Of a stretch of 64,000 nucleotides of DNA, positions 1 through 64,000 are shown in pieces. Both the position numbers and the translations under genes were made by a program. This DNA comes from Nonomuraea harbinensis (GTDB lineage Bacteria > Actinomycetota > Actinomycetes > Streptosporangiales > Streptosporangiaceae), in NCBI RefSeq assembly GCF_019396385.1, contig NZ_JAHKRN010000002.1, positions 248,001 to 312,000 on the forward strand, read 5' to 3'. Within the stretch, counting starts at the first letter, position 1, and each line of letters opens with the position of its first letter. The notes beneath the pieces were generated by a model. The model did no database searches and was not told where the DNA came from. It saw nothing but the letters and a program-made list of their open reading frames with translations.

Positions 1-567
1 GTCGACGTCCTCCTGGGTCCAGGAGGCGATCGGGTTGATCTTCACCATCTGCCGCTTGGCGTCCCACTCCACGACCTTCGTGCCGGTGCGCGAGGGGGAC
101 TCGTCGCGGCGGATGCCGCTGATCCACGCGAGGTACGGCTCCAGCGCCCGGTTGAGCGGCTCCACCTTGCGCAGGAAGCAGCACAGGTCGGGGTTGCGGC
201 CGAACAGCCGCGGGCCGAGGTCGCGATCCTGCTCCTCGACCGTGCGCGACGGCTTCACGTCGATCACGTTGACGTCGTAGACCTGCGCCACGGCGTCGCG
301 GGTGCCGACCGTCTCGGCGAAGTGGTAGCCGGTGTCGACGAACAGCACGTCCACCCCCGGCTTCACCCGGCTCACCAGGTCGATCAGCAGCGCGTCGCTC
401 ATGGACGAGGTCAGGCACAGCCGGTCCCCGAACGTGGCCGCCGCCCAGCGGATGACCTCGCGGGCGGAGGCGTCCTCCAGGAAGACCGCGGCGGACTCGA
501 CGATGTCCTGCAGGTCGAGGACGCCGCGCTGCTGCCGCAGATCGATTTCGATGTCGGCGAGCGTCAT
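1..567 (-). CDS. cysH: Adenylyl-sulfate (APS) reductase, N-terminal part
   Basis: Reduces APS (or PAPS) to sulfite in cytoplasmic sulfate assimilation. The visible 189 codons carry the PAPS-reductase fold motif FVDTGYHFAET and, near residue 128, the CCFLRKVEPL signature. That Cys-Cys pair is typical of the 4Fe-4S APS-reductase type; the second CxxC would lie in the missing C-terminus, beyond the left edge. The ATG at 567 overlaps the stop of the upstream small zinc protein as ATGA, so the gene is the third member of a translationally coupled operon with sulfite reductase. The family call is firm; APS over PAPS preference is inferred from the Cys pair. Confidence 0.93.
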   Translation of the reverse strand, partial: MTLADIEIDLRQQRGVLDLQDIVESAAVFLEDASAREVIRWAAATFGDRLCLTSSMSDALLIDLVSRVKPGVDVLFVDTGYHFAETVGTRDAVAQVYDVNVIDVKPSRTVEEQDRDLGPRLFGRNPDLCCFLRKVEPLNRALEPYLAWISGIRRDESPSRTGTKVVEWDAKRQMVKINPIASWTQEDVD

Positions 568-707
568 ATGTTGACCCCGATTCCGAGAAACTTCAGCTTG
601 AACGCACGAGCGCAGGAGCGGCAGTACCAGCCCCCGTCATCCTGGTAGGGCTCCAGATCCTCGTCGCCGCAGTACGGGCAGTGGAACGGGACCGCGCGGC
701 CGCTCAT
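564..707 (-). CDS. Small zinc-ribbon-like protein in the sulfate assimilation operon
   Basis: A 47-residue protein with two CxxC pairs (C10/C13 and C29/C32), which look like a four-Cys zinc or iron knuckle, followed by a basic, hydrophobic tail ending LKFLGIGVNI. Its ATG overlaps the sulfite reductase stop (ATGA at 704-707) and its stop overlaps the cysH start (ATGA at 564-567), so it is translated in lockstep with both enzymes. From memory, a similar tiny gene often sits between sir and cysH in actinomycetes. Its function is unknown; an electron-transfer or assembly role is only a guess. Confidence 0.85.
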   Translation of the reverse strand: MSGRAVPFHCPYCGDEDLEPYQDDGGWYCRSCARAFKLKFLGIGVNI

Positions 708-2377
708 TTGAGATCGGCCTCGTCGGCGCGCTGCACCCAGTCGGCGAAGGTCTCGCCTTCCTTCTTCTGCTCGTCGAAGTGGCGCGCGACCCGCTCCACG
801 TAGTCGGGCAGCGCCGCCGCGGTGGTTTTGAGCCCGCGCACCTTGCGGCCGAAGCCGGAGTTGACGCCCAGCGAGCCGCCCAGGTGGATCTGGAAGCCCT
901 CGACCTGCTTGCCGTTCTCGTCCAGGACGAGCTGGCCCTTGAGCCCGATGTCGGCCGTCTGGATGCGGGCGCAGGAGTTGGGGCAGCCGTTGACGTTGAT
1001 GGTGAGCGGCTCGGTGAACTCCGGCAGGCGCCGCTCCAGCTCGTCGATCAGGTGGTCGGCGGTGTTCTTGGTGTCGACGATGGCCAGCTTGCAGAACTCG
1101 ATGCCGGTGCAGGCCATCGTCTGGCGGCGGAACGTGGACGGCTTCACCCGCAGGTCGTTGGCCTCCAGCTCGGCCACCAGCGAGTCGACCCGCTCGGGGG
1201 CGACGTCGAGGATGACCATCTTCTGCTCGACCGTGGTGCGCACCCGGCCGGAGCCGTGACGCTCGGCGATGTCGGCGATCAGGTGGAGCTGGTCGCCGCT
1301 GAGCCGGCCGACCCTGGGCGCGAACCCGACGTAGAACAGGCCGTCCTTCTGGCGGAAGACGCCCACGTGGTCGCGGCGGTTGGCGCGCGGCTGCTCGGGC
1401 GCGGGCCCGTCGGGCAGCGGCTCCTTGAGGTACTCGGTCTCCAGCACCTCGCGGAACTTCTCCGGCCCCCAGTCGTTCATCAGGAACTTCAGCCGGGCCC
1501 GGTGGCGCAGCCGCCGGTAGCCGTAGTCGCGGAAGATGCCGATGACGCCGCCGAACACGTCGCCCGCCTGCTCCGGCGCCACGAACACGCCCAGGCGCTT
1601 GCCCAGCATCGGGTTGGTCGACAGGCCGCCGCCGACCCACAGGTCGTAGCCCTTCTCGCCCCGCTCGTTGACCACGCCGACGAACGCCACGTCGTTGATC
1701 TCGTGCACCGTGCAGTGGGAGGGGCAGCCGCTCAGCGCGGTCTTGAACTTGCGCGGCAGGTTGGAGTAGGCGGGGTCGCCGATGTAGCGCTCGTGGATCT
1801 CGCGGATCTGCTCGGTGGCGTCGAGCACCTCGTCCTCCTCGATCCCGGCCAGCGGGCAGCCCAGGATCGTGCGCGGGGTGTCGCCGCAGGCCTCCGTGGT
1901 CGACAGGCCCACGGCCTCCAGCCGCTGCCAGATGTCCGGCACCGACTCGATCTCGATCCAGTGGAGCTGGATGTTCTGCCGGTCGGTCACGTCGGCGGTG
2001 CCGCGCCCGTACTCGTTGGAGAGGTCGGCGATCACCCGGAGCTGGCGCAGGTCGAGCTGGCCGCCGTCGATGCGGATGCGCATCATGAAGTAGCGGTCGT
2101 CGAGCTCCTCCGGCTCCAGGATCGCGGTCTTGCCGCCGTCGATCCCGGGCCTGCGCTGGGTGTAGATGCCGTACCAGCGCATGCGCCCGCGCAGGTCGGC
2201 GGGGTCGATCGAGTCGAAGCCCCGCTTGGAGTAGACGTCGATGATCCGCTGGCGGACGTTCAGCCCGTCGTCGTTCTTCTTCAGCTCTTCGTTCTTGTTC
2301 AGCGGCTCCCGGTAACCGAGAGCCCACTGACCTTCGCCGCGCGGGCGCTTGTGATGCCGGCTGGCAGGGGTGCTCAT
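704..2377 (-). CDS. sirA: Ferredoxin-dependent assimilatory sulfite reductase
   Basis: 557-residue enzyme that reduces sulfite to sulfide with six electrons, using siroheme and a 4Fe-4S cluster. The two duplicated ferredoxin-like half domains and nitrite/sulfite reductase repeats are clear. The cluster and siroheme ligands are C423-x5-C429 (ACTGIEFC) and C465-x3-C469 (NGCPNSCAR). The length fits the single-subunit actinobacterial type rather than CysI. The N-terminus (GEGQWALGYREPLN) is typical, supporting the ATG at 2377, which has AAGGA 8 nt upstream. First structural gene of the operon with the zinc protein and cysH; a short leader ORF overlaps its start codon. Confidence 0.96.
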   Translation of the reverse strand: MSTPASRHHKRPRGEGQWALGYREPLNKNEELKKNDDGLNVRQRIIDVYSKRGFDSIDPADLRGRMRWYGIYTQRRPGIDGGKTAILEPEELDDRYFMMRIRIDGGQLDLRQLRVIADLSNEYGRGTADVTDRQNIQLHWIEIESVPDIWQRLEAVGLSTTEACGDTPRTILGCPLAGIEEDEVLDATEQIREIHERYIGDPAYSNLPRKFKTALSGCPSHCTVHEINDVAFVGVVNERGEKGYDLWVGGGLSTNPMLGKRLGVFVAPEQAGDVFGGVIGIFRDYGYRRLRHRARLKFLMNDWGPEKFREVLETEYLKEPLPDGPAPEQPRANRRDHVGVFRQKDGLFYVGFAPRVGRLSGDQLHLIADIAERHGSGRVRTTVEQKMVILDVAPERVDSLVAELEANDLRVKPSTFRRQTMACTGIEFCKLAIVDTKNTADHLIDELERRLPEFTEPLTINVNGCPNSCARIQTADIGLKGQLVLDENGKQVEGFQIHLGGSLGVNSGFGRKVRGLKTTAAALPDYVERVARHFDEQKKEGETFADWVQRADEADLK

Positions 2378-2409
2378 TGCGCGTCCTTAGAGATCATGGG
2401 CGCGCGCAC
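2374..2409 (-). CDS. Candidate leader peptide overlapping the sirA start
   Basis: An 11-codon frame (MRAPMISKDAQ) opens with GTG at 2409, exactly 8 nt after a perfect Shine-Dalgarno AGGAGG (minus strand, 2418-2423). It ends in a TGA that overlaps the sirA ATG (ATGA, 2374-2377). The AGGAGG lies too far from sirA (40 nt) to serve that gene directly, so it most likely drives this mini-ORF and feeds ribosomes into sirA by coupling. The peptide has no Cys codons, so it is not an obvious cysteine attenuator. It is seen in sequence only; expression is unproven. Confidence 0.5.
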   Translation of the reverse strand: MRAPMISKDAQ

Positions 2410-2548
2410 GCGGATGTCCTCCTGCCTCGTCATCGAGTGCAGGGGAAGAAGGAGTGCGACGCGCTCAGCGGTGGGAAACGAGTGGTTACCGGGCGTCGCA
2501 ACAGATGGCACTGCGGACACGCAGAAGGTCGACGTGGCGTCGGCCGAC

Positions 2549-2626
2549 AAGCATGGGGTCCGCTGGCATGCTTATGAAGATACTCTGGCCGTCCGAGATG
2601 TCCAATACCGGGTCCAGAGTCTGGAC
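2549..2626. promoter_or_regulatory. Two short dyads upstream of the sulfate assimilation operon
   Basis: The 220-bp stretch between the sirA leader and the Cys-rich mini-gene holds no other gene. It contains two perfect dyads: AAGCATG (2549-2555) with CATGCTT (2567-2573), 11 nt apart, and GTCCAGAGTCTGGAC (2612-2626), a 15-bp odd palindrome directly after the mini-gene stop. Either could be an operator for the sulfur operon; the second could also be a weak transcript-end hairpin for the mini-gene. No regulator can be assigned from the window. Confidence 0.35.
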
Positions 2627-2630
2627 TCGA

Positions 2631-2756
2631 TCATCCCTGACGCGGCCAGTCGAGCTCCGACTCCTGAGCCTCTTCGGCGGGCAGATGCTGGCAGTCGCAC
2701 CACGAGCCGCCCCGGCAGTCGTCGTGGCGTCTGTCCTTGCAGCTGTCGCAGATCAC
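2631..2756 (-). CDS. 41-residue Cys-rich mini-protein
   Basis: GTG start at 2756; 41 codons with the pattern ICDSCKDRRHDDCRGG followed by SWCDCQH. Five Cys and several His in the first 24 residues (CxxC, C, CxCxH) look like a small zinc-binding module, followed by an acidic tail rich in Glu. The spacing of Cys, Trp and His suggests selection rather than chance. It lies 222 nt upstream of the sirA leader on the same strand and is divergent from the gene at 2790. Function unknown; it could be a standalone protein or a sulfur-responsive upstream ORF. Confidence 0.55.
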   Translation of the reverse strand: MICDSCKDRRHDDCRGGSWCDCQHLPAEEAQESELDWPRQG

Positions 2757-2777
2757 GACAGCATTATCGCCCCGGGC

Positions 2778-2783
2778 TAGGCT
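2778..2783 (+). promoter_or_regulatory. -10 element of a probable leaderless promoter
   Basis: TAGGCT ends 6 nt before the GTG at 2790. No Shine-Dalgarno lies between, so transcription probably starts at or next to the start codon, as in many actinobacterial genes. Confidence 0.45.
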
Positions 2784-2789
2784 GGCGTC

Positions 2790-3569
2790 GTGGATCTCAT
2801 GGCCGAGCTGCTCGACGACCTCCGCGCCGAAACCGCCTCACTCGAAACGCTCCTGGAGCCGCTGCGTCCCGGCGACTGGGAGCTGCCCACGCCCGCCGCC
2901 GGATGGGCGGTGCGCGACCAGGTGAGCCATCTGGCCTGGTTCGACGACGCCGCCCGCACCGCGATCACCGATCCGGACGCCTTCCGCGACCTGCTCGCCG
3001 CCTCGGCCACGACCACCCCCGACGACCTGGCCGCGCGGTCGCGCGAGATGCCCGCCGGCGAGCTGCGCGCCTGGTTCGCCTCCTCGCGCGCCCGGCTCGT
3101 CGAGGCGCTCGCCCCGCTGCCGCCCAAGCACCGGCTGCCCTGGTACGGAGTCGACATGTCGGCGGCGTCGTTCGCCACCGCCCGCCTGATGGAGACGTGG
3201 GCGCACGGCCAGGACGTCGCCGACGCCCTCGGCCGCACCCGCGAGCCCACCGACAGGCTCCGCCACGTGGCCCGCATCGGGGTCATGGCCCTGCCCTACT
3301 CGTTCGCCGTACGCGGCCTGCCCGTGCCGGCCGAGCCGGTGCGGGTGGAGCTGACGACGCCCGGCGGAGAGCTGTGGACGGCGGGCCCGGAGGGCGCCGC
3401 GGGCGTGGTGCGCGGGCCGATGCTCGACTTCTGCCTCGCCGTCACCCAGCGCGCCCACCTCTCCGACACCGCCCTGGAGGTCACCGGCGAGCCGGCGGCC
3501 GCGTGGATGCCGATCGCGCAGGCGTACGCGGGCCCGCCGGGGCGGGGACGCCCGCCGGGATCACGCTGA
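2790..3569 (+). CDS. TIGR03084-type mycothiol-dependent-enzyme-like protein (DinB-like fold)
   Basis: 259 residues. The N-terminal half has the four-helix DinB/MDMPI signature: WAVRDQVSHLAWFDDAA around residues 38-54 and METWAHGQDVADAL around residues 133-146, whose His residues form the metal site in this family. The C-terminal part is the beta domain seen in maleylpyruvate-isomerase relatives. These enzymes usually act on thiol conjugates with mycothiol as cofactor; the substrate here is unknown. The GTG start follows a TAGGCT -10 by 6 nt. Divergent from the sulfur locus, possibly a meaningful pairing because mycothiol contains cysteine, but that is inference. Confidence 0.8.
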   Translation: MDLMAELLDDLRAETASLETLLEPLRPGDWELPTPAAGWAVRDQVSHLAWFDDAARTAITDPDAFRDLLAASATTTPDDLAARSREMPAGELRAWFASSRARLVEALAPLPPKHRLPWYGVDMSAASFATARLMETWAHGQDVADALGRTREPTDRLRHVARIGVMALPYSFAVRGLPVPAEPVRVELTTPGGELWTAGPEGAAGVVRGPMLDFCLAVTQRAHLSDTALEVTGEPAAAWMPIAQAYAGPPGRGRPPGSR

Positions 3570-3595
3570 CGGGCGCCCGGTGACATGCTGGAAGC

Positions 3596-3970
3596 ATGCG
3601 CACGCTCCTGAACGTCATCTGGCTCGTCTTCGCCGGGATCTGGCTCGCCATCGGATACGCCGTCGCCGGGATCATCTGCTGCATCCTGATCATCACGATC
3701 CCGTTCGGCATCGCCTCGTTCCGCATCGCGGCCTATGCCCTGTGGCCGTTCGGCCGGACCGTGGTGCGCGACCCCGAGGCCGGCGTCTTCTCGCTCATCG
3801 GCAACATCATCTGGTGCGTCGTGGCCGGCATCTGGCTGGCCATCGGGCACGTGCTCACGTCGATCCCGCTGTTCATCTCGATCATCGGCATCCCGATGGG
3901 CATCGCCAACATCAAGATGATCCCCGTCTCGCTGCTGCCGCTGGGAGCGCGCATCGAGGACAACGACTAG
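3596..3970 (+). CDS. YccF domain inner membrane protein
   Basis: 124 residues with two copies of the YccF repeat (NVIWLVFAGIWLAIGY and NIIWCVVAGIWLAIGH), each followed by a second hydrophobic segment ending in IPFGIASFR or IPMGIANIK. About four membrane helices are expected. The role of YccF proteins is unknown; they are small, widespread membrane proteins. The start is the ATG at 3596, preceded within 20 nt by the small repeat CATGCTGGAAGCATG. The gene stands alone between the MDMPI-like gene and the BrkB-family gene. Confidence 0.85.
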   Translation: MRTLLNVIWLVFAGIWLAIGYAVAGIICCILIITIPFGIASFRIAAYALWPFGRTVVRDPEAGVFSLIGNIIWCVVAGIWLAIGHVLTSIPLFISIIGIPMGIANIKMIPVSLLPLGARIEDND

Positions 3971-4031
3971 GGCAGGACAACCTGGGACGTAAGCTGAGCC
4001 GGAGAGTCACTGCGACAGAGCGTTGGGTGCC

Positions 4032-4964
4032 ATGACGTCCACGGAAGCGCCAAGCGGGTCCAAGAGGCCCGCCGCCTCGGCCGCCCGGGCCAGGCTGAGC
4101 TGGGTGCGCGACACGAGGTCGTGGGCGACCGTGCGCGCCACCACGAACGCCGGGGTCAACTACCGCGTCACCGGCCTGGCGGGCGAGGCGGCGTTCTTCG
4201 CCCTGCTGTCGCTGCCGCCGTTCGTGCTCGGCCTGATCGGCGTGCTGGCCAAGCTCGGCGGCTGGATCGGCAAGCAGGCCGTGGTCGACATAGAGGCGTG
4301 GGTCATCCAGCAGGCCGGCGTGCTGTTCACCGCCGACACGATCGACACCGTGGTCCGCCCGCTGCTCGCCGACGTGCTCAGGGACGACGCCAGCAAGGTG
4401 TCGATCATCTCGCTGGGCTTCCTGCTGTCGCTCTGGTCCGGGTCGCGTGCGCTGTACGTCTACGTCGACCTCATCTCCGTCTCCTACGGGCTGGGGGAGG
4501 AGCGCGGCATCATCCGCACCCGGCTGATGTCCTTCGGCCTGTACGTGATCGGCCTGGTCGTCGGCATCGTCGTGATGCCCATCCTGGTCATCGGCCCGAC
4601 GCTGCTCAAAGGGGCGCTGCCCGCCGACTACGCCGCCGCCGTCGACCTGCTCTACTGGCCCGTGGTGGTCGTCGGTTCCGTGCTGTTCCTGAGCGTGCTC
4701 TACCACGTCAGCGTGCCCGTGCGCACCCGCTGGTTCCGCGAGCTGCCCGGGGCCATCCTGGCGCTGTTCCTGTGGATCGTGTGCGCCGCGGTGCTGCGCG
4801 CCGTGCTCGCCGCCTGGTTCTCGCCCGTGTCCGTGTACGGGTCGCTCGCGGCGCCCATAGCCCTGCTGCTGTGGCTCTACATCACGGCCCTGGCCGTGCT
4901 CATCGGGGCGATACTCAACGCCGAGGTCGACCGGCTCTGGCCCGGCGACGGCCGCGCGAAATGA
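4032..4964 (+). CDS. YihY/virulence factor BrkB family membrane protein
   Basis: About 310 residues with roughly six membrane segments. Typical family features are the N-terminal amphipathic region, the glycine-rich GLAGEAAFFALLSLPPFVLGLIG segment broken here over residues ~45-68, the SLWSGSRALYVYVD stretch and the final LLWLYITALAVLIGAILNAEVDR. Often misnamed ribonuclease BN; the function is unproven, with envelope or transport roles suggested. The ATG at 4032 was chosen over an in-frame TTG at 4023 because GGAGAG lies upstream and the short form matches family N-termini. Confidence 0.85.
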   Translation: MTSTEAPSGSKRPAASAARARLSWVRDTRSWATVRATTNAGVNYRVTGLAGEAAFFALLSLPPFVLGLIGVLAKLGGWIGKQAVVDIEAWVIQQAGVLFTADTIDTVVRPLLADVLRDDASKVSIISLGFLLSLWSGSRALYVYVDLISVSYGLGEERGIIRTRLMSFGLYVIGLVVGIVVMPILVIGPTLLKGALPADYAAAVDLLYWPVVVVGSVLFLSVLYHVSVPVRTRWFRELPGAILALFLWIVCAAVLRAVLAAWFSPVSVYGSLAAPIALLLWLYITALAVLIGAILNAEVDRLWPGDGRAK

Positions 4965-5038
4965 GATCGGGCCCCCGATGACCGCGGGGAAGGCCCAGAT
5001 CACGGCGGAGTGAGCTCCCCGGCATCCGATATCGTCAA

Positions 5039-5124
5039 TGACGTCGCGACTGGCGCATCAGGTGGGAACGACCACCGGGGAGCGGGAAGGAGCGGAGGCC
5101 GGGCGCCTGGGTCTTCGCAAGACA
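5039..5124 (+). promoter_or_regulatory. ZTP (pfl) riboswitch upstream of glyA
   Basis: The pfl/ZTP consensus is recognisable: GACTGGCG (5048-5055), the stem AGGTGGGAAC...GACCACCGGGGAGC (5060-5083), then the distal CGCCTGGG (5104-5111) whose CGCC can pair with the upstream GGCG. ZTP and ZMP signal 10-formyl-THF shortage, and glyA is a classic target because SHMT supplies one-carbon units. A GTCTT-CGC-AAGAC hairpin follows at 5111-5123; there is no T-run, so control is more likely at translation or by Rho than by an intrinsic terminator. Confidence 0.88.
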
Positions 5125-5145
5125 CGTCAATATGACAGGAGAGTC

Positions 5146-6396
5146 ATGGGTTCTCTCGCTAGCGTCGACCCTGAGATCGCCGAGCTGATCAAGGCGGAGG
5201 AGCGGCGCCAGGCCGACACGGTCAAGCTCATCGCCTCGGAGAACTACGTCTCCAAGGCCGTGCTCGAAGCCACCGGCACCGTCCTGACCAACAAATACTC
5301 CGAGGGCTACGTCGGCAAGCGCTACTACGAGGGCCAGCAGGTCATCGACCAGGTCGAGACCGTCGCCGTCGAGCGGGCCAAGGCGCTGTTCGGCGTCAAC
5401 CACGCCAACGTCCAGCCCTACTCGGGTTCCCCCGCCAACCTCGCCATCTACATGGCGTTCCTGCAGCCGGGCGACACCGTGATGGGCATGGGCCTGCCGT
5501 TCGGCGGCCACCTCACCCACGGCTGGTCCGTCTCCGCCACCGGCAAGTGGTTCAACCCGGTCCGCTACGGCGTCCGCCAGGACACCGGCCGCATCGACCT
5601 CGACCAGGTGCGCGAGCTCGCCCTCGAACACCGGCCCAAGCTGATCTTCTGCGGCGGCACCGCCATCCCGCGCACCATCGACTTCGAGGGCTTCGCCGCC
5701 ATCGCCCGTGAGGTCGGCGCCGTCCTGGCCGCCGACATCGCGCACATCGCGGGCCTCGTCGCCGGCGGCGCCCACCCGTCGCCCGTCGGCCACGCCGACG
5801 TCATCTCCACCACCACCCACAAGACGCTGCGCGGCCCGCGCGGCGCCATGCTCATGGCGACGACCGACGAGCACGCCACCGCGCTCAACAAGGCCGTCTT
5901 CCCCGGCCTGCAGGGCGGCCCGCACAACCACACCACCGCCGCCATCGCCGTCGCGCTGCGCGAGGCCGCGACCGACGACTTCAAGGCCTACGCCCACCAG
6001 GTCGTCGCCAACGCCAAGGCCCTGGCCGAGGAGCTCGCCTCGCGCGGCTTCGACCTGGTCTCCGGCGGCACCGACAACCACCTGATCCTGCTCGACCTCA
6101 CCCCCAAGGGCATCGGCGGCAAGCCGGCCGCCCAGGCGCTCGACCGGGCGGGCCTGGAGACCAACTACAACGCGGTGCCGTTCGACACCCGCAAGCCGTT
6201 CGACCCGTCGGGCATCCGCATCGGCACCCCCTCCGTCACCTCGCGCGGGATGAAGGAGGCGGAGATGCGGCAGATCGGCGCGTGGATGGACGAGGTCGTC
6301 ACCGCCCTGGCCAAGGGCGACGCCGAGGACGTCATCACCCGCGTCCACCGCGAGGTCAGCGAGCTCACCGCCCAGTTCCCGGCCCCCGGCCTGTAA
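5146..6396 (+). CDS. glyA: Serine hydroxymethyltransferase
   Basis: 416 residues; interconverts serine and glycine with tetrahydrofolate, the main source of one-carbon units, PLP-dependent and cytoplasmic. SHMT landmarks are complete: LIASENYVS, the glycine-rich GGHLTHG, and STTTHKTLRGPRG with the PLP lysine at about residue 226. The ATG at 5146 has GGAGAG just upstream and gives a normal N-terminus; the in-frame extension back to 5038 is the riboswitch and is not coding. Control by ZTP/ZMP is expected from the leader. Transcription probably ends at the hairpin at 6481-6519. Confidence 0.97.
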   Translation: MGSLASVDPEIAELIKAEERRQADTVKLIASENYVSKAVLEATGTVLTNKYSEGYVGKRYYEGQQVIDQVETVAVERAKALFGVNHANVQPYSGSPANLAIYMAFLQPGDTVMGMGLPFGGHLTHGWSVSATGKWFNPVRYGVRQDTGRIDLDQVRELALEHRPKLIFCGGTAIPRTIDFEGFAAIAREVGAVLAADIAHIAGLVAGGAHPSPVGHADVISTTTHKTLRGPRGAMLMATTDEHATALNKAVFPGLQGGPHNHTTAAIAVALREAATDDFKAYAHQVVANAKALAEELASRGFDLVSGGTDNHLILLDLTPKGIGGKPAAQALDRAGLETNYNAVPFDTRKPFDPSGIRIGTPSVTSRGMKEAEMRQIGAWMDEVVTALAKGDAEDVITRVHREVSELTAQFPAPGL

Positions 6397-6480
6397 CCCG
6401 GCCGGTCCCGGAGTTCCCGCCACGGCGTTCTGAAAGAGCACGCTTTACGGCCGGCCGGAACGCCTCGGATCCGGCAGGGG

Positions 6481-6519
6481 ACGCCCCGCCGCACGGGCTC
6501 CCGTGGTGCGGCGGGGCGT
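6481..6519 (+). terminator. Strong hairpin downstream of glyA
   Basis: Perfect 13-bp arms (ACGCCCCGCCGCA and its complement TGCGGCGGGGCGT), with CACGGG/CCCGTG pairing inside the loop. No T-run follows, as is common for high-GC terminators. It lies 85 nt after the glyA stop. Confidence 0.6.
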
Positions 6520-6650
6520 CGTCGCGGCCGGGGCGGGCCGGGACGGCCCCGGGGCGACGGCCGGGTGGCGGTGAGGGGGAGGACCGCCACTGGCCGGCGG
6601 ACCCGTCCGGACGGTTCCCGAACGTCCCGGCGGGCCGGTGCGAACTCGGG

Positions 6651-6682
6651 GTGACCGGCATGTCCCCTGACATGCCGGTCAC
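6651..6682. repeat. Perfect 14-bp inverted repeat with a 4-nt loop
   Basis: GTGACCGGCATGTC pairs without mismatch with GACATGCCGGTCAC across the loop CCCT, followed on the plus strand by TTCCTT. It sits in the 420-bp gene-free gap between glyA and the anti-sigma gene (6397-6817). It may be a second glyA terminator, a structured RNA or an operator. Apart from this and the two flanking terminator hairpins, nothing else was seen in the gap. Confidence 0.5.
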
Positions 6683-6774
6683 TTCCTTGGAGGGAATCCC
6701 TGTTCTGACAGGCAGTACGGCCCCCGGATCGCCCCGGGTTCAACGATTCGCGAAAAATTCTCCCGTACCCTCGG

Positions 6775-6804
6775 AAAAGCCCTCCCACCGCAGGTGAGAG
6801 GGCT
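6775..6804 (-). terminator. Rho-independent terminator of the sigma/anti-sigma operon
   Basis: Read on the minus strand, a 12-bp stem with one mismatch (AGCCCTCTCACC / GGTGGGAGGGCT) and loop TGC runs into TTTT. It starts 13 nt beyond the anti-sigma stop. Confidence 0.75.
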
Positions 6805-6817
6805 CGTGGCGGAAGCG

Positions 6818-7522
6818 TCAGACGTCGACGGTGAGCAGGTTGCGGCCGGTCGCGGTGATGACCTCGAACCGGTCGATCTTGTCGACGGTCAGCGCGGCCG
6901 CGCCGTGCATGTAGAGCGGCTCCGGGTTGGCCTCGGTGCCGTAACCGGCCGGCGGCACCGACCAGCCCATCATGACCCGGCGGTCGCCGCTCTTGCCGAC
7001 GGCCACCAGCTCGCACTCCAGCGGCCCCTTCACCCCCGACAGCTTGAGCGCCGCGTGGGTGCCCCAGCCCTTCGACTCCAGCACCAGCCCGCCCGTCACG
7101 CCGTCCCTGCCGGTGCCCGGCACCGGCGTGCCCATCGCGTAGAACTGCTCGGCGGGGCCGAGCTGGGTGTGGGCCGCCGGCGGGGCGTTCTGCGCGCCGA
7201 TCTGGGCGCCGAGCACCAGCCCGCCCGCCACCAGCGAGATGCCCGCCGCGATCCCGACGAGGAACGTCCCCCTGCGCGAGCGCCGGTCGGCGGCCTGCTT
7301 GCGGTGCAGCAGGTCGATCACCTCGGCCGGCTCCTCCTCAGGGGGGTCGTCGGTCACCGGCCCCAGCCCGTGCAGCGCCTGGGCCACCCCCGCCAGGTCG
7401 GACAGCTCGGCGGCGCAGGCACGGCAGCCGAGGAGGTGCGTCTCGAACGCCATCCGGTCGTCGTCGTCCAGCAGGCCCAGGGCGTAGGCGCCCACGTCGG
7501 TGTGCTCCACTCGCGAGGTCAC
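6818..7522 (-). CDS. Anti-sigma factor with zinc-finger (ZAS) and RskA-like domain
   Basis: 234-residue single-pass membrane protein. The N-terminal ZAS motif H-x3-C-x2-C (THLLGCRACAAEL, about residues 28-40) is the sigma-binding zinc module. A membrane helix lies at about residues 87-108 (FLVGIAAGISLVAGGLVLGA), and the external C-terminal part resembles RskA anti-sigma-K domains. It should hold the ECF factor encoded just upstream at the membrane until regulated proteolysis. GTG start at 7522 overlaps the sigma stop (GTGA), so the pair is co-translated. Confidence 0.9.
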   Translation of the reverse strand: MTSRVEHTDVGAYALGLLDDDDRMAFETHLLGCRACAAELSDLAGVAQALHGLGPVTDDPPEEEPAEVIDLLHRKQAADRRSRRGTFLVGIAAGISLVAGGLVLGAQIGAQNAPPAAHTQLGPAEQFYAMGTPVPGTGRDGVTGGLVLESKGWGTHAALKLSGVKGPLECELVAVGKSGDRRVMMGWSVPPAGYGTEANPEPLYMHGAAALTVDKIDRFEVITATGRNLLTVDV

Positions 7523-8115
7523 GCCGTCACCCCCCTCTCCTCCAGTGCCACGCGCAGCGCGCGCACCGCGTAGTAGACCCGGGACTTGACGGTGCCCACG
7601 GGGATGCCGAGCGCCCGCGCGGCGTCGTTGACGGAACGATCGCGCAGGATCGTCTCGTTGAGGATCTCGCGATGCGCGGGCGACAGGGCCTTGAGCGCTT
7701 CGGACACGACCACCTGGTGCAGCAGCTGCTCCATCTCATCCGGCACGGGCATGTGCTCCAGCGGGCCGTCGCCCTGCTCCTGGGGGCGGGCGTCCCTTCG
7801 CCGCCGGTCATCGATCACGATACGTCGGGCGACGGTCGCCAGCCAGGGCATCAGCGAGGCCGCGTCGGGATCGAGCTGCTCGGCGCTGCGCCAGGCGCGG
7901 ATCATGGTCTCCTGTACGACGTCCTCGGCCCACTGCCGGTCACCCGCGGTCAGCCGCACGACGAAGGCCAGCAACGGCCGGTGGTACTGCCGGTAGAGAG
8001 CCGACACGACCATCTCCGGGTCCGGCCGTACGCGCCTCAACCACTGCCGTAACCGCGGCTTGCCCATGGGGGCTGCTCCCTCGGCCGAGGGTGGGGGATA
8101 CGTGCTCAGTCGCAT
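7519..8115 (-). CDS. ECF RNA polymerase sigma factor (SigK/SigL-like)
   Basis: About 198 residues. Region 2 (LYRQYHRPLLAFVVRLT then WAEDVVQETMIRAWR) recognises -10 DNA and core polymerase; region 4 (LSPAHREILNETI, NDAARALGIPVGTVKSRVYYAVRALR) is the -35 helix-turn-helix. Its partner is the ZAS anti-sigma factor directly downstream, so it belongs to the membrane-anchored ECF class. The ATG at 8115 follows AAAGGGGA closely; a shorter start at 8067 with GAGGGAG 8 nt upstream is equally plausible. The target regulon cannot be read from the window. Confidence 0.9.
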   Translation of the reverse strand: MRLSTYPPPSAEGAAPMGKPRLRQWLRRVRPDPEMVVSALYRQYHRPLLAFVVRLTAGDRQWAEDVVQETMIRAWRSAEQLDPDAASLMPWLATVARRIVIDDRRRRDARPQEQGDGPLEHMPVPDEMEQLLHQVVVSEALKALSPAHREILNETILRDRSVNDAARALGIPVGTVKSRVYYAVRALRVALEERGVTA

Positions 8116-8197
8116 CATTCCCCTTTCTCGAGTCCGTCGGCAGGTGGTACGGACCACGGCGCCCCGACGGTTCAACCGCGGGGTGGCCGAAAACCCG

Positions 8198-8227
8198 TTG
8201 CGGTCCCGCGCGGCCGGTGCGTAGAGT
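8198..8227 (+). promoter_or_regulatory. Sigma-70-type promoter for the rsgA transcript
   Basis: TTGCGG (8198-8203), an 18-nt spacer and TAGAGT (8222-8227) lie 30 nt before the leader ORF at 8258. This is the only good promoter match in the divergent gap between the sigma gene and rsgA. Confidence 0.5.
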
Positions 8228-8257
8228 CACCGGCAACGGATCGAGGAGGTGAGGACT

Positions 8258-8311
8258 ATGCGGGTCGTCCTGTTCTGCCTGCCGTCAGTCCCCCTCCGGG
8301 TGTTCGCCTGA
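8258..8311 (+). CDS. Candidate 17-residue leader peptide before rsgA
   Basis: ATG at 8258 follows a near-perfect GAGGAGGTGAGG ribosome site; the frame reads MRVVLFCLPSVPLRVFA and stops at 8309-8311. A hairpin with perfect 7-bp arms CCGGGTG (8296-8302) and CACCCGG (8315-8321) straddles its stop codon and is followed by GTTCCTTCTC. The layout (strong ribosome site, short ORF, hairpin over the stop, pyrimidine run, weak TTG start downstream) is that of a leader-peptide attenuator. The sequence shows the elements; the regulatory role is inferred. Confidence 0.5.
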   Translation: MRVVLFCLPSVPLRVFA

Positions 8312-8352
8312 GACCACCCGGGTTCCTTCTCAACCTCAAGGGTGCAATTCCG

Positions 8353-9450
8353 TTGTCTTACGATCTTTCTCTGCTCGGCTGGACCGATTCCCGCGCCGCC
8401 GAGCTGCCCGGCGACACCGTGCCCGGCCGCGTCTCCCGCGTCGACCGCGGCGCGGCCGAGGTCGTCACGAGCGCCGGCCGGCATCACGCCCGCTACGGCG
8501 CCCGCGTCCGCAGGGCGTCCGCCGCCGACCCGGTCGCGCTGCCCTGCGTGGGCGACTGGGCCGCGCTCAAGCCGCTGCCCTCGGGTGACTACGAGCTCGC
8601 CGAGCTCCTGCCCAGGACGACCGCGTTCGTCCGCGGCGGCGTCAGCCGCGACTCCCGTGGCGGGCTGTCCGGCGACGGCCAGGGCCAGGTGCTCGCGGCC
8701 AACGTCGACATCGTGTTCGTCGCCGAACCGTCCATGCACGCCACCGATCTGGCCGACCTGGGCCGCATCGAGCGCCTGACGGCGCTCGCCTGGGAGTCCG
8801 GCGGCACTCCGGTGGTGCTCGTCACCAAGTCCGACCTGTTCGGGCCCGGCCTGGGCGATCTGCTCGACGACGTGCGGCAGGCCGCGCCCGGCGTCGACGT
8901 GCACGCGGTCTCCTCCATCCGCGGGGAGGGGGTCGAGCTCGTCCGCGACTATCTGGACGGGTCCCGTACCGCCGTCGTGCTCGGCCCCTCGGGGGCCGGC
9001 AAGTCCACCCTCGTCAACGCGCTCGCGGGCGGCGAGGTGATGGAGACCCAGCGGGTGCGCGCCGCCGACGGGCGCGGCCGGCACACCACCGTCCACCGGG
9101 AGCTCATCCCGCTGCCCGGGGGCGGGCTCGTCATCGACACGCCTGGCATCAGGCGGGTCGGCCTGTACGACATGAACGAGGGCGTGGAGCGGGTCTTCTC
9201 CGACCTGGAGGCGCTGGCCGCGGAGTGCCGCTTCCACGACTGCGGCCACGAGACCGAGCCCGGGTGCGCGGTGCTGGCGGCGCTGGAGAGCGGCGAGCTG
9301 CCGGAGCGGCGGCTGGAGAGCTGGCGCAAGCTCCAGCGGGAGGCGGCGTGGATGGCCTCCCGGACGGACGCCAGGCTGCGCAAGGACCTGCAGAGCAAGT
9401 GGAAGTCGATCCACAAGGAGATGCGCCGCTCGGGCCGCAACCGGCCGTGA
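8353..9450 (+). CDS. rsgA: Ribosome small-subunit-dependent GTPase A
   Basis: 365-residue circularly permuted GTPase that helps late 30S ribosome maturation. N-terminal OB fold (VPGRVSRVDRGAAEVVT), then the permuted G motifs: TKSD (G4), SS (G5), GPSGAGKSTLVNAL (G1, about residues 211-224), DTPGIR (G3). The C-terminal zinc site is CRFHDCGHETEPGC. The start is TTG at 8353 with AAGGGTG 8 nt upstream; no ATG/GTG fits in frame before the OB fold. A weak start behind a structured leader suggests control of translation. Confidence 0.93.
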   Translation: MSYDLSLLGWTDSRAAELPGDTVPGRVSRVDRGAAEVVTSAGRHHARYGARVRRASAADPVALPCVGDWAALKPLPSGDYELAELLPRTTAFVRGGVSRDSRGGLSGDGQGQVLAANVDIVFVAEPSMHATDLADLGRIERLTALAWESGGTPVVLVTKSDLFGPGLGDLLDDVRQAAPGVDVHAVSSIRGEGVELVRDYLDGSRTAVVLGPSGAGKSTLVNALAGGEVMETQRVRAADGRGRHTTVHRELIPLPGGGLVIDTPGIRRVGLYDMNEGVERVFSDLEALAAECRFHDCGHETEPGCAVLAALESGELPERRLESWRKLQREAAWMASRTDARLRKDLQSKWKSIHKEMRRSGRNRP

Positions 9451-9457
9451 CGCCCTC

Positions 9458-9490
9458 CCGGGGAGCGGGCCCGCACGGGCCCCTCCCCGG
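9458..9490 (+). terminator. Nested GC hairpin after rsgA
   Basis: CCGGGGA pairs with TCCCCGG, and within it GGGCCC pairs with GGGCCC around GCAC. It starts 8 nt after the rsgA stop; no T-run. Confidence 0.5.
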
Positions 9491-9528
9491 CGGGCCTGCC
9501 CGTCGGCGGCGTGGGTACGGGTTTCCGT

Positions 9529-10170
9529 ATGGAGTGCGTGTTCGTCGACCGTGCGCAAGCGGGGGAGCGGCTGGCCGAGCGGCTGGCGGGCATCCCCGGC
9601 CCGGTGGTGCTCGCGCTGCCGCGTGGCGGGGTGGAGGTGGCGGAGCCGATCGTGCGCCGGCTCGGCGGCGTGCTGGACGTGCTCGTCACCCGCAAGATCG
9701 GCTACCCGCCGTCGCCGGAGTTCGGCGTGGGGGCGATCGCCGAGGGCGGTGAGCCGGTGTTCGACCTGCCGTTGCTGCACCGGCTGGGGCTGACGCCGGA
9801 GGACCTGGCCGGCGAGGTGGCCGCCGAGCGGCGGGAGCTGGCCCGCCGGGTGGCGGTGTACCGGGGTGACCGGCCGCTGCCCGACCTGGCGGGCCGCGAG
9901 GTGGTGGTGGCCGACGACGGGCTGGCCACCGGGGTGACCGCGCGGGCCGCGCTGCGGGCGGTGGCCGCGGCCGGGCCCGGGAGGGTGACGCTCGCCGTTC
10001 CGGTGGGCGCCAGGGACACGGTCAGCGCCATGCGGGAGGAGGCCGACGAGGTGGTGGTGCTCTGCGTGCCGGCCGACTTCCGCGCGGTCGGGCAGTGGTA
10101 CGAGCATTTCGGCCAGCTCTCCGACGCCGACGTGCTGGAGGTGCTGGCCCGGAACCCGGCGCCGGGTTAG
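9529..10170 (+). CDS. Type I phosphoribosyltransferase-family protein
   Basis: About 213 residues with the PRPP-binding loop VVVADDGLATGVTARAA near residues 124-140 and an N-terminal LALPRGGVEVAEPI segment, as in predicted phosphoribosyltransferases found beside stress or dienelactone-hydrolase genes. The substrate base cannot be read from sequence. The ATG at 9529 gives the usual N-terminus (MECVFVDRAQAGERLA); a GTG at 9511 would add six residues. The stop overlaps the stop of the convergent ATPase gene by three bases. Confidence 0.8.
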   Translation: MECVFVDRAQAGERLAERLAGIPGPVVLALPRGGVEVAEPIVRRLGGVLDVLVTRKIGYPPSPEFGVGAIAEGGEPVFDLPLLHRLGLTPEDLAGEVAAERRELARRVAVYRGDRPLPDLAGREVVVADDGLATGVTARAALRAVAAAGPGRVTLAVPVGARDTVSAMREEADEVVVLCVPADFRAVGQWYEHFGQLSDADVLEVLARNPAPG

Positions 10171-10640
10171 AGCGGCAGCACCGCCCACACGAGCTTGCGC
10201 GCGCCGCCGGGCGTGAGCCAGCCCCAGGCGCGGCAGAGGGCGCCCACCAGGCGCAGCCCGCGACCGTACTCCGCGAAAACGTCGGCGCCGCCGGTGACCG
10301 GCGGCGCCGTGCTGTGATCGCTAACAACGCAGGCCAGTTCGGTCCTGTCCATCAGCAGCCGCAGGTCGATCGCGCCGCCACCGTGGCGCATGGCGTTGGT
10401 GACCAGTTCGGAGGTGATGAGCTGGGCGTCGAACACGGCCCGCTCGGCCCCCCACGAGCCGAGCGTCTGGTCGACGAACCGTCTTGCCACCGAGACGCAC
10501 CCGGGCTCGAACGTGCTGAGCTCGTGGAAGCCGAAGAGGCGATCGCGCTCGGCGGGCCGACCCTCGATCAGGACGGCCGTCAGCCATCCTGGTGGCCTGA
10601 GACCGCTGGCGGTTTGCGGTCCCGGGTCGAAAGTCGTCAT
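10167..10640 (-). CDS. Anti-sigma-type ATP-binding protein (HATPase_c, RsbW-like)
   Basis: 157 residues with the GHKL fold. The N-box is SELVTNAMRHGGG (about residues 78-90); the G1 region DHSTAPP and G2 region EYGRGLRLVGALC follow. Streptomycetes carry dozens of such RsbW/SpoIIAB-like serine-kinase domains, often next to an Xre gene and a DUF397 gene, as in the abaA and whiJ loci. Here it is divergent from exactly such a pair across a palindrome at 10731-10756. It probably modulates that regulator or an anti-anti-sigma factor; partner unknown. Confidence 0.85.
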   Translation of the reverse strand: MTTFDPGPQTASGLRPPGWLTAVLIEGRPAERDRLFGFHELSTFEPGCVSVARRFVDQTLGSWGAERAVFDAQLITSELVTNAMRHGGGAIDLRLLMDRTELACVVSDHSTAPPVTGGADVFAEYGRGLRLVGALCRAWGWLTPGGARKLVWAVLPL

Positions 10641-10730
10641 GCTGGCCCCCGAAGCGCGTTCTGGTATCCAAGACCATCTTTACGGCGTGACGTCGGCGAT
10701 GCAAGACTCTTTCGTGATTTACGGATGCAA

Positions 10731-10756
10731 ATCGCATCTGCACGTGCAGATGCGAT
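10731..10756. promoter_or_regulatory. Perfect 26-bp palindrome before the Xre regulator gene
   Basis: The half-site ATCGCATCTGCAC is followed at once by its exact complement, centred on CACGTG. It lies in the divergent gap between the ATPase and Xre genes, just before the Xre ribosome site. It is preceded at 10719-10729 by TTACGGATGCA, a sequence that recurs in reverse at the DUF397 gene palindrome (11750-11769). Probably the binding site of the Xre protein itself. Confidence 0.65.
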
Positions 10757-10770
10757 AGGGAGCGGTGAGC

Positions 10771-11667
10771 GTGAGCGCGGAGCGGGCGAAGCGGATGGAA
10801 AGCGACATTCTGCGACATTCTCCGGGTAGCCCGACCGTCCTGCGGATCCTGCTGGGCACGCAGCTCCGCAGACTCCGCACCGGCAAGGGGATCTCGCGGG
10901 AGGACGCCGGCTACTCCATCCGCGCGTCCCATGCCAAGATCAGCAGGCTGGAGCTGGGCCAGGTCAGCTTCAAGGAGCGCGACGTGGCCGACCTGCTCAC
11001 CCTCTACGGCGTCACGGACCCCGGCGACCGGGCGCCGCTGCTGGAACTGGCCAGGAAGGCCAACGAGCCCGGCTGGTGGCACAAGTACAGCGATCTGCTG
11101 CCGAGCTGGTTCGAGATCTACATCGGGCTGGAGGGCGCCGCCTCGGTCATCCGGACCTACGAGAACCAGTTCGTGCCCGGCCTGCTGCAGACGCCCGCCT
11201 ACGCCAGGGCGGTGATCGAGCTGGCCCACGAGAACGCCCCGGCCGGCGAACTGGAGCGCAGGGTCCAGTTGCGGACGGCCCGCCAGCGGCGGCTGACCGG
11301 GGAGAGCCCGCTCACGCTCTGGGCGGTGATCGACGAGGCGGCGGTGCGCCGGGTGCTCGGCGGGCCCGAGGTCATGCGCGAGCAGATCGAGCACCTGCTG
11401 GAGCTCATCGCCCACCACAATGTCACGTTGCAGATCATGCCGTTCGACCGGGGCGGGCACGCCGCCGCCGGCGGCCCGTTCAGCATCATGCGCTTCCCCG
11501 AGCGTGAGCTGCCCGACGTGGTCTACATGGAGCAGCTGACGAGCGCGCTCTACCTGGACAAGGTCGCCGATTCCGAGCACTACGTGAAGGTCATGGACCG
11601 GCTGAGCGTGCAGGCGGAGCAGCCCCGGCAGACCCGGGCGTTCCTGGAGCGGCTGCTGAACGGCTGA
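10771..11667 (+). CDS. Xre-family regulator with DUF5753 (WhiJ/AbaA-orf-like)
   Basis: About 298 residues. The N-terminal helix-turn-helix (LGTQLRRLRTGKGISREDAGYSIRASHAKISRLELGQ, written here in overlap across residues ~26-62) precedes a DUF5753 domain from about residue 100: YENQFVPGLLQTPAYARAV, then PFSIMRFPERELPDVVYME. In streptomycetes these proteins pair with a DUF397 partner and control development or antibiotic production. GTG at 10771 was chosen because AGGGAG sits 8 nt upstream; GTG at 10765 would be only 2 nt from it. A weak TGTGA/TCACA hairpin with T5 follows the stop. Confidence 0.88.
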   Translation: MSAERAKRMESDILRHSPGSPTVLRILLGTQLRRLRTGKGISREDAGYSIRASHAKISRLELGQVSFKERDVADLLTLYGVTDPGDRAPLLELARKANEPGWWHKYSDLLPSWFEIYIGLEGAASVIRTYENQFVPGLLQTPAYARAVIELAHENAPAGELERRVQLRTARQRRLTGESPLTLWAVIDEAAVRRVLGGPEVMREQIEHLLELIAHHNVTLQIMPFDRGGHAAAGGPFSIMRFPERELPDVVYMEQLTSALYLDKVADSEHYVKVMDRLSVQAEQPRQTRAFLERLLNG

Positions 11668-11749
11668 GTCCCTGTGACCCATCACATAGGGATTTTTGGC
11701 CATCCGGTATATGGCCTCCGGTTCGTCCCTCTATTCTCGGCTCGTAAGC

Positions 11750-11769
11750 ACGGATGCACGTGCATCCGT
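11750..11769. promoter_or_regulatory. Perfect 20-bp palindrome before the DUF397 gene
   Basis: ACGGATGCAC joined to GTGCATCCGT, again centred on CACGTG and flanked by the TTACGGATGCA element shared with the Xre promoter region. Its position 20 nt before the DUF397 start suggests one protein controls both genes. Confidence 0.65.
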
Positions 11770-11790
11770 AAGGGCCGAGGAGCAACACCC

Positions 11791-12024
11791 ATGCACGAGT
11801 TCCGCAACGGAACGCCCGCCGGTCGACTCTCCGCCGACTGGCGCAAGAGCGCGCGGAGCAATCCCAACGGCAACTGCGTCGAGGTGGCGACCCTGCCCAC
11901 AGGGGAGGTGGCCATGCGCAACTCGCGGTTTCCCGACGGTCCCGCGCTCGTCTACACGCGAGCCGAGATCACCGCGTTCGTCCTGGGCGCCAAAGACGGA
12001 GAGTTCGACGACCTGCTGGTGTGA
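11791..12024 (+). CDS. DUF397 domain protein, partner of the Xre regulator
   Basis: 77 residues with the DUF397 core: WRKSARSNPNGNCVEVA (residues ~17-33), then VAMRNSRFPDGPALVYTRAEITAF. Such proteins are partners of Xre/DUF5753 regulators, and the pair behaves somewhat like an antitoxin/toxin or regulator/co-regulator couple. ATG at 11791 has GAGGAG 8 nt upstream. It is 123 nt from the Xre stop and has its own palindrome, so it can be transcribed separately. A strong terminator follows. Confidence 0.9.
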   Translation: MHEFRNGTPAGRLSADWRKSARSNPNGNCVEVATLPTGEVAMRNSRFPDGPALVYTRAEITAFVLGAKDGEFDDLLV

Positions 12025-12057
12025 CCAGCCCTGGCCCGCCGACCGGCGGGCACGCGA

Positions 12058-12090
12058 AAGCCGCCGTCCGGATCGGACGGCGGCTTCTTT
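12058..12090 (+). terminator. Rho-independent terminator after the DUF397 gene
   Basis: Perfect 13-bp stem AAGCCGCCGTCCG / CGGACGGCGGCTT with loop GAT, followed by CTTT. Confidence 0.85.
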
Positions 12091-12126
12091 CATGCGCGGT
12101 TCTTTCGTGCGGGGCGAGGTCCGCCT

Positions 12127-12202
12127 GATCAGGCAGTTGTCCCGACCGGGTTCTCCGGAGCCCGGCGTGCCGGGCCCCGGTCATCGGGACAACTGCGTGA
12201 TC
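12127..12202. repeat. 76-bp inverted repeat between DUF397 and whiB genes
   Basis: The arms GATCA-G-GCAGTTGTCCCGA (12127-12145) and TCGGGACAACTGC-G-TGATC (12184-12202) pair over 18 of 19 positions. The 38-nt loop can itself fold (CCGGG...CCCGG). It may be a terminator for whiB on the minus strand, or a small mobile-like element; no transposase or target duplication is evident. Confidence 0.5.
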
Positions 12203-12232
12203 ACACGATCTTCGGAGACGCTGCCGGGTGTG

Positions 12233-12544
12233 TCAGGCGGCGGAGATGCCGGCGCTGGCGGCGCGGCGCATGCGACGGCGACGCTCGGAGGCGCGCTCGT
12301 CCTCGTTGAGGCCACCCCACGTGCCGTACTTCTCCGGACGGGACAGTGCGTAGTCAAGGCACTCCGTGCGGACGGGGCACTGGGCGCAGATCGCCTTGGC
12401 CTTCCGCTCACGTACGTCACGCTCGGGCTGCCGCTCCCCGTCGGGGCCGAAGAAGAGCACGAGGTCCTCACCCCGGCACGCGGCATCATCCTGCCAACCC
12501 CAGCTGGGGCGCGGGCGGGCGAGCTGCCGACGTACCTGAGACAT
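12233..12544 (-). CDS. WhiB-family iron-sulfur transcriptional regulator
   Basis: 103 residues. The four cluster ligands are C23, C53, C56 and C62 (C-x29-C-x2-C-x5-C), followed by the beta-turn motif GTWGGLNEDER and a basic tail SERRRRMRR for DNA or sigma-factor contact. WhiB proteins bind a redox- or NO-sensitive 4Fe-4S cluster and work with the primary sigma factor. The subclass is unclear; it lacks an AT-hook, so it is not WblC/WhiB7. ATG at 12544 follows AAGGTGG by 7 nt. The gene stands alone. Confidence 0.93.
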   Translation of the reverse strand: MSQVRRQLARPRPSWGWQDDAACRGEDLVLFFGPDGERQPERDVRERKAKAICAQCPVRTECLDYALSRPEKYGTWGGLNEDERASERRRRMRRAASAGISAA

Positions 12545-12645
12545 GAGAAAACCACCTTCGTGAGAGGTATTTCGGTAATTGAGCCGCATCGGACGCTTTG
12601 GGCGTCACTGTTCCAACGCAATGGAGGACCGTGATGTTCCCTTTG

Positions 12646-13560
12646 TCAGGCGTAGGCAGGCGTGGCGTACCGCACAGGCGAAAGCCTGTCCAGCGAAACC
12701 AGCCGGTAGGTGGCGGCCTTGTCGGCGCAAACCGAGCCACACGGCGCTTGCCGCGCCGAGGGCTGGACCACAACCTTGAACCGGACGTCGCCGCAGCGCA
12801 CGATGGCTTCGGTGACGTCGCCGTCCGACTTGGAGGATTCCACGGTCACCGCGCCGACGGAGCACTCTCCCGTATGGGTTCGGGCGAAGTGCTCGACGGC
12901 TTGCAATGGCTCAGGGATACCCGCGCGTCCCCGGAAACGGTCGAGAATGATCTCGCCCGACCGGTACGCGTTAGCCGCTGCGATCGCAGCAGCCTGAGAC
13001 ATGCTGCCGTAGAAAATTCCGTGTGGCAAGCACACGAGGTTGGCGGCGTACCGATCGCCGCCAACGTGTGACGTTTCCCACACCCTTTCTGGCAGTTTTT
13101 CCGCCAGAGCACGGGCGAGGGGCAGTCCGATGCGGGCGCAGCACGCGTTGCGCTTGGCATGCGTGCACACCAGAAATACCGGCTCGTCTTCAAGTATGCA
13201 GGACTCGGGGACCACTCCGGCCACCAGCGCGTCCAGGTCAAGATCGTCAGGACCTGCGATGACGCCGCCGGCGAGCCATGGCCGGTCGCCGATCCCGTAC
13301 CCGACTAGCACGCGGATGCCCTGATCCCGCGTCCGGGTGCGGCGGCCCGGTCGGCGGATGAGCTGCGGCCTGATGCCCCGGGCGAGCGCCCGCGCCACCA
13401 GTTCGGCGATGTTCTCAGGAAGTTCGAAGCTTTCCAGGTGTGACGGCCACGGGCCCGCGTACTCGACGAGGAGCCAGAGCCGCGCGCCCGCCGTGGCGCT
13501 CGCGAGAGTGGGGACGCCACCCGTGTGACATCCCCTCGCGTGTTCGCAGCCCTTCGCCAC
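12646..13560 (-). CDS. Sucrase/ferredoxin-like family protein, iron-regulated
   Basis: 304 residues of the thioredoxin-like 2Fe-2S ('sucraseferredoxin-like') family. Key segments: CTHAKRNACCARIGLPLA (residues ~131-148), ETSHVGGDRYAANLVCLPHG (~162-181), and a C-terminal CGSVCADKAATY; the Cys and His residues in these segments are candidate cluster ligands. Family members are often tied to iron or siderophore use, possibly as reductases. An iron box lies 19 bp upstream of the GTG start, so expression should rise when iron is scarce. Function in detail unknown. Confidence 0.82.
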   Translation of the reverse strand: MAKGCEHARGCHTGGVPTLASATAGARLWLLVEYAGPWPSHLESFELPENIAELVARALARGIRPQLIRRPGRRTRTRDQGIRVLVGYGIGDRPWLAGGVIAGPDDLDLDALVAGVVPESCILEDEPVFLVCTHAKRNACCARIGLPLARALAEKLPERVWETSHVGGDRYAANLVCLPHGIFYGSMSQAAAIAAANAYRSGEIILDRFRGRAGIPEPLQAVEHFARTHTGECSVGAVTVESSKSDGDVTEAIVRCGDVRFKVVVQPSARQAPCGSVCADKAATYRLVSLDRLSPVRYATPAYA

Positions 13561-13579
13561 ACCTTCCCCCTTCCAACGG

Positions 13580-13598
13580 TTAGGTAAGACTAACCTAA
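13580..13598. promoter_or_regulatory. Iron box (DmdR/IdeR-type operator)
   Basis: TTAGGTAAGACTAACCTAA matches the 19-bp consensus TTAGGTTAGSCTAACCTAA at 17 positions and sits just before the ferredoxin-like gene start at 13560. Binding of Fe2+-loaded DtxR-family repressor would silence the gene when iron is plentiful. Confidence 0.85.
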
Positions 13599-13612
13599 CG
13601 GGTTGGGGAGGA

Positions 13613-15253
13613 TCAGCCGAACATGCCCTCCGCGGCCTCCAGAGCCCGTACGCGGTCCGCCGCCACCAGGCCGATCCGGGTGCGCCGGTCGAGCAGGTCG
13701 CCGGCGTCGAGCGCGCCCTCGTGCCGCACGGACCAGAGCAGGTCGCCCCGGGTCAGGCCGAGACCGACCGGCTCGGGACAGGACTCCACCAGCGGCCGGA
13801 CCGCCGCCGCCTCCGCGCCGTAGCGCTCGGCAAGCCTGCGCGGCGTCCCCGCGGCCGGCCGGCCCGCTCCCACCAGCGGGATGGCGGCCGTCCGGCCCGG
13901 GCCCGCGCGCAGCCCGCGCACCGCGACCGCCCGGTCCACGGCGTCCTGGGCCATCCGCCGGTAGGTGGTCAGCTTGCCGCCGACGACCGTGACGAGCCCG
14001 CCCGAGGACAGCACCGCGTGCCGCCGCGACAGATCCGCCGTGCGCCCGCCCGCCCCCGGGTCCCCGCGCCCGTCCCCGTACCCGCCCGTGTGCCCGTCTC
14101 CGTATCCGCTCGCGTGCCCGTCCGTGTGCCCGTCCCCGTGCCCGCCCGTGTGCCCGCCCGTGTGCCCGCCCGTGTGCCCGCCCGTGTGCCCGCCGCCCGC
14201 CAGGAGCGGTCTGAGGCCCGCGTACGCGCCCGCCACGGCCTTCCTCGGCACTTCGATCTCCAGGACGCCGTTCAGCACGTCCAGGAGCGTCCTGACGTCC
14301 TCCTCGGGCGCCTCGGGGACGTCGGGCACCGGCCCGTCCACCGCGACGTCCGTGAGCCCCACGTACACCCGCCCGTCCGCTTGCGGCAGGACGAGCGCGA
14401 AACGGTTGCTCTCGCCCGGGATCGGCACGTGGAGCCCGGCCCGCAGCCCCGGCAGCGCGCCCGCCGCGAGCACCAGGTGGGTGCCGCGCGAGGGCCGCAG
14501 CCGCACCCTCGGGTCGAGCCCGCCGGCCCACACGCCGGTCGCGTTGACCACCGCCCGCGCCCTGATCTCGAACTCCTCGCCGGTCAGCTCGTCACGCACC
14601 CGGGCGCCGTCCGGGCGCAGCTCCAGCGCGCGGCAGCGGGTCAGGATCCGGGCCCCGTGCGCGGCCGCCGTCCTGGCGACGGCGACCACGAGCCGGGCGT
14701 CGTCGAGCACCCGCCCGTCCCACGACAGCAGCCCGCCGCGCAGCCCGTCCGCGCGCAGCACCGGGGCCAGCTCGCGGACCCGGCCCGCCGGCAGCGCCGA
14801 CGGGCCCGGCAGCAGCCGCCGCGGCGTGCCCGCCGCGCGCCGCAGCCCGTCGCCGAGCAGGTAACCGGTCATCACCGTCGCGGCCCGCGCCCCGGTGACC
14901 CCCGGCGTCAGCGGCAGCACGTACGGGTGCGCCCTGACCAGGTGCGGGGCGGTGCGGGTGAGCAGGACGCCGCGCTCCACCGCGCTCTCGTACGCGACCC
15001 CCACCTGCCCCTTGGCCAGATAGCGCAGGCCGCCGTGGATCAGCTTGGAACTCCACCTGGAGGTGCCGAAGGCGAGGTCCTGGGCGTCGATCGCGGCGAC
15101 GTCCAGCCCTCGCGAGGCCGCGTCCAGCGCCGCGCCCGCCCCGGTCGCGCCCAGCCCGACCACCAGCACGTCCACCCGTTCCTCGGCGGTGCGGACCAGC
15201 TCGCGCGCCCTCCGGGCGGCGTTCAGCGAGCTGCCCGGCACGACCCCGCTCAC
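13613..15253 (-). CDS. glpD: Glycerol-3-phosphate dehydrogenase with a Gly/His repeat insertion
   Basis: 546-residue FAD enzyme that oxidises glycerol-3-phosphate to DHAP, membrane-associated and feeding electrons to quinone. The FAD-binding start (VLVVGLGATGAGAALDAASRG), FGTSRWSSKLIHGGLRYL, and the VTVVGGKLTTYRRMAQDAVD block are typical, and the C-terminal domain is present. Residues ~350-398, between the conserved AYAGLRPLL and GRTADLSRRHAV, are an unusual low-complexity insert of GGHT-type tetrapeptides from a 12-bp tandem repeat. The GTG start overlaps the TetR stop (GTGA), so the pair is co-translated. Confidence 0.92.
   Translation of the reverse strand: MSGVVPGSSLNAARRARELVRTAEERVDVLVVGLGATGAGAALDAASRGLDVAAIDAQDLAFGTSRWSSKLIHGGLRYLAKGQVGVAYESAVERGVLLTRTAPHLVRAHPYVLPLTPGVTGARAATVMTGYLLGDGLRRAAGTPRRLLPGPSALPAGRVRELAPVLRADGLRGGLLSWDGRVLDDARLVVAVARTAAAHGARILTRCRALELRPDGARVRDELTGEEFEIRARAVVNATGVWAGGLDPRVRLRPSRGTHLVLAAGALPGLRAGLHVPIPGESNRFALVLPQADGRVYVGLTDVAVDGPVPDVPEAPEEDVRTLLDVLNGVLEIEVPRKAVAGAYAGLRPLLAGGGHTGGHTGGHTGGHTGGHGDGHTDGHASGYGDGHTGGYGDGRGDPGAGGRTADLSRRHAVLSSGGLVTVVGGKLTTYRRMAQDAVDRAVAVRGLRAGPGRTAAIPLVGAGRPAAGTPRRLAERYGAEAAAVRPLVESCPEPVGLGLTRGDLLWSVRHEGALDAGDLLDRRTRIGLVAADRVRALEAAEGMFG
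14058..14203. repeat. 12-bp tandem repeat inside glpD
   Basis: The unit CCCGCCCGTGTG (plus strand) is perfect for more than four copies around 14138-14193, with degenerate copies upstream. It encodes GGHT on the minus strand; the unit length keeps the frame, so copy-number change would lengthen or shorten the protein by four residues. Confidence 0.85.
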
Positions 15254-15774
15254 CGTCCCGCCGGGCGCGCGAGGTAGGACTCCAGCAGGGTCGCGAGCTC
15301 GGCGTCGAGGTCGTCGAGGGTGAGCGGATCGAGCATGGTGGGCGCCGACAGCAGGAACGACTGGGCGACCAGCAGCACCGCCCTGGCCCTGCGCGGGTCC
15401 CCGAGGGCGGGCTCCAGCACCGCGAGCACCGCCTCCTGGCTGGCCCCCCGCCGGTCGAGCAGGTAGGGGAGCAGCAGCTCGGGATCCGCCTCCACGATCT
15501 TGCGCCAGAGCGGGTGCCCGCGCAGCCCGCGCACCCCGGCCACCACCGCGCCCACCGGATCGGCCAGGTCGAGCCCGCTGATCACCCGGACCCACTCGCG
15601 CGTCATCAGGTCGGCGACCAGCGCCCGCATGTCCGGCCAGTGCCGGTAGATCGTCATCCGCGAGACCCCGGCCCGCCGCGCCACGTCCGTGAGCGTGGTG
15701 CGGCGCACCCCGTAGGCCAGCACGCAGTCGCGGGCCGCGTCCAGCACGCCGTCATTGTGACGAATAGCCGTCAT
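15250..15774 (-). CDS. TetR-family transcriptional regulator
   Basis: 174 residues. N-terminal helix-turn-helix: VLDAARDCVLAYGVRRTTLTD (split over residues ~10-30), then VARRAGVSRMTIYRHWPDM. The C-terminal ligand domain is variable, effector unknown. It heads a two-gene operon with glpD and faces an FAD oxidase gene. Its own -10 (TACACT, minus strand 15782-15787) lies 7 nt before the ATG, giving a leaderless mRNA, and overlaps a dyad that is a likely autoregulatory site. An effector linked to glycerol-3-phosphate or lipid metabolism is an inference from the neighbours. Confidence 0.88.
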   Translation of the reverse strand: MTAIRHNDGVLDAARDCVLAYGVRRTTLTDVARRAGVSRMTIYRHWPDMRALVADLMTREWVRVISGLDLADPVGAVVAGVRGLRGHPLWRKIVEADPELLLPYLLDRRGASQEAVLAVLEPALGDPRRARAVLLVAQSFLLSAPTMLDPLTLDDLDAELATLLESYLARPAGR

Positions 15775-15776
15775 AT

Positions 15777-15789
15777 GTCACAGTGTAAC
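15777..15789. promoter_or_regulatory. Candidate TetR operator in the glpD/AGPS-like divergent promoter
   Basis: GTCACAGTGTAAC is a 13-bp dyad with one mismatch. It covers the -10 of the tetR-glpD unit and ends one base before the GTG of the divergent oxidase gene, a position able to repress both. Confidence 0.45.
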
Positions 15790-15790
15790 C

Positions 15791-17359
15791 GTGCGATCGG
15801 AACCGATGCTCTGGTCCGGCTGGGGCGACCCGGCCAAGGCCCGCGAGCTTCCAGAACAGGTCCGCCGGCTGCTCCACGATCTGCTGGGCGTGCGCGCGCC
15901 GGCGGTCCCCGCCGCCGGGCTGGAGTCCGTACGGATGCCGCCCGCCGCGCTGGAGCCCCGGCTGCTCGACGCGCTCGCCGGCCTGGTCGGCGACGGGCAC
16001 GTGCTGACCACGCACGAGGCGCGGGTCCGGCACGCCCGCGGCAAGTCCACCCCCGACCTGCTGCGGATGCGCGCGGGGGACGGCGCCGGCGCGCCGGACG
16101 CCGTCGTGCTGCCCGGCGGCCACGACGAGGTGGCGCGGGTGCTGCGGCTGTGCGCGGCCGAGCGGATCGCGGTCGTGCCGTTCGGCGGCGGCACCTCCGT
16201 CGTCGGCGGGCTCACCGCCGCCCGCGACGGCTTCGCCGGGGTGATCTCGCTCGACCTGGGCCGGATGGACCGGCTGGTCGAGGTCGACACCGAGTCGATG
16301 ACCGCGGTGTTCGAGCCCGGCGTGCCCGCCCCCGAGGCCGAGCGCCTGCTGGCCGCGCACGGCCTCACGCTGGGCCACTTCCCCCAGTCCTTCGAGTACG
16401 CCACGCTGGGCGGCTTCGCCGCGGCCCGCTCCAGCGGCCAGGCGTCGGCCGGATACGGCCGCTTCGACGACATGGTGACCGGGCTGACCGTCGCCACCCC
16501 CGAGGGCGACCTGGACCTGGGCCGGGCGCCCAAGTCGGCGGCCGGGCCCGACCTGCGCCAGCTCGTGCTCGGGTCCGAGGGCGCCTTCGGCGTCATCACC
16601 TCGCTCCGGCTGCGGGTGCGCCGCGCCCCGGCCGAGAAGGTGTACGAGGGCTGGCGCCTGCCCGGCTTCGCCGCCGGCACGGCCGCGCTGCGGGCGCTCG
16701 CCCAGGACGGCCCGCTGCCCACGGTCCTGCGGCTCTCCGACGAGACCGAGACCATGATCGGCCTGGCCCGCCCCGACCGGATCGGCGGCGGCGAGGCCGG
16801 CTGCCTGGTGATCGCCGGCTACGAGGGCGCCTCGGTGTCCGCCCGCCGCGAGGCCGCCGCCGCGGTGCTGTCCGGCCACGGCGGCGTCCCCCTCGGCGAG
16901 GAGCCCGGTCAAGGGTGGGCGCACGGCCGCTTCTCCGCGCCGTACCTGCGCGACTCGCTGCTCGCCGCCGGCGCCACAGTGGAGACGCTGGAGACGGCCG
17001 GCTTCTGGGCCGACCTGCCGCGCCTGTACGACGCGGTCCGGCTCGCGCTGCTCGGCGCGCTCGGCTCGCCGCTGGTCATGTGCCACATCTCCCACGTGTA
17101 CGAGACCGGCGCGTCGCTCTACTTCACCGTCGTCACCGCGCAGGAGGACGACCCGGTGGCGCAGTGGGAGCGGGCCAAGGAGGCGGCGAACACCGCCATC
17201 GTCGAGGCGGGCGGCACGATCTCGCACCACCACGGGGTCGGCCGCGACCATCGCGCCGCCTACGCCGCCGAGATCGGCCCGCTCGGCGTGGCGATCCTGC
17301 GCGCGGTCAAGGACCGGGTGGACCCGCGGGGGGTGCTGAACCCGGGAGCGCTCGTCTAG
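15791..17359 (+). CDS. FAD-binding oxidase, alkyldihydroxyacetonephosphate-synthase-like
   Basis: 522 residues. N-terminal PCMH FAD domain (VLPGGHDEVARVLRLC, VPFGGGTSVVGGL, residues ~100-140) and a C-terminal FAD-oxidase domain with ISHHHGVGRDHR near residues 478-489, the hallmark of alkyl-DHAP synthase relatives. In eukaryotes that enzyme makes the ether bond of plasmalogens from acyl-DHAP; many bacterial homologues are uncharacterised. Divergence from tetR-glpD, whose product is DHAP, makes a glycerolipid-related substrate attractive but unproven. The stop overlaps the stop of the next gene on the opposite strand. Confidence 0.85.
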   Translation: MRSEPMLWSGWGDPAKARELPEQVRRLLHDLLGVRAPAVPAAGLESVRMPPAALEPRLLDALAGLVGDGHVLTTHEARVRHARGKSTPDLLRMRAGDGAGAPDAVVLPGGHDEVARVLRLCAAERIAVVPFGGGTSVVGGLTAARDGFAGVISLDLGRMDRLVEVDTESMTAVFEPGVPAPEAERLLAAHGLTLGHFPQSFEYATLGGFAAARSSGQASAGYGRFDDMVTGLTVATPEGDLDLGRAPKSAAGPDLRQLVLGSEGAFGVITSLRLRVRRAPAEKVYEGWRLPGFAAGTAALRALAQDGPLPTVLRLSDETETMIGLARPDRIGGGEAGCLVIAGYEGASVSARREAAAAVLSGHGGVPLGEEPGQGWAHGRFSAPYLRDSLLAAGATVETLETAGFWADLPRLYDAVRLALLGALGSPLVMCHISHVYETGASLYFTVVTAQEDDPVAQWERAKEAANTAIVEAGGTISHHHGVGRDHRAAYAAEIGPLGVAILRAVKDRVDPRGVLNPGALV

Positions 17360-17757
17360 TCGAGCTCGACGACCCTGGACGCCTCCTCCGCCGCCTCGGC
17401 GGCCTCGCCGAAGCGGCGGAGCGCCCTGTAGGCGGCGGCCAGCGCGTGCAGGGAGCGCGCCAGCGGGGCCCCGCCCGCCCTCCTGGCCAGCGCCACCGAC
17501 TCCTCGGCCGGGGGCAGCGCCTCGGCCGGGCACTTACGTCTCAGCTGCAGGGACGCCTCCATGATCAGGGCGCGCACCAGCAGGGAGGTGTGCTCGGGGT
17601 GCTCGGCCGCCAGATCGCGGCTCATCGCCACGGCACGGCTCACCTGGCGCAGCGCCTCGCGCGCGCTCCTCGTGGCGGCGTACGCGAGCAGGCCCTCGAC
17701 GGCATCCACCTGCGTGGTGTTCCGCCTGAGCGCGTCATCGGAACCGTTCCGGGCCAT
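17356..17757 (-). CDS. Small TPR-like hypothetical protein
   Basis: 133 residues, almost all alpha-helical and Ala/Arg/Glu-rich, with TPR-like spacing (LVRALIMEASLQLRRKCPAEALPPAEESVALARR; segments ~60-105, then SLHALAAAYRALRRFGEAAEAAEEA). No catalytic motif. ATG at 17757 follows GGGGAGG by 7 nt, which decides the start over an in-frame GTG at 17844. Probably a protein-interaction module; homologous tetratricopeptide fragments occur beside signalling genes in actinomycetes. Function unknown. Confidence 0.7.
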   Translation of the reverse strand: MARNGSDDALRRNTTQVDAVEGLLAYAATRSAREALRQVSRAVAMSRDLAAEHPEHTSLLVRALIMEASLQLRRKCPAEALPPAEESVALARRAGGAPLARSLHALAAAYRALRRFGEAAEAAEEASRVVELD

Positions 17758-17891
17758 GGCTAGCCCTCCCCTTGGCGACGACAACCGCTTGCTTGGGGCG
17801 ACTGAGGTTACACCATCGTGAACCAGCTGTGTCGGCAACGGCACGCTCTGTTCGGATGCGCGCGACGTGATCTACGGGCAAAGATGGGGTC

Positions 17892-19376
17892 ATGGTGGAA
17901 TCAACGGCTGAACGGGGGAAGCGGGCATCCTCGCGGGTGTCCGAGGAGGGCGCCGGATGGGTGTGCCAGGAGATCGGCACGTTCGACCGGCTGCGGCCGA
18001 AGGACGAGGGCTTCACCTGGCTGAACCCGGTCACTCTGTGGAAGTCCCGCAACGAGATCCTCGCCGGCCTGTTCGGCGACCCGTCCGGCGAGGTGCGCGA
18101 GCAGTGGGTGGCCGCCCTGCGCGGGCGCGGCACGGACCCCGATCTCCGGATCGCGCCCGAGGCCGGCGAGAGCTTCGACTTCCTGCTCGTCGGCGACACC
18201 GGTGAGGGCGACGCGTCCCAGTACGCGGTGGTGCCCGGCATGCTGAAGGCGGGGGAGGGCACCGCGTTCGCGATCCTGGCCAGCGACATCATCTACCCGG
18301 CCGGGTCGGGCAACGACTACCGCGACAAGTTCTTCCGCCCTTACCAGGACTACGACGCGCCGATCTACGCGATCCCCGGCAACCACGACTGGTACGACGG
18401 GCTCGGCGGGTTCATGCGGGTCTTCTGCGACGCCTCGCTCAAGCCCAGGCCCGACCGGGGGCTGCGCGGGCTGCTGTGGCGCAAGCCCGAGACGATCGAC
18501 GAACCGGCCCTGGCCGAGGCCCGCGCGCTGCGTGGCCGCCCGGCCCAGCAGGCGACGCAGCCCGGCCCGTACTGGGTGATCGACACCCCGAGCCTGCTCA
18601 TCGTGGGCGTCGACACCGGCATCAAGGGCACCATCGACAAGGGCCAGACCGCGTGGCTGCGCCGCGTGTCGCTCGACCCCCGGCCGAAGCTCCTGGTCAC
18701 GGGCAAGCCGATCTACACCGGCAACGCCTACAAGCCCTCCGCGCTGGAGGGCGGCGGCACCATCGACGACATCGTGCGCGACCCGCGCCACCGCTACGTG
18801 GCGGCCATCGGCGGCGACGTGCACAACTACCAGCGCTACCCGGTCCAGGTCGGCGACCGGGTCATCCAGTACGTCGTGTCCGGCGGCGGCGGCGCGTTCA
18901 TGCACGCCACCCACACCATCCGGCGCGTCGACGTGGGCGGCGTGCACGAGGACGACTACCGCTGCTACCCGCTGCGCGGCGACTCGCTGTCCTTCTACAG
19001 CCAGCTCTACGCCAAGCGGCTGCGGATGAAGTGGCTCTGCCTCACCCCTGACGAGGCCGCCTGCATCATGGCCGAGCAGATCAAGAACACGCCGGTGCGG
19101 CCGGCCGGCGGCGCCGTGACGATCACCCGGCGGATGCGGTGGGCGGCGCGGTTGCTCGGGTCCTGGCCGTGGCCGTTCCGGCTGCCGGTGGACCGGGTGT
19201 TCCAGCACTTCCTGTCCGAGCTGTCCGACTGGGACACCCCGCCGTTCTTCAAGCAGTTCCTGCGCCTGTCGGTCACCCCCGAGGCGCTCACCATCCGGTG
19301 CCACGCCGCCACCGGGTGCCTGCGGCAGGAGCTCGAACCCCCCATCGAGGACGAGGTGCGCATCTCTTTGTCGTAG
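17892..19376 (+). CDS. Calcineurin-like metallophosphoesterase
   Basis: 494 residues with the metallophosphatase signature: LLVGDTGEGD (residues ~97-106), ASDIIYPAG, PGNHDWYDG (~159-167), and GGDVHNYQRYP (~301-311) in place of the usual GHxH, all forming a two-metal site. No signal peptide; the C-terminal third is a family-specific extension with a Trp-rich WPWPFRLP stretch. It hydrolyses a phosphoester or phosphodiester of unknown identity. ATG at 17892; GGGG lies 4-7 nt before it. Confidence 0.85.
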   Translation: MVESTAERGKRASSRVSEEGAGWVCQEIGTFDRLRPKDEGFTWLNPVTLWKSRNEILAGLFGDPSGEVREQWVAALRGRGTDPDLRIAPEAGESFDFLLVGDTGEGDASQYAVVPGMLKAGEGTAFAILASDIIYPAGSGNDYRDKFFRPYQDYDAPIYAIPGNHDWYDGLGGFMRVFCDASLKPRPDRGLRGLLWRKPETIDEPALAEARALRGRPAQQATQPGPYWVIDTPSLLIVGVDTGIKGTIDKGQTAWLRRVSLDPRPKLLVTGKPIYTGNAYKPSALEGGGTIDDIVRDPRHRYVAAIGGDVHNYQRYPVQVGDRVIQYVVSGGGGAFMHATHTIRRVDVGGVHEDDYRCYPLRGDSLSFYSQLYAKRLRMKWLCLTPDEAACIMAEQIKNTPVRPAGGAVTITRRMRWAARLLGSWPWPFRLPVDRVFQHFLSELSDWDTPPFFKQFLRLSVTPEALTIRCHAATGCLRQELEPPIEDEVRISLS

Positions 19377-19396
19377 CCGCCTGGCACCCTGGAGTC

Positions 19397-20956
19397 GTGT
19401 ACGTGGTGCTGGCCGGAGAGCGGCTCCTTCCCGCGGGCGGGCCGCCCCGCCCCGCCGGGCCCGGCGCGGTGCGCGAGCTGGAGGCGTCGCGGCCGCGGTG
19501 GGTGTGGGCCGACACCCGCGAGGCCTACCCGCCGCTGCTCGCCGCCGGGGTGCGGGTCTCCCGCTGCCACGACCTCGCACTCACCGAGGCCCTGCTGCTG
19601 GCGTACGAAGCGCGTCACGGGGAGCCGCGCTCGGCCAGGGCCGCGCACGCCAGGCTGCACGGCCGGCCCGTCCCCGACGACGCGCCGGAAGATCCCGGCA
19701 CGCTCTTCGCGCCCGAGCCGCTGCCCCCGGAGGCGGTGGCCGAGGTGCTCGCCGACCAGCTCGCCCGGATCGCGGCGCTGCCCGATCCCGGCCGGTTCCG
19801 GTTGCTGGCCGCCGCCGAGTCCGCCGGCGCGCTCATCGCCGCCGAGATGAGCCACGACGGCATGCCCTGGCGCAGGGACGTGCACGACGCGCTGCTCGCC
19901 GAGATGCTCGGGCCCCGGCCGGTCCACGGCATGCGGCCGGCCAAGCTGCAGGCGCTGGCCGACCGGGTGTCGGCGGCGTTCGGCCATCCGGTCAACCCCG
20001 ATTCGGTGCAGCAGCTGGTCAAGGCCTTCAAGGGGGCCGGGGTGGCGATCAAGTCCACCCGGTCCTGGGAGCTCAAGCAGGTCGGCCATCCGGCGGTCGA
20101 GCCGCTGCTCGCCTACAAGGAGCTGGCCAGGCTCCACAGCTTCCACGGCTGGGCGTGGGCCGACCAGTGGGTGCGCGGCGGCCGCTTCCGGCCCGAATAC
20201 GTGGTCGGCGGCGTGGTCTCCGGCCGCTGGGCGACCAGCGGCGGCGGCGCCCTGCAGATCCCCAAGGTGCTGCGCAGGGTGGTGGTGGCCGACGACGGGT
20301 GGGCTCTCGTCGTCGCCGACGCCGCCCAGCTGGAGCCGCGGGTGCTCGCCGCGATGGCGGGCGACGCCGGGCTGGCCGCCGCGGCGGGGGAGATCGACCT
20401 CTACTCGGCGCTGGCCGGCTCGTTCGGCGGCCAGCGCGACCACGCCAAGATCGCGATGCTGTCGGCGATGTACGGCGGCACCAGCGGCGACGCCGCCCGG
20501 CTGCTGCCCGTCATGCGCCGGCGCTTCCCGAAGGCCTACCAGTTCGTCGAGGACGCCGCCAAGGCCGGGGAGGAGGGCAGGCTCGTGCGGTCCTGGCTCG
20601 GGCGCACCAGCCCGCCGCCGTCCGCGTCCTGGCGCGAGCTCGTCTCCGGCCCCGAGGGCGGCCGGGCGGCGCGCGACCGGGGCAGGTTCACCCGCAACTT
20701 CGTGGTCCAGGCCACCGCCGCCGAATGGGCGCTGTCGCTCATGGGGGTGCTGCGCGGCCTCCTGCCCCGCCCGGCCCGGCTGGTGTTCTTCCAGCACGAC
20801 GAGGTCATCGTGCACTGCCCGCTCGACCTGGCCGAGCAGGTGGCGGACGCGGTGGGCGCCGCGGCGGCCGAGGCGACCCGGCTGCTGTTCGGGGCCACTC
20901 CGGTGCGCTTCCCGATGGAGGCGGTCGCGGTCAGCTGCTACGCGGACGCCAAATAG
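19397..20956 (+). CDS. DNA polymerase I-like protein (bifunctional 3'-5' exonuclease/polymerase family)
   Basis: 519 residues. The C-terminal half is an A-family polymerase palm: motif A VVADAAQLEPRVLA (residues ~305-318, in place of DYSQIELR), a motif-B-like HAKIAMLSAMYGG (~350-362), and motif C FFQHDEVIV (~463-471). The N-terminal part resembles a degenerate 3'-5' exonuclease without clear DEDD acids. It is much shorter than PolA and probably an accessory repair polymerase, widespread in actinomycetes. GTG at 19397 begins MYVVLAGE, a usual family start. The last 26 bp overlap the convergent MFS gene. Confidence 0.85.
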   Translation: MYVVLAGERLLPAGGPPRPAGPGAVRELEASRPRWVWADTREAYPPLLAAGVRVSRCHDLALTEALLLAYEARHGEPRSARAAHARLHGRPVPDDAPEDPGTLFAPEPLPPEAVAEVLADQLARIAALPDPGRFRLLAAAESAGALIAAEMSHDGMPWRRDVHDALLAEMLGPRPVHGMRPAKLQALADRVSAAFGHPVNPDSVQQLVKAFKGAGVAIKSTRSWELKQVGHPAVEPLLAYKELARLHSFHGWAWADQWVRGGRFRPEYVVGGVVSGRWATSGGGALQIPKVLRRVVVADDGWALVVADAAQLEPRVLAAMAGDAGLAAAAGEIDLYSALAGSFGGQRDHAKIAMLSAMYGGTSGDAARLLPVMRRRFPKAYQFVEDAAKAGEEGRLVRSWLGRTSPPPSASWRELVSGPEGGRAARDRGRFTRNFVVQATAAEWALSLMGVLRGLLPRPARLVFFQHDEVIVHCPLDLAEQVADAVGAAAAEATRLLFGATPVRFPMEAVAVSCYADAK

Positions 20957-22220
20957 CGCCCGACCGGCGGGCCGCCAGCGCCAGCCACACCCCGGCCAGC
21001 GCCACCATCACGCCCACGCCCGCACCGAGCACCCCGTACGACAGACCGCCCACGATCACGCCGGCCAGCACCGTGCCGGTCGCCCCGCACACGTTCATGA
21101 GCAGGTCCGACAGCCCTTGGACGGCCGTGCGGCCGTCGATCGAGACCGACTCGCTGACCAGCGCGGAGCCGGCCACCAGCCCGCACGACCAGCCCAGGCC
21201 GAGCACGAACAGCGCCACCGTCACCTGCCACACCTGGTGGCCCGCCGTGGCCGCCAGCACGGCGGAGACCAGCAGCAGGCCCATGCCGAGCAGCAGCACT
21301 GGCACCCGGCCCGCCTTGTCCGCCAGCCAGCCGACCACCGGCGACATCACGTACATGCCGGCGATGTGCAGGCTGATCACGATGCCGATCACGTCCAGCT
21401 CGGCGCCGTCGTGGTGCAGCTTGACCGGGGTCATCGACATGATCGACACCATCGCGGTGTGGCTGACGGCGATCATCACCAGGGCCTGGCGGGCCATCGG
21501 CGTGGTGCGCAGGATCCGCCACGCGGTGCGGACCGTCCGCTTGCCCGCCTCCGTCGAGGGTTTCCTGCCGTCGTGCTCCCTGGCCAGCTTGAGCGGGTCG
21601 GGACGCAGGCCGGCGAAGACGATCAGCAGCGCCAGCGCGAACGCCAGCGCGGCGAACGCGAACGGCCCGGCCTTCCCCACCAGCCCGGCCTCCATGCCGA
21701 TCCGGTCGGCCGGCTCGGCCAGGTTGGGGCCGGCCACCGAGCCGACCGTCGCCGCCCACACCACCAGCGACAGGTGCCGGGCGGCGTGGTTCCTGGGCGA
21801 CAGGTCGGTGGCCGAGTAGCGGGCCGCCAGGTTGCCCGCGCTGCCGCCGCCGACCAGCACCAGCCCGGCCAGCAGCAGCTGCCAGTTGCCGAGGTTGATG
21901 GCGACGACCGAGATGGCGCAGCCGAGCAGCGCCGCCAGGTACGCCAGCGCCAGGCCGGACCGCCTGCCGCCCTTGCTCGACGCCTTGGCCGTCGGCAGGG
22001 CGAGCAGGGCCGCCCCCAGCACCGTCGCGGTCCCCGCGAAGCCGCTGATCATCGTCGACCCGGAGAGCTGGTCGACCACCACCGAGCTGAGCGCCAGTCC
22101 GACGGCGACTCCGACGCCGCCCACGATCTGCGCGGCCGAGAGCACGATCAGAGTGCGGCGCTGGACGGCCCGGAGATGGGCGGAGGGCGAGGCGTCAGCG
22201 GTCGTGGGGGTGCTGGTCAC
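20931..22220 (-). CDS. MFS transporter
   Basis: 429 residues and about 12 membrane helices with a central cytoplasmic loop (residues ~208-240, LREHDGRKP-like charged segment). The half-repeat signature LADKAGRVPVLLLGMGLL is the MFS loop 8-9 motif. It resembles drug-efflux members, substrate unknown. GTG start at 22220. It converges on and overlaps the polymerase gene. Confidence 0.85.
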   Translation of the reverse strand: MTSTPTTADASPSAHLRAVQRRTLIVLSAAQIVGGVGVAVGLALSSVVVDQLSGSTMISGFAGTATVLGAALLALPTAKASSKGGRRSGLALAYLAALLGCAISVVAINLGNWQLLLAGLVLVGGGSAGNLAARYSATDLSPRNHAARHLSLVVWAATVGSVAGPNLAEPADRIGMEAGLVGKAGPFAFAALAFALALLIVFAGLRPDPLKLAREHDGRKPSTEAGKRTVRTAWRILRTTPMARQALVMIAVSHTAMVSIMSMTPVKLHHDGAELDVIGIVISLHIAGMYVMSPVVGWLADKAGRVPVLLLGMGLLLVSAVLAATAGHQVWQVTVALFVLGLGWSCGLVAGSALVSESVSIDGRTAVQGLSDLLMNVCGATGTVLAGVIVGGLSYGVLGAGVGVMVALAGVWLALAARRSGAIWRPRSS

Positions 22221-22272
22221 CCGTGAAGTCTCGCATAGCCCCAGAGATCACCCCAAAACGTTGTTTTTGGGA

Positions 22273-23088
22273 CTACAACACTGTGACGGGGTCACCTCGC
22301 CTGATCACGCCCGTGCCGTCGGGGATCAGGTTGACGCCGAACCACACCTTGCCGTCCCACCTGCGGTGACGGCTCAGGGTGCGGATCGGCTCCTTGCCCT
22401 TGGCGTAGGTGTCCGGGTCGACGGTCGTCAGCACGCAGCGGTCGCATCCCTTGGCGGCCCGGAACTCCGCCTCGCCGATCCGCAGCCGCCGCCACCCGTC
22501 CTCGGCGAACGCCTCGTCCGCGCCCTCCACCACCACGCTGGGCCGGAACCTGCGCATGTCCAGCGGCCGCGGGATCTCCTCGCCCAGTTCGGCCGCCGTC
22601 TCCGCGACCCAGTCGCCGAGCCGGGCCAGCGAGGCCGTCGTGGTGAGCAGCAGCGGGTAGCCGTCGGCCAGGCTCACCCGGTCGCCGGGCAGGCCGTACG
22701 CGGGATCGACCGGGCGCCGGGTGGGGTCGTCCAGCCAGGCCAGCCTGGCGGGCCGCCCGATCAGCGCGGCCATCCACGCGGCCGCGTCGTCCCCGCAGTC
22801 GGTCACCTCCACCGGCGTCCCCCAGACGTTCGCCGTGAACCTGCGCGAGGTGGGGACGACGCGCAGCGGGTCGGCGTGCGGGCCGGTGAGTTTGATCGCG
22901 GCGCCGTCGGCCAGGGCCACGCAGGCCAGCATGATCGGATGCTCGCGGGCGGTGATCGGCTCGCCGCGCTCGTCCACGACGAGGTAGCGCCGGTCGCCGG
23001 CCAGCCCCCACGGCTGCACCTCGGCCTCGGCCACCTCGTGCCCAGAGGTGGATTTGATGGGATAGAAGAAGATGCTCCCCAGCCTCAT
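22273..23088 (-). CDS. MOSC domain protein (mARC/YcbX-like)
   Basis: 271 residues: an N-terminal beta-barrel MOSC_N domain (IFFYPIKSTSGHEVAEAEV) followed by the MOSC domain, with the conserved cysteine in AKGCDRCVLTTVDP (residues ~217-230) that in mARC/YcbX ligates molybdenum. Members reduce N-hydroxylated compounds or move sulfur. The ATG at 23088 has no ribosome site, but the -10 TACGGT ends 6 nt upstream, so the mRNA is probably leaderless; the longer frame to 23109 is rejected. Confidence 0.88.
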   Translation of the reverse strand: MRLGSIFFYPIKSTSGHEVAEAEVQPWGLAGDRRYLVVDERGEPITAREHPIMLACVALADGAAIKLTGPHADPLRVVPTSRRFTANVWGTPVEVTDCGDDAAAWMAALIGRPARLAWLDDPTRRPVDPAYGLPGDRVSLADGYPLLLTTTASLARLGDWVAETAAELGEEIPRPLDMRRFRPSVVVEGADEAFAEDGWRRLRIGEAEFRAAKGCDRCVLTTVDPDTYAKGKEPIRTLSRHRRWDGKVWFGVNLIPDGTGVIRRGDPVTVL

Positions 23089-23094
23089 GTGCAG

Positions 23095-23100
23095 ACCGTA
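23095..23100 (-). promoter_or_regulatory. -10 element of the leaderless MOSC gene
   Basis: TACGGT on the minus strand, 6 nt before the ATG at 23088. Confidence 0.45.
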
Positions 23101-23148
23101 CAACATCACGATCTGACTTCCGGGCCTTCCACCAGGAAGGACGCCGGG

Positions 23149-25407
23149 TCAGGTGGACTGGCGGAAGGTGTCGAAGAAGACCTTGCGGGCCCCGGACTGG
23201 TCGTCCCAGACGAGCTCCGGCATGTCGAAGGTGATCGTGAAGGCCGTCTTGTCGTCGACGGTGACGAACCGGGTGAGCGCGTGCATGGGCACCTCGTTCT
23301 CGGCGGCGTAGGTGTACTCCCAGTCGGTCGCCTTCCAGCCGCGGTAGTCGGTCTCCTGCAGCTGCACCTGGATGTAGCCGTCCCTGCCGCCGTCCGCCTC
23401 CTCGCGGGTCAGCTCCGACAGGCCGCCGTCGGCCTGGGGCGCCACCTGGGCGACGATCACCTCGATGCCCGAGTCCTTCGGCCCGGTGATCGTGGTCTGG
23501 CCGCCCGAGGTGCTCAGCTTCCAGCCCTCGGGCACGCCCACGCTGAACCCCGGCGGGGTCTCCTCGACGTACCCGTCGGGCACCGGGGAGGCCTCGGCCC
23601 GCGCCGGGGCGCTGCTGGCGACCGAGAGCGGGGTCGTCACGGGCTCGACGGAACCGCTCGACGCGTAGATCATCAGCGCGGCCACCACGGCGACCACGGC
23701 CGCCACGGCGGCGACGATCAGCAGCGGCGTCGGCCGCCCGTCGCGCACCCAGGCGTTGCCGTTCTCGTCCGGGCTGCGCCGGCTGGTGGTGGGCCGGCCG
23801 GCGGAGGTCCGGTGGGGACCGCCGGGCAGCTGGGCCAGGCGGCTGCGGCCGACGTCCTTGGACAGCCTGTGCGACTGGTCGCGCAGGTCGTCGTCGGTCG
23901 CCAGCGGCCACCGGCCGGAGGCGCTCACGCTGCGGCTGTCGCTGGTCAGCGGCAGGATGGGCGGCGCCGGTTGCTCACCGGAGTCACCCGGCCCCCGCGC
24001 GCGGCCCACGCCGGGGAAGGACAGGCCGTCCGGCTCCGGGTAGGCGCCGGACGCCCCGCCCGGCGTCGCGTACGGTCCGGACGCGCCTCCCGGCGTCGAG
24101 TAGGGGCCCGACGTCTCCTGTCCCGGCAACGGGTACGGGCCGGACGTGTCGTGTCCGGGCAGCGGGTACGGGCCTGACGTGCTGCCCGGTGACGGGTAGC
24201 CGCCCGGGGCCGGGTCCGACAGCGACCTCGGGGCCGCCGAGCCGCCGAGCCCCGGAAGGGAGTGCGGGCCCGAGGAGAACGCGTCGAACTCCGGCTTCCG
24301 CAACTGGTCGGTCCGGTGACCGGACGTCGTGTCGTAGGGAATGCCGTACCCGTCGGAAGGGCTGTTCTCCGGGTCGTACGGGACGCGCACCGGGCCCGAG
24401 GGCGTCTCCACGATCCGCGAGGGCAGCGGCCCCGACGGCGGCCCCGACGGCGGCTCCAGCGGCGGCAGCAGCCCGGCGGGCGTCGAGTCGCCCAGCGTGG
24501 GCAGCGGCGCGGGCGTCTCCGGGGTGCGCGGCCGTACCGAGCCGTGCGCGAGCAGCACCCGCTCCAGCCGGTCGGCGACCTGGTCGGCGGTGAGCCGCGC
24601 GGCCGGGTTCTTCTGCAGCAGCCCCTCGATCACCGGCAGCAGCGCGCCGGCGCGCTGCGGCCTGGACGGCTCCTGCGTGAGCACCGCGCCCAGCACCGCG
24701 ACCGCGTCAGGACCCTCGTACGGGGGACGGCCCTCGACGGCCGCGTACAGCGTCGCCCCGAACGACCACAGGTCGGCCGCCGCCGAGATCGGCTGCCCCG
24801 ACAGGCGCTCCGGCGGGATGTACGCGGGCGAGCCCATGAGCAGCCCGGTCTGGGTGATCGTGACGTCGCCCTCGACGGCGGCGATGCCGAAGTCGGTCAG
24901 CACCACCCGGTCGGCGGTGAGCAGCACGTTGCCCGGCTTGACGTCGCGGTGCAGGATGCCGGAGGCGTGCGCGTGCCGGAGCGCGTCGAGCACCCGGATG
25001 GCGATCTCGGCGGCCTGGATCACCGGCAGCGGGCCGCTCTGCCGCACCGCCTGCTCCAGCGACCAGGCGCGGACCAGCTCCATGACGATCCACGGGCGGC
25101 CGTCCTCCTCCACCACGTCGTGCACGGTGACGATGCCGGGGTGCTGCAGCCGCGCGGCCGACCTGGCCTCGCGCAGCACCCGCCGGTGCGCCGCCTGCTT
25201 GCCCGCGTGGTCCAGGCCGAACGGCAGGATGAGCTCCTTGACCGCCACGTCCCTGTCGAGCAGCACGTCGTGGGCGTGCCACACCATGCCCATGCCGCCC
25301 CGGCCGACGGGCGACATCAGCCGGTAACGCCTGCCGACGAGCTTGCCCTGGCTCTGTGGAGTGCCGCCTTCAGCGCCGGGGCCGCTGAGCACGCGGTCGG
25401 CTGCCAT
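23149..25407 (-). CDS. Transmembrane serine/threonine protein kinase (PknB-like)
   Basis: 752 residues. Kinase domain ~26-290: GRGGMGMVWHAHD, catalytic K in VAVKEL, HRDVKPGN, DFGIA, and GSPAYIPPERL. A Pro/Gly/Ser-rich linker follows (residues ~295-555) with tandem TSGPYPLPG-type repeats, then a membrane helix (~560-581) and an external domain of about 170 residues ending in a PsbP/lipoprotein-like fold. It should sense an outside or wall signal and phosphorylate cytoplasmic targets. The external part lacks PASTA repeats, so it is not a PknB orthologue. Start ATG at 25407 behind GGGCGGGAC. Confidence 0.92.
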   Translation of the reverse strand: MAADRVLSGPGAEGGTPQSQGKLVGRRYRLMSPVGRGGMGMVWHAHDVLLDRDVAVKELILPFGLDHAGKQAAHRRVLREARSAARLQHPGIVTVHDVVEEDGRPWIVMELVRAWSLEQAVRQSGPLPVIQAAEIAIRVLDALRHAHASGILHRDVKPGNVLLTADRVVLTDFGIAAVEGDVTITQTGLLMGSPAYIPPERLSGQPISAAADLWSFGATLYAAVEGRPPYEGPDAVAVLGAVLTQEPSRPQRAGALLPVIEGLLQKNPAARLTADQVADRLERVLLAHGSVRPRTPETPAPLPTLGDSTPAGLLPPLEPPSGPPSGPLPSRIVETPSGPVRVPYDPENSPSDGYGIPYDTTSGHRTDQLRKPEFDAFSSGPHSLPGLGGSAAPRSLSDPAPGGYPSPGSTSGPYPLPGHDTSGPYPLPGQETSGPYSTPGGASGPYATPGGASGAYPEPDGLSFPGVGRARGPGDSGEQPAPPILPLTSDSRSVSASGRWPLATDDDLRDQSHRLSKDVGRSRLAQLPGGPHRTSAGRPTTSRRSPDENGNAWVRDGRPTPLLIVAAVAAVVAVVAALMIYASSGSVEPVTTPLSVASSAPARAEASPVPDGYVEETPPGFSVGVPEGWKLSTSGGQTTITGPKDSGIEVIVAQVAPQADGGLSELTREEADGGRDGYIQVQLQETDYRGWKATDWEYTYAAENEVPMHALTRFVTVDDKTAFTITFDMPELVWDDQSGARKVFFDTFRQST
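24041..24184. repeat. 36-bp coding repeats in the kinase linker
   Basis: About four imperfect copies encoding a 12-residue unit of the type TSGPYPLPGHD/QE, then SGPYSTPGGA and SGPYATPGGA. They lie in the disordered linker between kinase domain and membrane helix. Confidence 0.7.
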
Positions 25408-25543
25408 GTCCCGCCCCCATCTCCAGCCTCAAAGGTCACACAAGTCACGCCGTGGTTTCACCTCATGGGATTCGTCACCATATAGGCACGTGAACCGGGG
25501 CGAAACCATAGTGTCGCTTTTCGGGGGTTGACGTGCGGTTTCG

Positions 25544-26941
25544 CTATACCTCGAATGGATCAGCCACCGCGTCCGACAGCGCCCGCAGAGCTGCCGTGAA
25601 CGCCTCCGCGGGAGGGCTGACGAGCCCCGCGCCGACCTGTCCGGTGCCCGCGATCCTGCCCGCGATGCCGGTGTTCACCACGGGCAGCAGACCGGTCCTG
25701 GCGACGAGCGTGACGTCGATGCCGGTGGGCGTGCCGCGGAAGCCGAGCCCCGGGATCTGGTAGGCGGGATGCTCCGCCAGCGTGATCTCGTACATCGACC
25801 GCGTGGCGGCCACCGCGTCCGCGACCTCGCCGCCCACGAACCGGACGATGGCCGGGGCCGCCGCCATCGCGAACCCGCCCAGCCCGGACGTCTCGGTGAT
25901 GGTGGAGTCGCCGATGTCCGGGTTGGCGTCGCCGGGCCCGTACGCGCCCAGGTACAGGCCGTCCGGCACCCCGGCCGGCCCGGTGAACCATCGGCCGCCG
26001 AGCCCCGACACCTGCACGCCGAAGTCCGTGCCGTTCCGCGCCATGGCCACGACCAGGGTCGAACCCGGCACGTCCCGGGCCGCGTCGGTGCTCACCTTGG
26101 CCGCGGCCATCCCCGCGTTGAGGAAGAAGTGGTCGTTGCCGGCGATGAAGCGCAGCACCTCCGACGCGTGGCCCGGCGCCGCGTCCGAGATCGCCGGGGC
26201 CAGCTCGCGCAGCAGCAGCGAGGTCGCCGCCCGGTTGCGGTTGTGCAGCTCGTCGCCCATCTGCAGCGCCTGCGCGATGAGCGACCGCAGGTCCAGCGGC
26301 CCGGTCAGCCCGATCGCCGCCGACAGCGCGGGCCCGAGCACGCCGTCCATCCAGCGCAGCCGGTCGAGCACCTCGGGCCCGTACGCGCCGTAGCGCAGCA
26401 CCTTGCCCAGGCCCTCGTTGAGCGAGCAGTACGCGGTGCCGCCGTGCTCGGTGTCGCGCACCTCGAACAGCCACATGGACGGGCTGACGACGCCCGCCAT
26501 CGGGCCCACGGCCGCGTGCTGATGACACGGCTCCAGCCGCACCTCCCCGGCGGCGAGCCTGGCCGCCGCCTCCCGCTCGTCGTCCGCGTACCCCTCGAAC
26601 AGCATCGCGCCGATCAGCGCACCGCGCATCGGGCCCGACGCCCGCTCCCAGGTGATCGGCGGGCCCGCGTGCAGGAACGTGCGCTCCGCCGTCCGCAGCA
26701 CCTCCGACGCCCGCCGTACGCCGGCCAGCTCCGGGCGGGCCGAGACCAGGCGGCGCACCGCCAGGTCGTTGGCCGCCTGCCTGCGCGGGTCGGCGAGCAC
26801 CCTGGCCAGGGCGTCCGCGGTGCCCGCGAGGGGCGGGCGCCAGGAGACGCCGGTGACGGCGGCGGCCTGCTCGCGCAGCGCGTCCGCGAGCAGGCCGGCG
26901 CCGGCCGTGATGACGTGGGGCGGGCCGTCGAGCAGTGTCAT
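25544..26941 (-). CDS. allG: DUF1116 protein, AllG/YlbE-like oxamate carbamoyltransferase subunit
   Basis: 465 residues aligning along its length with E. coli YlbE as I recall it: LHAGPPITWERASGPMRGA, YCSLNEGLGKVLRYG, GNDHFFLNAGMAAAK, ARNGTDFGVQVSGLG. E. coli YlbE (AllG) with FdrA (AllF) and YlbF (AllH) forms oxamate carbamoyltransferase, which splits oxalurate-derived carbamoyl groups at the end of anaerobic allantoin breakdown. Here all three homologues form one operon with 4-bp ATGA overlaps. The gene symbol rests on similarity and context, not on assay. Distal gene of the operon. Confidence 0.85.
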   Translation of the reverse strand: MTLLDGPPHVITAGAGLLADALREQAAAVTGVSWRPPLAGTADALARVLADPRRQAANDLAVRRLVSARPELAGVRRASEVLRTAERTFLHAGPPITWERASGPMRGALIGAMLFEGYADDEREAAARLAAGEVRLEPCHQHAAVGPMAGVVSPSMWLFEVRDTEHGGTAYCSLNEGLGKVLRYGAYGPEVLDRLRWMDGVLGPALSAAIGLTGPLDLRSLIAQALQMGDELHNRNRAATSLLLRELAPAISDAAPGHASEVLRFIAGNDHFFLNAGMAAAKVSTDAARDVPGSTLVVAMARNGTDFGVQVSGLGGRWFTGPAGVPDGLYLGAYGPGDANPDIGDSTITETSGLGGFAMAAAPAIVRFVGGEVADAVAATRSMYEITLAEHPAYQIPGLGFRGTPTGIDVTLVARTGLLPVVNTGIAGRIAGTGQVGAGLVSPPAEAFTAALRALSDAVADPFEV

Positions 26942-28299
26942 AGCGAGTCCCTGGCGTGCCGGGCGGCTTGCGCGTTGGAGGTGAACACGACGGCGCCGGC
27001 GTCGCGGAAGGCCGCGGCCTGCCGGAGCAGGTCCTGCGGGTCGGCCTCGGTGCCGATCAGCGCGACCACCACGGCGGCGGGCAGGGCGGCGATCGCGGGG
27101 GCGAGCCGGGCGGCGGGATCGGGGTCGGCGGCGTGGCCGAGCACCACGTCCATGAGCACCACGCCGCCAGGCGGCACCTTGCCCAGGGCCTCCAGCCGCA
27201 GCGTGGGGTCGATCATCGGGTGCGCCCGGCCCCGGGTGTAGACGTCGTCCCCGTAGTCGGTGAACTCCCCGGCCCCGGCGATCAGCGCCGCCTCGGCGCA
27301 CAGCGTCCCACCGGAGTAGATCCCGATCAGCGGCCCGGGATCTTCGCCGGCCACCGTCACGGCTCTCCGGGCGGAGCCGTCCCAGCAGGGCCAGGCGGGC
27401 ACCGGGCGGCCGAGGGCGCGCAGGGCGGCCTCGGCGGCGGCGGTGAGGTCGGTGCCGGAGCCGAGCAGCGCCTCCACGACCGGCGTGCGCAGCGACTCCA
27501 CCACCTGCCGCACGGTCCCCGCCACCTCCGGGTCCGGCGGCTTGGAGACCAGCACGATCAGCTCCGTGGCCGGGTCCTCGTCCAGCATGCGCAGCGCCCG
27601 CACCGTCGAGAGCCCGCCGACCGCCGCCGACAGGTCCCTGCCGCCGACGCCGAGCACGTGGCTGACCCCCACGCCCGCGAGGTCCAGCAGGCAGCTCACC
27701 TGCTGGGCGCCGGTCCCCGACGCGGCCACCAGCCCGACGGGCCCGGGACGCAGCACGTTGGCGAACCCCAGCCCCACCCCGCCGACCACGGCCGTGCCGC
27801 AGTCGGGTCCCATGACGAGCACGCCGCGCTCGTCCGCGCGCTCCTTCAGCAGCCGCTCCGACCCGACCGGCACCCCGTCGCTGAAGACCATGACGGGCAG
27901 CCCGGCCTCGATCGCGTCCATCGCCTCGGCGAAGGCGTGCTCGCCCGGCACCGACACCAGCGCCAGGTCCGCGCCGCCGCCGCGCGCCGCCGAGCGGGTG
28001 GTCAGCGGCGGCTGCTCGGCCTCCCGCGCCGGCCCCGCCGAGGAGAGCTCCGCCAGGTGGCGGTCCAGCTCGTGCGCCGCCGCCGCGGTGTCCGGCCCGC
28101 GCAGCGCGACCAGCAGGTCGCCCGGACCGGCCGGAGGCAGCTCGAAGCCCAGGTCGCGGGCCAGCTCAAGGTTGAGCTCCGTGGCCATGGCGACGATCGC
28201 CACCGCCGTGCCAGGCAGCTCGGACAGCGCCCTGCTCACCCGCATCAGCGCCACCGAGTCGTGGTAGACGCCCTCGCGTACGAAGACCGTGTCGTTCAT
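26938..28299 (-). CDS. fdrA: FdrA/AllF-like acyl-CoA synthetase-related subunit
   Basis: 453 residues. Two succinyl-CoA-synthetase-like domains: LVMGPDCGTAVVGGVGLGFANV, then ASGTGAQQVSCLLDLAGVG and GVGGRDLS, and near the end GRAHPMIDPTLR. It matches E. coli FdrA but is about 100 residues shorter, lacking the C-terminal segment. In E. coli FdrA (AllF) is part of oxamate carbamoyltransferase. ATG at 28299 overlaps the upstream AllH-like stop, and its stop overlaps the AllG-like start, giving strict translational coupling and suggesting a fixed-ratio complex. Confidence 0.87.
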   Translation of the reverse strand: MNDTVFVREGVYHDSVALMRVSRALSELPGTAVAIVAMATELNLELARDLGFELPPAGPGDLLVALRGPDTAAAAHELDRHLAELSSAGPAREAEQPPLTTRSAARGGGADLALVSVPGEHAFAEAMDAIEAGLPVMVFSDGVPVGSERLLKERADERGVLVMGPDCGTAVVGGVGLGFANVLRPGPVGLVAASGTGAQQVSCLLDLAGVGVSHVLGVGGRDLSAAVGGLSTVRALRMLDEDPATELIVLVSKPPDPEVAGTVRQVVESLRTPVVEALLGSGTDLTAAAEAALRALGRPVPAWPCWDGSARRAVTVAGEDPGPLIGIYSGGTLCAEAALIAGAGEFTDYGDDVYTRGRAHPMIDPTLRLEALGKVPPGGVVLMDVVLGHAADPDPAARLAPAIAALPAAVVVALIGTEADPQDLLRQAAAFRDAGAVVFTSNAQAARHARDSL

Positions 28300-29147
28300 C
28301 CCCGTCCCCCCAGCGCGCGTACGGTCTCCAGCCCGATCGCGATGCCCTGCGCCAGGTCGGCGCCCGAGGTGTGGCCCAGCCCGCACAGCCGGCGCAGCGC
28401 CGGCCCCAGCGGCTGCCGCCCGGTCAGGCCGCGCAGCACCGCGAGCACCTCCGGGCACGCCTCGCCGCGCGCCGCGCAGTGCAGCAGCGTCGCGGAGATC
28501 GGCGTGGTACGGGTGCGCGCGTCGAACGTGACGGTCGCCCCCAGCCACCCGGCCAGGTCGACCGCCCGCGCGGTGCCGGTCGCCGCACCCAGGTGGCGCA
28601 GCGTCACCAGCAGCCCCGCCAGCACGTCGTCGCCGCTCGGCGTCAGCCCGGGACCGAGGCCGACCAGCCGCTCGGCCGCCGTCACCGCGCCCAGCAGCCA
28701 CCCGGAGGCGCAACTGGCCGCCAGCAGCTCGACCGCGTCGTTGCCGTCCAGGCCCGGCGTGCCCCGCCCGGCCAGCGCCGACGGCGGCGGCAGCGTCGCG
28801 GGATCGACCTCGCCCAGCCGCGGAGACGGATCCCACCAGCGGCGGGCGCGCAGGCTCAGCCCGCCGACGTCCACCGAGCCGTCGCCCACGAAGGCCTCGT
28901 CACCCATGGTCACGCGCGGCAGCGCTCCTGCGAGCAGCATCGAGTTCGGCAGCCGGGTGGCAGGTCCCGTCACCACGGCGATCACCGCGGGCTCCAGCTC
29001 GGTCCTGACCTCCAGGTAGATCCCGGCGGGGAACGCGGCGAGCACCCGGGCGGGCCGCCTCGAAGCCTCCAGGACCGGGCGCACCGCGGTGCTCGCGGCG
29101 CCCGTGACGTGCGCGCGTACCCGCCTCACGTGAGTACCGACCGTCAC
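28296..29147 (-). CDS. allH: DUF2877 protein, AllH/YlbF-like oxamate carbamoyltransferase subunit
   Basis: 283 residues with the DUF2877 signature GLGPGLTPSGDDVLAGLLVT (residues ~163-182) and the preceding AGRGTPGLDGNDAVELLAA. Homologous to E. coli YlbF (AllH), the third subunit needed for oxamate carbamoyltransferase. It is the first gene of the operon. The GTG at 29147 has GGGAGG 4-5 nt upstream, rather close. The 131-bp gap to the divergent pucR gene holds an imperfect dyad, a likely regulator site. Confidence 0.83.
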   Translation of the reverse strand: MTVGTHVRRVRAHVTGAASTAVRPVLEASRRPARVLAAFPAGIYLEVRTELEPAVIAVVTGPATRLPNSMLLAGALPRVTMGDEAFVGDGSVDVGGLSLRARRWWDPSPRLGEVDPATLPPPSALAGRGTPGLDGNDAVELLAASCASGWLLGAVTAAERLVGLGPGLTPSGDDVLAGLLVTLRHLGAATGTARAVDLAGWLGATVTFDARTRTTPISATLLHCAARGEACPEVLAVLRGLTGRQPLGPALRRLCGLGHTSGADLAQGIAIGLETVRALGGRG

Positions 29148-29222
29148 CGGACCTCCCTACCGACCCTGGACCTGACCGTAGAACGGGCCCGGCAACCGCC
29201 CGTACGGAGAAATTTGCCAACA

Positions 29223-29250
29223 GTCAGCGGGAAGACTGGCTCTTCCTGAC
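29223..29250. promoter_or_regulatory. Imperfect dyad in the allH/pucR divergent promoter
   Basis: GTCAG...GGAAG pairs with CTTCC-TGAC, interrupted on the left by a 2-3 nt bulge. It lies between the divergent starts and upstream of the pucR -10, a natural place for the PucR-type protein to bind. Weak evidence. Confidence 0.3.
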
Positions 29251-29266
29251 AGACGGTATGTGGGGC

Positions 29267-29272
29267 CACAAT
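29267..29272 (+). promoter_or_regulatory. -10 element of the leaderless pucR-type gene
   Basis: CACAAT ends 6 nt before the ATG at 29279, and there is no ribosome site between. Confidence 0.4.
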
Positions 29273-29278
29273 CTGTAC

Positions 29279-30874
29279 ATGGAGCCCCCAGTTCGTCTCG
29301 CCAGCACGGGAACGATCATCCACGGCGTGTCCGTCGGAGAGTTGCTGGGCGTGTCGACTCTCGCGGAGGCCCGGCTGATCGCGGGGGAGAGCGGTCTGGG
29401 CCGTATCGTGCAACGCCTCAACGTCATGGAGGTGCCCGACATCCTGGCCTGGGTGAAGCCGCACGAGCTGCTGCTCACCACCGGCTACCCGCTGCGCAAC
29501 ACGCCGCAGTCGCTCGGCCGCCTGGTCGCCGACCTGGACGAGCGCGGGCTGGCGGCGCTGGCCATCAAGCTCGGACGGTACGTCGACGAGCTGCCGTCGG
29601 CGATGGCCGAGCAGGCGGACCGGCTCGGCTTCCCGCTCATCCTGCTGCCGAACGACGTCGGTTTCGACGACATCCTCAACCAGGTGCTCACCGACATCCT
29701 CAACCGGCAGGCGGCCGTGCTCGTCCGCGCCGAGGAGGCGCACCGGGCGCTGGTGCAGGTGGTGCTGGCCGGCGGCGGGCTGGACGAGGTCACCACGGAG
29801 GTGGCGGCGCTGCTGGACGTGTCGGTGGCCGCCGTCGACGGCCGCGGCCGGGTGCTGGCGTCGGCGGGCCCGCACGAGGCGGCGCTGCGCGAGTCCATCA
29901 CCCGCGACTGGCCGCCCGGCGCGGCCGCGTCGCCCGGCGCCCGCACCGCGGTGTCGGTGCCGGTGATCGCGGGCGGGCACCACCACGGCCGGATCGTCGC
30001 CTACAGCCCGTCCGGCGACATCCGCGACAGCGACGTCGGCATCCTGGAACGTGCCGCCACCGTGGCCGCGCTCGCCGTCACCCGGCAGGAGGCGGTGAAC
30101 GCGGTCGAGAGCAAGTACCGCGCCGACTTCCTGCGCGACGTGCTCACCGGCCGGGCCGGCTCCGCCGAGCGGGTGGTGGTCAGGGCGCGGGCGTTCGGCT
30201 GGGACCTGGAGCGGCCGGTGACCGTGCTGGTGGCCGAGCTCGACCCCGACGGCGACGAGCGCACCGCCCAGGACCGGCTGGTGACGTGCTGGACGGCCGC
30301 GATGCGCCGGCACGACCCGCGCGGCGCGGTGGCCGGCTTCTCCCACGAGGTGGTGGCCGTGGTGGACGCCTCGGTGGACGCCTCCCGCATCGCCAAGGAC
30401 GCCGCCTCGGCCTTCGCCGACACGCCGCCCGTGACGTTCTCCACCGGCACCTCCCGCCCCAGCCGGGGGCCCGAGACGTTACCGGAGGCGTACTCGCAGG
30501 CGCTGAAGGCGGCCCGGGTGGGCCGCCAGCTGCACGGGCCCGGCGCCGTCGCGCACTTCGACCAGCTCGGCGTCTACCGGCTGCTGTCGCTGGTCAACGA
30601 CACCGACGAACTGCACGCGTTCGTCCGGGAGACGCTCGGCCCGCTGGCCTCCGACGACGACGCCGAGAACGCCGACCTGCGCCGCACCCTGCAGGTCCTG
30701 CTGGAGACCAACCTCAACGTGGCCGAGACCGCCCGCCGACTGCACTTCCACTACAACACGCTCCGCTACCGCATCGGGAAACTGGAGCGGCTGCTGGGCA
30801 ACTTCACCGACGACCCGCACCTGCGGCTCAACCTGACCCTGGCCCTGCACGTGCTGAGGATGCGCGGCATCTAG
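29279..30874 (+). CDS. PucR-family transcriptional regulator
   Basis: 531 residues. The N-terminal PucR receptor domain (VSVGELLGVSTLAEARLIAG, then DILAWVKPHELLLTTGYPL), a central GAF/GGDEF-like region, and a C-terminal PucR helix-turn-helix (LLETNLNVAETARRLHFHYN, then TLRYRIGKLERLLG) are complete. PucR of Bacillus activates purine-degradation genes in response to allantoin-pathway metabolites. Its place between the oxamate-carbamoyltransferase-like operon and the permease/hydroxylase operon fits a local controller of both. ATG at 29279 is used; upstream GTG at 29258 lies inside the promoter. Confidence 0.92.
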   Translation: MEPPVRLASTGTIIHGVSVGELLGVSTLAEARLIAGESGLGRIVQRLNVMEVPDILAWVKPHELLLTTGYPLRNTPQSLGRLVADLDERGLAALAIKLGRYVDELPSAMAEQADRLGFPLILLPNDVGFDDILNQVLTDILNRQAAVLVRAEEAHRALVQVVLAGGGLDEVTTEVAALLDVSVAAVDGRGRVLASAGPHEAALRESITRDWPPGAAASPGARTAVSVPVIAGGHHHGRIVAYSPSGDIRDSDVGILERAATVAALAVTRQEAVNAVESKYRADFLRDVLTGRAGSAERVVVRARAFGWDLERPVTVLVAELDPDGDERTAQDRLVTCWTAAMRRHDPRGAVAGFSHEVVAVVDASVDASRIAKDAASAFADTPPVTFSTGTSRPSRGPETLPEAYSQALKAARVGRQLHGPGAVAHFDQLGVYRLLSLVNDTDELHAFVRETLGPLASDDDAENADLRRTLQVLLETNLNVAETARRLHFHYNTLRYRIGKLERLLGNFTDDPHLRLNLTLALHVLRMRGI

Positions 30875-30877
30875 GGT
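30872..30877 (+). promoter_or_regulatory. -10 element of the S4-domain gene
   Basis: TAGGGT, which includes the pucR stop codon TAG, lies 8 nt before the GTG at 30886; probable leaderless promoter. Confidence 0.35.
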
Positions 30878-30885
30878 TGGCAGGC

Positions 30886-31089
30886 GTGGACTTCGAACTG
30901 CGCTCCGACTACATCCCGCTCTGCGACCTGCTGAAGTACTGCGGGGTCACCGAGACGGGCGGCCTGGCCAAGATGCTCGTCGCCGAAGGCATGGTGGAGG
31001 TGGACGGCGAGGTGGAGCTGCGCAAGACGGCCAAGATCCGCTCCGGCCAGGTCGTCACCGGTGAGGGCTTCACCATCCACGTCCACTGA
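30886..31089 (+). CDS. Small S4-domain RNA-binding protein (YaaA/YbcJ-like)
   Basis: 67 residues, essentially one S4 domain: YIPLCDLLKYCGVTETGGLA, then KMLVAEGMVEVDGEVELRKT and a closing beta strand GEGFTIHVH. Such mini-S4 proteins bind structured RNA, usually rRNA; one (YaaA) sits beside dnaA and recF in Bacillus. Here it is between a purine-type regulator and permease, 11 nt after pucR, without clear functional link. GTG start at 30886. Confidence 0.8.
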   Translation: MDFELRSDYIPLCDLLKYCGVTETGGLAKMLVAEGMVEVDGEVELRKTAKIRSGQVVTGEGFTIHVH

Positions 31090-31228
31090 CGATCACCGGC
31101 CCCGCCGGGCAGAAGTGCGCAACGGGACCACTGGTCAACCGGGCAGATTTGGCAGATCATGCCCGTGTACCAGCGCACCTGCTGGCCTAATGTGCCCGCA
31201 AGCAGCGGCCCGGTGAAAAGGGGTTCAC

Positions 31229-32587
31229 ATGGCATTCGGGTGGACCAAGCACGGCGACGGCAAGCATCTGGCACCAGGCGAGGTGGTGAGGCCGGACGAA
31301 CGGCTGAGCTGGCCCCGCATGGTGGGGTTCGGCGCCCAGCACGTCGTGGCGATGTTCGGCGCCACGTTCGTCTTCCCCCTGGTGATGGGGCTCAGCCCGA
31401 ACATGGCGATCATGATGTCCGGGGTCGCCACGATCCTGTTCCTGCTGATCGTCAAGGGGAAGGTGCCCAGCTACCTGGGCACGAGCGCCTCCTTCGTGGG
31501 CGGCGTGCTCGCGATCAGGGCGCTGTTCGGCGGCGACTCGCCCGAGGCCAGCTCCGTCGTGGTGGGCGCGATCCTGGTGGCCGGGTTCGTGCTGGCGCTG
31601 ATCGGCCTCGCGGTCCACTTCCTCGGCGTCCAGGTCATCAACAAGATCTTCCCGCCGCCGGTCACCGGCGCGGTGGTCATGCTCATCGGGTTCGGGCTCG
31701 CGTTCGTGGTCGCGGACGTCTACTGGCCGCAGGACCAGTGGATGGCCCTGCTCACGATGCTGATCACGTTCGTCGTCGTGGTGGCGTTCAAGGGCTTCGT
31801 CGGCCGCGTCGCCATCCTCGTCGGCCTCGTCGCCGGCTACGTGCTCTCCTGGGCCGCCGACCGGGTCTTCGGCATGGTGCCCGCCTACGACGACGGCGCC
31901 GTGCAGGTCGCCGCGCACTTCCGGGTCGACCTCAGCGGGGTGGCCGAGGCCGACTGGTTCGGTCTGCCGCCCGTCACCTGGCCCAGCTTCCACACCTCGG
32001 CCGTGCTGCTGGTCCTGCCCGCCGTCATCGCGCTCGTCGCGGAGAACATCGGCCACGTCAAGGCCGTCGGCGAGATGACCAAGACGGACCTCGACCCGTA
32101 CATGGGCCGGGCGATCGCCGCCGACGGCGTCGCCACCGTGGTCGCCAGCTCGGTCGGCGGCTCGCCGACCACCACCTACGCCGAGAACATCGGCGTCATG
32201 GCCGCCACCAAGGTCTACTCGACCGCCGCCTACTACATCGCCGGCGTCATCGCGATCCTGTTCGGCCTGATGCCCAAGTTCGGCGCGCTGGTCTCGGCCA
32301 CCCCGTCCGGCGTGCTGGGCGGCATCACGGTCATCCTGTACGGGATGATCGGCCTGCTCGGCGCCAAGATCTGGATCGAGAACAGGGTGGATTTCGCCGA
32401 CCCGGTGAACATGGTCCCGATCGGCGCGGGCATCATCCTGGCCATCGGACCGGTGAAGCAGTTGATCAGCAGCGACTTCAGGCTTGAGGGCATCGCGCTC
32501 GGCACCATCGTGGTGGTGGGCGGCTGGCACCTGCTCCGGGTCATCGCCCGCCGCACCCCCGAACCCGTCAGGATCGAGGCAGGGTGA
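31229..32587 (+). CDS. Uracil-xanthine (NCS2) permease
   Basis: 452 residues and about 14 membrane segments of the UraA/PbuX family. The substrate motif ENIGHVKAVGEMT (residues ~272-284) and the second half-repeat helix motif SVGGSPTTTYAENIGVM (~308-324) are typical, closest to uracil-type members. It imports a nucleobase (uracil, xanthine or urate) with protons. ATG at 31229 follows AAAGGGG. It heads an operon with the three hydroxylase subunits (GTGA overlap), so the base imported may be the hydroxylase substrate. Confidence 0.9.
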   Translation: MAFGWTKHGDGKHLAPGEVVRPDERLSWPRMVGFGAQHVVAMFGATFVFPLVMGLSPNMAIMMSGVATILFLLIVKGKVPSYLGTSASFVGGVLAIRALFGGDSPEASSVVVGAILVAGFVLALIGLAVHFLGVQVINKIFPPPVTGAVVMLIGFGLAFVVADVYWPQDQWMALLTMLITFVVVVAFKGFVGRVAILVGLVAGYVLSWAADRVFGMVPAYDDGAVQVAAHFRVDLSGVAEADWFGLPPVTWPSFHTSAVLLVLPAVIALVAENIGHVKAVGEMTKTDLDPYMGRAIAADGVATVVASSVGGSPTTTYAENIGVMAATKVYSTAAYYIAGVIAILFGLMPKFGALVSATPSGVLGGITVILYGMIGLLGAKIWIENRVDFADPVNMVPIGAGIILAIGPVKQLISSDFRLEGIALGTIVVVGGWHLLRVIARRTPEPVRIEAG

Positions 32588-33468
32588 AGCCGCCGCCGTT
32601 CGAGTACCACGCCCCCCGCGACCTCGGCGAGGCGCTGGAGATCCTGGCCGGGGCGGGGCCGCGCGGCAAGGTGCTCGCCGGCGGCCAGAGCCTCATCCCG
32701 ATGCTCAACATGCGGATCGCCGCGCCGGACCACCTGGTCGACATCAACCGGCTCGGCGCGCTGAGCTCGATCGACGCGGGGCCCGGCGGGGTCACCGTGG
32801 GCGCGCTGGCCCGGCACGCCGAGGTGGAGCGGGCCGCCCCGCACCCGCTCATGGTCCAGGCGCTCCGGCTGGTGGCCCACCCGGTGATCCGCAACCGGGG
32901 CACCGTGGTGGGCAGCCTCGTGCACGCCGACCCGGCCGCCGAACTGCCCGCCGTGCTCGCCGTACTCGACGGCTCGGTGCGCCTGGCACGCCGCGCGCCC
33001 GGCGCGTCCGGCCTGCCGGACGGGGTGGTGACCAGGGACGTGCCCGCGGGCGCGTTCTTCACCGGCCCCATGGAGTCGGCGGCCGAGCCGGGCGAGCTGG
33101 CCGTCTCCGCGTTCTTCCCCGCGCTGCCGCCGCGCACCGGCACCGCCTTCCGCGAGATCGCCAGGCGGCACGGCGACTACGCGCTCGCCGGGGTGTGCGC
33201 GGTCGTGACGCTCGACGAGGACCTGCACATCAGCGCCGCCCGGGTCGGCTGCGTCGGCGTCGGCCCCGTCCCGGTCGTGGTCGACGTGACCGAGGCCTGC
33301 GAACGCCGGCCCGCCGCGACCGTCCCCTGGCAGCGGGTCGCCGGGGCCGTACGGGAGCGTGCCGAGCCGGACGGCGACGTGCACGCCTCCGCGGCGTACC
33401 GGCTCCACCTGATCGGGGTGCTGGCCGAGCAGGCGGTCAAGGACGCGGCCAGGGAGGCGGCTGGATGA
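32584..33468 (+). CDS. FAD-binding subunit of a molybdenum hydroxylase (XdhB/CoxM type)
   Basis: 294 residues. FAD motifs AGGQSLIPMLNMR (residues ~37-49) and NRGTVVGSLVHADPAAELPA (~103-122) are those of CO dehydrogenase medium and xanthine dehydrogenase FAD subunits. It passes electrons from the 2Fe-2S subunit to the acceptor. GTG start overlaps the permease stop (GTGA), and its stop overlaps the next start (ATGA). Confidence 0.92.
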   Translation: MKPPPFEYHAPRDLGEALEILAGAGPRGKVLAGGQSLIPMLNMRIAAPDHLVDINRLGALSSIDAGPGGVTVGALARHAEVERAAPHPLMVQALRLVAHPVIRNRGTVVGSLVHADPAAELPAVLAVLDGSVRLARRAPGASGLPDGVVTRDVPAGAFFTGPMESAAEPGELAVSAFFPALPPRTGTAFREIARRHGDYALAGVCAVVTLDEDLHISAARVGCVGVGPVPVVVDVTEACERRPAATVPWQRVAGAVRERAEPDGDVHASAAYRLHLIGVLAEQAVKDAAREAAG

Positions 33469-33959
33469 GCACCGGGACGGATTCGAGCCACGAGATCACC
33501 CTCGGCGTGAACGGCACCGCCCGCCGCGTGCGGGTGCCGGGCAGGCGGCTGCTGTCCGACTGCCTGCGCCACGACCTCGGCCTGACCGGCACCCACGTCG
33601 GCTGCGAGCACGGCGTGTGCGGCTGCTGCACGGTGCTGCTCGACGGCCGGCCGGTGCGCTCCTGCCTGATGCTGGCCGTCACCGCCGACGGGCACGAGAT
33701 CACCACGGTGGAGGGGCTGGCCGGGCCGGACGGGATGTCGCCGGTGCAGCGGGCGTTCGGCGAGAGCCACGCCCTGCAGTGCGGCTTCTGCACGCCCGGC
33801 TTCCTCTGCACGGTGACGGCGCTGCTGGAGGAGAACCCCGCGCCCACCGACGAGGAGGTGCTGGAGGGCATCTCGGGAAACCTGTGCCGCTGCACCGGCT
33901 ACCAGAACATCGTCAAGGCCGTCCACCGCGCCGCCGAGCTGAGGGCGGAGGAGTCATGA
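33465..33959 (+). CDS. 2Fe-2S subunit of a molybdenum hydroxylase (XdhC/CoxS type)
   Basis: 164 residues with two clusters: plant-type GCEHGVCGCCTVLLDG (residues ~46-61) and the C-terminal helical CGFCTPGF...NLCRCTGYQNIV (~106-148). Transfers electrons from the molybdenum site to FAD. ATGA overlaps on both sides place it rigidly in the operon. Confidence 0.95.
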   Translation: MSTGTDSSHEITLGVNGTARRVRVPGRRLLSDCLRHDLGLTGTHVGCEHGVCGCCTVLLDGRPVRSCLMLAVTADGHEITTVEGLAGPDGMSPVQRAFGESHALQCGFCTPGFLCTVTALLEENPAPTDEEVLEGISGNLCRCTGYQNIVKAVHRAAELRAEES

Positions 33960-36316
33960 CCACCAGGCTGTTCGGAGAGCCGGTGCAGCGCCGCGAGGAC
34001 CCCCGGCTGCTCACCGGGCAGGGCCGGTTCCTCGACGACCTGGGCTCCGGCGCGCTGGCCGCCGCGTTCGTGCGCTCCCCGCACGCGCACGCCCGCATCC
34101 GCGACGTCGACGTCACCGCCGCGCTCGACGTCGACGGCCTGATCGCGATCTACACCTGGGAGGACCTGCCCGAGCGGGTCGGCCGGCCGCTGCCGCTGCT
34201 CATCCCGCACCCGGCGCTCACCCACGGCCGCACCGCCTACCCGCTGGCCAGGGAGACGGTGCGGCACGTCGGCGAGCCCGTCGTCATGGTCGTGGCCACC
34301 GACCGCTACCTCGCCGAGGACGCCTGCGGGCTCATCGAGGTCGACTACGAGCCGCTCAAGCCGGTCGTCGGCCTGGAGGACGCCGTGCAGAGCGGCCACC
34401 TCGTGCACGAGGACGTGCCCGGCAACATCGGCGCCCACCTGGTGCAGGAGGTGCCCTCCGCGTCCGGGCTGAGCGCCGGGGAGGCGATCGACGCCGCCCC
34501 GCACACCCTGTCGTTCCGGCTCGACATCGAGCGCAGCGCCAGCACCCCGCTCGAAGGCCGCGGCGTGTACGCCCGCTGGGACGGCGCCGACCTGCGCGTC
34601 TACTCCAGCACCCAGACCTCCACCAGCGTCCGCATGGCCATCGCGGCCGCGCTCGGCCTGCCGCTGACCAGCGTCGAGGTCATCGCGCCCGACGTGGGCG
34701 GCGGGTTCGGGGTGAAGATCGTGCACCCGTGGCCGGAGGAGATCCTGGTGCCGTGGGCCGCCATGCTGCTCGGCCGCGAGATCAAGTGGACCGAGGACCG
34801 GCGCGAGCACTTCATCTCCTCCGCCCACGAACGCGGCCAGGTGCAGCACGTGCGGGTCGGCTTCGACGACGACGGCCGGGTGCTCGGCATGGACGTGCGC
34901 ATCCTGCACGACCACGGCGCCTACACCCCGTACGGGATCATCGTGCCGATCATCACCTCCACCCAGCTGCTCGGGCCGTACAAACTCGGCGCCTACCGGG
35001 TCGAGTTCTCCTCCGTCTACACCAACACCGTGCAGGTCACCCCGTACCGGGGCGCGGGCCGCCCGCAGGGCGTGTTCTGCATGGAGCGGACGATGGACAA
35101 GATCGCCCGCCATCTGGGCAGGGACCGCACCGAGGTGCGCGCCGCCAACTTCATCCAGCCCGACGAGTTCCCGTACGACCAGCGCATGACCTTCCAGGAC
35201 GGCCGGCCGCTCATCTACGACAGCGGCGACTACCCCGAGATGCTCCGCCTGGTTAAGGAGCTGATCGGCTGGGACGACTTCGAGCGCGCCCCGAACCGGG
35301 GCATCGGCATCGGCTGCTACGTCGAGGGCACCGGCGTCGGCCCGTACGAGGGCGGGCACGTGCAGATCACCTCGGACGGGCGGGTGCACGTCTCCACCGG
35401 GCTCACCTCCCAGGGGCAGGGACACCAGACCGTGTTCGCCCAGATCGCCGCCACCGAGCTGGGCGTGCCGATCGAGCGGGTGTCCGTGGTCACCGGCGAC
35501 ACCCGCAGGTTCGGGTACGCGGTCGGCACGTTCGCCTCCCGGGCCGCGGTCATGAGCGGCAACGCGATCGCGCTCGCCTGCCGCAAGGTGCGCGAGAAGG
35601 CGCTGCGCATCGCCGCCGACGCGCTGGAGGCCAACCCGGCCGACCTGGAGATCACCGAAGGCATCGTGCACGTGGTCGGCGACCCGAAGGCAGCCGTCCC
35701 GCTGTCCACGGTCGCGGTGCTGGCCAACCCGCTGCGGTACGCGTTCGACGACGAGGCGGCCAAGGCCACCCAGTTCTCCGGCCAGGCGTCGGGCGGGGCC
35801 TCGCCCGACCGGCCGCCGGTCGCCGAGGGGGACGAGCCGGGGCTGGAGGGCCGCGACTACTACTCGCCGATCCGCTCCACCTTCGCCGCCGGCATGCACG
35901 CGGCCGTCGTCGAGACCGACCCGCTCACGGCCGAGATCAAGGTCCTCAGGTACGCGGTCGTGCACGACTGCGGCAAGCTGATCAACCCGATGATCGTCGA
36001 GGGCCAGATCCACGGCGGGGTGGCGCAGGGCATCGGCGGCGCGCTCTACGAGCGGATGGTGTACGACTCGCACGGGCAGCTCGTCAACGCCTCCTTCATG
36101 GACTTCCTCATGCCGTACGCGACCGAGATCCCGCACGTCGAGACCGCCCACCTGGAGACCCCGTCGCCGCTCAACCCGCTGGGCATCAAGGGCGCGGGGG
36201 AGGCGGGCGTGATCCCGGTGTCGGCGGTCATCGCCTCGGCGATCGAGGACGCGGAGGGCGTCGACATCGACCGCATGCCGATCTCCCCGTCGGAGCTGTT
36301 CGACCTGCGCGGCTGA
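33956..36316 (+). CDS. Molybdopterin-binding large subunit of a xanthine dehydrogenase-family hydroxylase
   Basis: 786 residues. Cofactor motifs: VGGGFGVK (residues ~247-254), TPYRGAGRPQG (~362-372), SQGQGHQTVFAQIA (~484-497), and the active-site glutamate in GIKGAGEAGV (~743-752). The loop YRGAGRP, instead of the AYRCSFR loop of true CO dehydrogenase, puts it in the CoxL form II/purine-hydroxylase-like group, so carbon monoxide oxidation is unlikely. Operon context (NCS2 permease, PucR) favours a purine or related heterocycle. Substrate unproven. Confidence 0.93.
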   Translation: MTTRLFGEPVQRREDPRLLTGQGRFLDDLGSGALAAAFVRSPHAHARIRDVDVTAALDVDGLIAIYTWEDLPERVGRPLPLLIPHPALTHGRTAYPLARETVRHVGEPVVMVVATDRYLAEDACGLIEVDYEPLKPVVGLEDAVQSGHLVHEDVPGNIGAHLVQEVPSASGLSAGEAIDAAPHTLSFRLDIERSASTPLEGRGVYARWDGADLRVYSSTQTSTSVRMAIAAALGLPLTSVEVIAPDVGGGFGVKIVHPWPEEILVPWAAMLLGREIKWTEDRREHFISSAHERGQVQHVRVGFDDDGRVLGMDVRILHDHGAYTPYGIIVPIITSTQLLGPYKLGAYRVEFSSVYTNTVQVTPYRGAGRPQGVFCMERTMDKIARHLGRDRTEVRAANFIQPDEFPYDQRMTFQDGRPLIYDSGDYPEMLRLVKELIGWDDFERAPNRGIGIGCYVEGTGVGPYEGGHVQITSDGRVHVSTGLTSQGQGHQTVFAQIAATELGVPIERVSVVTGDTRRFGYAVGTFASRAAVMSGNAIALACRKVREKALRIAADALEANPADLEITEGIVHVVGDPKAAVPLSTVAVLANPLRYAFDDEAAKATQFSGQASGGASPDRPPVAEGDEPGLEGRDYYSPIRSTFAAGMHAAVVETDPLTAEIKVLRYAVVHDCGKLINPMIVEGQIHGGVAQGIGGALYERMVYDSHGQLVNASFMDFLMPYATEIPHVETAHLETPSPLNPLGIKGAGEAGVIPVSAVIASAIEDAEGVDIDRMPISPSELFDLRG

Positions 36317-36343
36317 TCGTCCGCCCATGGCAGGATCTGCGGC

Positions 36344-37501
36344 ATGCGAACGGACCGGACCGGCGCCGCCCCTGGGCCTCAGACCACAGCGGCAGAACAG
36401 GCGACCGGACACGCGGCCGGACAGGCGGCCGGTCACGGGGCCGGACAGGCGGTAGAACAGGCGGTAGAACAGGCGGTCGAGCTGCGGGCGCCCGGCGCCG
36501 GGCTGACTCGGTTCCCGGGCGACGCGGCCGGGGCGGCCCGCGTCCGGCTGGTCGACCTGGCCTGGAACGAGCTCACCGAGCTGCCCGCGTGGGCCGGGGA
36601 GCTGACCGAGCTGGAGGAGCTGCGCCTCGACGGCAACAGGCTGCGCGCGCTGCCCGACCTGTCGCCTCTGAAGGCCCTGCGCGCTCTCCACGCCGACGGC
36701 AACCGGCTCACCGAGATCCCGCCCCTCCCGCCCGGCCTGGAGACCCTCTCCCTGTACGGGAACGCCGTCGAGCGGCTGCCTGATCGCCTAGGCGACCGGC
36801 TGCGCCACCTGTCCGTCGGCGGCAACCGGATCACCGGACTGCCCGCGGCGCTGTGGCGGCTGACCCGGCTGGAGACGCTCAACGTCGCCGAGAACGCGCT
36901 CACCGAGCTGCCGCCCGCCGTCGCCGGCCTCACGTCCCTGCGCATACTCGACGTGGGCCACAACCGGCTCACGTCCCTCCCCGCGGAGCTCGGCGACCTG
37001 CCGCTCACCGACTACCTGTACGCGAGCGACAACCTGCTCACCGAGGTGCCCGCCGCCATCGGCCGCCTGGACCGGCTCGCCTACCTCGGCCTCACCGACA
37101 ACCGGCTGCGCGCCCTGCCCGAGAGCCTCGGCCGGATGGCCTCCCTGGCCGAGCTCAGGCTGTACGGCAACCGGCTGGAGTCGCTCCCGGCGGGCATCGG
37201 CGGCCTGCGCCGTCTCCGCGAGCTCCACCTGAGGGGCAACCGGCTGTGCGCCCTGCCCCCGTCCATCGCCGGGCTGGGCGAGCTGCGCGTGCTCGACCTG
37301 CGCGACAACGTCCTGCGCGAGCTGCCCGACCTGTCGCCGCTCACCCGGCTCACCCATCTCGACCTGCGCAACAACCGGCTGCGCCGCCTCCCCGCGCTGC
37401 CGCGCGCCCTGGAGAAGCTCGACCTGCGCTGGAACAAGCTCGACGACGAACCGCCCGCCCTGCGCGACCTGGCCGCCCGCGGCTGCGTCATCCTGCGCTG
37501 A
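36344..37501 (+). CDS. Leucine-rich repeat protein
   Basis: 385 residues, no signal peptide. After an Ala/Gln/Gly-rich N-terminus made of 12-bp coding repeats (residues ~20-46), about 13 LRRs of 20-23 residues run to the end, with the core LxxLxLxxNRLxxLP (for example LRLDGNRLRALP, LYLGLTDNRLRALP-like units). This is the bacterial LPX type used for protein binding. A short final helix follows LRWNKLDDEPPALRDLAARG. Cytoplasmic as far as can be seen; no kinase or GTPase domain is fused. Partner and role unknown. Confidence 0.85.
   Translation: MRTDRTGAAPGPQTTAAEQATGHAAGQAAGHGAGQAVEQAVEQAVELRAPGAGLTRFPGDAAGAARVRLVDLAWNELTELPAWAGELTELEELRLDGNRLRALPDLSPLKALRALHADGNRLTEIPPLPPGLETLSLYGNAVERLPDRLGDRLRHLSVGGNRITGLPAALWRLTRLETLNVAENALTELPPAVAGLTSLRILDVGHNRLTSLPAELGDLPLTDYLYASDNLLTEVPAAIGRLDRLAYLGLTDNRLRALPESLGRMASLAELRLYGNRLESLPAGIGGLRRLRELHLRGNRLCALPPSIAGLGELRVLDLRDNVLRELPDLSPLTRLTHLDLRNNRLRRLPALPRALEKLDLRWNKLDDEPPALRDLAARGCVILR
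36440..36481. repeat. 12-bp tandem repeat in the LRR gene N-terminus
   Basis: GCGGTAGAACAG occurs in about three successive copies, the last one diverged, encoding QAVEQAVEQAVE. It is in frame and near the start of the LRR gene. Confidence 0.6.
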
Positions 37502-37541
37502 ACGGGTGAACCGTCCTCACGGATGCTGCGTATCTCGGCAC

Positions 37542-37982
37542 ATGACGACTTTTCCACGTCTGGCCGCGTTCGGGCTGCTGGCCGGGCTCCTCGTCGCATG
37601 CACCCCCGGCGGCGACGGCGACTACGTCGCCGCGGGCCAGAAGCAGGAGCAACTGCCGGCGCTCACCGTGGAGCAGCTCGCCGACAAGGTGGGCTGCGCC
37701 CCGCGCATCCAGGTCGACGCGTCCGACATCCGCACCGGCTACTGCAAGACGGACGACGGCGAGTTCTTCGTGAGCACCTTCGCCACGGAGGACGGCAAGG
37801 ACGCCTGGATGGACCAGGCGCCCGAGTACAAGCCGCACCTCGTCGGCCCCCGGTGGACCGTGCTCGCCGACCTGGAGGTGCTGGAGGCCCTGCAGATCCC
37901 GCTCGACGGCGACCTGCACCTGAGCGACCACCGCGTCAGCCAGTCGCCCGCCCCCGGCAACGACGCCGGGACCGGCTACTGA
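37542..37982 (+). CDS. Small secreted lipoprotein, hypothetical
   Basis: 146 residues. The N-terminus MTTFPRLAAFGLLAGLLVAC is a lipoprotein signal with lipobox LVAC, giving a lipid-anchored Cys at position 20. The mature part is acidic with two further Cys (VGCAPRI, TGYCKTD), probably a disulfide. No known domain recognised. ATG at 37542 is chosen because an earlier in-frame ATG at 37506 would bury the signal peptide. It converges on cydB with a few bases of overlap. Confidence 0.75.
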   Translation: MTTFPRLAAFGLLAGLLVACTPGGDGDYVAAGQKQEQLPALTVEQLADKVGCAPRIQVDASDIRTGYCKTDDGEFFVSTFATEDGKDAWMDQAPEYKPHLVGPRWTVLADLEVLEALQIPLDGDLHLSDHRVSQSPAPGNDAGTGY

Positions 37983-38881
37983 CCCGGCCGGGCCTCCGCG
38001 ACCTGGACGGCCGGCCGGACCCGCTTCCTGAACACCCAGTACGTCCAGCCCTGGTAACCGAGCACGAACGGCAGCGCGATCAGGCCGATCCAGCTGAGCA
38101 TCGTCAGCGTGTACGGGCCGGAGGCCGCCTCCGCCAGCGTCAGCCCCGGCAGCGGGGCGTGCCGCAGCTGGGCGAAGACCGCGACCGACACCAGCACGAT
38201 CGTGGCCGCCATGGCCACGAACGCCCAGCCCTCGCGGCGCCGCCACACCAGCGCCGGCGCGGCGGCCAGCGCGGCCACCGCCGCGAGCGCCGGGATCGTG
38301 CCCATGCCCGACAGCGCCACCACGCCGATCGGCAGCGTCACCGCGCTCAGCGCGACCGCCGCCGACCTGGCCCGCTTGCGCACCGGGCCGTCCGTCTTGA
38401 GCGCCAGGAAGATCGCGCCGTGCAGCAGGCACACCGTCAGCGAGAACGCGCCGCCCAGCATCGCCGCCACCGCGCTCCCGTACAGGAGGTCGGCGAAGAC
38501 CGTGCCCCACACGAACGCGGGCAGCGCGCTGCCGACCACGATGCCGAGGTCGCACCAGGCCGGGTTCTCGACCTTGCCGCGCCACTCCAGGCCGACGCCG
38601 CGCACGATCAGGCCGACCAGGACCAGCAGCACCGGCAGGTAGAAGCCGCTGAACATGCCCGCGTACCAGGCGGGGAACGCGGCGAACATGGCGCCCACCG
38701 CGGTGATCAGCCACACCTCGTTGCCGTCCCACACCGGCCCGATCGTCTGCAGGCTCTGCCGCTGCTCCTCGCCGTCGCCGCTGACGAACGGCGCAAGCAG
38801 CCCCACGCCGAAGTCGAACCCTTCCAGGACGAAGTAGCCCGTCCACAGGAAGGCGATGATGATGAACCACAGGTCGATCAC
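37976..38881 (-). CDS. cydB: Cytochrome bd oxidase subunit II
   Basis: 301 residues and eight predicted membrane helices. The start LWFIIIAFLWTGYFVLEGFDFGVG is characteristic of CydB (residues ~4-27), as is PVWDGNEVWLITA (~48-60). It is shorter than the usual 330-380 residues but complete at both ends. With CydA it forms the high-affinity quinol oxidase used at low oxygen. GTG start at 38881 behind AGGAG, 9 nt after the cydA stop. Confidence 0.95.
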   Translation of the reverse strand: MIDLWFIIIAFLWTGYFVLEGFDFGVGLLAPFVSGDGEEQRQSLQTIGPVWDGNEVWLITAVGAMFAAFPAWYAGMFSGFYLPVLLVLVGLIVRGVGLEWRGKVENPAWCDLGIVVGSALPAFVWGTVFADLLYGSAVAAMLGGAFSLTVCLLHGAIFLALKTDGPVRKRARSAAVALSAVTLPIGVVALSGMGTIPALAAVAALAAAPALVWRRREGWAFVAMAATIVLVSVAVFAQLRHAPLPGLTLAEAASGPYTLTMLSWIGLIALPFVLGYQGWTYWVFRKRVRPAVQVAEARPGQ

Positions 38882-38890
38882 GTCTGCTCC

Positions 38891-40234
38891 TCAGTACATC
38901 AGCGACGGCTGGCGCTTCTCGGCCGCGGGAGCGGGCTCGATCTCCTCGGGGCCCTTGCGTACGTGCCGGGCCAGCAGCACGATCTCGGCCACGGTGAGCG
39001 CGCCGTACAGCAGGGTGAAGATCGTCAGGGAGATCGCGACCTCGGCCAGGCTCACCCCGGGTGAGACGGAGGCGGCCGTGAGCAGCTCGCCCGCGACCGT
39101 CCACGGCTGGCGCCCGATCTCGCTCAGCAGCCAGCCGGCCGTCACCGCGAGCAGCGGCAGCGGGAGCGCCAGCAGGAACACCCGCGACAGCCAGGGCGGC
39201 ATCGGCCTCCGGCGGCGGGTCAGCCAGAGCCCGAGCACGGACAGCCCGACGGTCGCCATGCCGAACCCGATCATCAGCCGGAACGACCAGAACACGATCG
39301 TCTGGTCCGGCCGGTAGTCGCCGGGGCCGAACTCCTGCTCGAAGCGCCGCTGCAGGTCCTCGGTGCCCTGGACGACGGCGTCGGGGTCGTTCGTGGACAG
39401 GAAGCTGAGCACCTTGGGGATCTCGATGCCGGGCGCGACCGTGAACGGCGCTCCGGCGGTGTCGCGTTCGAGCCCTTCGGCGGCGGCCAGCTTCATCGGC
39501 TGCTGCTCGTACATCAGCTTGGCGGACGTGTCGCCGGTGACCGCGACCAGCGCGCCCGCGGCCGCCGTCATCACCAGCGCCGCCCTGGCGGCGCTGCGCC
39601 ACATCTCCGCCCGGGTCCGCAGCAGCCAGTAGCCGCACACCGCCAGCACGAACCCGCCGGCCACCACGAACGCGGCGGCGACCACGTGCGGCACCTGCGC
39701 GAGCGCGGTCGAGTTGGTCAGCACCGCCCACAGGTCCGTCATCCTGGCCTTGCCGTCGACCACCTCGTAGCCGACCGGGTGCTTCATCCACGCGTTGGCG
39801 GCCAGGATGAAGTACGCCGACAGGTTGGAGGCGAGCGCCGCCGCCCAGATGCAGGCCAGGTGGAGCCGCTTCGGCAGCCGGTCCCACCCGAAGATCCACA
39901 ACCCGATGAACGTGGACTCCAGGAAGAACGCCAGCAACGCCTCCAAGGCCAGCGGCGCGCCGAACACGTCACCGACGAACGTGGAGTACTCCGACCAGTT
40001 CATGCCGAACTGGAACTCCTGCACGATGCCGGTGACCACGCCCATCGCGAAGTTGATCACGAAGAGCTTGCCGAAGAACTTCGTCAGCCGCAGGTAGTGG
40101 TCCTTCCCGGTGCGGTGCCACGCGGTCTGCAGCCCGGCCACGAAGATGCCCAGGCCGATCGTCAGCGGCACGAACAGGAAGTGGTACACGGTGGTCACCC
40201 CGAACTGCCACCGTGCGAGATCAAGTGCGTCCAT
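38891..40234 (-). CDS. cydA: Cytochrome bd oxidase subunit I
   Basis: 447 residues. Heme ligand His in TVYHFLFVPLTIG (residue ~18), the EFQFGMNW helix, the quinol-binding Q-loop (KVLSFLSTNDPDAVVQG, ~275-291) of the short form, and GRQPW (~392-396). Oxidises menaquinol and reduces oxygen to water, coupled to charge separation. ATG at 40234 follows GAGGGG closely. The promoter region carries an elaborate nested dyad (40256-40307), so expression is probably tightly controlled. Confidence 0.96.
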   Translation of the reverse strand: MDALDLARWQFGVTTVYHFLFVPLTIGLGIFVAGLQTAWHRTGKDHYLRLTKFFGKLFVINFAMGVVTGIVQEFQFGMNWSEYSTFVGDVFGAPLALEALLAFFLESTFIGLWIFGWDRLPKRLHLACIWAAALASNLSAYFILAANAWMKHPVGYEVVDGKARMTDLWAVLTNSTALAQVPHVVAAAFVVAGGFVLAVCGYWLLRTRAEMWRSAARAALVMTAAAGALVAVTGDTSAKLMYEQQPMKLAAAEGLERDTAGAPFTVAPGIEIPKVLSFLSTNDPDAVVQGTEDLQRRFEQEFGPGDYRPDQTIVFWSFRLMIGFGMATVGLSVLGLWLTRRRRPMPPWLSRVFLLALPLPLLAVTAGWLLSEIGRQPWTVAGELLTAASVSPGVSLAEVAISLTIFTLLYGALTVAEIVLLARHVRKGPEEIEPAPAAEKRQPSLMY

Positions 40235-40255
40235 GTCCCCTCATCGGGTCAACGA

Positions 40256-40307
40256 GCTCTACGGCTTGTAGTACATCTACTTGAAGTAGTACTACACGCT
40301 GTAGAGC
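40256..40307. promoter_or_regulatory. Nested CTAC/GTAG dyad upstream of cydAB
   Basis: Around a central G at 40283 three pairs of arms match: CTACTT/AAGTAG (40277-40282, 40284-40289), GTAGTA/TACTAC (40268-40273, 40290-40295), and GCTCTAC/GTAGAGC (40256-40262, 40301-40307), with only CAT (40274-40276) breaking the symmetry. The right half, TACTACA-CGC-TGTAGAG, resembles BlaI/MecI/CopY-type operators (TACTACAnnTGTAGTA). It lies 22-73 nt before the cydA start. The remaining part of the 266-bp gap (40308-40488) shows nothing else clear. Confidence 0.6.
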
Positions 40308-40488
40308 AATGTGGTGCGACCTTGGTCACACCGGCCCCCTTCAGCCCATCCCACGATGCCGTTCCGGCCCGTCCCGCCGCGTCACCCGCCGGGTGGATTC
40401 CCGCGTACACCGGGCGGTGGACCCGGCCACAGGGCGACGCGGGGACGTTGGGCAGGTGTTGCCCTTATCCCGGCGGGCGGTGGCTTTC

Positions 40489-40494
40489 TAGAGT
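40489..40494 (+). promoter_or_regulatory. -10 element of the coxG-like gene
   Basis: TAGAGT ends 6 nt before the GTG at 40501, without a ribosome site; probable leaderless promoter. Confidence 0.45.
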
Positions 40495-40500
40495 GACGGT

Positions 40501-41253
40501 GTGAAAGTCGCAGGCAGCGCCGAGATCGGCGTCGAAAGAGACCGCGTGTGGGCAGCCCTGCAGGACCCGGCGGTCCTGGTGCGCACCATCCCCGGATGCG
40601 AGCGCCTGGAGGAGTGCGGGCCCGACACGTACCGGATGACCGTCAACGCCGGGGTGGCCTCGCTCAAAGGGGTCTACCAGGGCGAGGTGGCCCTCGCGGA
40701 ACCGGCGGCCCCGGTGAGCTTCGTGCTGCGGGCGCGCGGCCAGGGCGCCCCTGGGACGGTGGACGCCACCGTCCTGGTACGGCTGAGCGAGATCGACGGC
40801 GGGACCCGGGTCGAGTACGACGCCGACGCGGTCATCGGCGGGATGATCGGCGGGGTGGGGCAGCGGATGCTGGGCTCGGTGGCCCGGAAGACGGCCGGCG
40901 AGTTCTTCGCCGCCGTCGAACGCCACCTCCGCACCCCAGCGGAAATCCTGCCTCCAGAAGAAGCCCTGGCCCCTGCGGGAACCCTGCCTTCGGAAGGAGT
41001 CCTGGCCCCGTCGGGAACCCCGGCCGCGGTACCGGTCCCACGCCCCACCACGGAAGGCCCCGGACCTCTCCGGGAGCCCTCCGCCCTGACACCCGCGGCG
41101 AGCCGCCCCGCCGTCTACGAGCGCCCCCCGGTCGCGGAGAAGCGCCGTACGGAGACTCCGCCGTGGGTGATGCTGGCCGCCTTCGGCATGGGCGCCGGCG
41201 TCGCGCTCGGCAGCGCGGCCATCGGCTGGCTCTTCGGCCGAGCCCGCCGCTGA
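40501..41253 (+). CDS. CoxG-like SRPBCC protein with C-terminal membrane anchor
   Basis: 250 residues. Residues ~1-140 are a CoxG (CO dehydrogenase subunit G) SRPBCC fold: VERDRVWAALQDPAVLVRTIPGCERLE, broken here across ~11-37, and YDADAVIGGMIGGVGQRML. A Pro/Ala-rich linker with LAPAGTLPSEGVLAPSGT repeats leads to one C-terminal helix (WVMLAAFGMGAGVALGSAAI). CoxG anchors molybdenum hydroxylases to the membrane in other bacteria, so this may serve the hydroxylase encoded 4 kb away, though it is not in that operon. Confidence 0.85.
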   Translation: MKVAGSAEIGVERDRVWAALQDPAVLVRTIPGCERLEECGPDTYRMTVNAGVASLKGVYQGEVALAEPAAPVSFVLRARGQGAPGTVDATVLVRLSEIDGGTRVEYDADAVIGGMIGGVGQRMLGSVARKTAGEFFAAVERHLRTPAEILPPEEALAPAGTLPSEGVLAPSGTPAAVPVPRPTTEGPGPLREPSALTPAASRPAVYERPPVAEKRRTETPPWVMLAAFGMGAGVALGSAAIGWLFGRARR

Positions 41254-41272
41254 CCCGCCCGGGCGGTTCCGG

Positions 41273-41303
41273 AGGAGGCGAGCCCGATGTGGGCGCGCCT
41301 CCT
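41273..41303 (+). terminator. Hairpin downstream of the coxG-like gene
   Basis: AGGAGGCG pairs with CGCCTCCT, extended inside by GCCC/GGGC, 20 nt after the stop. The rest of the 267-bp gap up to 41520 holds no gene that can be supported. Confidence 0.55.
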
Positions 41304-41508
41304 TCGAACCCCGTCCTTTCGTATGCGCCCCCTCCTCGGTCATGTGACGCCGTGAAAGGCGGATCGCGCGTCGAGGAGTGGGCGGTGGACGAGCACGCGG
41401 CGGCCGTCCGTGTTCGAGGAAGGCGGGCTCGGCAGGGGAGGGGCACGCCCTCAGGGGATGCGAGAAACGACCAGGTCAGAGCCTCTCGCGGAAAAGGATC
41501 TCCGGGCG

Positions 41509-41514
41509 TAGCGT
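41509..41514 (+). promoter_or_regulatory. -10 element before the gene at 41521
   Basis: TAGCGT ends 6 nt before the ATG; probable leaderless promoter. Confidence 0.4.
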
Positions 41515-41520
41515 GGCAAT

Positions 41521-42417
41521 ATGCGGCAGGCTCATGCTGAAGACGCGCGTACCGAGGCCCGGCGGGTTGTCCGCAACCTGCTGGGCGAGGACCACCCCAC
41601 CGCCGACGCGCTGATCGCCGCAGCCCGGCCGGTCATCGGCGACGAGCGTTGCGACCGGTGCGTCGGGCTGGCGCTGGGCGCGTCCCTGACGCGGCGCTCG
41701 GCCGAGCTGGCCGCGCTCGCCGCCCTGCTGGTCGGCACCCGCGAGCTGGGCGAGCAGTGGTGGACCCGGCCCAGGGGCGGCAAGCTGCCCGCGCCCGACG
41801 AGGTGCTGCACACGGCGGTGGCGATCGAGCCGTGGACGGACCTGACCGCGCTGGAGATGCTGGCCGCCTGGATGTCCGACGACGCCGCCGACGAGCTGTG
41901 GGGCAGGCCCGTCGCGCAGGTCGACCTGAACTCCTGGCAGGCGGAGGACCGGTTCGGCCTGCCGCCGGGGGTGCGGCCGGGGCAGCGGCTGGTGGTGCAC
42001 TTCGACGCCGGCGGCCGCCTCGACGCGGTGGTGACGCGCAGGCCGGACGACAACCTGGGCTCCAACCTGGACTTCCACTCGCTGCGCTACTCACGCCCCG
42101 CCGAGGCGCAGTGGAGCTGGGGGGTGGCCGCCGGTCTCGGGCCGCACCGGCTGCCGGGGGAGAAGCCCGACCCGTACGCGCGCCGCGTGGACGCTTACGC
42201 GGCCCGCGTCCTGCGCGCCTGGGCGCTCAGGCACGGTGCCACCGGCCAGCAGCTCGGCGAGCGCTGGGAGACCGTCGGCGACGTGGTGGCCGCGATCGAG
42301 CGGGTCGACTGGATGTGGCGCAGCGGCGAGTGGTTCGGCTGGTGGCGCGGCGCGTCGGCGCTGGTGGACGACTCCGCCTACCTTCCCTACCGGCTGGAGG
42401 AGCTGGCCGCGGGCTGA
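41521..42417 (+). CDS. Hypothetical cytoplasmic protein
   Basis: 298 residues, not recognised. Soluble, Trp-rich (QWWTRP, SGEWFGWWRG), with a Cys pair in DERCDRCVGLALG (residues ~40-52) and a helix-rich N-terminal half. Coding potential is clear from codon bias and length. The ATG at 41521 follows a -10 TAGCGT by 6 nt. It lies between the coxG-like and DsbA-like genes on the same strand, with 39 nt to the latter. Confidence 0.75.
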   Translation: MRQAHAEDARTEARRVVRNLLGEDHPTADALIAAARPVIGDERCDRCVGLALGASLTRRSAELAALAALLVGTRELGEQWWTRPRGGKLPAPDEVLHTAVAIEPWTDLTALEMLAAWMSDDAADELWGRPVAQVDLNSWQAEDRFGLPPGVRPGQRLVVHFDAGGRLDAVVTRRPDDNLGSNLDFHSLRYSRPAEAQWSWGVAAGLGPHRLPGEKPDPYARRVDAYAARVLRAWALRHGATGQQLGERWETVGDVVAAIERVDWMWRSGEWFGWWRGASALVDDSAYLPYRLEELAAG

Positions 42418-42456
42418 ACCGGAATGGACCGCTGTGCCAAGGGGTTGTCAAGAAAC

Positions 42457-43125
42457 ATGAAGGTTGAGATTTTCTCCGACGTCGTCTGCCCGTGGTGCTA
42501 CGTCGGCCATGCCCGCTTCGCCCGCGCCGCGCAGGCGTTCCGCGCCAAGGGCGGGTCCATCGAGGTCACCATGCGCCCCTTCCAGCTGAACCCGGACGCG
42601 TCCACCGAGGGTGAGCCGCTGCTGCCCGCGCTGGAGCGCAAGTTCGGCGCCGGCGTGGCCCAGATGACCTCCAGGGTGACGGACGTGGCCGCCGAGGAAG
42701 GGCTCGACCTCCGTTTCGACCGGGCGATCAGCACCGGCACGCTGGAGGCGCACCGGCTCGTCGAGGTCGCCACCGGCCAGGGCCTGGGCGAGGAGATGGC
42801 CGACCGGCTGTTCCGCGCGCACTTCACCGACGGCCTGAACGTGGGCGACGCCGGGGTGCTCGCCAAGCTCGCCGCCGAGGCGGGCGTGCGCGACACCGGA
42901 GAGGGCGCCGCCGAGGTACGCGAGCAGATCGGCCGCGCCAGGCGGCTGGGCATCACGGGTGTGCCGCTGTTCCTGTTCGAAGGGCAGTTCGCGGTGTCCG
43001 GCGCGCAGCCGTACGAGACGATGACGGCCGCGATCGACGAGGTGGCCGGCCGCATCGGCGAGACCCCGATCCAGCAGCTCGCCGCCCCCGCCGACGGTTG
43101 CGACGACGGCTACTGCGCCGTCTGA
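42457..43125 (+). CDS. DsbA-family oxidoreductase (FrnE-like)
   Basis: 222 residues: thioredoxin fold with the active site CPWC in FSDVVCPWCYVGHARF (residues ~7-22), an inserted helical domain, then GITGVPLFLFEGQFAVSGAQP carrying the cis-proline, split here over ~167-187. FrnE-type proteins lack a signal peptide and act in the cytoplasm, often on thiol-containing small molecules. ATG at 42457 gives the family start; the in-frame ATG at 42424 is not needed. The 3' end lies in a 12-bp repeat shared with the convergent tdk. Confidence 0.88.
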   Translation: MKVEIFSDVVCPWCYVGHARFARAAQAFRAKGGSIEVTMRPFQLNPDASTEGEPLLPALERKFGAGVAQMTSRVTDVAAEEGLDLRFDRAISTGTLEAHRLVEVATGQGLGEEMADRLFRAHFTDGLNVGDAGVLAKLAAEAGVRDTGEGAAEVREQIGRARRLGITGVPLFLFEGQFAVSGAQPYETMTAAIDEVAGRIGETPIQQLAAPADGCDDGYCAV

Positions 43126-43811
43126 GGGGCCGTCTGAGGGGCCGTCTGAGGAGCCGTCTGAACCGTCCCGCCCCCGACGCCGGTGCCCTCGCCGAGCAGC
43201 CCCGCCCGGTGATGGCGGCGGCACAGCACCTGGTAACGCACCGGCGAGGCGTCGGTGTCCCCGATCACCACCTGTTCCCCCGTACGCGCCATCTCCCCGC
43301 CCACCACGCGCGCGTTGAGCTGCCCCGGCCGCCCGCACCAGCACAGCACCTCGACCTGCAGCCGGCACACCTCGTCGGCCAGCTCGAACAGCCGCCGCGA
43401 GGCCGGGAACAGCACCGAGCGGAAGTCGGAGGCCAGCCCGAACGCGTACACGTCGACGCCGTGCCCGTCGACCAGGTCGGCGAGCTGCTCGATCTGCTCC
43501 ACCGTGTAGAAGCACGCCTCGTCGCAGATCAGGTAGTCGATCCGGTCGTGCCCGCGCACCAGCTCCACCAGGTCCATCGAGTCCACCACCTCGACGGCCT
43601 CCAGGCCCAGGCCGATCCTGCTGGTGACCCTGGGCTCGCCCGACCGGTCGTGCTTGGTCAGCACCAGCCCTCTCCTGCCCTGACGGCCGTGGTTGTAGTT
43701 CATCTGCAGGGCCAAAGTGGACTTCCCGCAGTCCATCGGCCCGAAGTAGAACTTGAGCACGGCATCACGTGGCGCATGGGGTGCAGGAGACAACGCGGAC
43801 AGTTCGGTCAC
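43110..43811 (-). CDS. tdk: Thymidine kinase
   Basis: 233 residues. P-loop FGPMDCGKSTLALQ (residues ~23-36), catalytic DEACFY, lasso region, and zinc ligands CWCG (~158-161) with CRRHH (~201-205) identify type II thymidine kinase of the salvage pathway. The last 20 residues are four near-identical QTAP repeats encoded by a 12-bp repeat that also contains the stop codon of the convergent DsbA gene; this tail is absent from usual family members. The genes overlap by 16 bp. Confidence 0.93.
   Translation of the reverse strand: MTELSALSPAPHAPRDAVLKFYFGPMDCGKSTLALQMNYNHGRQGRRGLVLTKHDRSGEPRVTSRIGLGLEAVEVVDSMDLVELVRGHDRIDYLICDEACFYTVEQIEQLADLVDGHGVDVYAFGLASDFRSVLFPASRRLFELADEVCRLQVEVLCWCGRPGQLNARVVGGEMARTGEQVVIGDTDASPVRYQVLCRRHHRAGLLGEGTGVGGGTVQTAPQTAPQTAPQTAQ
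43117..43161. repeat. 12-bp tandem repeat spanning two convergent gene ends
   Basis: GCCGTCTGAGGG repeats 3.75 times. Forward it supplies the end and stop codon of the DsbA-like gene (TGA at 43123-43125); in reverse it encodes the QTAP tail of thymidine kinase. Confidence 0.85.
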
Positions 43812-43889
43812 GGGGTGCCACCTTAGCGCTTGGCTTGTTCCCTGACCTCATGGGAGATTTCTCCTCTGGAGTATCAGGAGGAAAATCTA

Positions 43890-44261
43890 GTGGTCACAGA
43901 TAAACCCCCCACGCTCGACGCCATGATGACGCCGGACGACCTCACCGCCGCCCAGGCCGACGCGGCGCGCTGGCGGTACGGCTTCTACGTGGTGCTGACG
44001 GGCATCGTGGCGACCCTCGTCGCGTTCGGCGCGGCCGTGTACGCCACCGGGGAGTCGGCCGCCCTGTTCGCCGGTGTGGCGGGCGTGGTCGGCACCATCA
44101 TCGGGGCGTACTTCGGCGTGCAGGCGGGCCAGTCGGGTAAGGCCAGGGTGGAGGCCGAACTCGGCAGGACCCAGGAGCTCGTGGTCAGGCTGGCGGCCTA
44201 CGTCGGCACCGACAACGCGCCCCGGGTCATCGACGAAGTGCTCGGCAAGCGCCGAAGCTGA
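43890..44261 (+). CDS. Small two-helix membrane protein before hyuA
   Basis: 123 residues with two membrane helices (VVLTGIVATLVAFGAAVYA and LFAGVAGVVGTIIGAYFGV, residues ~33-51 and ~60-78) and an acidic helical tail. No family recognised. GTG at 43890 sits exactly 8 nt after a perfect AGGAGG (43876-43881), which decides the start. It ends 6 nt before hyuA and is likely in the same operon; a role in membrane attachment or regulation is speculation. Confidence 0.75.
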   Translation: MVTDKPPTLDAMMTPDDLTAAQADAARWRYGFYVVLTGIVATLVAFGAAVYATGESAALFAGVAGVVGTIIGAYFGVQAGQSGKARVEAELGRTQELVVRLAAYVGTDNAPRVIDEVLGKRRS

Positions 44262-44267
44262 GGAGCC

Positions 44268-46271
44268 ATGCGTAGCGTCCGAATCGGAGTCGACACCGGC
44301 GGCACCTTCACCGACGTCGTGGCGGTGGACGAGGAGACCGGTGAGATCGTCACCACCAAGACCCCCTCGACCCCCGCGAACCCCGCCGACGGGTTCATCG
44401 CCGGCATCGAGAAGCTCGGCGAACTGGATGTCGCCGGCATCGTGCACGGCACCACCGTGGCCACCAACCAACTGCTCGAGGACCGCATCGCCGGCCTCGG
44501 GCTGATCACCACCGAGGGCTTCGAGTACATCCTGGAGATCGGCCGGCAGAGCGTGCCCGACGGCTACGGCAACTCCTACTTCTGGGTCAAGCCGTCCCGC
44601 ATCGTGCCCGTCCACCTGGTCAAGACCGTCGGCGGCCGGCTCGACCACCAGGGCGGCGAAGTGCGCCCCTTCGACGAGACCCAGGCCGTCGAGGTCGCCC
44701 GCTGGTACCGTTCCCGCGGCATCACCACGCTCGGCGTCTGCTTCCTCCACTCCTACGCCAACCCCGAACACGAGCGGCGCATGCGCGAGGTCCTGGCCCG
44801 CGAGTTCCCCGAGGCGGTCGTGTCGCTCTCCAGCGACGTGCTGCGCGAGTACCGCGAGTACGAGCGGGCCGTCACCACGCTGGTCGACGCCGCGGTCAAG
44901 CCCGGCATGCGGGCCTACATCGCCAACCTGTCCAGCCGCCTGGGCCGCCCGTTCTCGGTGATGAAGTCCAACGGCGGCGTGCTGTCGGCCCGCGAGGTCG
45001 TCAACCAGCCCATCACCACCGTCCTGTCCGGCCCCGCCGCGGGCGCGCTCGGCGCGGCGCTGATCGCCGCCACCGCCGGCCACCGGAGCGTGATCACCCT
45101 GGACGGCGGCGGCACCTCCACCGACGTGACCGTGGTCGTCGACGGCGACCCGTCCGTCACCACGGAGGGCAGCGTCGGCCGCTTCCCGTGCAAGATCCCG
45201 ATGATCGACATCGTCACCGTCGGCGCGGGCGGCGGCTCGATCGCGTGGATCTCGCCCGAGGGCACGCTCAAGGTCGGCCCCCGCTCGGCCGGCGCGGACC
45301 CCGGCCCGATCTGCTACCGCCGCGGCGGCACCGAGGTGACCGTCACCGACGCCCACGTCTACCTGCGCCGCATCCCTCCGCACCTGCTCGGCGGCGAGAT
45401 CCCGCTCGACTACGACGCCGCCAGGATGGCCGTCGAGGCACTGGCCGACAAGCTCGGCCTCACCCCCGAGCGGACCGCCGCCGGCATCCTGGAGATCAGC
45501 GCGTTCAACCAGAGCAACGCCATCCGCCAGCTCACCGTCAAGCGCGGGCTGGACGTGCGCGACTTCCCGCTGGTGACGTTCGGCGGGTCCGGGCCGCTGC
45601 TGGCCTGCCGGCTCATCGACATCCTCGACCTGCCCGCGGTGATCGTCCCGCCGGAGCCCGGCAACGTCTCCGCGTTCGGCCTGCTCACCGTCGACGTCAA
45701 GAACGACTACGTGCGCACGTACGTCACCCGCGACCTCGCGCTGAACAAGGCCGCGCAGATCTTCGGCGAGCTGGAGAGCCAGGCCGCCGACGAGCTCGAA
45801 CGCGAGGGCTTCGACGAGCCCGTCTTCGCGCGCAGCGCCGACCTGCGCTACTACGGGCAGGCGTACGAGGTCCGGGTGCCCGCCCCGGCCGGCCCGCTCG
45901 ACGAGGACTGGCTGCGCGAGGTCACCGGCCGCTTCCACGACGCGCACGAGAAGCTGTACGGCTACGCCTACCGCGACGACCCACGCCACGCCGTCGAATG
46001 GGTCAACCTGCGCGTCTCCGGCATCGGGCCGATCAACCGGCCGGTGATCCGGCGCGACCCGTACCCGAAGACCGAGCCCGTCGAGGCGAGCCGGCGCGTG
46101 ATCTTCGACGAGCCGCACGACACCCCGATCCTCCAGCGCGCCGCGCTGGAGGCCGGCGCCGCCGTCCACGGCCCGGCCGTCATCGAGGAGTACGGCTCCA
46201 CCATCCCCCTGCACCCCGGGTTCACCGCCACGGTGGACGAATACGGCAACGTGGAGATCCGTCGTGACTGA
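44268..46271 (+). CDS. Hydantoinase/oxoprolinase subunit A (HyuA family)
   Basis: 667 residues. ASKHA-type ATPase start VRIGVDTGGTFTDVVAVDE (residues ~4-22) and HGTTVATNQLLE (~60-71) are the Hydant_A signature, and the second half TLDGGGTSTDVTVV has the repeat phosphate loop. With HyuB it forms an ATP-dependent amide hydrolase or carboxylase (N-methylhydantoinase, 5-oxoprolinase, acetophenone carboxylase types cannot be told apart by eye). Ribosome site GAGGAG; the stop overlaps hyuB by 8 bp. Confidence 0.9.
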   Translation: MRSVRIGVDTGGTFTDVVAVDEETGEIVTTKTPSTPANPADGFIAGIEKLGELDVAGIVHGTTVATNQLLEDRIAGLGLITTEGFEYILEIGRQSVPDGYGNSYFWVKPSRIVPVHLVKTVGGRLDHQGGEVRPFDETQAVEVARWYRSRGITTLGVCFLHSYANPEHERRMREVLAREFPEAVVSLSSDVLREYREYERAVTTLVDAAVKPGMRAYIANLSSRLGRPFSVMKSNGGVLSAREVVNQPITTVLSGPAAGALGAALIAATAGHRSVITLDGGGTSTDVTVVVDGDPSVTTEGSVGRFPCKIPMIDIVTVGAGGGSIAWISPEGTLKVGPRSAGADPGPICYRRGGTEVTVTDAHVYLRRIPPHLLGGEIPLDYDAARMAVEALADKLGLTPERTAAGILEISAFNQSNAIRQLTVKRGLDVRDFPLVTFGGSGPLLACRLIDILDLPAVIVPPEPGNVSAFGLLTVDVKNDYVRTYVTRDLALNKAAQIFGELESQAADELEREGFDEPVFARSADLRYYGQAYEVRVPAPAGPLDEDWLREVTGRFHDAHEKLYGYAYRDDPRHAVEWVNLRVSGIGPINRPVIRRDPYPKTEPVEASRRVIFDEPHDTPILQRAALEAGAAVHGPAVIEEYGSTIPLHPGFTATVDEYGNVEIRRD

Positions 46272-48072
46272 CCCGATCCTCATCGAGATCGTCGAGGGCA
46301 CCCTCGCCTCCGTGGAGAAGGAGGTCGAGACCGCCATCGCGCGCACCGCCCGGTCGCCCATGATCCGCGACGCGCACGACTTCCGCGCCGGCATCCACGA
46401 CAGGAAGATGCGCAAGCTGACCGGCCGCTCCTACAGCGCGCTCGTCCAGCCGGTCGTCCGCGACTTCCCGATCGAGACGATGAAGCCCGGCGACGTCTAC
46501 TTCCACAACGACGTCTACCTGTCCGAAGGCGGCATCGGCCACCTGCCCGACCTGTGCGTCACCGTGCCCGTCTTCCACCGCGACGAGGTGGTGGCGTTCG
46601 TGCAGGCGTTCGGTCACCACGACGACATCGGCGGCGCGGTGCCGGGCTCGATGCCGTCGCACGCCCGGTCGGCGTTCGAGGAAGGGCTGATGGTCCCGCC
46701 GATCAAACTGTGGGACCAGGGCGTGCCCAACGAGGCCGCGCTGCGCATCATGACCCGCAACTCCCGCATGCCCGACTCTCTCGCCGGCGACCTGGACGCG
46801 GAGTGCTCCGCCTGCCTCATGGGCGCGCGGCGGCTGGGCGAGCTGTTCGACCGGTACGGGCGCGACGAGGTGGAGGCGTGCTTCGACGCCATCATCGGCA
46901 AGACCACCGAGACGTTCCGGCGCGAGCTGCTGTCCAAGATCCCCGAGGGCACGTACGTCTGGGAGGACTACGCCGAGCACGACGGCGTCGACGAGCCCCG
47001 CCTGCACACCCAGCGCATCACCCTCACGGTCGACCACGCCGCGGACGCGCCGCTCACCATCGACTTCACCGGCACCTCACCGCAGGCCAAGGGGCCGATC
47101 AACCACGCGGGCGACTACGCCGACGGCGTCTTCCTGAAGAAGTGGCTCGCGCCCATCCTGCGCAACCTGGCCGACACGCCCGAGCGGATGGCCGAGCTCG
47201 ACGTCAACGAGGGCGTCGTGCCGCTCATCAAGATGGTCTTCCCGGAGAAGGGCACCCTGCTCACCCCGGTCTTCCCCGCGCCCACCAACGCCCGCACGTT
47301 CGTCATCCTGCGCCTGCTCGGCGTGCTGGCGGGCGTGCTGGCCAAGGCCACCGGCGGGCGGATGCCGGCCGACCAGGAGACGATCCGCTACACGGGCGTG
47401 TACGGCACGGACGCCGGCGGGCAGCCCTACCTGATGCGGGAGGTGCTCGGCGGCGGCTCAGGCGGGCGCTGGTACGCCGACGGCGAGGACACCATCCACG
47501 TCGTCCCCGACTCGCGCAACATCCCGGTCGAGTTCGCCGAGGCCCGCTGGCCCTTCAGGGTCGAGCGCCTCGGCCTGGCCTGCGACTCGGGCGGGCCCGG
47601 CATGTTCCGCGGCGGCCTCGGCTACGACAAGCACATCCGGATGCTGCGCGACGCCTCCTACATGTCGATCGCCGACCGGTCCATCCTGTCCTGCTGGGGC
47701 GTCAACGGCGGCCTCGCGGGGCGGCCGTTCCGCGTGGAGATCGCGGGCAAGGAGATGGAAGGCCTGGTCGACGACCACCCGGTCCAGGCGGGCGAGACCA
47801 TCCGCATCCGCACCACGGGCGGCGGCGGCTGGGGCTCCCCGTACGACCGCGACCCCCGCGCGGTGGCGGCCGACGTCCGCGACGGCAAGGTCTCGATCGC
47901 CGGCGCGCTCGGCGACTACGGCGTCGTCCTCGACGGCGACCGCATCGACGAGCAGGGCACCGCCGAACTCCGCGCCCGCCTCCGGCCCCCGGCCGACCGC
48001 TTCTTCGACCGCGGCCCCGGCTACCCGAAACTGTCCGGCGGCCGTACCTTCGCAGAGGTAGACGAACTGTAA
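46264..48072 (+). CDS. Hydantoinase/oxoprolinase subunit B (HyuB family)
   Basis: 602 residues, Hydantoinase_B over nearly the whole length: ARTARSPMIRDAHDF, GDVYFHNDVY, FGHHDDIGG, and near the end TTGGGGWGSPYDRDP (residues ~517-531). Partner of HyuA in an ATP-dependent hydrolase or carboxylase. GTG start at 46264 overlaps hyuA. Given the purine-type locus 8 kb upstream, a hydantoin or cyclic amide substrate is plausible but not shown. Confidence 0.9.
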   Translation: MTDPILIEIVEGTLASVEKEVETAIARTARSPMIRDAHDFRAGIHDRKMRKLTGRSYSALVQPVVRDFPIETMKPGDVYFHNDVYLSEGGIGHLPDLCVTVPVFHRDEVVAFVQAFGHHDDIGGAVPGSMPSHARSAFEEGLMVPPIKLWDQGVPNEAALRIMTRNSRMPDSLAGDLDAECSACLMGARRLGELFDRYGRDEVEACFDAIIGKTTETFRRELLSKIPEGTYVWEDYAEHDGVDEPRLHTQRITLTVDHAADAPLTIDFTGTSPQAKGPINHAGDYADGVFLKKWLAPILRNLADTPERMAELDVNEGVVPLIKMVFPEKGTLLTPVFPAPTNARTFVILRLLGVLAGVLAKATGGRMPADQETIRYTGVYGTDAGGQPYLMREVLGGGSGGRWYADGEDTIHVVPDSRNIPVEFAEARWPFRVERLGLACDSGGPGMFRGGLGYDKHIRMLRDASYMSIADRSILSCWGVNGGLAGRPFRVEIAGKEMEGLVDDHPVQAGETIRIRTTGGGGWGSPYDRDPRAVAADVRDGKVSIAGALGDYGVVLDGDRIDEQGTAELRARLRPPADRFFDRGPGYPKLSGGRTFAEVDEL

Positions 48073-48079
48073 GAAGGCA

Positions 48080-48094
48080 ATCACCGTACGTGAT
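48080..48094. promoter_or_regulatory. 15-bp dyad before the DUF3800-like gene
   Basis: ATCAC-CGTAC-GTGAT lies in the 45-bp gap after hyuB, upstream of a TAACAT -10 (48104-48109) that ends 8 nt before the next ATG. A possible operator. Confidence 0.3.
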
Positions 48095-48117
48095 CGCCGG
48101 GGATAACATGACCCCTC

Positions 48118-48687
48118 ATGAACCCCCCGTTCTCCGCCTATGTCGATGAGTCGATGCGGTTGTCCCACGGCCTCTACCTGATGGCCGCGGTGCTCGTCCC
48201 GCCGGCGCAGGCGGACTTCCACCGAGCCGCGCTGCGCGGGCTGCTCCTGCGTCGCCAGCGGCGGCTGCACTGGCGCGACGAGAACGCCAAGCGGCGGACT
48301 CTCATCATCGAGACGGTCGCCGGCCTGCGGCCGTCCGCGCTCGTCGTCGTGGGGACGGGCCTCGAAGCCAGGCGGCAGGAGCGGGCCCGCCGCAAGTGCA
48401 TGGAACACCTGCTCTGGGAGCTCGGCCGGCGGCCGGTGACGGAGATCTTCTTCGAGTCGCGCGGCCCCTGGCTGGACGCGGCCGACCGCAAGCTGATCGA
48501 CATCCTGCGTACCCGTCATGCCATCAGCCCGAGGTTGCGCGCCTTGTGGGTGCCGGCCGTGGAGGAGCCTCTGACGTGGCTGCCCGACGTGGTGGCGGGA
48601 GCGGCGTCGCTGGCCGCCTCGGGGGAGGCCGAGCTCTGGGAGGGGCTCGGCACGGGGGCGGAGATGGTCTTCGTGGCGGCCGGCTGA
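48118..48687 (+). CDS. DUF3800-like (RNase H-fold) hypothetical protein
   Basis: 189 residues. FSAYVDESMRL at the start, HWRDENAKRR in the middle and WLPDVVAGAAS near the end match the spacing of acidic residues in DUF3800 proteins, which have an RNase H-like fold and often accompany mobile or defence genes. No such genes are seen here. The ATG at 48118 follows a TAACAT -10 by 8 nt. Assignment is tentative. Confidence 0.65.
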   Translation: MNPPFSAYVDESMRLSHGLYLMAAVLVPPAQADFHRAALRGLLLRRQRRLHWRDENAKRRTLIIETVAGLRPSALVVVGTGLEARRQERARRKCMEHLLWELGRRPVTEIFFESRGPWLDAADRKLIDILRTRHAISPRLRALWVPAVEEPLTWLPDVVAGAASLAASGEAELWEGLGTGAEMVFVAAG

Positions 48688-48702
48688 GTCCGGACAGCGC
48701 AA

Positions 48703-48739
48703 AGCCCGGGCTCCTGTCGTCCGGCAGTCCACCCGGGCT
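48703..48739. terminator. Hairpin between the DUF3800-like and Gfo/Idh genes
   Basis: AGCCCGGG (48703-48710) pairs perfectly with CCCGGGCT (48732-48739) over a 21-nt loop, 15 nt after the stop codon. Confidence 0.45.
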
Positions 48740-48862
48740 CACTTCCGGCCCATCAGCGATGGGCGGCAGTCGTAAGCGTACCCGTCTGCGTACCCAGTGT
48801 CACCTGAATGCGGTGGCTGCCATGATGGGCGCGTTTCGTGAAGTGCGACATCGGAGGACATC

Positions 48863-49756
48863 GTGCGCATCGCTCTCGCCGGGCTCGCCACCAGCCACCC
48901 GTACACCGACGCCAGGACCCTGGCCAGGCATGCCGAGCTCGTGGTGTGGGAGCCGGACGGGGAACGGCTGCGGAGGTTCACCGAGGAGCACCCGGAGGCG
49001 CGGGTGGCGGGAAGCCTGGGGGAGGCGCTGGACGGCGGGCCGGACGGGGTGGTGCTGACCGTGCCGAACCCGCGGGTGCCGGAGGCGCTGGCGGCGGTGC
49101 TGGAGACGGGGGCGGCGTGTTTCGTGAACAAGCCGGCGGCGGCCACCAGGGAGCAGCTCGACCGGCTGGACCGGCTGCCGATCCACGACCGGGTGATGTC
49201 GGGGTCCGTGCTGCGGTTCGCGCCGGCCTTCGCCGGGTGGGCGGCGGATCCGGCCGGGGTGCTGTCGGTGCGCGCGACCGTACGGCATGACGTGGGGCTC
49301 TGGGCGACCGGCTACAACGCCTGGCAGGACAACCCGTCCGAGGGCGGCGGGACGCTGGTGACCATGGGGGTGCACGGGGTGGAGCTGCTGGTGGCGCTGC
49401 TCGGCCCGGACGTGCGGCTGGCGGGCGCGGCGGGCGCCGTCCGGCACTACGGGACGCTCCGGTCGGAGGACACCGGGGTCATGGCGCTGCGGTGGGGGAG
49501 CGGCGTGACGGGCGTGGTGGAGGTCGTCGGCGTGAGCGACGAGGAGTCGTACGCCGTCACCGTCCACCGGCGCGGCGGGGACGAGCACGTGGTGATCGAG
49601 GCCGGTGACGACCCGGTGCTGGGCCTCGGTTACGCGAGGACGATCGAGGCGTTCCTGGAGATGGCGGGCGGCGGGCCCAGCCCGGTGCCGTGGGCGGAGA
49701 CCCGGGCCATCCTCGGCGTCCTCGTCTCGGCCCGCGAGAGCGTGCCCGTCCGTTGA
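48863..49756 (+). CDS. Gfo/Idh/MocA-family oxidoreductase
   Basis: 297 residues. Rossmann start MRIALAGLATSHPYTDARTL is a divergent NAD-binding loop; AACFVNKPAAATREQLDRL carries the family EKP-like motif (here NKP, residues ~91-109), and WQDNPSEGGGTLVTMGVHGVELL holds the catalytic-region histidine. Such enzymes oxidise or reduce sugars, inositols or derivatives with NAD(P). First gene of the accessory catabolic locus. GTG at 48863 with GGAGG 5 nt upstream. Its own promoter lacks the 18-bp motif seen downstream. Confidence 0.85.
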   Translation: MRIALAGLATSHPYTDARTLARHAELVVWEPDGERLRRFTEEHPEARVAGSLGEALDGGPDGVVLTVPNPRVPEALAAVLETGAACFVNKPAAATREQLDRLDRLPIHDRVMSGSVLRFAPAFAGWAADPAGVLSVRATVRHDVGLWATGYNAWQDNPSEGGGTLVTMGVHGVELLVALLGPDVRLAGAAGAVRHYGTLRSEDTGVMALRWGSGVTGVVEVVGVSDEESYAVTVHRRGGDEHVVIEAGDDPVLGLGYARTIEAFLEMAGGGPSPVPWAETRAILGVLVSARESVPVR

Positions 49757-49793
49757 CAGCGGCAGTCCCTCCCGGTTACGGTCTGGACCGTAA
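49753..49793 (+). promoter_or_regulatory. Promoter with operator copy A (TTACGGTCTGGACCGTAA)
   Basis: A perfect -35 TTGACA (49753-49758) is followed after 18 nt by TACGGT (49777-49782), which is part of the perfect 18-bp palindrome at 49776-49793. Operator and -10 therefore coincide, fitting repression. It precedes the epimerase/DapA-like pair. Confidence 0.75.
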
Positions 49794-49816
49794 ATAAGGA
49801 CAAAGGGGGACCCCGC

Positions 49817-50824
49817 GTGCGGACCACAGCGGAACTCGAGGAGCGGCTGGCGCGGCCGAGCGCCGGGCTCGTGGCGGACCTCGCCGCGCTGGACGGCGAC
49901 ATCATGATCCTCGGCGCCGGGGGCAAGCTCGGCCCCAGCCTGGTGCGGCTGGCGCTGAACGCCACCGGGGGCGACCGGCGGATCATCGCCGTCTCCCGCT
50001 TCTCCGAGCCCGGACTCGCCGACGCGCTCGCCGGCGCGGGCGCCACCGTGGTGAGCGCCGACGTGGCCGACGACCGGGCGCTGCGCGAGCTGCCCGAAGC
50101 GCCCAACGTGGTGTTCCTGGTCGGCGCCAAGTTCGGCACCCAGGGACGCGAGCACGCCACCTGGTTCACCAACACCTACCTGCCCGGCCGGGTCGCCGAC
50201 CGGTTCCGCGGCAGCAGGATCGCCGCCCTGTCCACCGGGAACGTCTACCCGCTCGTCCCGGTCGCCGGCGGGGGCAGCGTCGAGGACGACCCCGCCGGGC
50301 CCGTCGGCGAGTACGCGATGAGCTGCCTCGGCCGGGAGCGCACGCTGGCGCACTTCGCCGAGGCGCACGGCACCCCGATGGCGCTGATCCGGCTCAACTA
50401 CGCGGTCGAACTCCGCTACGGGGTGCTGGTCGACCTGGCGCAGAAGGTCCTGGCCCGCGAGCCCGTCGACCTGACCACCGGCCAGGTCAACGTGGTGTGG
50501 CAGGGGTACGCGAACGAGGTGACGCTCCGCTCCCTGCGGCTCGCCGCGACCCCGCCGTACGTGCTCAACGTGACGGGCCCCGAGCGGATCTCGGTACGGT
50601 GGGCCGCGCTGGAGCTGGGCGCGCGGCTCGGGGTGGAGCCGGTGTTCACCGGCGAGGAGGCGCCGACGGCGCTGCTGTCGGACGCGTCGCGGTGCCACCG
50701 GCTGTTCGGGTATCCCGGGATCACGCCGCTGGAGCTGATCGACCACATCGCCGGCTGGGTGGCCGGCGGCGGGCCGCTGCTGGGCAAGCCCACCAAGTTC
50801 GAACGCCGTGACGGCCGTTTCTGA
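49817..50824 (+). CDS. NAD-dependent epimerase/dehydratase-like protein
   Basis: 335 residues, extended SDR family. NAD loop ILGAGGKLGPSLVRLAL (residues ~31-47), then LSTGNVYPLVPVAGGGS, and GEYAMSCLGRE where the usual YxxxK is replaced by YAMSCLGRE, so the catalytic lysine is not obvious. It may be a reductase or epimerase with altered chemistry, or a binding protein. GTG at 49817 behind AAGGGGGA. Followed after 33 nt by the DapA-like gene; both under operator copy A. Confidence 0.8.
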   Translation: MRTTAELEERLARPSAGLVADLAALDGDIMILGAGGKLGPSLVRLALNATGGDRRIIAVSRFSEPGLADALAGAGATVVSADVADDRALRELPEAPNVVFLVGAKFGTQGREHATWFTNTYLPGRVADRFRGSRIAALSTGNVYPLVPVAGGGSVEDDPAGPVGEYAMSCLGRERTLAHFAEAHGTPMALIRLNYAVELRYGVLVDLAQKVLAREPVDLTTGQVNVVWQGYANEVTLRSLRLAATPPYVLNVTGPERISVRWAALELGARLGVEPVFTGEEAPTALLSDASRCHRLFGYPGITPLELIDHIAGWVAGGGPLLGKPTKFERRDGRF

Positions 50825-50857
50825 GACCGGCGACATCACATGACGAGGGGGACCCAC

Positions 50858-51913
50858 GTGCTCAGCACGGCTCCAGAGGCCAAGACGTCCGCGCGCGACC
50901 TGTTCAGGCGCGGCCTGGTCATCCCGGCGCACCCGCTGGCGCTGACCGCGGACCGGACGTTCGACGAGCGCCGCCAGCGCGCCCTGACCCGCTACTACGT
51001 GGAGGCGGGCGCCGGCGGTCTCGCGGTGGGCGTGCACACCACGCAGTTCGCCATCCACGGCACGGACCTGCTGCCGCCGGTGCTGGAGCTGGCCGCGGAC
51101 ACCGCCCGCGAGTCGGAGCGCGAGGTGCTGCTGATCGCGGGCGCCACCGGGCCGACCGCCCAGGCCGTGGCCGAGGCCGAGCTGGCCCGGTCGCTCGGCT
51201 ACCACATGGTGCTGCTGAGCCCGTACGCGGAGCTCGGCGAGGACGCGCTGGTGGAGCGGGCGCGGGCGGTCGGCGAGGTGCTGCCGGTGATCGGCTTCTA
51301 CCTGCAGCCCGCGGTCGGCGGGCGGCCGCTGTCACGGGACTTCTGGACCAGGCTGGCGGCGGTCGAGTCGGTGGCCGGCATCAAGGTCGCGCCGTTCGAC
51401 CGTTACCGCACGCTCGACGTGCTGCACGGCGTCGTGCGCGCGGGGCGGGCCGAGGAGGTCGCGCTCTACACCGGGAACGACGACCACATCCTGGCCGACC
51501 TCATCACCCCGCACCGGGTGGTCGTGGACGGGCGGGAGGTGGAGGTCGAGTTCGTCGGCGGCCTGCTCGGCCAGTGGGCGGTCTGGGTGCGGCGGGCGGT
51601 CGAGCTGCTGGAGGAGGCCAAGAGGGCCAGGGCGGGCGACGACGCGGCCGTCCGGCGGCTGCTCACGCTCGACGGGCACCTCACCGACGCCAACGCGGCC
51701 ATCTTCGACAGCGTCAACGGCTTCCACGGGTGCATCCCCGGGATCCACGAGGTGCTGCGCCGCCAGGGTCTGCTGGAGGGGCGCTGGTGCCTCGACCCGG
51801 CGGAGGAGCTGTCGCCGGGGCAGCTCGCGGAGATCGACCGGGTCTGGGCGGCCTACCCCTGGCTCAGGGACGACGACTTCGTGGCCGAGGGCCTGGCCCG
51901 CTGGCTGTCCTGA
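50858..51913 (+). CDS. Dihydrodipicolinate synthase-family (DapA-like) aldolase 1
   Basis: 351 residues, TIM-barrel class I aldolase. The Schiff-base lysine is in AGIKVAPFDRY (residues ~169-179) and the partner Tyr in VIGFYLQPAVGG (~143-154). The GGTTGE loop of true DapA is replaced by GVHTTQFAIH, and the protein is about 50 residues longer, so it is not lysine biosynthesis; family relatives cleave keto-sugar acids. GTG at 50858 was chosen for its GAGGGGG; an ATG at 50840 lacks one. Transcription probably ends at 51914-51943. Confidence 0.85.
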   Translation: MLSTAPEAKTSARDLFRRGLVIPAHPLALTADRTFDERRQRALTRYYVEAGAGGLAVGVHTTQFAIHGTDLLPPVLELAADTARESEREVLLIAGATGPTAQAVAEAELARSLGYHMVLLSPYAELGEDALVERARAVGEVLPVIGFYLQPAVGGRPLSRDFWTRLAAVESVAGIKVAPFDRYRTLDVLHGVVRAGRAEEVALYTGNDDHILADLITPHRVVVDGREVEVEFVGGLLGQWAVWVRRAVELLEEAKRARAGDDAAVRRLLTLDGHLTDANAAIFDSVNGFHGCIPGIHEVLRRQGLLEGRWCLDPAEELSPGQLAEIDRVWAAYPWLRDDDFVAEGLARWLS

Positions 51914-51943
51914 CGGCCTCCGTCCATGAGCGGGAGGAGGCCG
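51914..51943. terminator. Bidirectional hairpin between convergent genes
   Basis: CGGCCTCC pairs perfectly with GGAGGCCG over a 14-nt loop, directly between the DapA-like stop and the regulator stop. Confidence 0.55.
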
Positions 51944-51950
51944 CGGGGTG

Positions 51951-53156
51951 TCACAGTGTCAGCCGGTACAGCGTGAGCGGCCGCCCGCTGGACCCGCTGG
52001 TCAGATTCCCGGTGCGTTCGGCGAGGCCGGCGAGCTCCAGGCGGTGGAGCATGCGGCGGGCGGTGCGCTGCTGGACGGCGAGCCGGTCGGCGATCTCCCG
52101 GGTCGTCAGCGGCTCGTCGCCGGCGGCCCTGCGCGCCTCCAGGAGCTTCTCCAGGGTGGGCACCGACAGGCCGACGCGGCGGGCGATGACGGAGAGGTTC
52201 TGCTCGCCGGCCGGCCCGGTGGGAACCGACTCCAGCACGATGTCGGTGTCGGCGCGCAGCGACAGGACCGCCGCGACGTCGCCGATGCGGCGGGCGCGGG
52301 CGAGCGCGCGGCGGGCCAGGCTCTCCGCCTCGGCGGCGCTGCGGCCCAGGCCGAAGCCGACGCGCACCACGCTGTTCTGGACGGCCAGGCGGGCCAGCAG
52401 CGGCAGACCGGTGAAGCCGCCGGTGGCGTCGTGCAGCGGGCCCCGGGTGGTCACCAGCAGGTGGGTGCCGCCCCGGAAGGCGGCCACGGTGCCGCCCAGC
52501 GCGGTGGCCTCGCGCAGCAGGCCCTCGTCGTTCGCCACCTCGACGAGGCCGAGCGCGATCTGCGCGTCCTCCTGGGCCTGGCCCTGCGCGGTCAGCAGGA
52601 GCTGGCGCAGCGCCACCCGCACCGAGTGCGTCGACGGGGCCAGCCGCAGCACGCGCATGTCGTCGCGGAGAGCCTCGTGGACGCTGCTGAGACAGGTGAT
52701 CACCGGGTGGGCGGGGCCGCGCCGGTGGAAGGCGACGGCCTTCTCCGATGTCATCTCCGGCCGGTAGGGGAGCGTGCGCAGCTCGCCCGTGGGCAGCCCC
52801 GCCTCGGCGAACGTGGCGACGACGTCGGCGGCCGGCAGCGTGTCGATGGACAGCCGGGTCACGTCCACGCCCTGGTGCTGGAGTCGTACCAGGGCGCTGA
52901 GCAGCGTCGCGCCCGTGTAGTCGACGAACGCGGCGGGGCGGGTCAGCGCCTCGGCGTCGCGGGAGAGCATGTACGGCACGATGCCGGTGAACAGCCATCC
53001 CTCGACGGCCGCGGTGTGCGCCTCCACGATCGCGGGCGCCTGCGACTCGTGGTCGTAGTCCAGCCGCAGGGCGCTGACGCCCGGCTGCTCCTCGCAGGTG
53101 GCCGCGACCTGGTCTACCAGGTCATGCGGGCCGACGACGCCGATGACGATCGCCAC
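51951..53156 (-). CDS. Transcriptional regulator with N-terminal receptor, cyclase-like and winged-helix regions
   Basis: 401 residues, no common family recognised. N-terminal IGVVGPHDLVDQVAATCE looks like a Rossmann-type receptor; the middle segment GFGLGRSAAEAESLARRALAR (broken here, ~281-301) resembles GGDEF/GTP-cyclohydrolase-III-like domains; the C-terminus (TTREIADRLAVQQRTARRML, then HRLELAGLAERTG) is a winged helix. GTG at 53156 follows GAGGGGG by 6 nt. It is divergent from the aminotransferase gene across operator copy B and is the only regulator in the locus, hence the best candidate to bind the 18-bp motif. Confidence 0.8.
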   Translation of the reverse strand: MAIVIGVVGPHDLVDQVAATCEEQPGVSALRLDYDHESQAPAIVEAHTAAVEGWLFTGIVPYMLSRDAEALTRPAAFVDYTGATLLSALVRLQHQGVDVTRLSIDTLPAADVVATFAEAGLPTGELRTLPYRPEMTSEKAVAFHRRGPAHPVITCLSSVHEALRDDMRVLRLAPSTHSVRVALRQLLLTAQGQAQEDAQIALGLVEVANDEGLLREATALGGTVAAFRGGTHLLVTTRGPLHDATGGFTGLPLLARLAVQNSVVRVGFGLGRSAAEAESLARRALARARRIGDVAAVLSLRADTDIVLESVPTGPAGEQNLSVIARRVGLSVPTLEKLLEARRAAGDEPLTTREIADRLAVQQRTARRMLHRLELAGLAERTGNLTSGSSGRPLTLYRLTL

Positions 53157-53176
53157 CCATGTCCCCCTCTCGCTTA

Positions 53177-53194
53177 TTACGGTCAAGGCCGCAA
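53177..53194. promoter_or_regulatory. Operator copy B (TTACGGTCAAGGCCGCAA)
   Basis: Imperfect copy of the 18-bp palindrome in the 59-bp divergent gap between the regulator and aminotransferase genes; suited to autoregulation. A TATCCT -10-like hexamer follows at 53198-53203. Confidence 0.65.
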
Positions 53195-53215
53195 TCGTAT
53201 CCTGTGAGGTGCTCT

Positions 53216-54415
53216 GTGAAGTTCCCGTCCATGGCCGAGCCGGAAGGCCGCACGCTCGGCGACGAGGAGGTGGCCGCCCTGGAGCGGGTGATCCGCTCGG
53301 GCATGCTCAACTCCGTCTGGGGAACCGAGGCGCGGGCGCTCGAACGCGAGATCGCCGAGCTGCACGGCGTGCGCCACGCGATCGCGTGCAGCTCGGGCAC
53401 CGCAGCCCTCCATCTCGCCGTCGTGGCCGCCGCGCCGGACCCCGGCGACGAGATCATCACGACACCGATCACGGACTTCGGCACTGTGGCCCCCATCTTG
53501 GCGCAGAACGCCGTCCCTGTCTTCGCCGACGTCGATCCGTCCGACGGCAATCTCGACCCGGCCGCCGTCGCGGCGCTCATCGGGCCGCGCACGCGGGCCA
53601 TCATGGCGGTGCACCTGTTCGGCGCGCCGGCGCGGGTGGACGAGCTGCGCGCCCTGGCGGACGCGCACGGCCTGGCCCTGATCGAGGACTGCGCCCAGGC
53701 CTGGCTCACCGAACTGCCCGACCCGGCGGGCGGAGGCGGCAGGGACGTGCGGCTCGCCGGGACGGTCGGCGACGTCGCCTGCCTGAGCCTGCAGCAGTGG
53801 AAGCACATCACCTGCGGCGACGGCGGCCTCACGCTGACCGGCGACGACGAGCTGGCCCGCCGGATGCGGCTGTTCTCCGACAAGGGCTGGGACCGCTCGG
53901 CGGGCCGTTCGCACGCCGCCTTCGGGCTGAACTACCGCATGACCGAGCTTCAGGCCGCCGTCGCGCGGGCCCAGCTCGCCAAGCTGCCCGGGGTGGTCGC
54001 CGCCCGCCGCCGCACGGCCGTACAGCTCCTTGAGGCCTTGCAGGGGCTTCCAGGCGTACGGTTGCCGCGCCCGGAGGGCCACGCCTGGTGGCTCTTCCCC
54101 GTCGTGCTCCCCGGCGGCGGCGCGGCGGAGCTGGCCGGGAAGCTGCGGGCGGCCGGGATACCGGCGCGGGCCGGATATCTGGACGAGCCGCTGAACCACG
54201 CCCCCGTATGGCAAGGGCCGATCTACGGGGCCTCTCGCTACCCTTTGCAGGGGTACGCCCCCCGGCCCTGCCCGGAGGCCGAGCGGATGGTCGCGGAGAC
54301 CTTGATGGTCATCGACTGGAACGAGAACTACACACCCGATCACGTCCACCTCATCGCGCGGGAGATGACCAGATTTCTGGCGCCGTCCTCGTCACGGTCG
54401 GATATCGGGGATTGA
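53216..54415 (+). CDS. DegT/DnrJ/EryC1/StrS-family PLP aminotransferase
   Basis: 399 residues, sugar aminotransferase fold type I: ACSSGTAALHLAV (residues ~61-73), VHLFGAPARVDEL, ALIEDCAQAW (~159-168), and the PLP lysine in LQQWKHITCGDGGL (~194-207), then GLNYRMTELQAAV. Members aminate keto-sugars (or dehydrate them). In an import-linked catabolic locus it may run as an amine-removing or -adding step on an amino sugar. GTG at 53216 with GAGG upstream. Confidence 0.9.
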   Translation: MKFPSMAEPEGRTLGDEEVAALERVIRSGMLNSVWGTEARALEREIAELHGVRHAIACSSGTAALHLAVVAAAPDPGDEIITTPITDFGTVAPILAQNAVPVFADVDPSDGNLDPAAVAALIGPRTRAIMAVHLFGAPARVDELRALADAHGLALIEDCAQAWLTELPDPAGGGGRDVRLAGTVGDVACLSLQQWKHITCGDGGLTLTGDDELARRMRLFSDKGWDRSAGRSHAAFGLNYRMTELQAAVARAQLAKLPGVVAARRRTAVQLLEALQGLPGVRLPRPEGHAWWLFPVVLPGGGAAELAGKLRAAGIPARAGYLDEPLNHAPVWQGPIYGASRYPLQGYAPRPCPEAERMVAETLMVIDWNENYTPDHVHLIAREMTRFLAPSSSRSDIGD

Positions 54416-54457
54416 CCCGAGACGGATCGCGTTACTAGGTTTCGGTCAGGACCGGTA
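54412..54457 (+). promoter_or_regulatory. Promoter and operator copy C before the ABC importer genes
   Basis: TTGACC (54412-54417) and TACTAG (54433-54438) form a -35/-10 pair with a short 15-nt spacer. The operator TTTCGGTCAGGACCGGTA (54440-54457) lies right after the -10, around the expected transcription start. Confidence 0.6.
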
Positions 54458-54477
54458 TTAAGGAAAGGTTGCCGCCG

Positions 54478-55722
54478 ATGAGAAAGACAGCGACCCTGGG
54501 CGTCGCGATCGCGCTGAGCATCGCCGCCGCCGGGTGCGGATCGTCCAGCGGTTCGGACAAGAGCACGGTGACCCTGTGGATGTATCCGGTCATCGGCGAC
54601 CAGGCCAAGAGCCAGGCGTTCTGGCAGAAGGTCGAGAAGGACTTCGAAGCGAAGAACCCGGACGTCGACGTCACCGTCGACCAGCAGCCGTGGGAGGGCC
54701 GTCAGGAGAAGGTCACCACCGCCCTGGTCTCGAAGAAGGGCTTCGACCTGGTCGTCCTCGGCCCCGACCAGATCCCGCAGTACGCCCAGCAGGGCACGAT
54801 CGAGCCGGTCGACGACGTGGTGGCCGAGGCGAAGGACGCCTACCTGCCCAGCTCGCTCACCGCGCTGACCGTCGACGGCAAGCTCTACGGCGTGCCGATC
54901 TACCAGACGATCACCGCGCCCATCTACAACAAGAAGCTGTTCGCCGAGGCGGGCGTCGAGAAGATCCCCGAGACGCTGGACGAGCTCAAGGCGGCCGCCC
55001 CCAAGCTCGCCGCGAACAAGGTCGCCGTGCTGGACTACCCGGGCAAGCCCGAGGTCAGCCTGAACCAGAGCTTCTACCCCTTCCTGTGGGCCAACGGCGG
55101 CACCGTGTTCGCCCCCGACGGCAAGAGCGTGGCGTTCAACGGCCCGGAGGGCGTGGCGAGCCTGCAGCTCCTGCTCGACCTCAAGGCCGCGGGCGGGCTC
55201 CCGGAGAACACCGCCAGCAAGGGCAACGACATCGAGGGCGGCGCGCTCGCGGCGGGCAAGACCGCCATGTACCACGCGGCCACCGCCGGGCAGGCCGTCC
55301 AGCTCGGCGCCGTCATCGGCGAGGAGAACGTCGGCATCGGCCTGCCTCTCGAAGGTGCCAAGCGGGTCGCGTTCGGCATCCCCGGCGGGGTCGTGCTGGC
55401 CAAGCACTCCGAGCACAAGGACGCCGCCAGGAAGCTGGCCGGCTACCTGGCCTCGCCCGAGGTCACGGGCGAGCTGGCCAAGGAGTCCGGCTTCTTCCCG
55501 GCCCGCACCGACGTCACCGTGCCGGACCAGTCGGAGTCGGCGAAGGAGTTCGCCAAGTCCCTGGAGTACGCCTTCCCCGGCGACACCCACCCCCAGGCCC
55601 GTCAGGTCATGGGCCTCATCGCGCCGCACATCCAGGCGGCCCTGCTCGGCCAGGAGGACGCCAAGCAGGCCCTCGACGCGGCGGCCGAGGAGGCCAACGC
55701 GCTGCTGGCCAACGGCGGCTGA
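54478..55722 (+). CDS. ABC transporter extracellular solute-binding lipoprotein (sugar type)
   Basis: 414 residues. Lipoprotein signal ending in SIAAAGC (Cys20), then the family-1 solute-binding fold typical of oligosaccharide or polyol importers (VTLWMYPVIGD, KGFDLVVLGPDQIPQYAQQG, LYGVPIYQTITAPIYNKKLF written here in short parts). It delivers the substrate to the two permeases encoded next. ATG at 54478 follows AGGAAAGG by about 9 nt. No ATPase gene is in the window, so a shared MsiK-like ATPase is likely. Confidence 0.92.
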   Translation: MRKTATLGVAIALSIAAAGCGSSSGSDKSTVTLWMYPVIGDQAKSQAFWQKVEKDFEAKNPDVDVTVDQQPWEGRQEKVTTALVSKKGFDLVVLGPDQIPQYAQQGTIEPVDDVVAEAKDAYLPSSLTALTVDGKLYGVPIYQTITAPIYNKKLFAEAGVEKIPETLDELKAAAPKLAANKVAVLDYPGKPEVSLNQSFYPFLWANGGTVFAPDGKSVAFNGPEGVASLQLLLDLKAAGGLPENTASKGNDIEGGALAAGKTAMYHAATAGQAVQLGAVIGEENVGIGLPLEGAKRVAFGIPGGVVLAKHSEHKDAARKLAGYLASPEVTGELAKESGFFPARTDVTVPDQSESAKEFAKSLEYAFPGDTHPQARQVMGLIAPHIQAALLGQEDAKQALDAAAEEANALLANGG

Positions 55723-55738
55723 ACGAGAAAGGAACGCC

Positions 55739-56605
55739 GTGCGTCATCGCTTGCGTGACCCGGTCACCGGGCTGCTGTTCGTGCTGCCCGTGTTCGTGCT
55801 CTTCCTGATCTTCCGGATCTTCCCCTCACTGGGGGCGGCGGGCATGAGCCTGACGAACTGGAACATCGGCGGCGAGTGGAGCTTCGTCGGCGCGGACAAC
55901 TACGCCAGGCTGCTCGGCGACGTCAACTTCTGGCTCAGCCTGCGGGTCTCGCTGGTGTACGCGGCGATCTACGTGCCGCTCACCGTCCTGGTGGCGCTCG
56001 GCACCGCGCTGCTGCTCAACCAGGTGGTGTTCATGCGCGGCCTGTTCCGCGGCATGCTCTTCCTGCCGTACGTGACCAGCTTCGTGCTGGCGGGCATCGT
56101 CTGGCGCTGGATCTACGAGTTCGACGGGCTGATCAACGGCCTGATCGGCAAGCTGGGGCTCGGCCCGGTGGCGTTCCTGGAGCAGGCGTCGCTGGTGCTG
56201 CCCGCGCTGGCCGTGGTGTCGGTGTGGAAGGGGTTCGGCTACTCGATGCTCATCCTGCTGGCCGGTCTCAAGTCGATCCCGGCCAGCTACCTGGAGGCCG
56301 CCACGGTCGACGGGGCCGGCGCCTGGCAGAAGTTCCGCCGGATCACGCTGCCGCTGCTCAAACCGACGCTCTTCTTCGTCCTGGTGATCGAGACCATCAG
56401 CGCCTTCCAGGTGTTCGACACCATCTACGTGATGACCGGCGGCGGCCCGGCGCGGGCCACGTACACGCTCATCTACGGCATCTACGACCACGGCTTCCGC
56501 TCCTTCGACTTCGGCTACGCCGCGACCTGGGGAGTGGTGCTGTTCGCGATCGTCCTGGCCGTGTCGCTGATCCAGCGCCGCTTCCTGGACCGGGGGAACA
56601 CGTGA
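55739..56605 (+). CDS. Sugar ABC transporter permease 1 (MalF/UgpA type)
   Basis: 288 residues, six membrane helices. The ATPase-docking EAA loop is EAATVDGAGAWQKFRRITLP (residues ~186-205). Begins MRHRLRDPVTGLLFVLPVFV; GTG at 55739 has AAAGGA 5 nt upstream. Its stop overlaps the next permease start as GTGA. Confidence 0.93.
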   Translation: MRHRLRDPVTGLLFVLPVFVLFLIFRIFPSLGAAGMSLTNWNIGGEWSFVGADNYARLLGDVNFWLSLRVSLVYAAIYVPLTVLVALGTALLLNQVVFMRGLFRGMLFLPYVTSFVLAGIVWRWIYEFDGLINGLIGKLGLGPVAFLEQASLVLPALAVVSVWKGFGYSMLILLAGLKSIPASYLEAATVDGAGAWQKFRRITLPLLKPTLFFVLVIETISAFQVFDTIYVMTGGGPARATYTLIYGIYDHGFRSFDFGYAATWGVVLFAIVLAVSLIQRRFLDRGNT

Positions 56606-57474
56606 CGCTCACCTCATCCAGCACCGCATCCAGGCCGCTCGCCCGCGACCGCGCCGCCGGACGGGCGCCGCGCCGACGGGCCAGGTGGCCGCTCGCCGTC
56701 CTGCTGGCCGTGCTGTCGGTGCTGACCGTCGCGCCGTTCCTGGCCATGCTGATCGTGGCGCTGTCGCCGGCAGGCCAGCCGACGCTGCCCGCGCGGTGGC
56801 CCGAGACGCTCACGCTGGACAACCTGACCAGGGTGCTGTCGGCGTCCGGGTTCGTGGAGTGGACGGTCAACTCGCTCGTCTACTCCGTCGTGTCCGTGGT
56901 GGTCATCCTGCTCACCGCGTCGATGGCCGGCTACGCGTTCGCCAAGAAGCGCTTCCCTGGCCGCGACACGATGTTCTGGACGTTCCTGGCGACCATGATG
57001 GTGCCGTTCCAGGCCACGCTCATCCCCACGTTCGTGCTGGTCAACAGCTTGGACGGGGTGGACACGTTCTGGGGCCTGATCGTGCCGACGCTGGCCAACT
57101 CGCAGGCGGTCTTCCTGATGCGGCAGTTCATCATGGGGCTGCCGGACGAGCTGTTCGACGCGGCCAAGGTGGACGGGGCGTCGGAGCTGCGGGTCTATCT
57201 GACGATCGTGGTGCCGCTGACCCGGCCGATCATGGCCACGCTGGGCGTGTTCGTGTTCCTGTGGCACTGGAACGACTTCCTCTGGCCGCTGGTCGTCGGC
57301 CAGAGCGACGCCACCAGGACGCTGACCGTGGGACTGACCACGCTGCGCACCGAGGAGATGCAGCTGTCGATGCTCATGGCGTCGGCGACGATCTCGGTGA
57401 TCCCGTGCCTGCTGGTGTTCTTCCTGCTGCAGCGGTATCTGGTGAACAGCATCGCGATGACCGGGTTCAAATAA
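56602..57474 (+). CDS. Sugar ABC transporter permease 2 (MalG/UgpE type)
   Basis: 290 residues, six membrane helices, with a basic N-terminal stretch before helix 1. EAA loop: DAAKVDGASELRVYLTIVVP (residues ~188-207). GTG at 56602 overlaps the first permease stop, giving equal translation of the pair. Followed after 10 nt by the second DapA-like gene. Confidence 0.93.
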   Translation: MTLTSSSTASRPLARDRAAGRAPRRRARWPLAVLLAVLSVLTVAPFLAMLIVALSPAGQPTLPARWPETLTLDNLTRVLSASGFVEWTVNSLVYSVVSVVVILLTASMAGYAFAKKRFPGRDTMFWTFLATMMVPFQATLIPTFVLVNSLDGVDTFWGLIVPTLANSQAVFLMRQFIMGLPDELFDAAKVDGASELRVYLTIVVPLTRPIMATLGVFVFLWHWNDFLWPLVVGQSDATRTLTVGLTTLRTEEMQLSMLMASATISVIPCLLVFFLLQRYLVNSIAMTGFK

Positions 57475-57484
57475 GCTCATTTAT

Positions 57485-58417
57485 GTGGATATTGCTGCAC
57501 GTGAGCTCCGGGATCGCCTCCGTGGCACGCTGATCGCCGCCGCGGCCACGCCCATGACCGCCGCGGGCGAGGTGGACCCGGACGTCGTGACCCGCTACCT
57601 GGCCTCCCTCGTCGCGGACGGCGCCGGCGCCCTGGCGGTCCTCGCCCACACGGGCCGCGGCCCCTTCCTGACGCCGGACACGCGCGCCGCCGTGATCGGG
57701 CGCGCGGTCGCCCTCGGCGTCCCGGTCCTGGTCGGCGTGGGCGGCACACCCGGACAGGGCGCCATCCCGGAGGACGGCGAGCCTGACGGCGCAGCGGAGC
57801 AGACGAGGCTCGCGGCGGAGCTGGGGGCCACCGGGGTGCTGGTGTTCCCGTCGCCCGGTGACCGGCTCGCGCACCATGACGCCGTCTGGCGGGCGGCCCG
57901 GCTCCCCATGATCGCCTTCGACCTCTACACCCGGCCCTGCCCGCCCGAGGTGATGCGCGGCCTTCTCACCCATCCCGGTGTGGCGGGCCTCAAGACGGCC
58001 CTGCTCTCGGACGCGATGGGCTGCCAGCGCGCCATCGCCCTCACCAGGGACGCGGGCCGGCTCGCGATCACCGGCGAGGACCGCATGTTCGCCCCGTCCC
58101 TGCTGTGGGGTGCCGAAGCGGCTCTGGTCGGTATCGCCGCCGCCCAGGTCGGGCTGACCGCCGCCGTGATGCGCGCCTTCCGGGGTCCGGACCTGCCCGC
58201 CTTCCACGAGGCGTCGTCCCGCCTGGACCGCCTGGCCGCGGCCACGTTCACCGACCCCATGGAGTGCTACGTCCAGCGCATGCTCTGGCTCGCCGCCGCC
58301 GAAGGCCGCATCCCGCCCGATCACGCCCATGACCCGTACGGCCCCGCCCTGCCGGTCGGAGAGCGCGAGACCGTACTCCGATCCGTCACACCACCAGCGG
58401 ACAAACCAGACAGCTAG
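57485..58417 (+). CDS. Dihydrodipicolinate synthase-family (DapA-like) aldolase 2
   Basis: 310 residues, TIM-barrel. Schiff-base lysine in AGLKTALLSD (residues ~168-177); the usual YN.P is FDLYTRPCPPE. Distinct from aldolase 1 (little direct similarity visible), so the two probably act on different keto acids or one has become a lyase of other specificity. Last gene of the ABC operon. Its stop codon TAG forms the first three bases of the -10 of the following Nudix gene. Confidence 0.85.
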   Translation: MDIAARELRDRLRGTLIAAAATPMTAAGEVDPDVVTRYLASLVADGAGALAVLAHTGRGPFLTPDTRAAVIGRAVALGVPVLVGVGGTPGQGAIPEDGEPDGAAEQTRLAAELGATGVLVFPSPGDRLAHHDAVWRAARLPMIAFDLYTRPCPPEVMRGLLTHPGVAGLKTALLSDAMGCQRAIALTRDAGRLAITGEDRMFAPSLLWGAEAALVGIAAAQVGLTAAVMRAFRGPDLPAFHEASSRLDRLAAATFTDPMECYVQRMLWLAAAEGRIPPDHAHDPYGPALPVGERETVLRSVTPPADKPDS

Positions 58418-58420
58418 CAT
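58415..58420 (+). promoter_or_regulatory. -10 of the leaderless Nudix gene, built on a stop codon
   Basis: TAGCAT (58415-58420) ends 6 nt before the ATG at 58427. Its TAG is the stop codon of the aldolase 2 gene. Confidence 0.5.
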
Positions 58421-58426
58421 CGGATC

Positions 58427-58987
58427 ATGCGCGATGCGGAAGCCGGAACGATCAGGCAGCTCTCGACCAAGGTGGTCTACGCCAACGCGTGGATGAAGGT
58501 CCGGGAGGACGAGATCGAACGTCCCGACGGATCACGCGGCACCTACGGCTACGTCGACAAGCCAGACTTCGCCCTGGTCATCCCGATGGAGCGGGACGGC
58601 TTCCACCTGGTGGAGGAGTACCGCTACCCGGTGCGCCGCCGGTCGTGGAGCTTCCCGCAGGGCTCGGCCGCCGAGCCCACCCCCGAGGACGTCGCGCGGA
58701 CGGAGCTCGCGGAGGAGACCGGCCTGCGCGCGCGGACCTGGACCCCGCTGGGCGCGCTCGACAACGCCCACGGCCTGGCCACCCAGCGGCTGCACGTCTA
58801 CCTCGCCACCGGCCTGGAGGCGGGGGCCGCCGAGCGCGAGCACACCGAGCAGGACATGCGCCGGCGGTGGGTGAGCCGGGCCGAGTTCGAGGACATGCTC
58901 CGCGCCGGCGAGGTGGGCGACTCGGGGTCGGTCGCGGCCTACACCCTGCTGACCCTGCACGAGCGCGTCACGCCAGCGTCTGGGTGA
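58427..58987 (+). CDS. Nudix hydrolase (ADP-ribose pyrophosphatase-like)
   Basis: 186 residues. Nudix box: GSAAEPTPEDVARTELAEET-G (residues ~85-105), matching Gx5Ex7xExxEExG with Thr in place of the usual Arg before Glu. N-terminal part (KVVYANAWMKVREDEIERPDG) is like ADP-ribose pyrophosphatases. Removes nucleoside-diphosphate compounds. Leaderless promoter; convergent with the S66 peptidase gene, 20-bp overlap. Not obviously part of the catabolic pathway. Confidence 0.9.
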   Translation: MRDAEAGTIRQLSTKVVYANAWMKVREDEIERPDGSRGTYGYVDKPDFALVIPMERDGFHLVEEYRYPVRRRSWSFPQGSAAEPTPEDVARTELAEETGLRARTWTPLGALDNAHGLATQRLHVYLATGLEAGAAEREHTEQDMRRRWVSRAEFEDMLRAGEVGDSGSVAAYTLLTLHERVTPASG

Positions 58988-59978
58988 TCTCGCCCCGCCC
59001 CCCGGCGTACGTGACGCGCGCGCGGGCGCCGTTGACCAGCGGCAGGTACGGCGGGACGTGGCCGCACTCGACGTCGGCGATGATCGGCACGCCGAGCCCG
59101 CCGAGGGCGTCGAGCACCGCCTCGTGCTGGGTCAGCGTGAGCAGGCCGGGGGCGCGGGTGCGCCCGGCGAGGATCGCGGTGGCGCCGTCGAAGAACCCGG
59201 CCAGGCGCATCCCGTGCAGGTGGCGGCAGATGGTGCCGGCGTCGTGCTGGTCCGCCTCGACGTACACGATGAGCCCGTCGGCGGACAAGGAAGAGGTGTC
59301 GGCGTACCGCGTCCCGGCGACGTCGCACAGCGTCTCGACACAGCCGCCGATCAGCCGGCCCTCGGCCGTCACCGGGCCGTCGCCGTCCAGCCGGGTCCAG
59401 CCGCCGGGCGTGTCGAGGGTGAACTCGTCCGCCTCGGGAGAGATCTGCCACTCGTCGAAACCCTGCGCCCGGTAGCGGCCCGGCGGCGTCTGGGTGAACA
59501 TGGCGCCGGACGGCAGCGCCACGATGTCGAGCCAGCCGAGCAGCCCGTCCGGCACCCGGTACGGCGTGTCCATGAGGTTGTTGCCGTGGATCGTCGCCAC
59601 GCCGGTCAGCAGGGTCAGCGGGGTGATGATCGTCGACAGGTCGGAGTAGCCCACCACCCAGGTCGGCTCCGCCGCGCGCAGCGCCTCCCAGTCGAGCAGC
59701 GGCAGCAGGTCGATCGCGGTCTCCCCGCCCCACGGCGGCACCACGGCCTTGATCGCGGGGTCGGTGAGCATGTCCGTCAGCTCGCGCGCCCGCTCGGCCG
59801 CGGGCGCGCTGACGTGGCCGGCGCCGTCCATGCACGACCCGGTCACGACCTCGTAGCCGCGCGCCTCGACGGTGCGGATCGCGACCCGGAGCCGGTCGTG
59901 CAGGGTCTTGTCCACGCCGCTGGACGGGGAGGTGACGCCGATCCGGTCACCGGGGCGCAGAGGGGATGGATATCGCAT
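58968..59978 (-). CDS. LD-carboxypeptidase S66 family (MccF-like)
   Basis: 336 residues. The nucleophile serine is in VVGYSDLSTII (residues ~113-123), with the general-acid region EADQHDAGT and the catalytic histidine in ADVECGHVPPYLP (~302-314). MccF members cleave microcin C-type aminoacyl-nucleotides for self-immunity; others recycle murein LD-peptides. The insert and PSSG start favour the MccF subgroup. Cytoplasmic. No microcin genes nearby. Confidence 0.88.
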   Translation of the reverse strand: MRYPSPLRPGDRIGVTSPSSGVDKTLHDRLRVAIRTVEARGYEVVTGSCMDGAGHVSAPAAERARELTDMLTDPAIKAVVPPWGGETAIDLLPLLDWEALRAAEPTWVVGYSDLSTIITPLTLLTGVATIHGNNLMDTPYRVPDGLLGWLDIVALPSGAMFTQTPPGRYRAQGFDEWQISPEADEFTLDTPGGWTRLDGDGPVTAEGRLIGGCVETLCDVAGTRYADTSSLSADGLIVYVEADQHDAGTICRHLHGMRLAGFFDGATAILAGRTRAPGLLTLTQHEAVLDALGGLGVPIIADVECGHVPPYLPLVNGARARVTYAGGRGEITQTLA

Positions 59979-60030
59979 CCCCTCGTCCTATCACCCGTGG
60001 ATCATCCGAAACCACAGGGTTCACGCCGCC

Positions 60031-61992
60031 TCATCGGCGGCCGGTGATGGCGATGCGGACCAGGTCGCGGCCCTTCACCCCGAACAACGCCTTGCGCGAG
60101 GGATCCAGCGCCAGCTTCGGCTCACCGCCGAACCACTGCCCGGCCAGGCCCTCCGCGATCGGCCTGACGGTGAACGTGACCAGGTCGATCTTGTACACCT
60201 TGTCGCCGTCCGTGCAGTAGGCCACCCGGCCGACGACGTGCAGGTCGCTGCCGCGGTTGCCGACCTTGAGCGTCCTGGTGACCTTCTTGCGCAGCAGGTC
60301 GAACTCGAACACCTCGCCCGTGCTGGAGATGCCGTACAGATTCAGGACGCCGAGCGAGAGCGAGATGATCGAGCGGGCGCCGGGCAGGGGTTCGAGCTCC
60401 CACAGCAGCTTGCGCCGGACGAGGTCGTAGGCGGCCAGACGGGCGGTGGTGGTGACCGGAGGCAGCCCGAGGCCCTCCTGGATCAGGGTGCCGAGGTAGG
60501 CGGTGCCGTGCCTGGTGGCGACCGAGTAGACGGTCTGGCGTTCGACGACGGGCCGCTGGACGGTGTACTCGCCGGTGCGGCGGGAGTAGAGGGTCAGCGC
60601 GCCGTTCATGTGGCCGGGCTCCGGCTGGGAGGGCATCACGATCAGGCCCGTCCTGGCGTCGTAGGCCAGGTCGCGCGGGCGGTCCTGCTGGTTGCCGGCC
60701 CGGGCGAGCAACTCCGCCTCGGCCTGGCCCGAGCGGTGCGCGTAGAGCGCGGCCTGGGTGTAGACGCCGAGGTAGGTGGTGTGGCCGAGCGTGAGCATGG
60801 TCTTCGGCTCGCCGGGGATGGCGAGCCTGGTGACCTCGCCCGTCGCCAGGTCGTGGATGTCGGCACCGCTCTTGCCGCCCACGTAGACGCGCCGGCCGTC
60901 GCTGTGCACGGACATCGGCTCCTCGGGCGCGGCCCTGAACCCGCGCTGCACCAGGTTGCGGTAGTCGATGGCGCCGGTCTCGGGGTCGTAGACGAACACC
61001 GCGTTGTCCTGCACACCGTAGATCCGGCCCTCGTGGGCGAGGATGCGGTGGGTGGCGGCCTCGAAGTACGGCACGCCGAGCACCTCCAGTTCGCCGGAGT
61101 CCAGGCGGCAGCGGTAGAAGGTGCCGGTGGGGCGGCCCGCGAAGTACGCGTAGCCGTCGTGGATGAGCACCGAGACGATGTACTTCTCGCCCGGGGCCGT
61201 GGCCTTGACGACCTTGTGGTCGGAAGGGTCGGATTTGCTGAGGATCAGCAGCTCGGCCAGGGAGTTCATGCCGCCGGCGATGTGCGTGTCGGAGACGCTC
61301 ATGCTCGACACCCAGTCGCGGTCGGCCAGCTCGGGCGGCAGCAGGTCGCGCCGCTCGCCGGTGGCCCGGTCGATGGCGATGAGGTGGGCGTTGGCGCCGA
61401 CGCCGGCGTAGACGTAGCGGTCGTCGGCCTGGACGGCGCGCACGTACGCCTCGCCGGGCGCGGCCTCACCCAGGTCGCGCACGACGCCCGTGGCCGGGTC
61501 GTACTCCTTGACCTTGCCCGGTTCGGAGGTGCCCAGGTAGACCTTGCCGTCGGGGGAGGCGGCCAGGCTCCAGATGAAGTGGTCGGGCACCGAGGCGACC
61601 TTGGTCAGCGTGCCCGCCACCGTGTCGAGCTTGTAGAGGTCGGACTTGGAGTGGGTGCCGACGTAGACGTCGGTGCCCGTCTTGCACATCGCCCACACCC
61701 CGATGCCCGTCGGGATGTCGAAATGGGCGGTGACCGAATCCTCGGCGAGATCGTACGCGCCGACCACGTTGGGCGACAGCCCGCGCGAGCCCGCGTAGAG
61801 CACGCCGCCGACGAACTCGGCGTTGCCGAGCGGGCTGGCGACGCTGGCGGGACCCAGGTCGGTGAGGGTCCCCTCGGGGACCGGCGTGGCGTGCGCGGGT
61901 GCGGCGGGCAGCGCGGCGGGCAGGGCGGCGGGCAGGGCGGCGGCCACCGTGGACGCGGCGGCCGCCTGCAGGAATCGACGGCGGGGGATCAT
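60031..61992 (-). CDS. Secreted (Tat) beta-propeller protein
   Basis: 653 residues. Twin-arginine signal MIPRRRFLQAAAASTVAAAL with an AHA cleavage site near residue 35, then repeated propeller blades of the type DVYVGTHSKSDLYKLD, KVYLGTSEPGKVKEYDP, RVYVGGKSGADIHDLATG, ending on a C-terminal blade. PQQ/YVTN-like, probably sugar- or polymer-binding or a lyase such as oligogalacturonate-lyase-like folds; catalytic residues cannot be assigned. ATG at 61992 with GGGAG 6 nt upstream. Operator copy D precedes it, and a homologue lies at 63603. Confidence 0.82.
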   Translation of the reverse strand: MIPRRRFLQAAAASTVAAALPAALPAALPAAPAHATPVPEGTLTDLGPASVASPLGNAEFVGGVLYAGSRGLSPNVVGAYDLAEDSVTAHFDIPTGIGVWAMCKTGTDVYVGTHSKSDLYKLDTVAGTLTKVASVPDHFIWSLAASPDGKVYLGTSEPGKVKEYDPATGVVRDLGEAAPGEAYVRAVQADDRYVYAGVGANAHLIAIDRATGERRDLLPPELADRDWVSSMSVSDTHIAGGMNSLAELLILSKSDPSDHKVVKATAPGEKYIVSVLIHDGYAYFAGRPTGTFYRCRLDSGELEVLGVPYFEAATHRILAHEGRIYGVQDNAVFVYDPETGAIDYRNLVQRGFRAAPEEPMSVHSDGRRVYVGGKSGADIHDLATGEVTRLAIPGEPKTMLTLGHTTYLGVYTQAALYAHRSGQAEAELLARAGNQQDRPRDLAYDARTGLIVMPSQPEPGHMNGALTLYSRRTGEYTVQRPVVERQTVYSVATRHGTAYLGTLIQEGLGLPPVTTTARLAAYDLVRRKLLWELEPLPGARSIISLSLGVLNLYGISSTGEVFEFDLLRKKVTRTLKVGNRGSDLHVVGRVAYCTDGDKVYKIDLVTFTVRPIAEGLAGQWFGGEPKLALDPSRKALFGVKGRDLVRIAITGRR

Positions 61993-62026
61993 GTGCGGCT
62001 CCCAGGTGAAGTTTCGCCGCACGCTA

Positions 62027-62044
62027 TAACGGACTGGGCCGTAA
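62027..62044. promoter_or_regulatory. Operator copy D (TAACGGACTGGGCCGTAA)
   Basis: Imperfect copy of the 18-bp palindrome between the amidohydrolase stop and the propeller gene. On the minus strand it reads TTACGGCCCAGTCCGTTA and is followed by TATAGC. Confidence 0.6.
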
Positions 62045-62047
62045 TGT

Positions 62048-62758
62048 CTATATCTTGAACAGCTCGGCGGCGTTGCGCCAGGCGACCCGCTCCGCCGTCA
62101 CGCCGGTCAGCCCGGCCGCGGCGACCGCGCCGAACGCCGACGACGGGTCGATCAGCGTCGAGTCGGTGCCGAACAGCAGCTGCCGGTCGGGCACGGCCGC
62201 CACCACCTCGGCGATCCGGCCCGCCGGCGCGTGCGACCAGCAGGGCTCCAGGTAGAGGCGGTCGCAGGCGTTGGCGGCCTCGATCGCGTGGCGGTGACCG
62301 TCGGCGCCCATGTGGCCCGCGATCACCCGCAGCTCCGGGATGTCCAGGCACACCTGGGCCAGGTCCAGCACCGAGGCGCCCCAGGTGTGCACCAGCGCCG
62401 GAAGGCCCGCCTCGGCGGCCAGCTCCAGGGCGGCCCGCATCCGCGGCGAGGTCACCGGGGAGCCCGTGTAGTCCGTGTGGATCTTGACCCCGACCCACGG
62501 GCCGGTCAGCTCCCGCAGGTCCCCGGCCGCCTCGCCGAGCCGCCGCGGGTTGACCGTGACGTACCCGTACAGCCGGTCCTGCCCGTCGAGCATCCTGGCC
62601 AGCGCCCGGTTGCCCGCCGGGGCGTCGTAGATCACCGCCTCGGTGGCCGACACGATCGCCTTGCCGATGCCGTAGCGGTCCATGGTGGCCAGGCTCGCCC
62701 CGGCCACGTCCATGGTGAAGAACCACGGCCCCCAGTGCGCGTGCACGTCGATGATCAT
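62048..62758 (-). CDS. Amidohydrolase-family protein (COG2159-like) 1
   Basis: 236 residues, metal-dependent TIM-barrel. First metal motif IDVHAHWG (residues ~3-10), then VGVKIHTDY, LVHTWGAS (~121-128), VIAGHMGADG (~144-153) and LLFGTDST (~192-199). It cleaves C-C or C-N/C-O bonds; substrate unknown. ATG overlaps the stop of the upstream amidohydrolase (ATGA), so the two are made together and may form a heteromer or successive steps. Confidence 0.85.
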   Translation of the reverse strand: MIIDVHAHWGPWFFTMDVAGASLATMDRYGIGKAIVSATEAVIYDAPAGNRALARMLDGQDRLYGYVTVNPRRLGEAAGDLRELTGPWVGVKIHTDYTGSPVTSPRMRAALELAAEAGLPALVHTWGASVLDLAQVCLDIPELRVIAGHMGADGHRHAIEAANACDRLYLEPCWSHAPAGRIAEVVAAVPDRQLLFGTDSTLIDPSSAFGAVAAAGLTGVTAERVAWRNAAELFKI

Positions 62759-63495
62759 GAAAGCAGCCTCCTCGCGTTGCCCCCGGCCACGGCGGCCACC
62801 TCGTCAGGTCCCAGCCCGCTCGTCGCCAGCCGGAGCAGCGGCACGATCGGCTCGTAGTGCGGCGCGCGGGTGCCGTGCAGCAGCCGCTCCGCGCCGACCT
62901 CGGCGGCCACCGTCTCCAGCGCGTCGGGGGAGTTGAGCAGCCGGGTCGAGGTGTGGAACCCCGGTTCGTCCAGCGCCGCCACCAGGAAGTCGCCCAGATG
63001 GTAGAAGTGCGTGTCGAGGAAGACGACCCGGGCGCCGAGACCCGCGAACGGCTGCCAGAAGCGGCGCACGTCCCCGCCGGTCAGCACCACCAGCCCGAGT
63101 TCCGCGGCCCGCCGGGCGACATGCCGGACCGACGGGAACGACGCCTCCACGCCCTGCTCGTCCGGGAACAACCGCACCGCCCGCACCCCCGCGCCCGCCA
63201 GCCGGTCGAGCTCGCGGCCCGCGCCGATCGGGTCGCGCAGGTCCACCGTGCCGACGGGCAGCCAGCGCGGGTCGCCGCCCAGGGCCAGCACCTCGTCGTT
63301 GCCCGATCGCATGTCGAACAGGGCCGCCCGCAGGCTCGCCACCGCCCCGGCCGCGGTGCGGTGCTCCGCCAGCAGGCCGCCCACCGACTCCGCGCCGCCG
63401 GGCGGCCCGTCACGGTCGGGATAGGCCCCGACCAGCACGTCCACGTCCAGCGCCACCTCCAGGTCGCCTATCAGACTCCACGCGTCGAAAGCCAT
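62755..63495 (-). CDS. Amidohydrolase-like protein 2, metal motif reduced
   Basis: 246 residues, TIM-barrel related to amidohydrolase 1. It lacks the HxH motif at the N-terminus (IGDLEVALDVDVLVGAYPDRD instead, in short parts), but keeps VVFLDTHFYHLGDF and RLLHGTRAPHYEP in positions of later metal motifs. Possibly a non-catalytic partner of amidohydrolase 1. ATG at 63495 follows GGAGGAGGGG by about 8 nt. Divergent from the second propeller gene across operator copy E. Confidence 0.75.
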   Translation of the reverse strand: MAFDAWSLIGDLEVALDVDVLVGAYPDRDGPPGGAESVGGLLAEHRTAAGAVASLRAALFDMRSGNDEVLALGGDPRWLPVGTVDLRDPIGAGRELDRLAGAGVRAVRLFPDEQGVEASFPSVRHVARRAAELGLVVLTGGDVRRFWQPFAGLGARVVFLDTHFYHLGDFLVAALDEPGFHTSTRLLNSPDALETVAAEVGAERLLHGTRAPHYEPIVPLLRLATSGLGPDEVAAVAGGNARRLLS

Positions 63496-63535
63496 GGCGG
63501 CCCCCTCCTCCATCGACATGCGGGCCATCATGCCA

Positions 63536-63575
63536 TTGACGTATCCCGTTCATAAAGTTACGGTCTGGCCCAAAA
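63536..63575. promoter_or_regulatory. Promoter with operator copy E (TTACGGTCTGGCCCAAAA)
   Basis: TTGACG (63536-63541), a 17-nt spacer and TACGGT (63559-63564) form a promoter for the gene at 63603. The -10 is the left half of operator copy E (63558-63575), the same arrangement as copy A. The right half has diverged. Confidence 0.65.
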
Positions 63576-63602
63576 TCAAGCACGAATGAACGAGGTATGG
63601 GC

Positions 63603-64000
63603 ATGATCCGATCCCTGCTCGCCGTGGCGGCGGTCCTGTTACCCGCGCTCGTCTTCCCGGCGCCCGCCTCCGCCGCGCCGTCGCGCTGCGGCGACCCGGC
63701 GGTGACCACGTACGGGCCCGCCTCGGTGACGGCCGCCGTCGTCGGCGCCGCCGTCCACGAGGGCCGCGCCTATCTCGTCAGCCGCGGCCCCAAGCCGCCG
63801 GTGCTGGCCGAGCTCGACCTGGCCACGCGCAAGGTGATCAGAAGCGTCACGCTGCCCGACGGACCGGCCACGGGCGAGCCCGAGGGCGGCTGGGCGGTCG
63901 CCGTGTCCGGCGGCAAGGTCTACGTCGGCACGTACCCGGTGCCCGACCTCTACAGCTTCGACATCGCCACCGGCGAGGTGGCGCACCTGCACTCCTTCGG
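63603..64000 (+). CDS. Secreted beta-propeller protein, N-terminal part (homologue of the 60031 gene)
   Basis: 133 codons visible, cut by the window edge. Signal peptide MIRSLLAVAAVLLPALVFPA followed by PASA cleavage. The mature start (TTYGPASVTAAVVGAAVHEG, GGKVYVGTYPVPDLYSFDIAT) aligns with the first blades of the Tat protein at 60031 (GPASVASPLGNAEFVGG, GTDVYVGTHSKSDLYKLD), so the two are paralogues with different export routes (Sec here, Tat there). ATG at 63603 has GAGG 7 nt upstream; ATG at 63597 is also possible. Confidence 0.82.
   Translation, partial: MIRSLLAVAAVLLPALVFPAPASAAPSRCGDPAVTTYGPASVTAAVVGAAVHEGRAYLVSRGPKPPVLAELDLATRKVIRSVTLPDGPATGEPEGGWAVAVSGGKVYVGTYPVPDLYSFDIATGEVAHLHSF

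Follow-up and report, generated by a model that had tools for sequence, protein, structure and literature searches.

The window analysed here, a 64-kb stretch of a contig of the actinomycete Nonomuraea harbinensis, carries towards its end an accessory locus that continues beyond the last position of the window and comprises the following genes:

49817-50824, plus strand: SDR/NAD-epimerase family protein (Pfam PF01370), first gene of operon A
50840-51913, plus strand: DHDPS-family protein 1, the first aldolase (PF00701), operon-internal and without a site of the kind described below
51951-53156, minus strand: candidate repressor of 401 residues with predicted PrpR_N-like, cyclase/GTP-cyclohydrolase-III-like and C-terminal winged-helix domains
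53216-54415, plus strand: DegT/DnrJ/EryC1/StrS-family aminotransferase (PF01041, E 1.3e-86)
54481-55722, plus strand: carbohydrate-type ABC transporter substrate-binding protein (SBP; PF13416/PF01547), with sugar-binding relatives in the PDB
55735-57474 (approximate span), plus strand: two sugar-type permeases of 290 and 293 residues, labelled by eye from their translations, operon-internal and without sites
57485-58417, plus strand: DHDPS-family protein 2 (PF00701)
60031-62022, minus strand: tandem beta-propeller protein 1, apparently exported (TAT_signal match at E 5.1e-4, below the Pfam cut-off)
62048-62758, minus strand: Amidohydrolase_2 family protein (AH1; PF04909), operon-internal and without a site
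62755-63531, minus strand: Amidohydrolase_2 family protein (AH2; PF04909), first gene behind operator E
63597-64000, running on to 65573 outside the window, plus strand: propeller protein 2, followed by operator F and a third amidohydrolase (AH3)

Propeller protein 1 probably starts at an ATG about 30 bp inside the annotated open reading frame, and the GTG start of AH3 falls inside operator F. No PDB match was found for the SDR protein at E 0.001, and the PDB relatives of the DegT-family aminotransferase and of the SBP fix no substrate.

Across this locus the initial annotation had described five copies of an 18-bp palindrome, each in a gap between genes, and both the coordinates and the intergenic positions are borne out by a sequence check and a matrix scan. 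We refer to these candidate operators by letter:

49776-49793, plus strand: operator A, TTACGGTCTGGACCGTAA, heading the SDR/aldolase operon and overlapping the -10 element TACGGT (49777-49782), with the -35 element TTGACA at 49753-49758
53177-53194, minus strand: operator B, between the divergent genes of the regulator and the DegT-family aminotransferase, with no -35 recognised
54440-54457, plus strand: operator C, before the sugar ABC transporter, with the -35 element TTGACC at 54412-54417 and the -10 element TAGGTT at 54436-54441 overlapping the first two operator bases
62027-62044, minus strand: operator D, before tandem-propeller gene 1, with no TTGAC -35 recognised
63558-63575, plus strand: operator E, between the divergent amidohydrolase pair (minus strand) and propeller gene 2 (plus strand), with the -35 element TTGACG at 63536-63541 and the -10 element TACGGT at 63559-63564 for the plus-strand gene

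All five lie directly before genes of the locus, as had been proposed, with the refinement that operator D precedes only the propeller gene at 60031-62022, because the short gap that holds it follows the stop codon of the gene at 62048-62758. Operator B may share its first base with the regulator promoter, as the last letter of a TAnnnT -10. Each site was left out in turn and scored with a symmetric matrix built on the remaining four, reaching 18.3-28.8 bits, as compared to 10.5-12.8 bits for the best other position in the window, none of which equalled the score of the left-out site, so that the earlier statement that the window holds no further copy stands; 60 dinucleotide-shuffled windows gave no hit as high as the left-out sites. 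The motif is not common genome-wide: at one mismatch or fewer, TTACGGTCNNGNCCGNAA occurs in only three places in the 9.39-Mb genome, all within the locus, and at two mismatches it meets a background of 27 forward and 27 reverse hits (9 and 4 for a reversed-pattern control). A sixth site, operator F (TTTCGGTCTGTGCCGAAA, C45:313575-313592), lies 1.6 kb beyond the window end, before the next gene of the locus. This site, the distant propeller targets and the spread of the element over several families had all been missed in the initial annotation.

The scan of relatives with a weight matrix derived from the window's sites, run on part of the material, placed the hits before orthologues of the same genes. 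Among same-genus loci (the grouping is an automatic label, and a gene was counted only when its start region aligned at >45% identity), the site precedes the operon heads SDR (27/27), regulator (REG, 30/30), DegT (26/27), SBP (26/26), propeller-1 (17/18), AH2 (22/22), propeller-2 (17/19) and AH3 (14/18), and it is nearly confined to them, the internal genes giving 0/27 for DHDPS1, 0/26 for each of the two permeases, 0/24 for AH1 and 1/27 for DHDPS2; a Gfo gene carries a site in 3/27 same-genus loci. REG and DegT share one site (operator B), as do AH2 and propeller-2 (operator E), so that the counts within each pair are not independent. Window proteins were mapped in 36 of 71 relative loci, and the counts outside the genus cover 26 of those 36, the others being three Nonomuraea loci and L160, L181, L184, L186, L188, L193 and L205. 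In these 26 the heads again carry the site (SDR 22/22, REG 21/25, DegT 20/22, SBP 11/12), which brings SDR to 49/49 loci having the gene start; the internal genes do not (DHDPS1 0/24, first permease 0/18, second permease 0/15, AH1 0/16), and the figures are weaker for AH2 (6/16), AH3 (4/9) and propeller-1 (0/1). Of the seven named loci, four show a site beside the regulator, whereas none precedes it in L181, L184 and L205; including all seven would make the regulator figure outside the genus 25/32. At 17 bits the matrix found 52 hits in ten same-genus loci and 42 in ten outgroup loci, as compared to 0, 0, 0, 0, 0, 1 and 0, 0, 0, 1, 0, 0, respectively, for six column-permuted palindromic matrices. 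Conservation extends to the right arm, with CC at positions 13-14 in 98/98 and G at position 15 in 89/98 distinct gene-site pairs outside the window, in a set that was picked by the window-derived symmetric matrix, which favours palindromes. Both halves of the palindrome are thus conserved, and we reject the idea that conservation is limited to the -10-like half-site. The counts as a whole are not independent because the genomes and loci are related and partly from the same organisms (L157 and L175 come from one genome, as do L206 and L207, and the family genomes considered below overlap with them too). Judged from sequence, the palindrome is real, and in many soil actinomycetes it marks one predicted promoter after another of a single gene set of sugar type.

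The claim that the TACGGT left half of copies A and E is at the same time the -10 element of a promoter with a good -35 holds, the spacers being 18 in A and 17 in E. Sites lie 22-23 bp from TTGAC at SDR (49/49) and 22 bp at propeller-2 (19/19), as compared to 27-29 bp at SBP (35/37) and 27-28 bp at AH3 (16/18). These are the four of the eight groups in which a -35 is recognised, and in them the -10/start region falls, by sequence, under the site, which takes either of two registers some 5 bp from each other. Promoter overlap can be read for these four groups only, because the REG, DegT, propeller-1 and AH2 groups show no TTGAC at a fixed distance (in the propeller-1 group TTGAC is absent in 17/17). 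Such an overlap suits the steric repression that had been proposed, to the extent of those four groups; in the other four no -35 was recognised.

The distant sites mostly precede genes for tandem beta-propeller proteins of ~650 residues, being found at 21/22 such genes in five genomes, four of which were chosen for having distal hits, with 20 distal regions picked by eye among the matches listed. Propeller relatives that have moved keep their sites, as in G011 (84%) and G030 (68%). The genome G006 carries 8 propeller genes. In the predicted model the first propeller resembles virginiamycin B lyase (2z2n; Z 32.0, 275 aligned, rmsd 2.2), a match that tells the fold only, because many WD40-type propellers score equally, the top match being 5yzv at Z 32.7; since the matches are many WD40-type proteins, we assign the propeller no activity. 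No polysaccharide lyase appears by title among its best 50 structure matches, which excludes nothing. Unlike virginiamycin B lyase and other single beta-propellers, the proteins considered here carry two propellers in tandem.

The predicted model of the regulator suggests a protein of three parts. Residues 1-195 are predicted to take a PrpR_N fold (2q5c, Z 17.8, 183 aligned, rmsd 2.7; 2pju_C, Z 16.1, 182 aligned, rmsd 2.9), a likeness by fold only, as none of 30 regulator family members has a PrpR_N Pfam match at E 0.01. Residues 199-303 resemble GTP cyclohydrolase III and other proteins of the nucleotidyl-cyclase fold (2qv6_C, Z 9.6, 98 aligned, rmsd 2.8; the soluble adenylyl cyclase 4cls, Z 10.6); the profile match to 2qv6 has E 0.0048, and PF05165 is matched at E 0.01 by 14/30 family members (best E 3.2e-5), although not by the window protein, which differs in this from the GTP cyclohydrolase III family. 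The last ~80 of the 401 residues are predicted to form a winged helix (around 344-383, HTH_IclR and HTH_23 above the cut-off, HTH_20 and MarR below) that resembles PH1932/ArsR-like proteins in the model (Z 9.5, 66-67 aligned). PrpR, the regulator of propionate catabolism (2pju; 2q5c is from Clostridium), is a sigma-54 AAA+ activator. The window protein shares its predicted N-terminal fold and differs in having a predicted C-terminal winged helix instead of the AAA+ domain and in that several of its candidate sites overlap sigma-70-type promoters; we rejected a PrpR-type sigma-54 activator, as the 30 members between them match 23 families at E 0.01, none of which is an AAA+/sigma-54 domain. A small MarR/ArsR-type repressor was also rejected: a winged helix is predicted, but it accounts only for the C-terminal end of the chain. 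The arrangement is like that of the local sugar repressors of the LacI/GntR/MarR class in its palindromes, which in four promoter groups lie over -10/+1, and in having a site before the regulator's own gene, a divergent target, and transporter and enzymes under one operator; it is unlike that class in that the DNA-binding domain stands C-terminal behind two other domains and the propeller targets are scattered. Conserved operators at operon heads, the regulator's own included, are what an autoregulated repressor would have, the exceptions being L181, L184 and L205.

The motif largely follows the regulator from genome to genome. Among the matches listed, the strict motif occurs in 30/30 same-genus genomes with the regulator and in 2/6 without it (one hit each); in 58 family genomes it occurs in 16/18 with the regulator and in 8/40 without it, these eight holding 10 hits (1-2 per genome); in both sets of regulator-less genomes the reversed control gave 0. 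By our own cut, 29/35 same-genus genomes have a regulator orthologue among the matches listed; the tally of 42/59 genomes at E 0.001 includes paralogues. The G031 regulator is broken over two reading frames. In G010 and G021, which have no propeller genes and lack the other genes nearby, the regulator's own site is the only strict hit in the genome among the matches listed. The recognition helix QQRTARR and the operator occur together at 43-50% identity (L248-L250); L252, a 46% homologue with another helix, has no site before its gene, and L199 and L201 keep sites with the slightly different helix QLRTARR. The orthologues of L181, L184 and L205 keep QQRTARR and have no site before their own gene (the upstream DNA of L181 is that of G061, and that of L184 is that of G085). 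Upstream of 20 paralogues (27-34% identity, other helices), the only hit of at least 8 bits is one of 12.6 bits, in L106. The wider loci of 15 paralogue regions contain one strong hit (26.0 bits, L114 at 7329), and a different palindrome, TTTACGAAC-N3-GTTCGTAAA, lies 8 nt before two 434-residue paralogues (0 and 2 mismatches), which is suggestive only. The sites had been assigned to the 51951-53156 protein by inference; the regulator's own site in 30/30 same-genus loci, the cases of G010 and G021, and the co-conservation of helix and operator now support that assignment well, the three orthologues with the helix and no site stand against it, and we regard it as very probably correct.

Our preferred reading, to which we give a probability of roughly 0.83, is that the 51951-53156 protein is a one-component repressor with TTACGGTC-N2-GACCGTAA as its operator, and that it would block the promoters of the SDR/aldolase, aminotransferase, transporter, amidohydrolase and propeller genes until released by a ligand. 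The protein, presumably as a dimer, would bind the palindrome and, lying over the -10/start region, would block sigma-70-type promoters at its own gene, the SDR/aldolase operon, the aminotransferase gene, the sugar ABC transporter operon, the amidohydrolase operons and the family of exported tandem beta-propeller proteins. Release may come from a small molecule that derives from the substrate after its import or processing, with the PrpR_N-like domain, the cyclase-fold domain or both as the most likely sensor; the role of the regulon would be carbohydrate-catabolic.

From loci in which the proteins of the window were mapped, it is unlikely that these are real operators but bound by another transcription factor encoded elsewhere, with the 51951-53156 gene merely a target. 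One would then understand why some regulator-less genomes hold a copy or two of the motif, more than the reversed control gives, and why three orthologues lack a site before their own gene; the motif nevertheless largely tracks the regulator in same-genus and family genomes, and helix and operator are mostly conserved together, the 20 paralogues with other helices having no such upstream site. We consider it similarly improbable that the same protein binds the sites as an activator or dual regulator: in the four groups with a -35, the position over -10/+1 in two registers suits occlusion rather than a fixed contact upstream of the -35, even though an activator is the best-known bearer of the PrpR_N domain and the four groups with no recognised -35 are such as activated promoters might present.

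In copies A and E the left arm is at the same time a TAnnnT -10, preceded by a good -35, which might suggest that the element is a promoter signature with secondary palindromy, e.g., a -10 box recognised by an alternative sigma factor. This we hold to be very improbable, as the right arm is conserved too among the sites picked by the symmetric matrix, and the palindrome is shifted at SBP and AH3, where most -10 elements fall outside the arm. That five intergenic stretches should be alike by chance is contradicted by the leave-one-out scores, the shuffles, the permuted matrices and the conservation across families, and its probability is close to nil.

We also tentatively entertain, at somewhat less than even odds, a reading in which the regulator belongs to an undescribed repressor class (PrpR_N-like sensor, degenerate nucleotide-cyclase-fold domain and winged helix). 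Its operators would be scattered, and the exported tandem propellers under its control would form a set that is dispersed and expanding; they may constitute a new family that acts on glycans or binds them, alongside a pathway of import and oxidation that matches them. At some members of the regulon, the start codon of a leaderless transcript would fall inside the operator, and a single 18-bp element would then serve as operator, as flank of the -10, and as the start of both transcription and translation. Search listings of the literature held nothing on the operator, the regulator or the propeller family, which does not mean that nothing has been published, and the matches to an 8-letter operator arm had unrelated titles among the matches listed. 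The regulator architecture and the exported tandem-propeller family are not named in the libraries used, and both are tied to one pathway, so that the substrate can be searched for through what induces the regulon; with a PrpR-like sensor and a cyclase-like domain predicted in one protein, the ligand-sensing domain is directly testable. What emerges would be a sharp regulon with a readable operator, traceable through several actinomycete families.

All five of the 18-bp palindromes that the initial annotation had placed in the window (A-E) were recovered at their positions, both by reading of the sequence and by a matrix scan, and each scores 18.3-28.8 bits with a matrix made from the other four sites. 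The best other position in the window reaches 10.5-12.8 bits, in agreement with the claim that it holds no further copy, and 60 shuffled windows gave no score as high as those of the sites. A sixth palindrome lies 1.6 kb past the window end, at contig position 313575-313592 (65575 in window-extended coordinates), before the gene for the third amidohydrolase (AH3). Around a single regulator, the locus in this 9.39-Mb genome encodes an SDR, two DHDPS-family proteins, a DegT-type aminotransferase, a sugar-type ABC transporter, three amidohydrolases and two propeller proteins. A gene pair beside it (window 44268-48072), which we take to resemble hydantoinase/oxoprolinase A and B, has no matrix match before it and also adjoins the locus in several relatives.

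Among named organisms, Nonomuraea species have the regulator's closest relatives, and orthologues (83-94% identity, at a cut-off that we set) occur in 29 of 35 same-genus genomes in addition to its own. When the 29 orthologous loci were read with the matrix from the window, sites fell before the same operon-head genes, as had been anticipated if the palindromes define a regulon; in three of these loci (L043, L050 and L061) the regulator is accompanied by few or none of the other locus genes. Outside the genus gene order has changed and the sites remain with their genes. The G031 regulator is split into two overlapping frames, as a pseudogene or through sequencing error, and its operators are intact.

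Table. Genes preceded by a site: same genus, own locus included; then 26 loci outside the genus, a count that omits ten examined loci, including three (L181, L184, L205) without a site before the regulator. One site is common to regulator and DegT, and one to AH2 and propeller-2.
SDR: 27/27; 22/22
Regulator: 30/30; 21/25
DegT: 26/27; 20/22
Transporter: 26/26; 11/12
Propeller-1: 17/18; 0/1
AH2: 22/22; 6/16
Propeller-2: 17/19; 2/2
AH3: 14/18; 4/9
Gfo: 3/27; 1/17
DHDPS2: 1/27; 0/20
DHDPS1: 0/27; 0/24
Permeases: 0/26 and 0/26; 0/18 and 0/15
AH1: 0/24; 0/16

Among loci with a site, a -35 element TTGAC begins 22-23 bp ahead of the site in the SDR group (49/49) and 22 bp ahead in the propeller-2 group (19/19), a spacing that makes the left arm TACGGT the -10, as the initial annotation had proposed for copies A and E. 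In the transporter and AH3 groups TTGAC stands 27-29 bp (35/37) and 27-28 bp (16/18) before the site, respectively, so that a TAGnTT-type -10 ends within the site, on its first two bases; in both registers the site covers the -10/+1 region. The operator would overlie the promoter in these four groups. Overlap is not established for the regulator, DegT, propeller-1 and AH2, because a TTGAC at fixed distance was sought there and not found (lacking in 45/46 DegT, 17/17 propeller-1 and 26/28 AH2 cases). Conservation is not confined to the -10-like half, an outcome that would have spoken against an operator: GG at positions 5-6 and CC at 13-14 are kept in 98/98 distinct gene-site pairs outside the window, these sites having been picked by a symmetric matrix. 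Of the 18 site-bearing AH3 loci, 13 have the GTG start within the site TTTCGGTCTGTGCCGAAA; in the host's own copy (C45:313575-313592) transcription would, in our reading of the -10 position, begin on that GTG. In three propeller genes (L208, L209 and L210) the sequence is TTTCGGYCATGACC, and an in-frame ATG stands at the corresponding place; transcripts of these genes and of AH3 may be leaderless, starting inside the operator.

The regulator comprises 401 residues from a GTG start at 53156. Its structural model has a mean pLDDT of 88 and a pTM of 0.64, which leaves the domain arrangement uncertain. The predicted N-terminal domain is PrpR_N-like (2q5c, Z 17.8; 2pju, Z 16.1), the middle domain is predicted to adopt the nucleotidyl-cyclase/GGDEF/GTP-cyclohydrolase-III fold (2qv6, Z 9.6), and the C terminus a winged helix (Z about 9.5). 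PF05165 matches the middle domain in 14/30 relatives, and a search of the alignment against NCBIfam gave weak matches alone (excisionase domain, 10/30; GTP cyclohydrolase IIa, 8/30). Homologues of 43-50% overall identity (L248-L250) keep both the helix QQRTARR and the operator, and no operator precedes the gene of L252, a 46% homologue in which the helix differs. The site is kept with QLRTARR at L199 and L201; QQRTARR is kept with no site before the regulator at L181 and L184 (the same sequences as those of G061 and G085, respectively) and at L205. Two paralogous regulators of 434 aa have a palindrome of their own, TTTACGAAC-N3-GTTCGTAAA, 8 nt before the start (L099 6054-6074; L101 7377-7397), the outer half of which, TTACG, is common to the window's operator.

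A strict motif (at most one mismatch) is present in 30/30 same-genus genomes with the regulator and in 2/6 without it, with one match each, that of G015 being within a predicted reading frame. Among 58 family genomes it occurs in 16/18 with the regulator versus 8/40 without (10 matches in those eight). The pattern read backwards gave no match in the 36 same-genus-scan genomes or the 58 family genomes, so a small excess is left over in genomes that lack the regulator (G022, G059, G060, G073, G078, G080, G087, G089 and G097); these matches could be chance or the sites of a related regulator. L061 (G008), where the regulator stands alone, has a second good site (14995-15012) just behind the regulator stop and, further on, a gene that by eye is P450-like. 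A 26.0-bit site occurs at L114 7329 (G032), in a region fetched for the paralogues. Some genomes have two copies of the regulator locus (L236 and L251 in G126; L141 and L143; L157 and L175), and G126 and the source of L157/L175 may be one organism.

Twenty regions around strict matches, picked by eye, were read for target genes, and in 18 the site is at the start of a relative (26-84% identity) of the window's propellers. In L132, from the regulator-less G015, it is not. In L121 (G009, around 4030) the site is flanked by a protein that matches PQQ_2 weakly and by one of glucose/sorbosone-dehydrogenase type that has carbohydrate-binding modules, a hint that the regulon may include sugar oxidation. 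A profile search found the propeller family in 5 of 14 chosen genomes, four of the five having been selected for distal motif matches, and gave no match in six genomes without the regulator or in three with a lone regulator. A site lies upstream of the profile match in 21 of the 22 propeller genes of those five genomes, the remaining gene being directly behind a site-bearing one in the same direction. Propellers are present in 24 of 200 family genomes sampled; the regulator was found in 15 of 17 propeller-positive genomes tested (absent from G118 and G148) versus 3 of 41 propeller-negative ones. A window propeller matches Pfam PQQ_2 above the cut-off, and against NCBIfam the propellers gave two single-member matches.

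Binding of the sites by the regulator, and repression as its effect, are putative. The family names of the encoded proteins weakly suggest that the regulon may serve the catabolism of a sugar acid or amino sugar.
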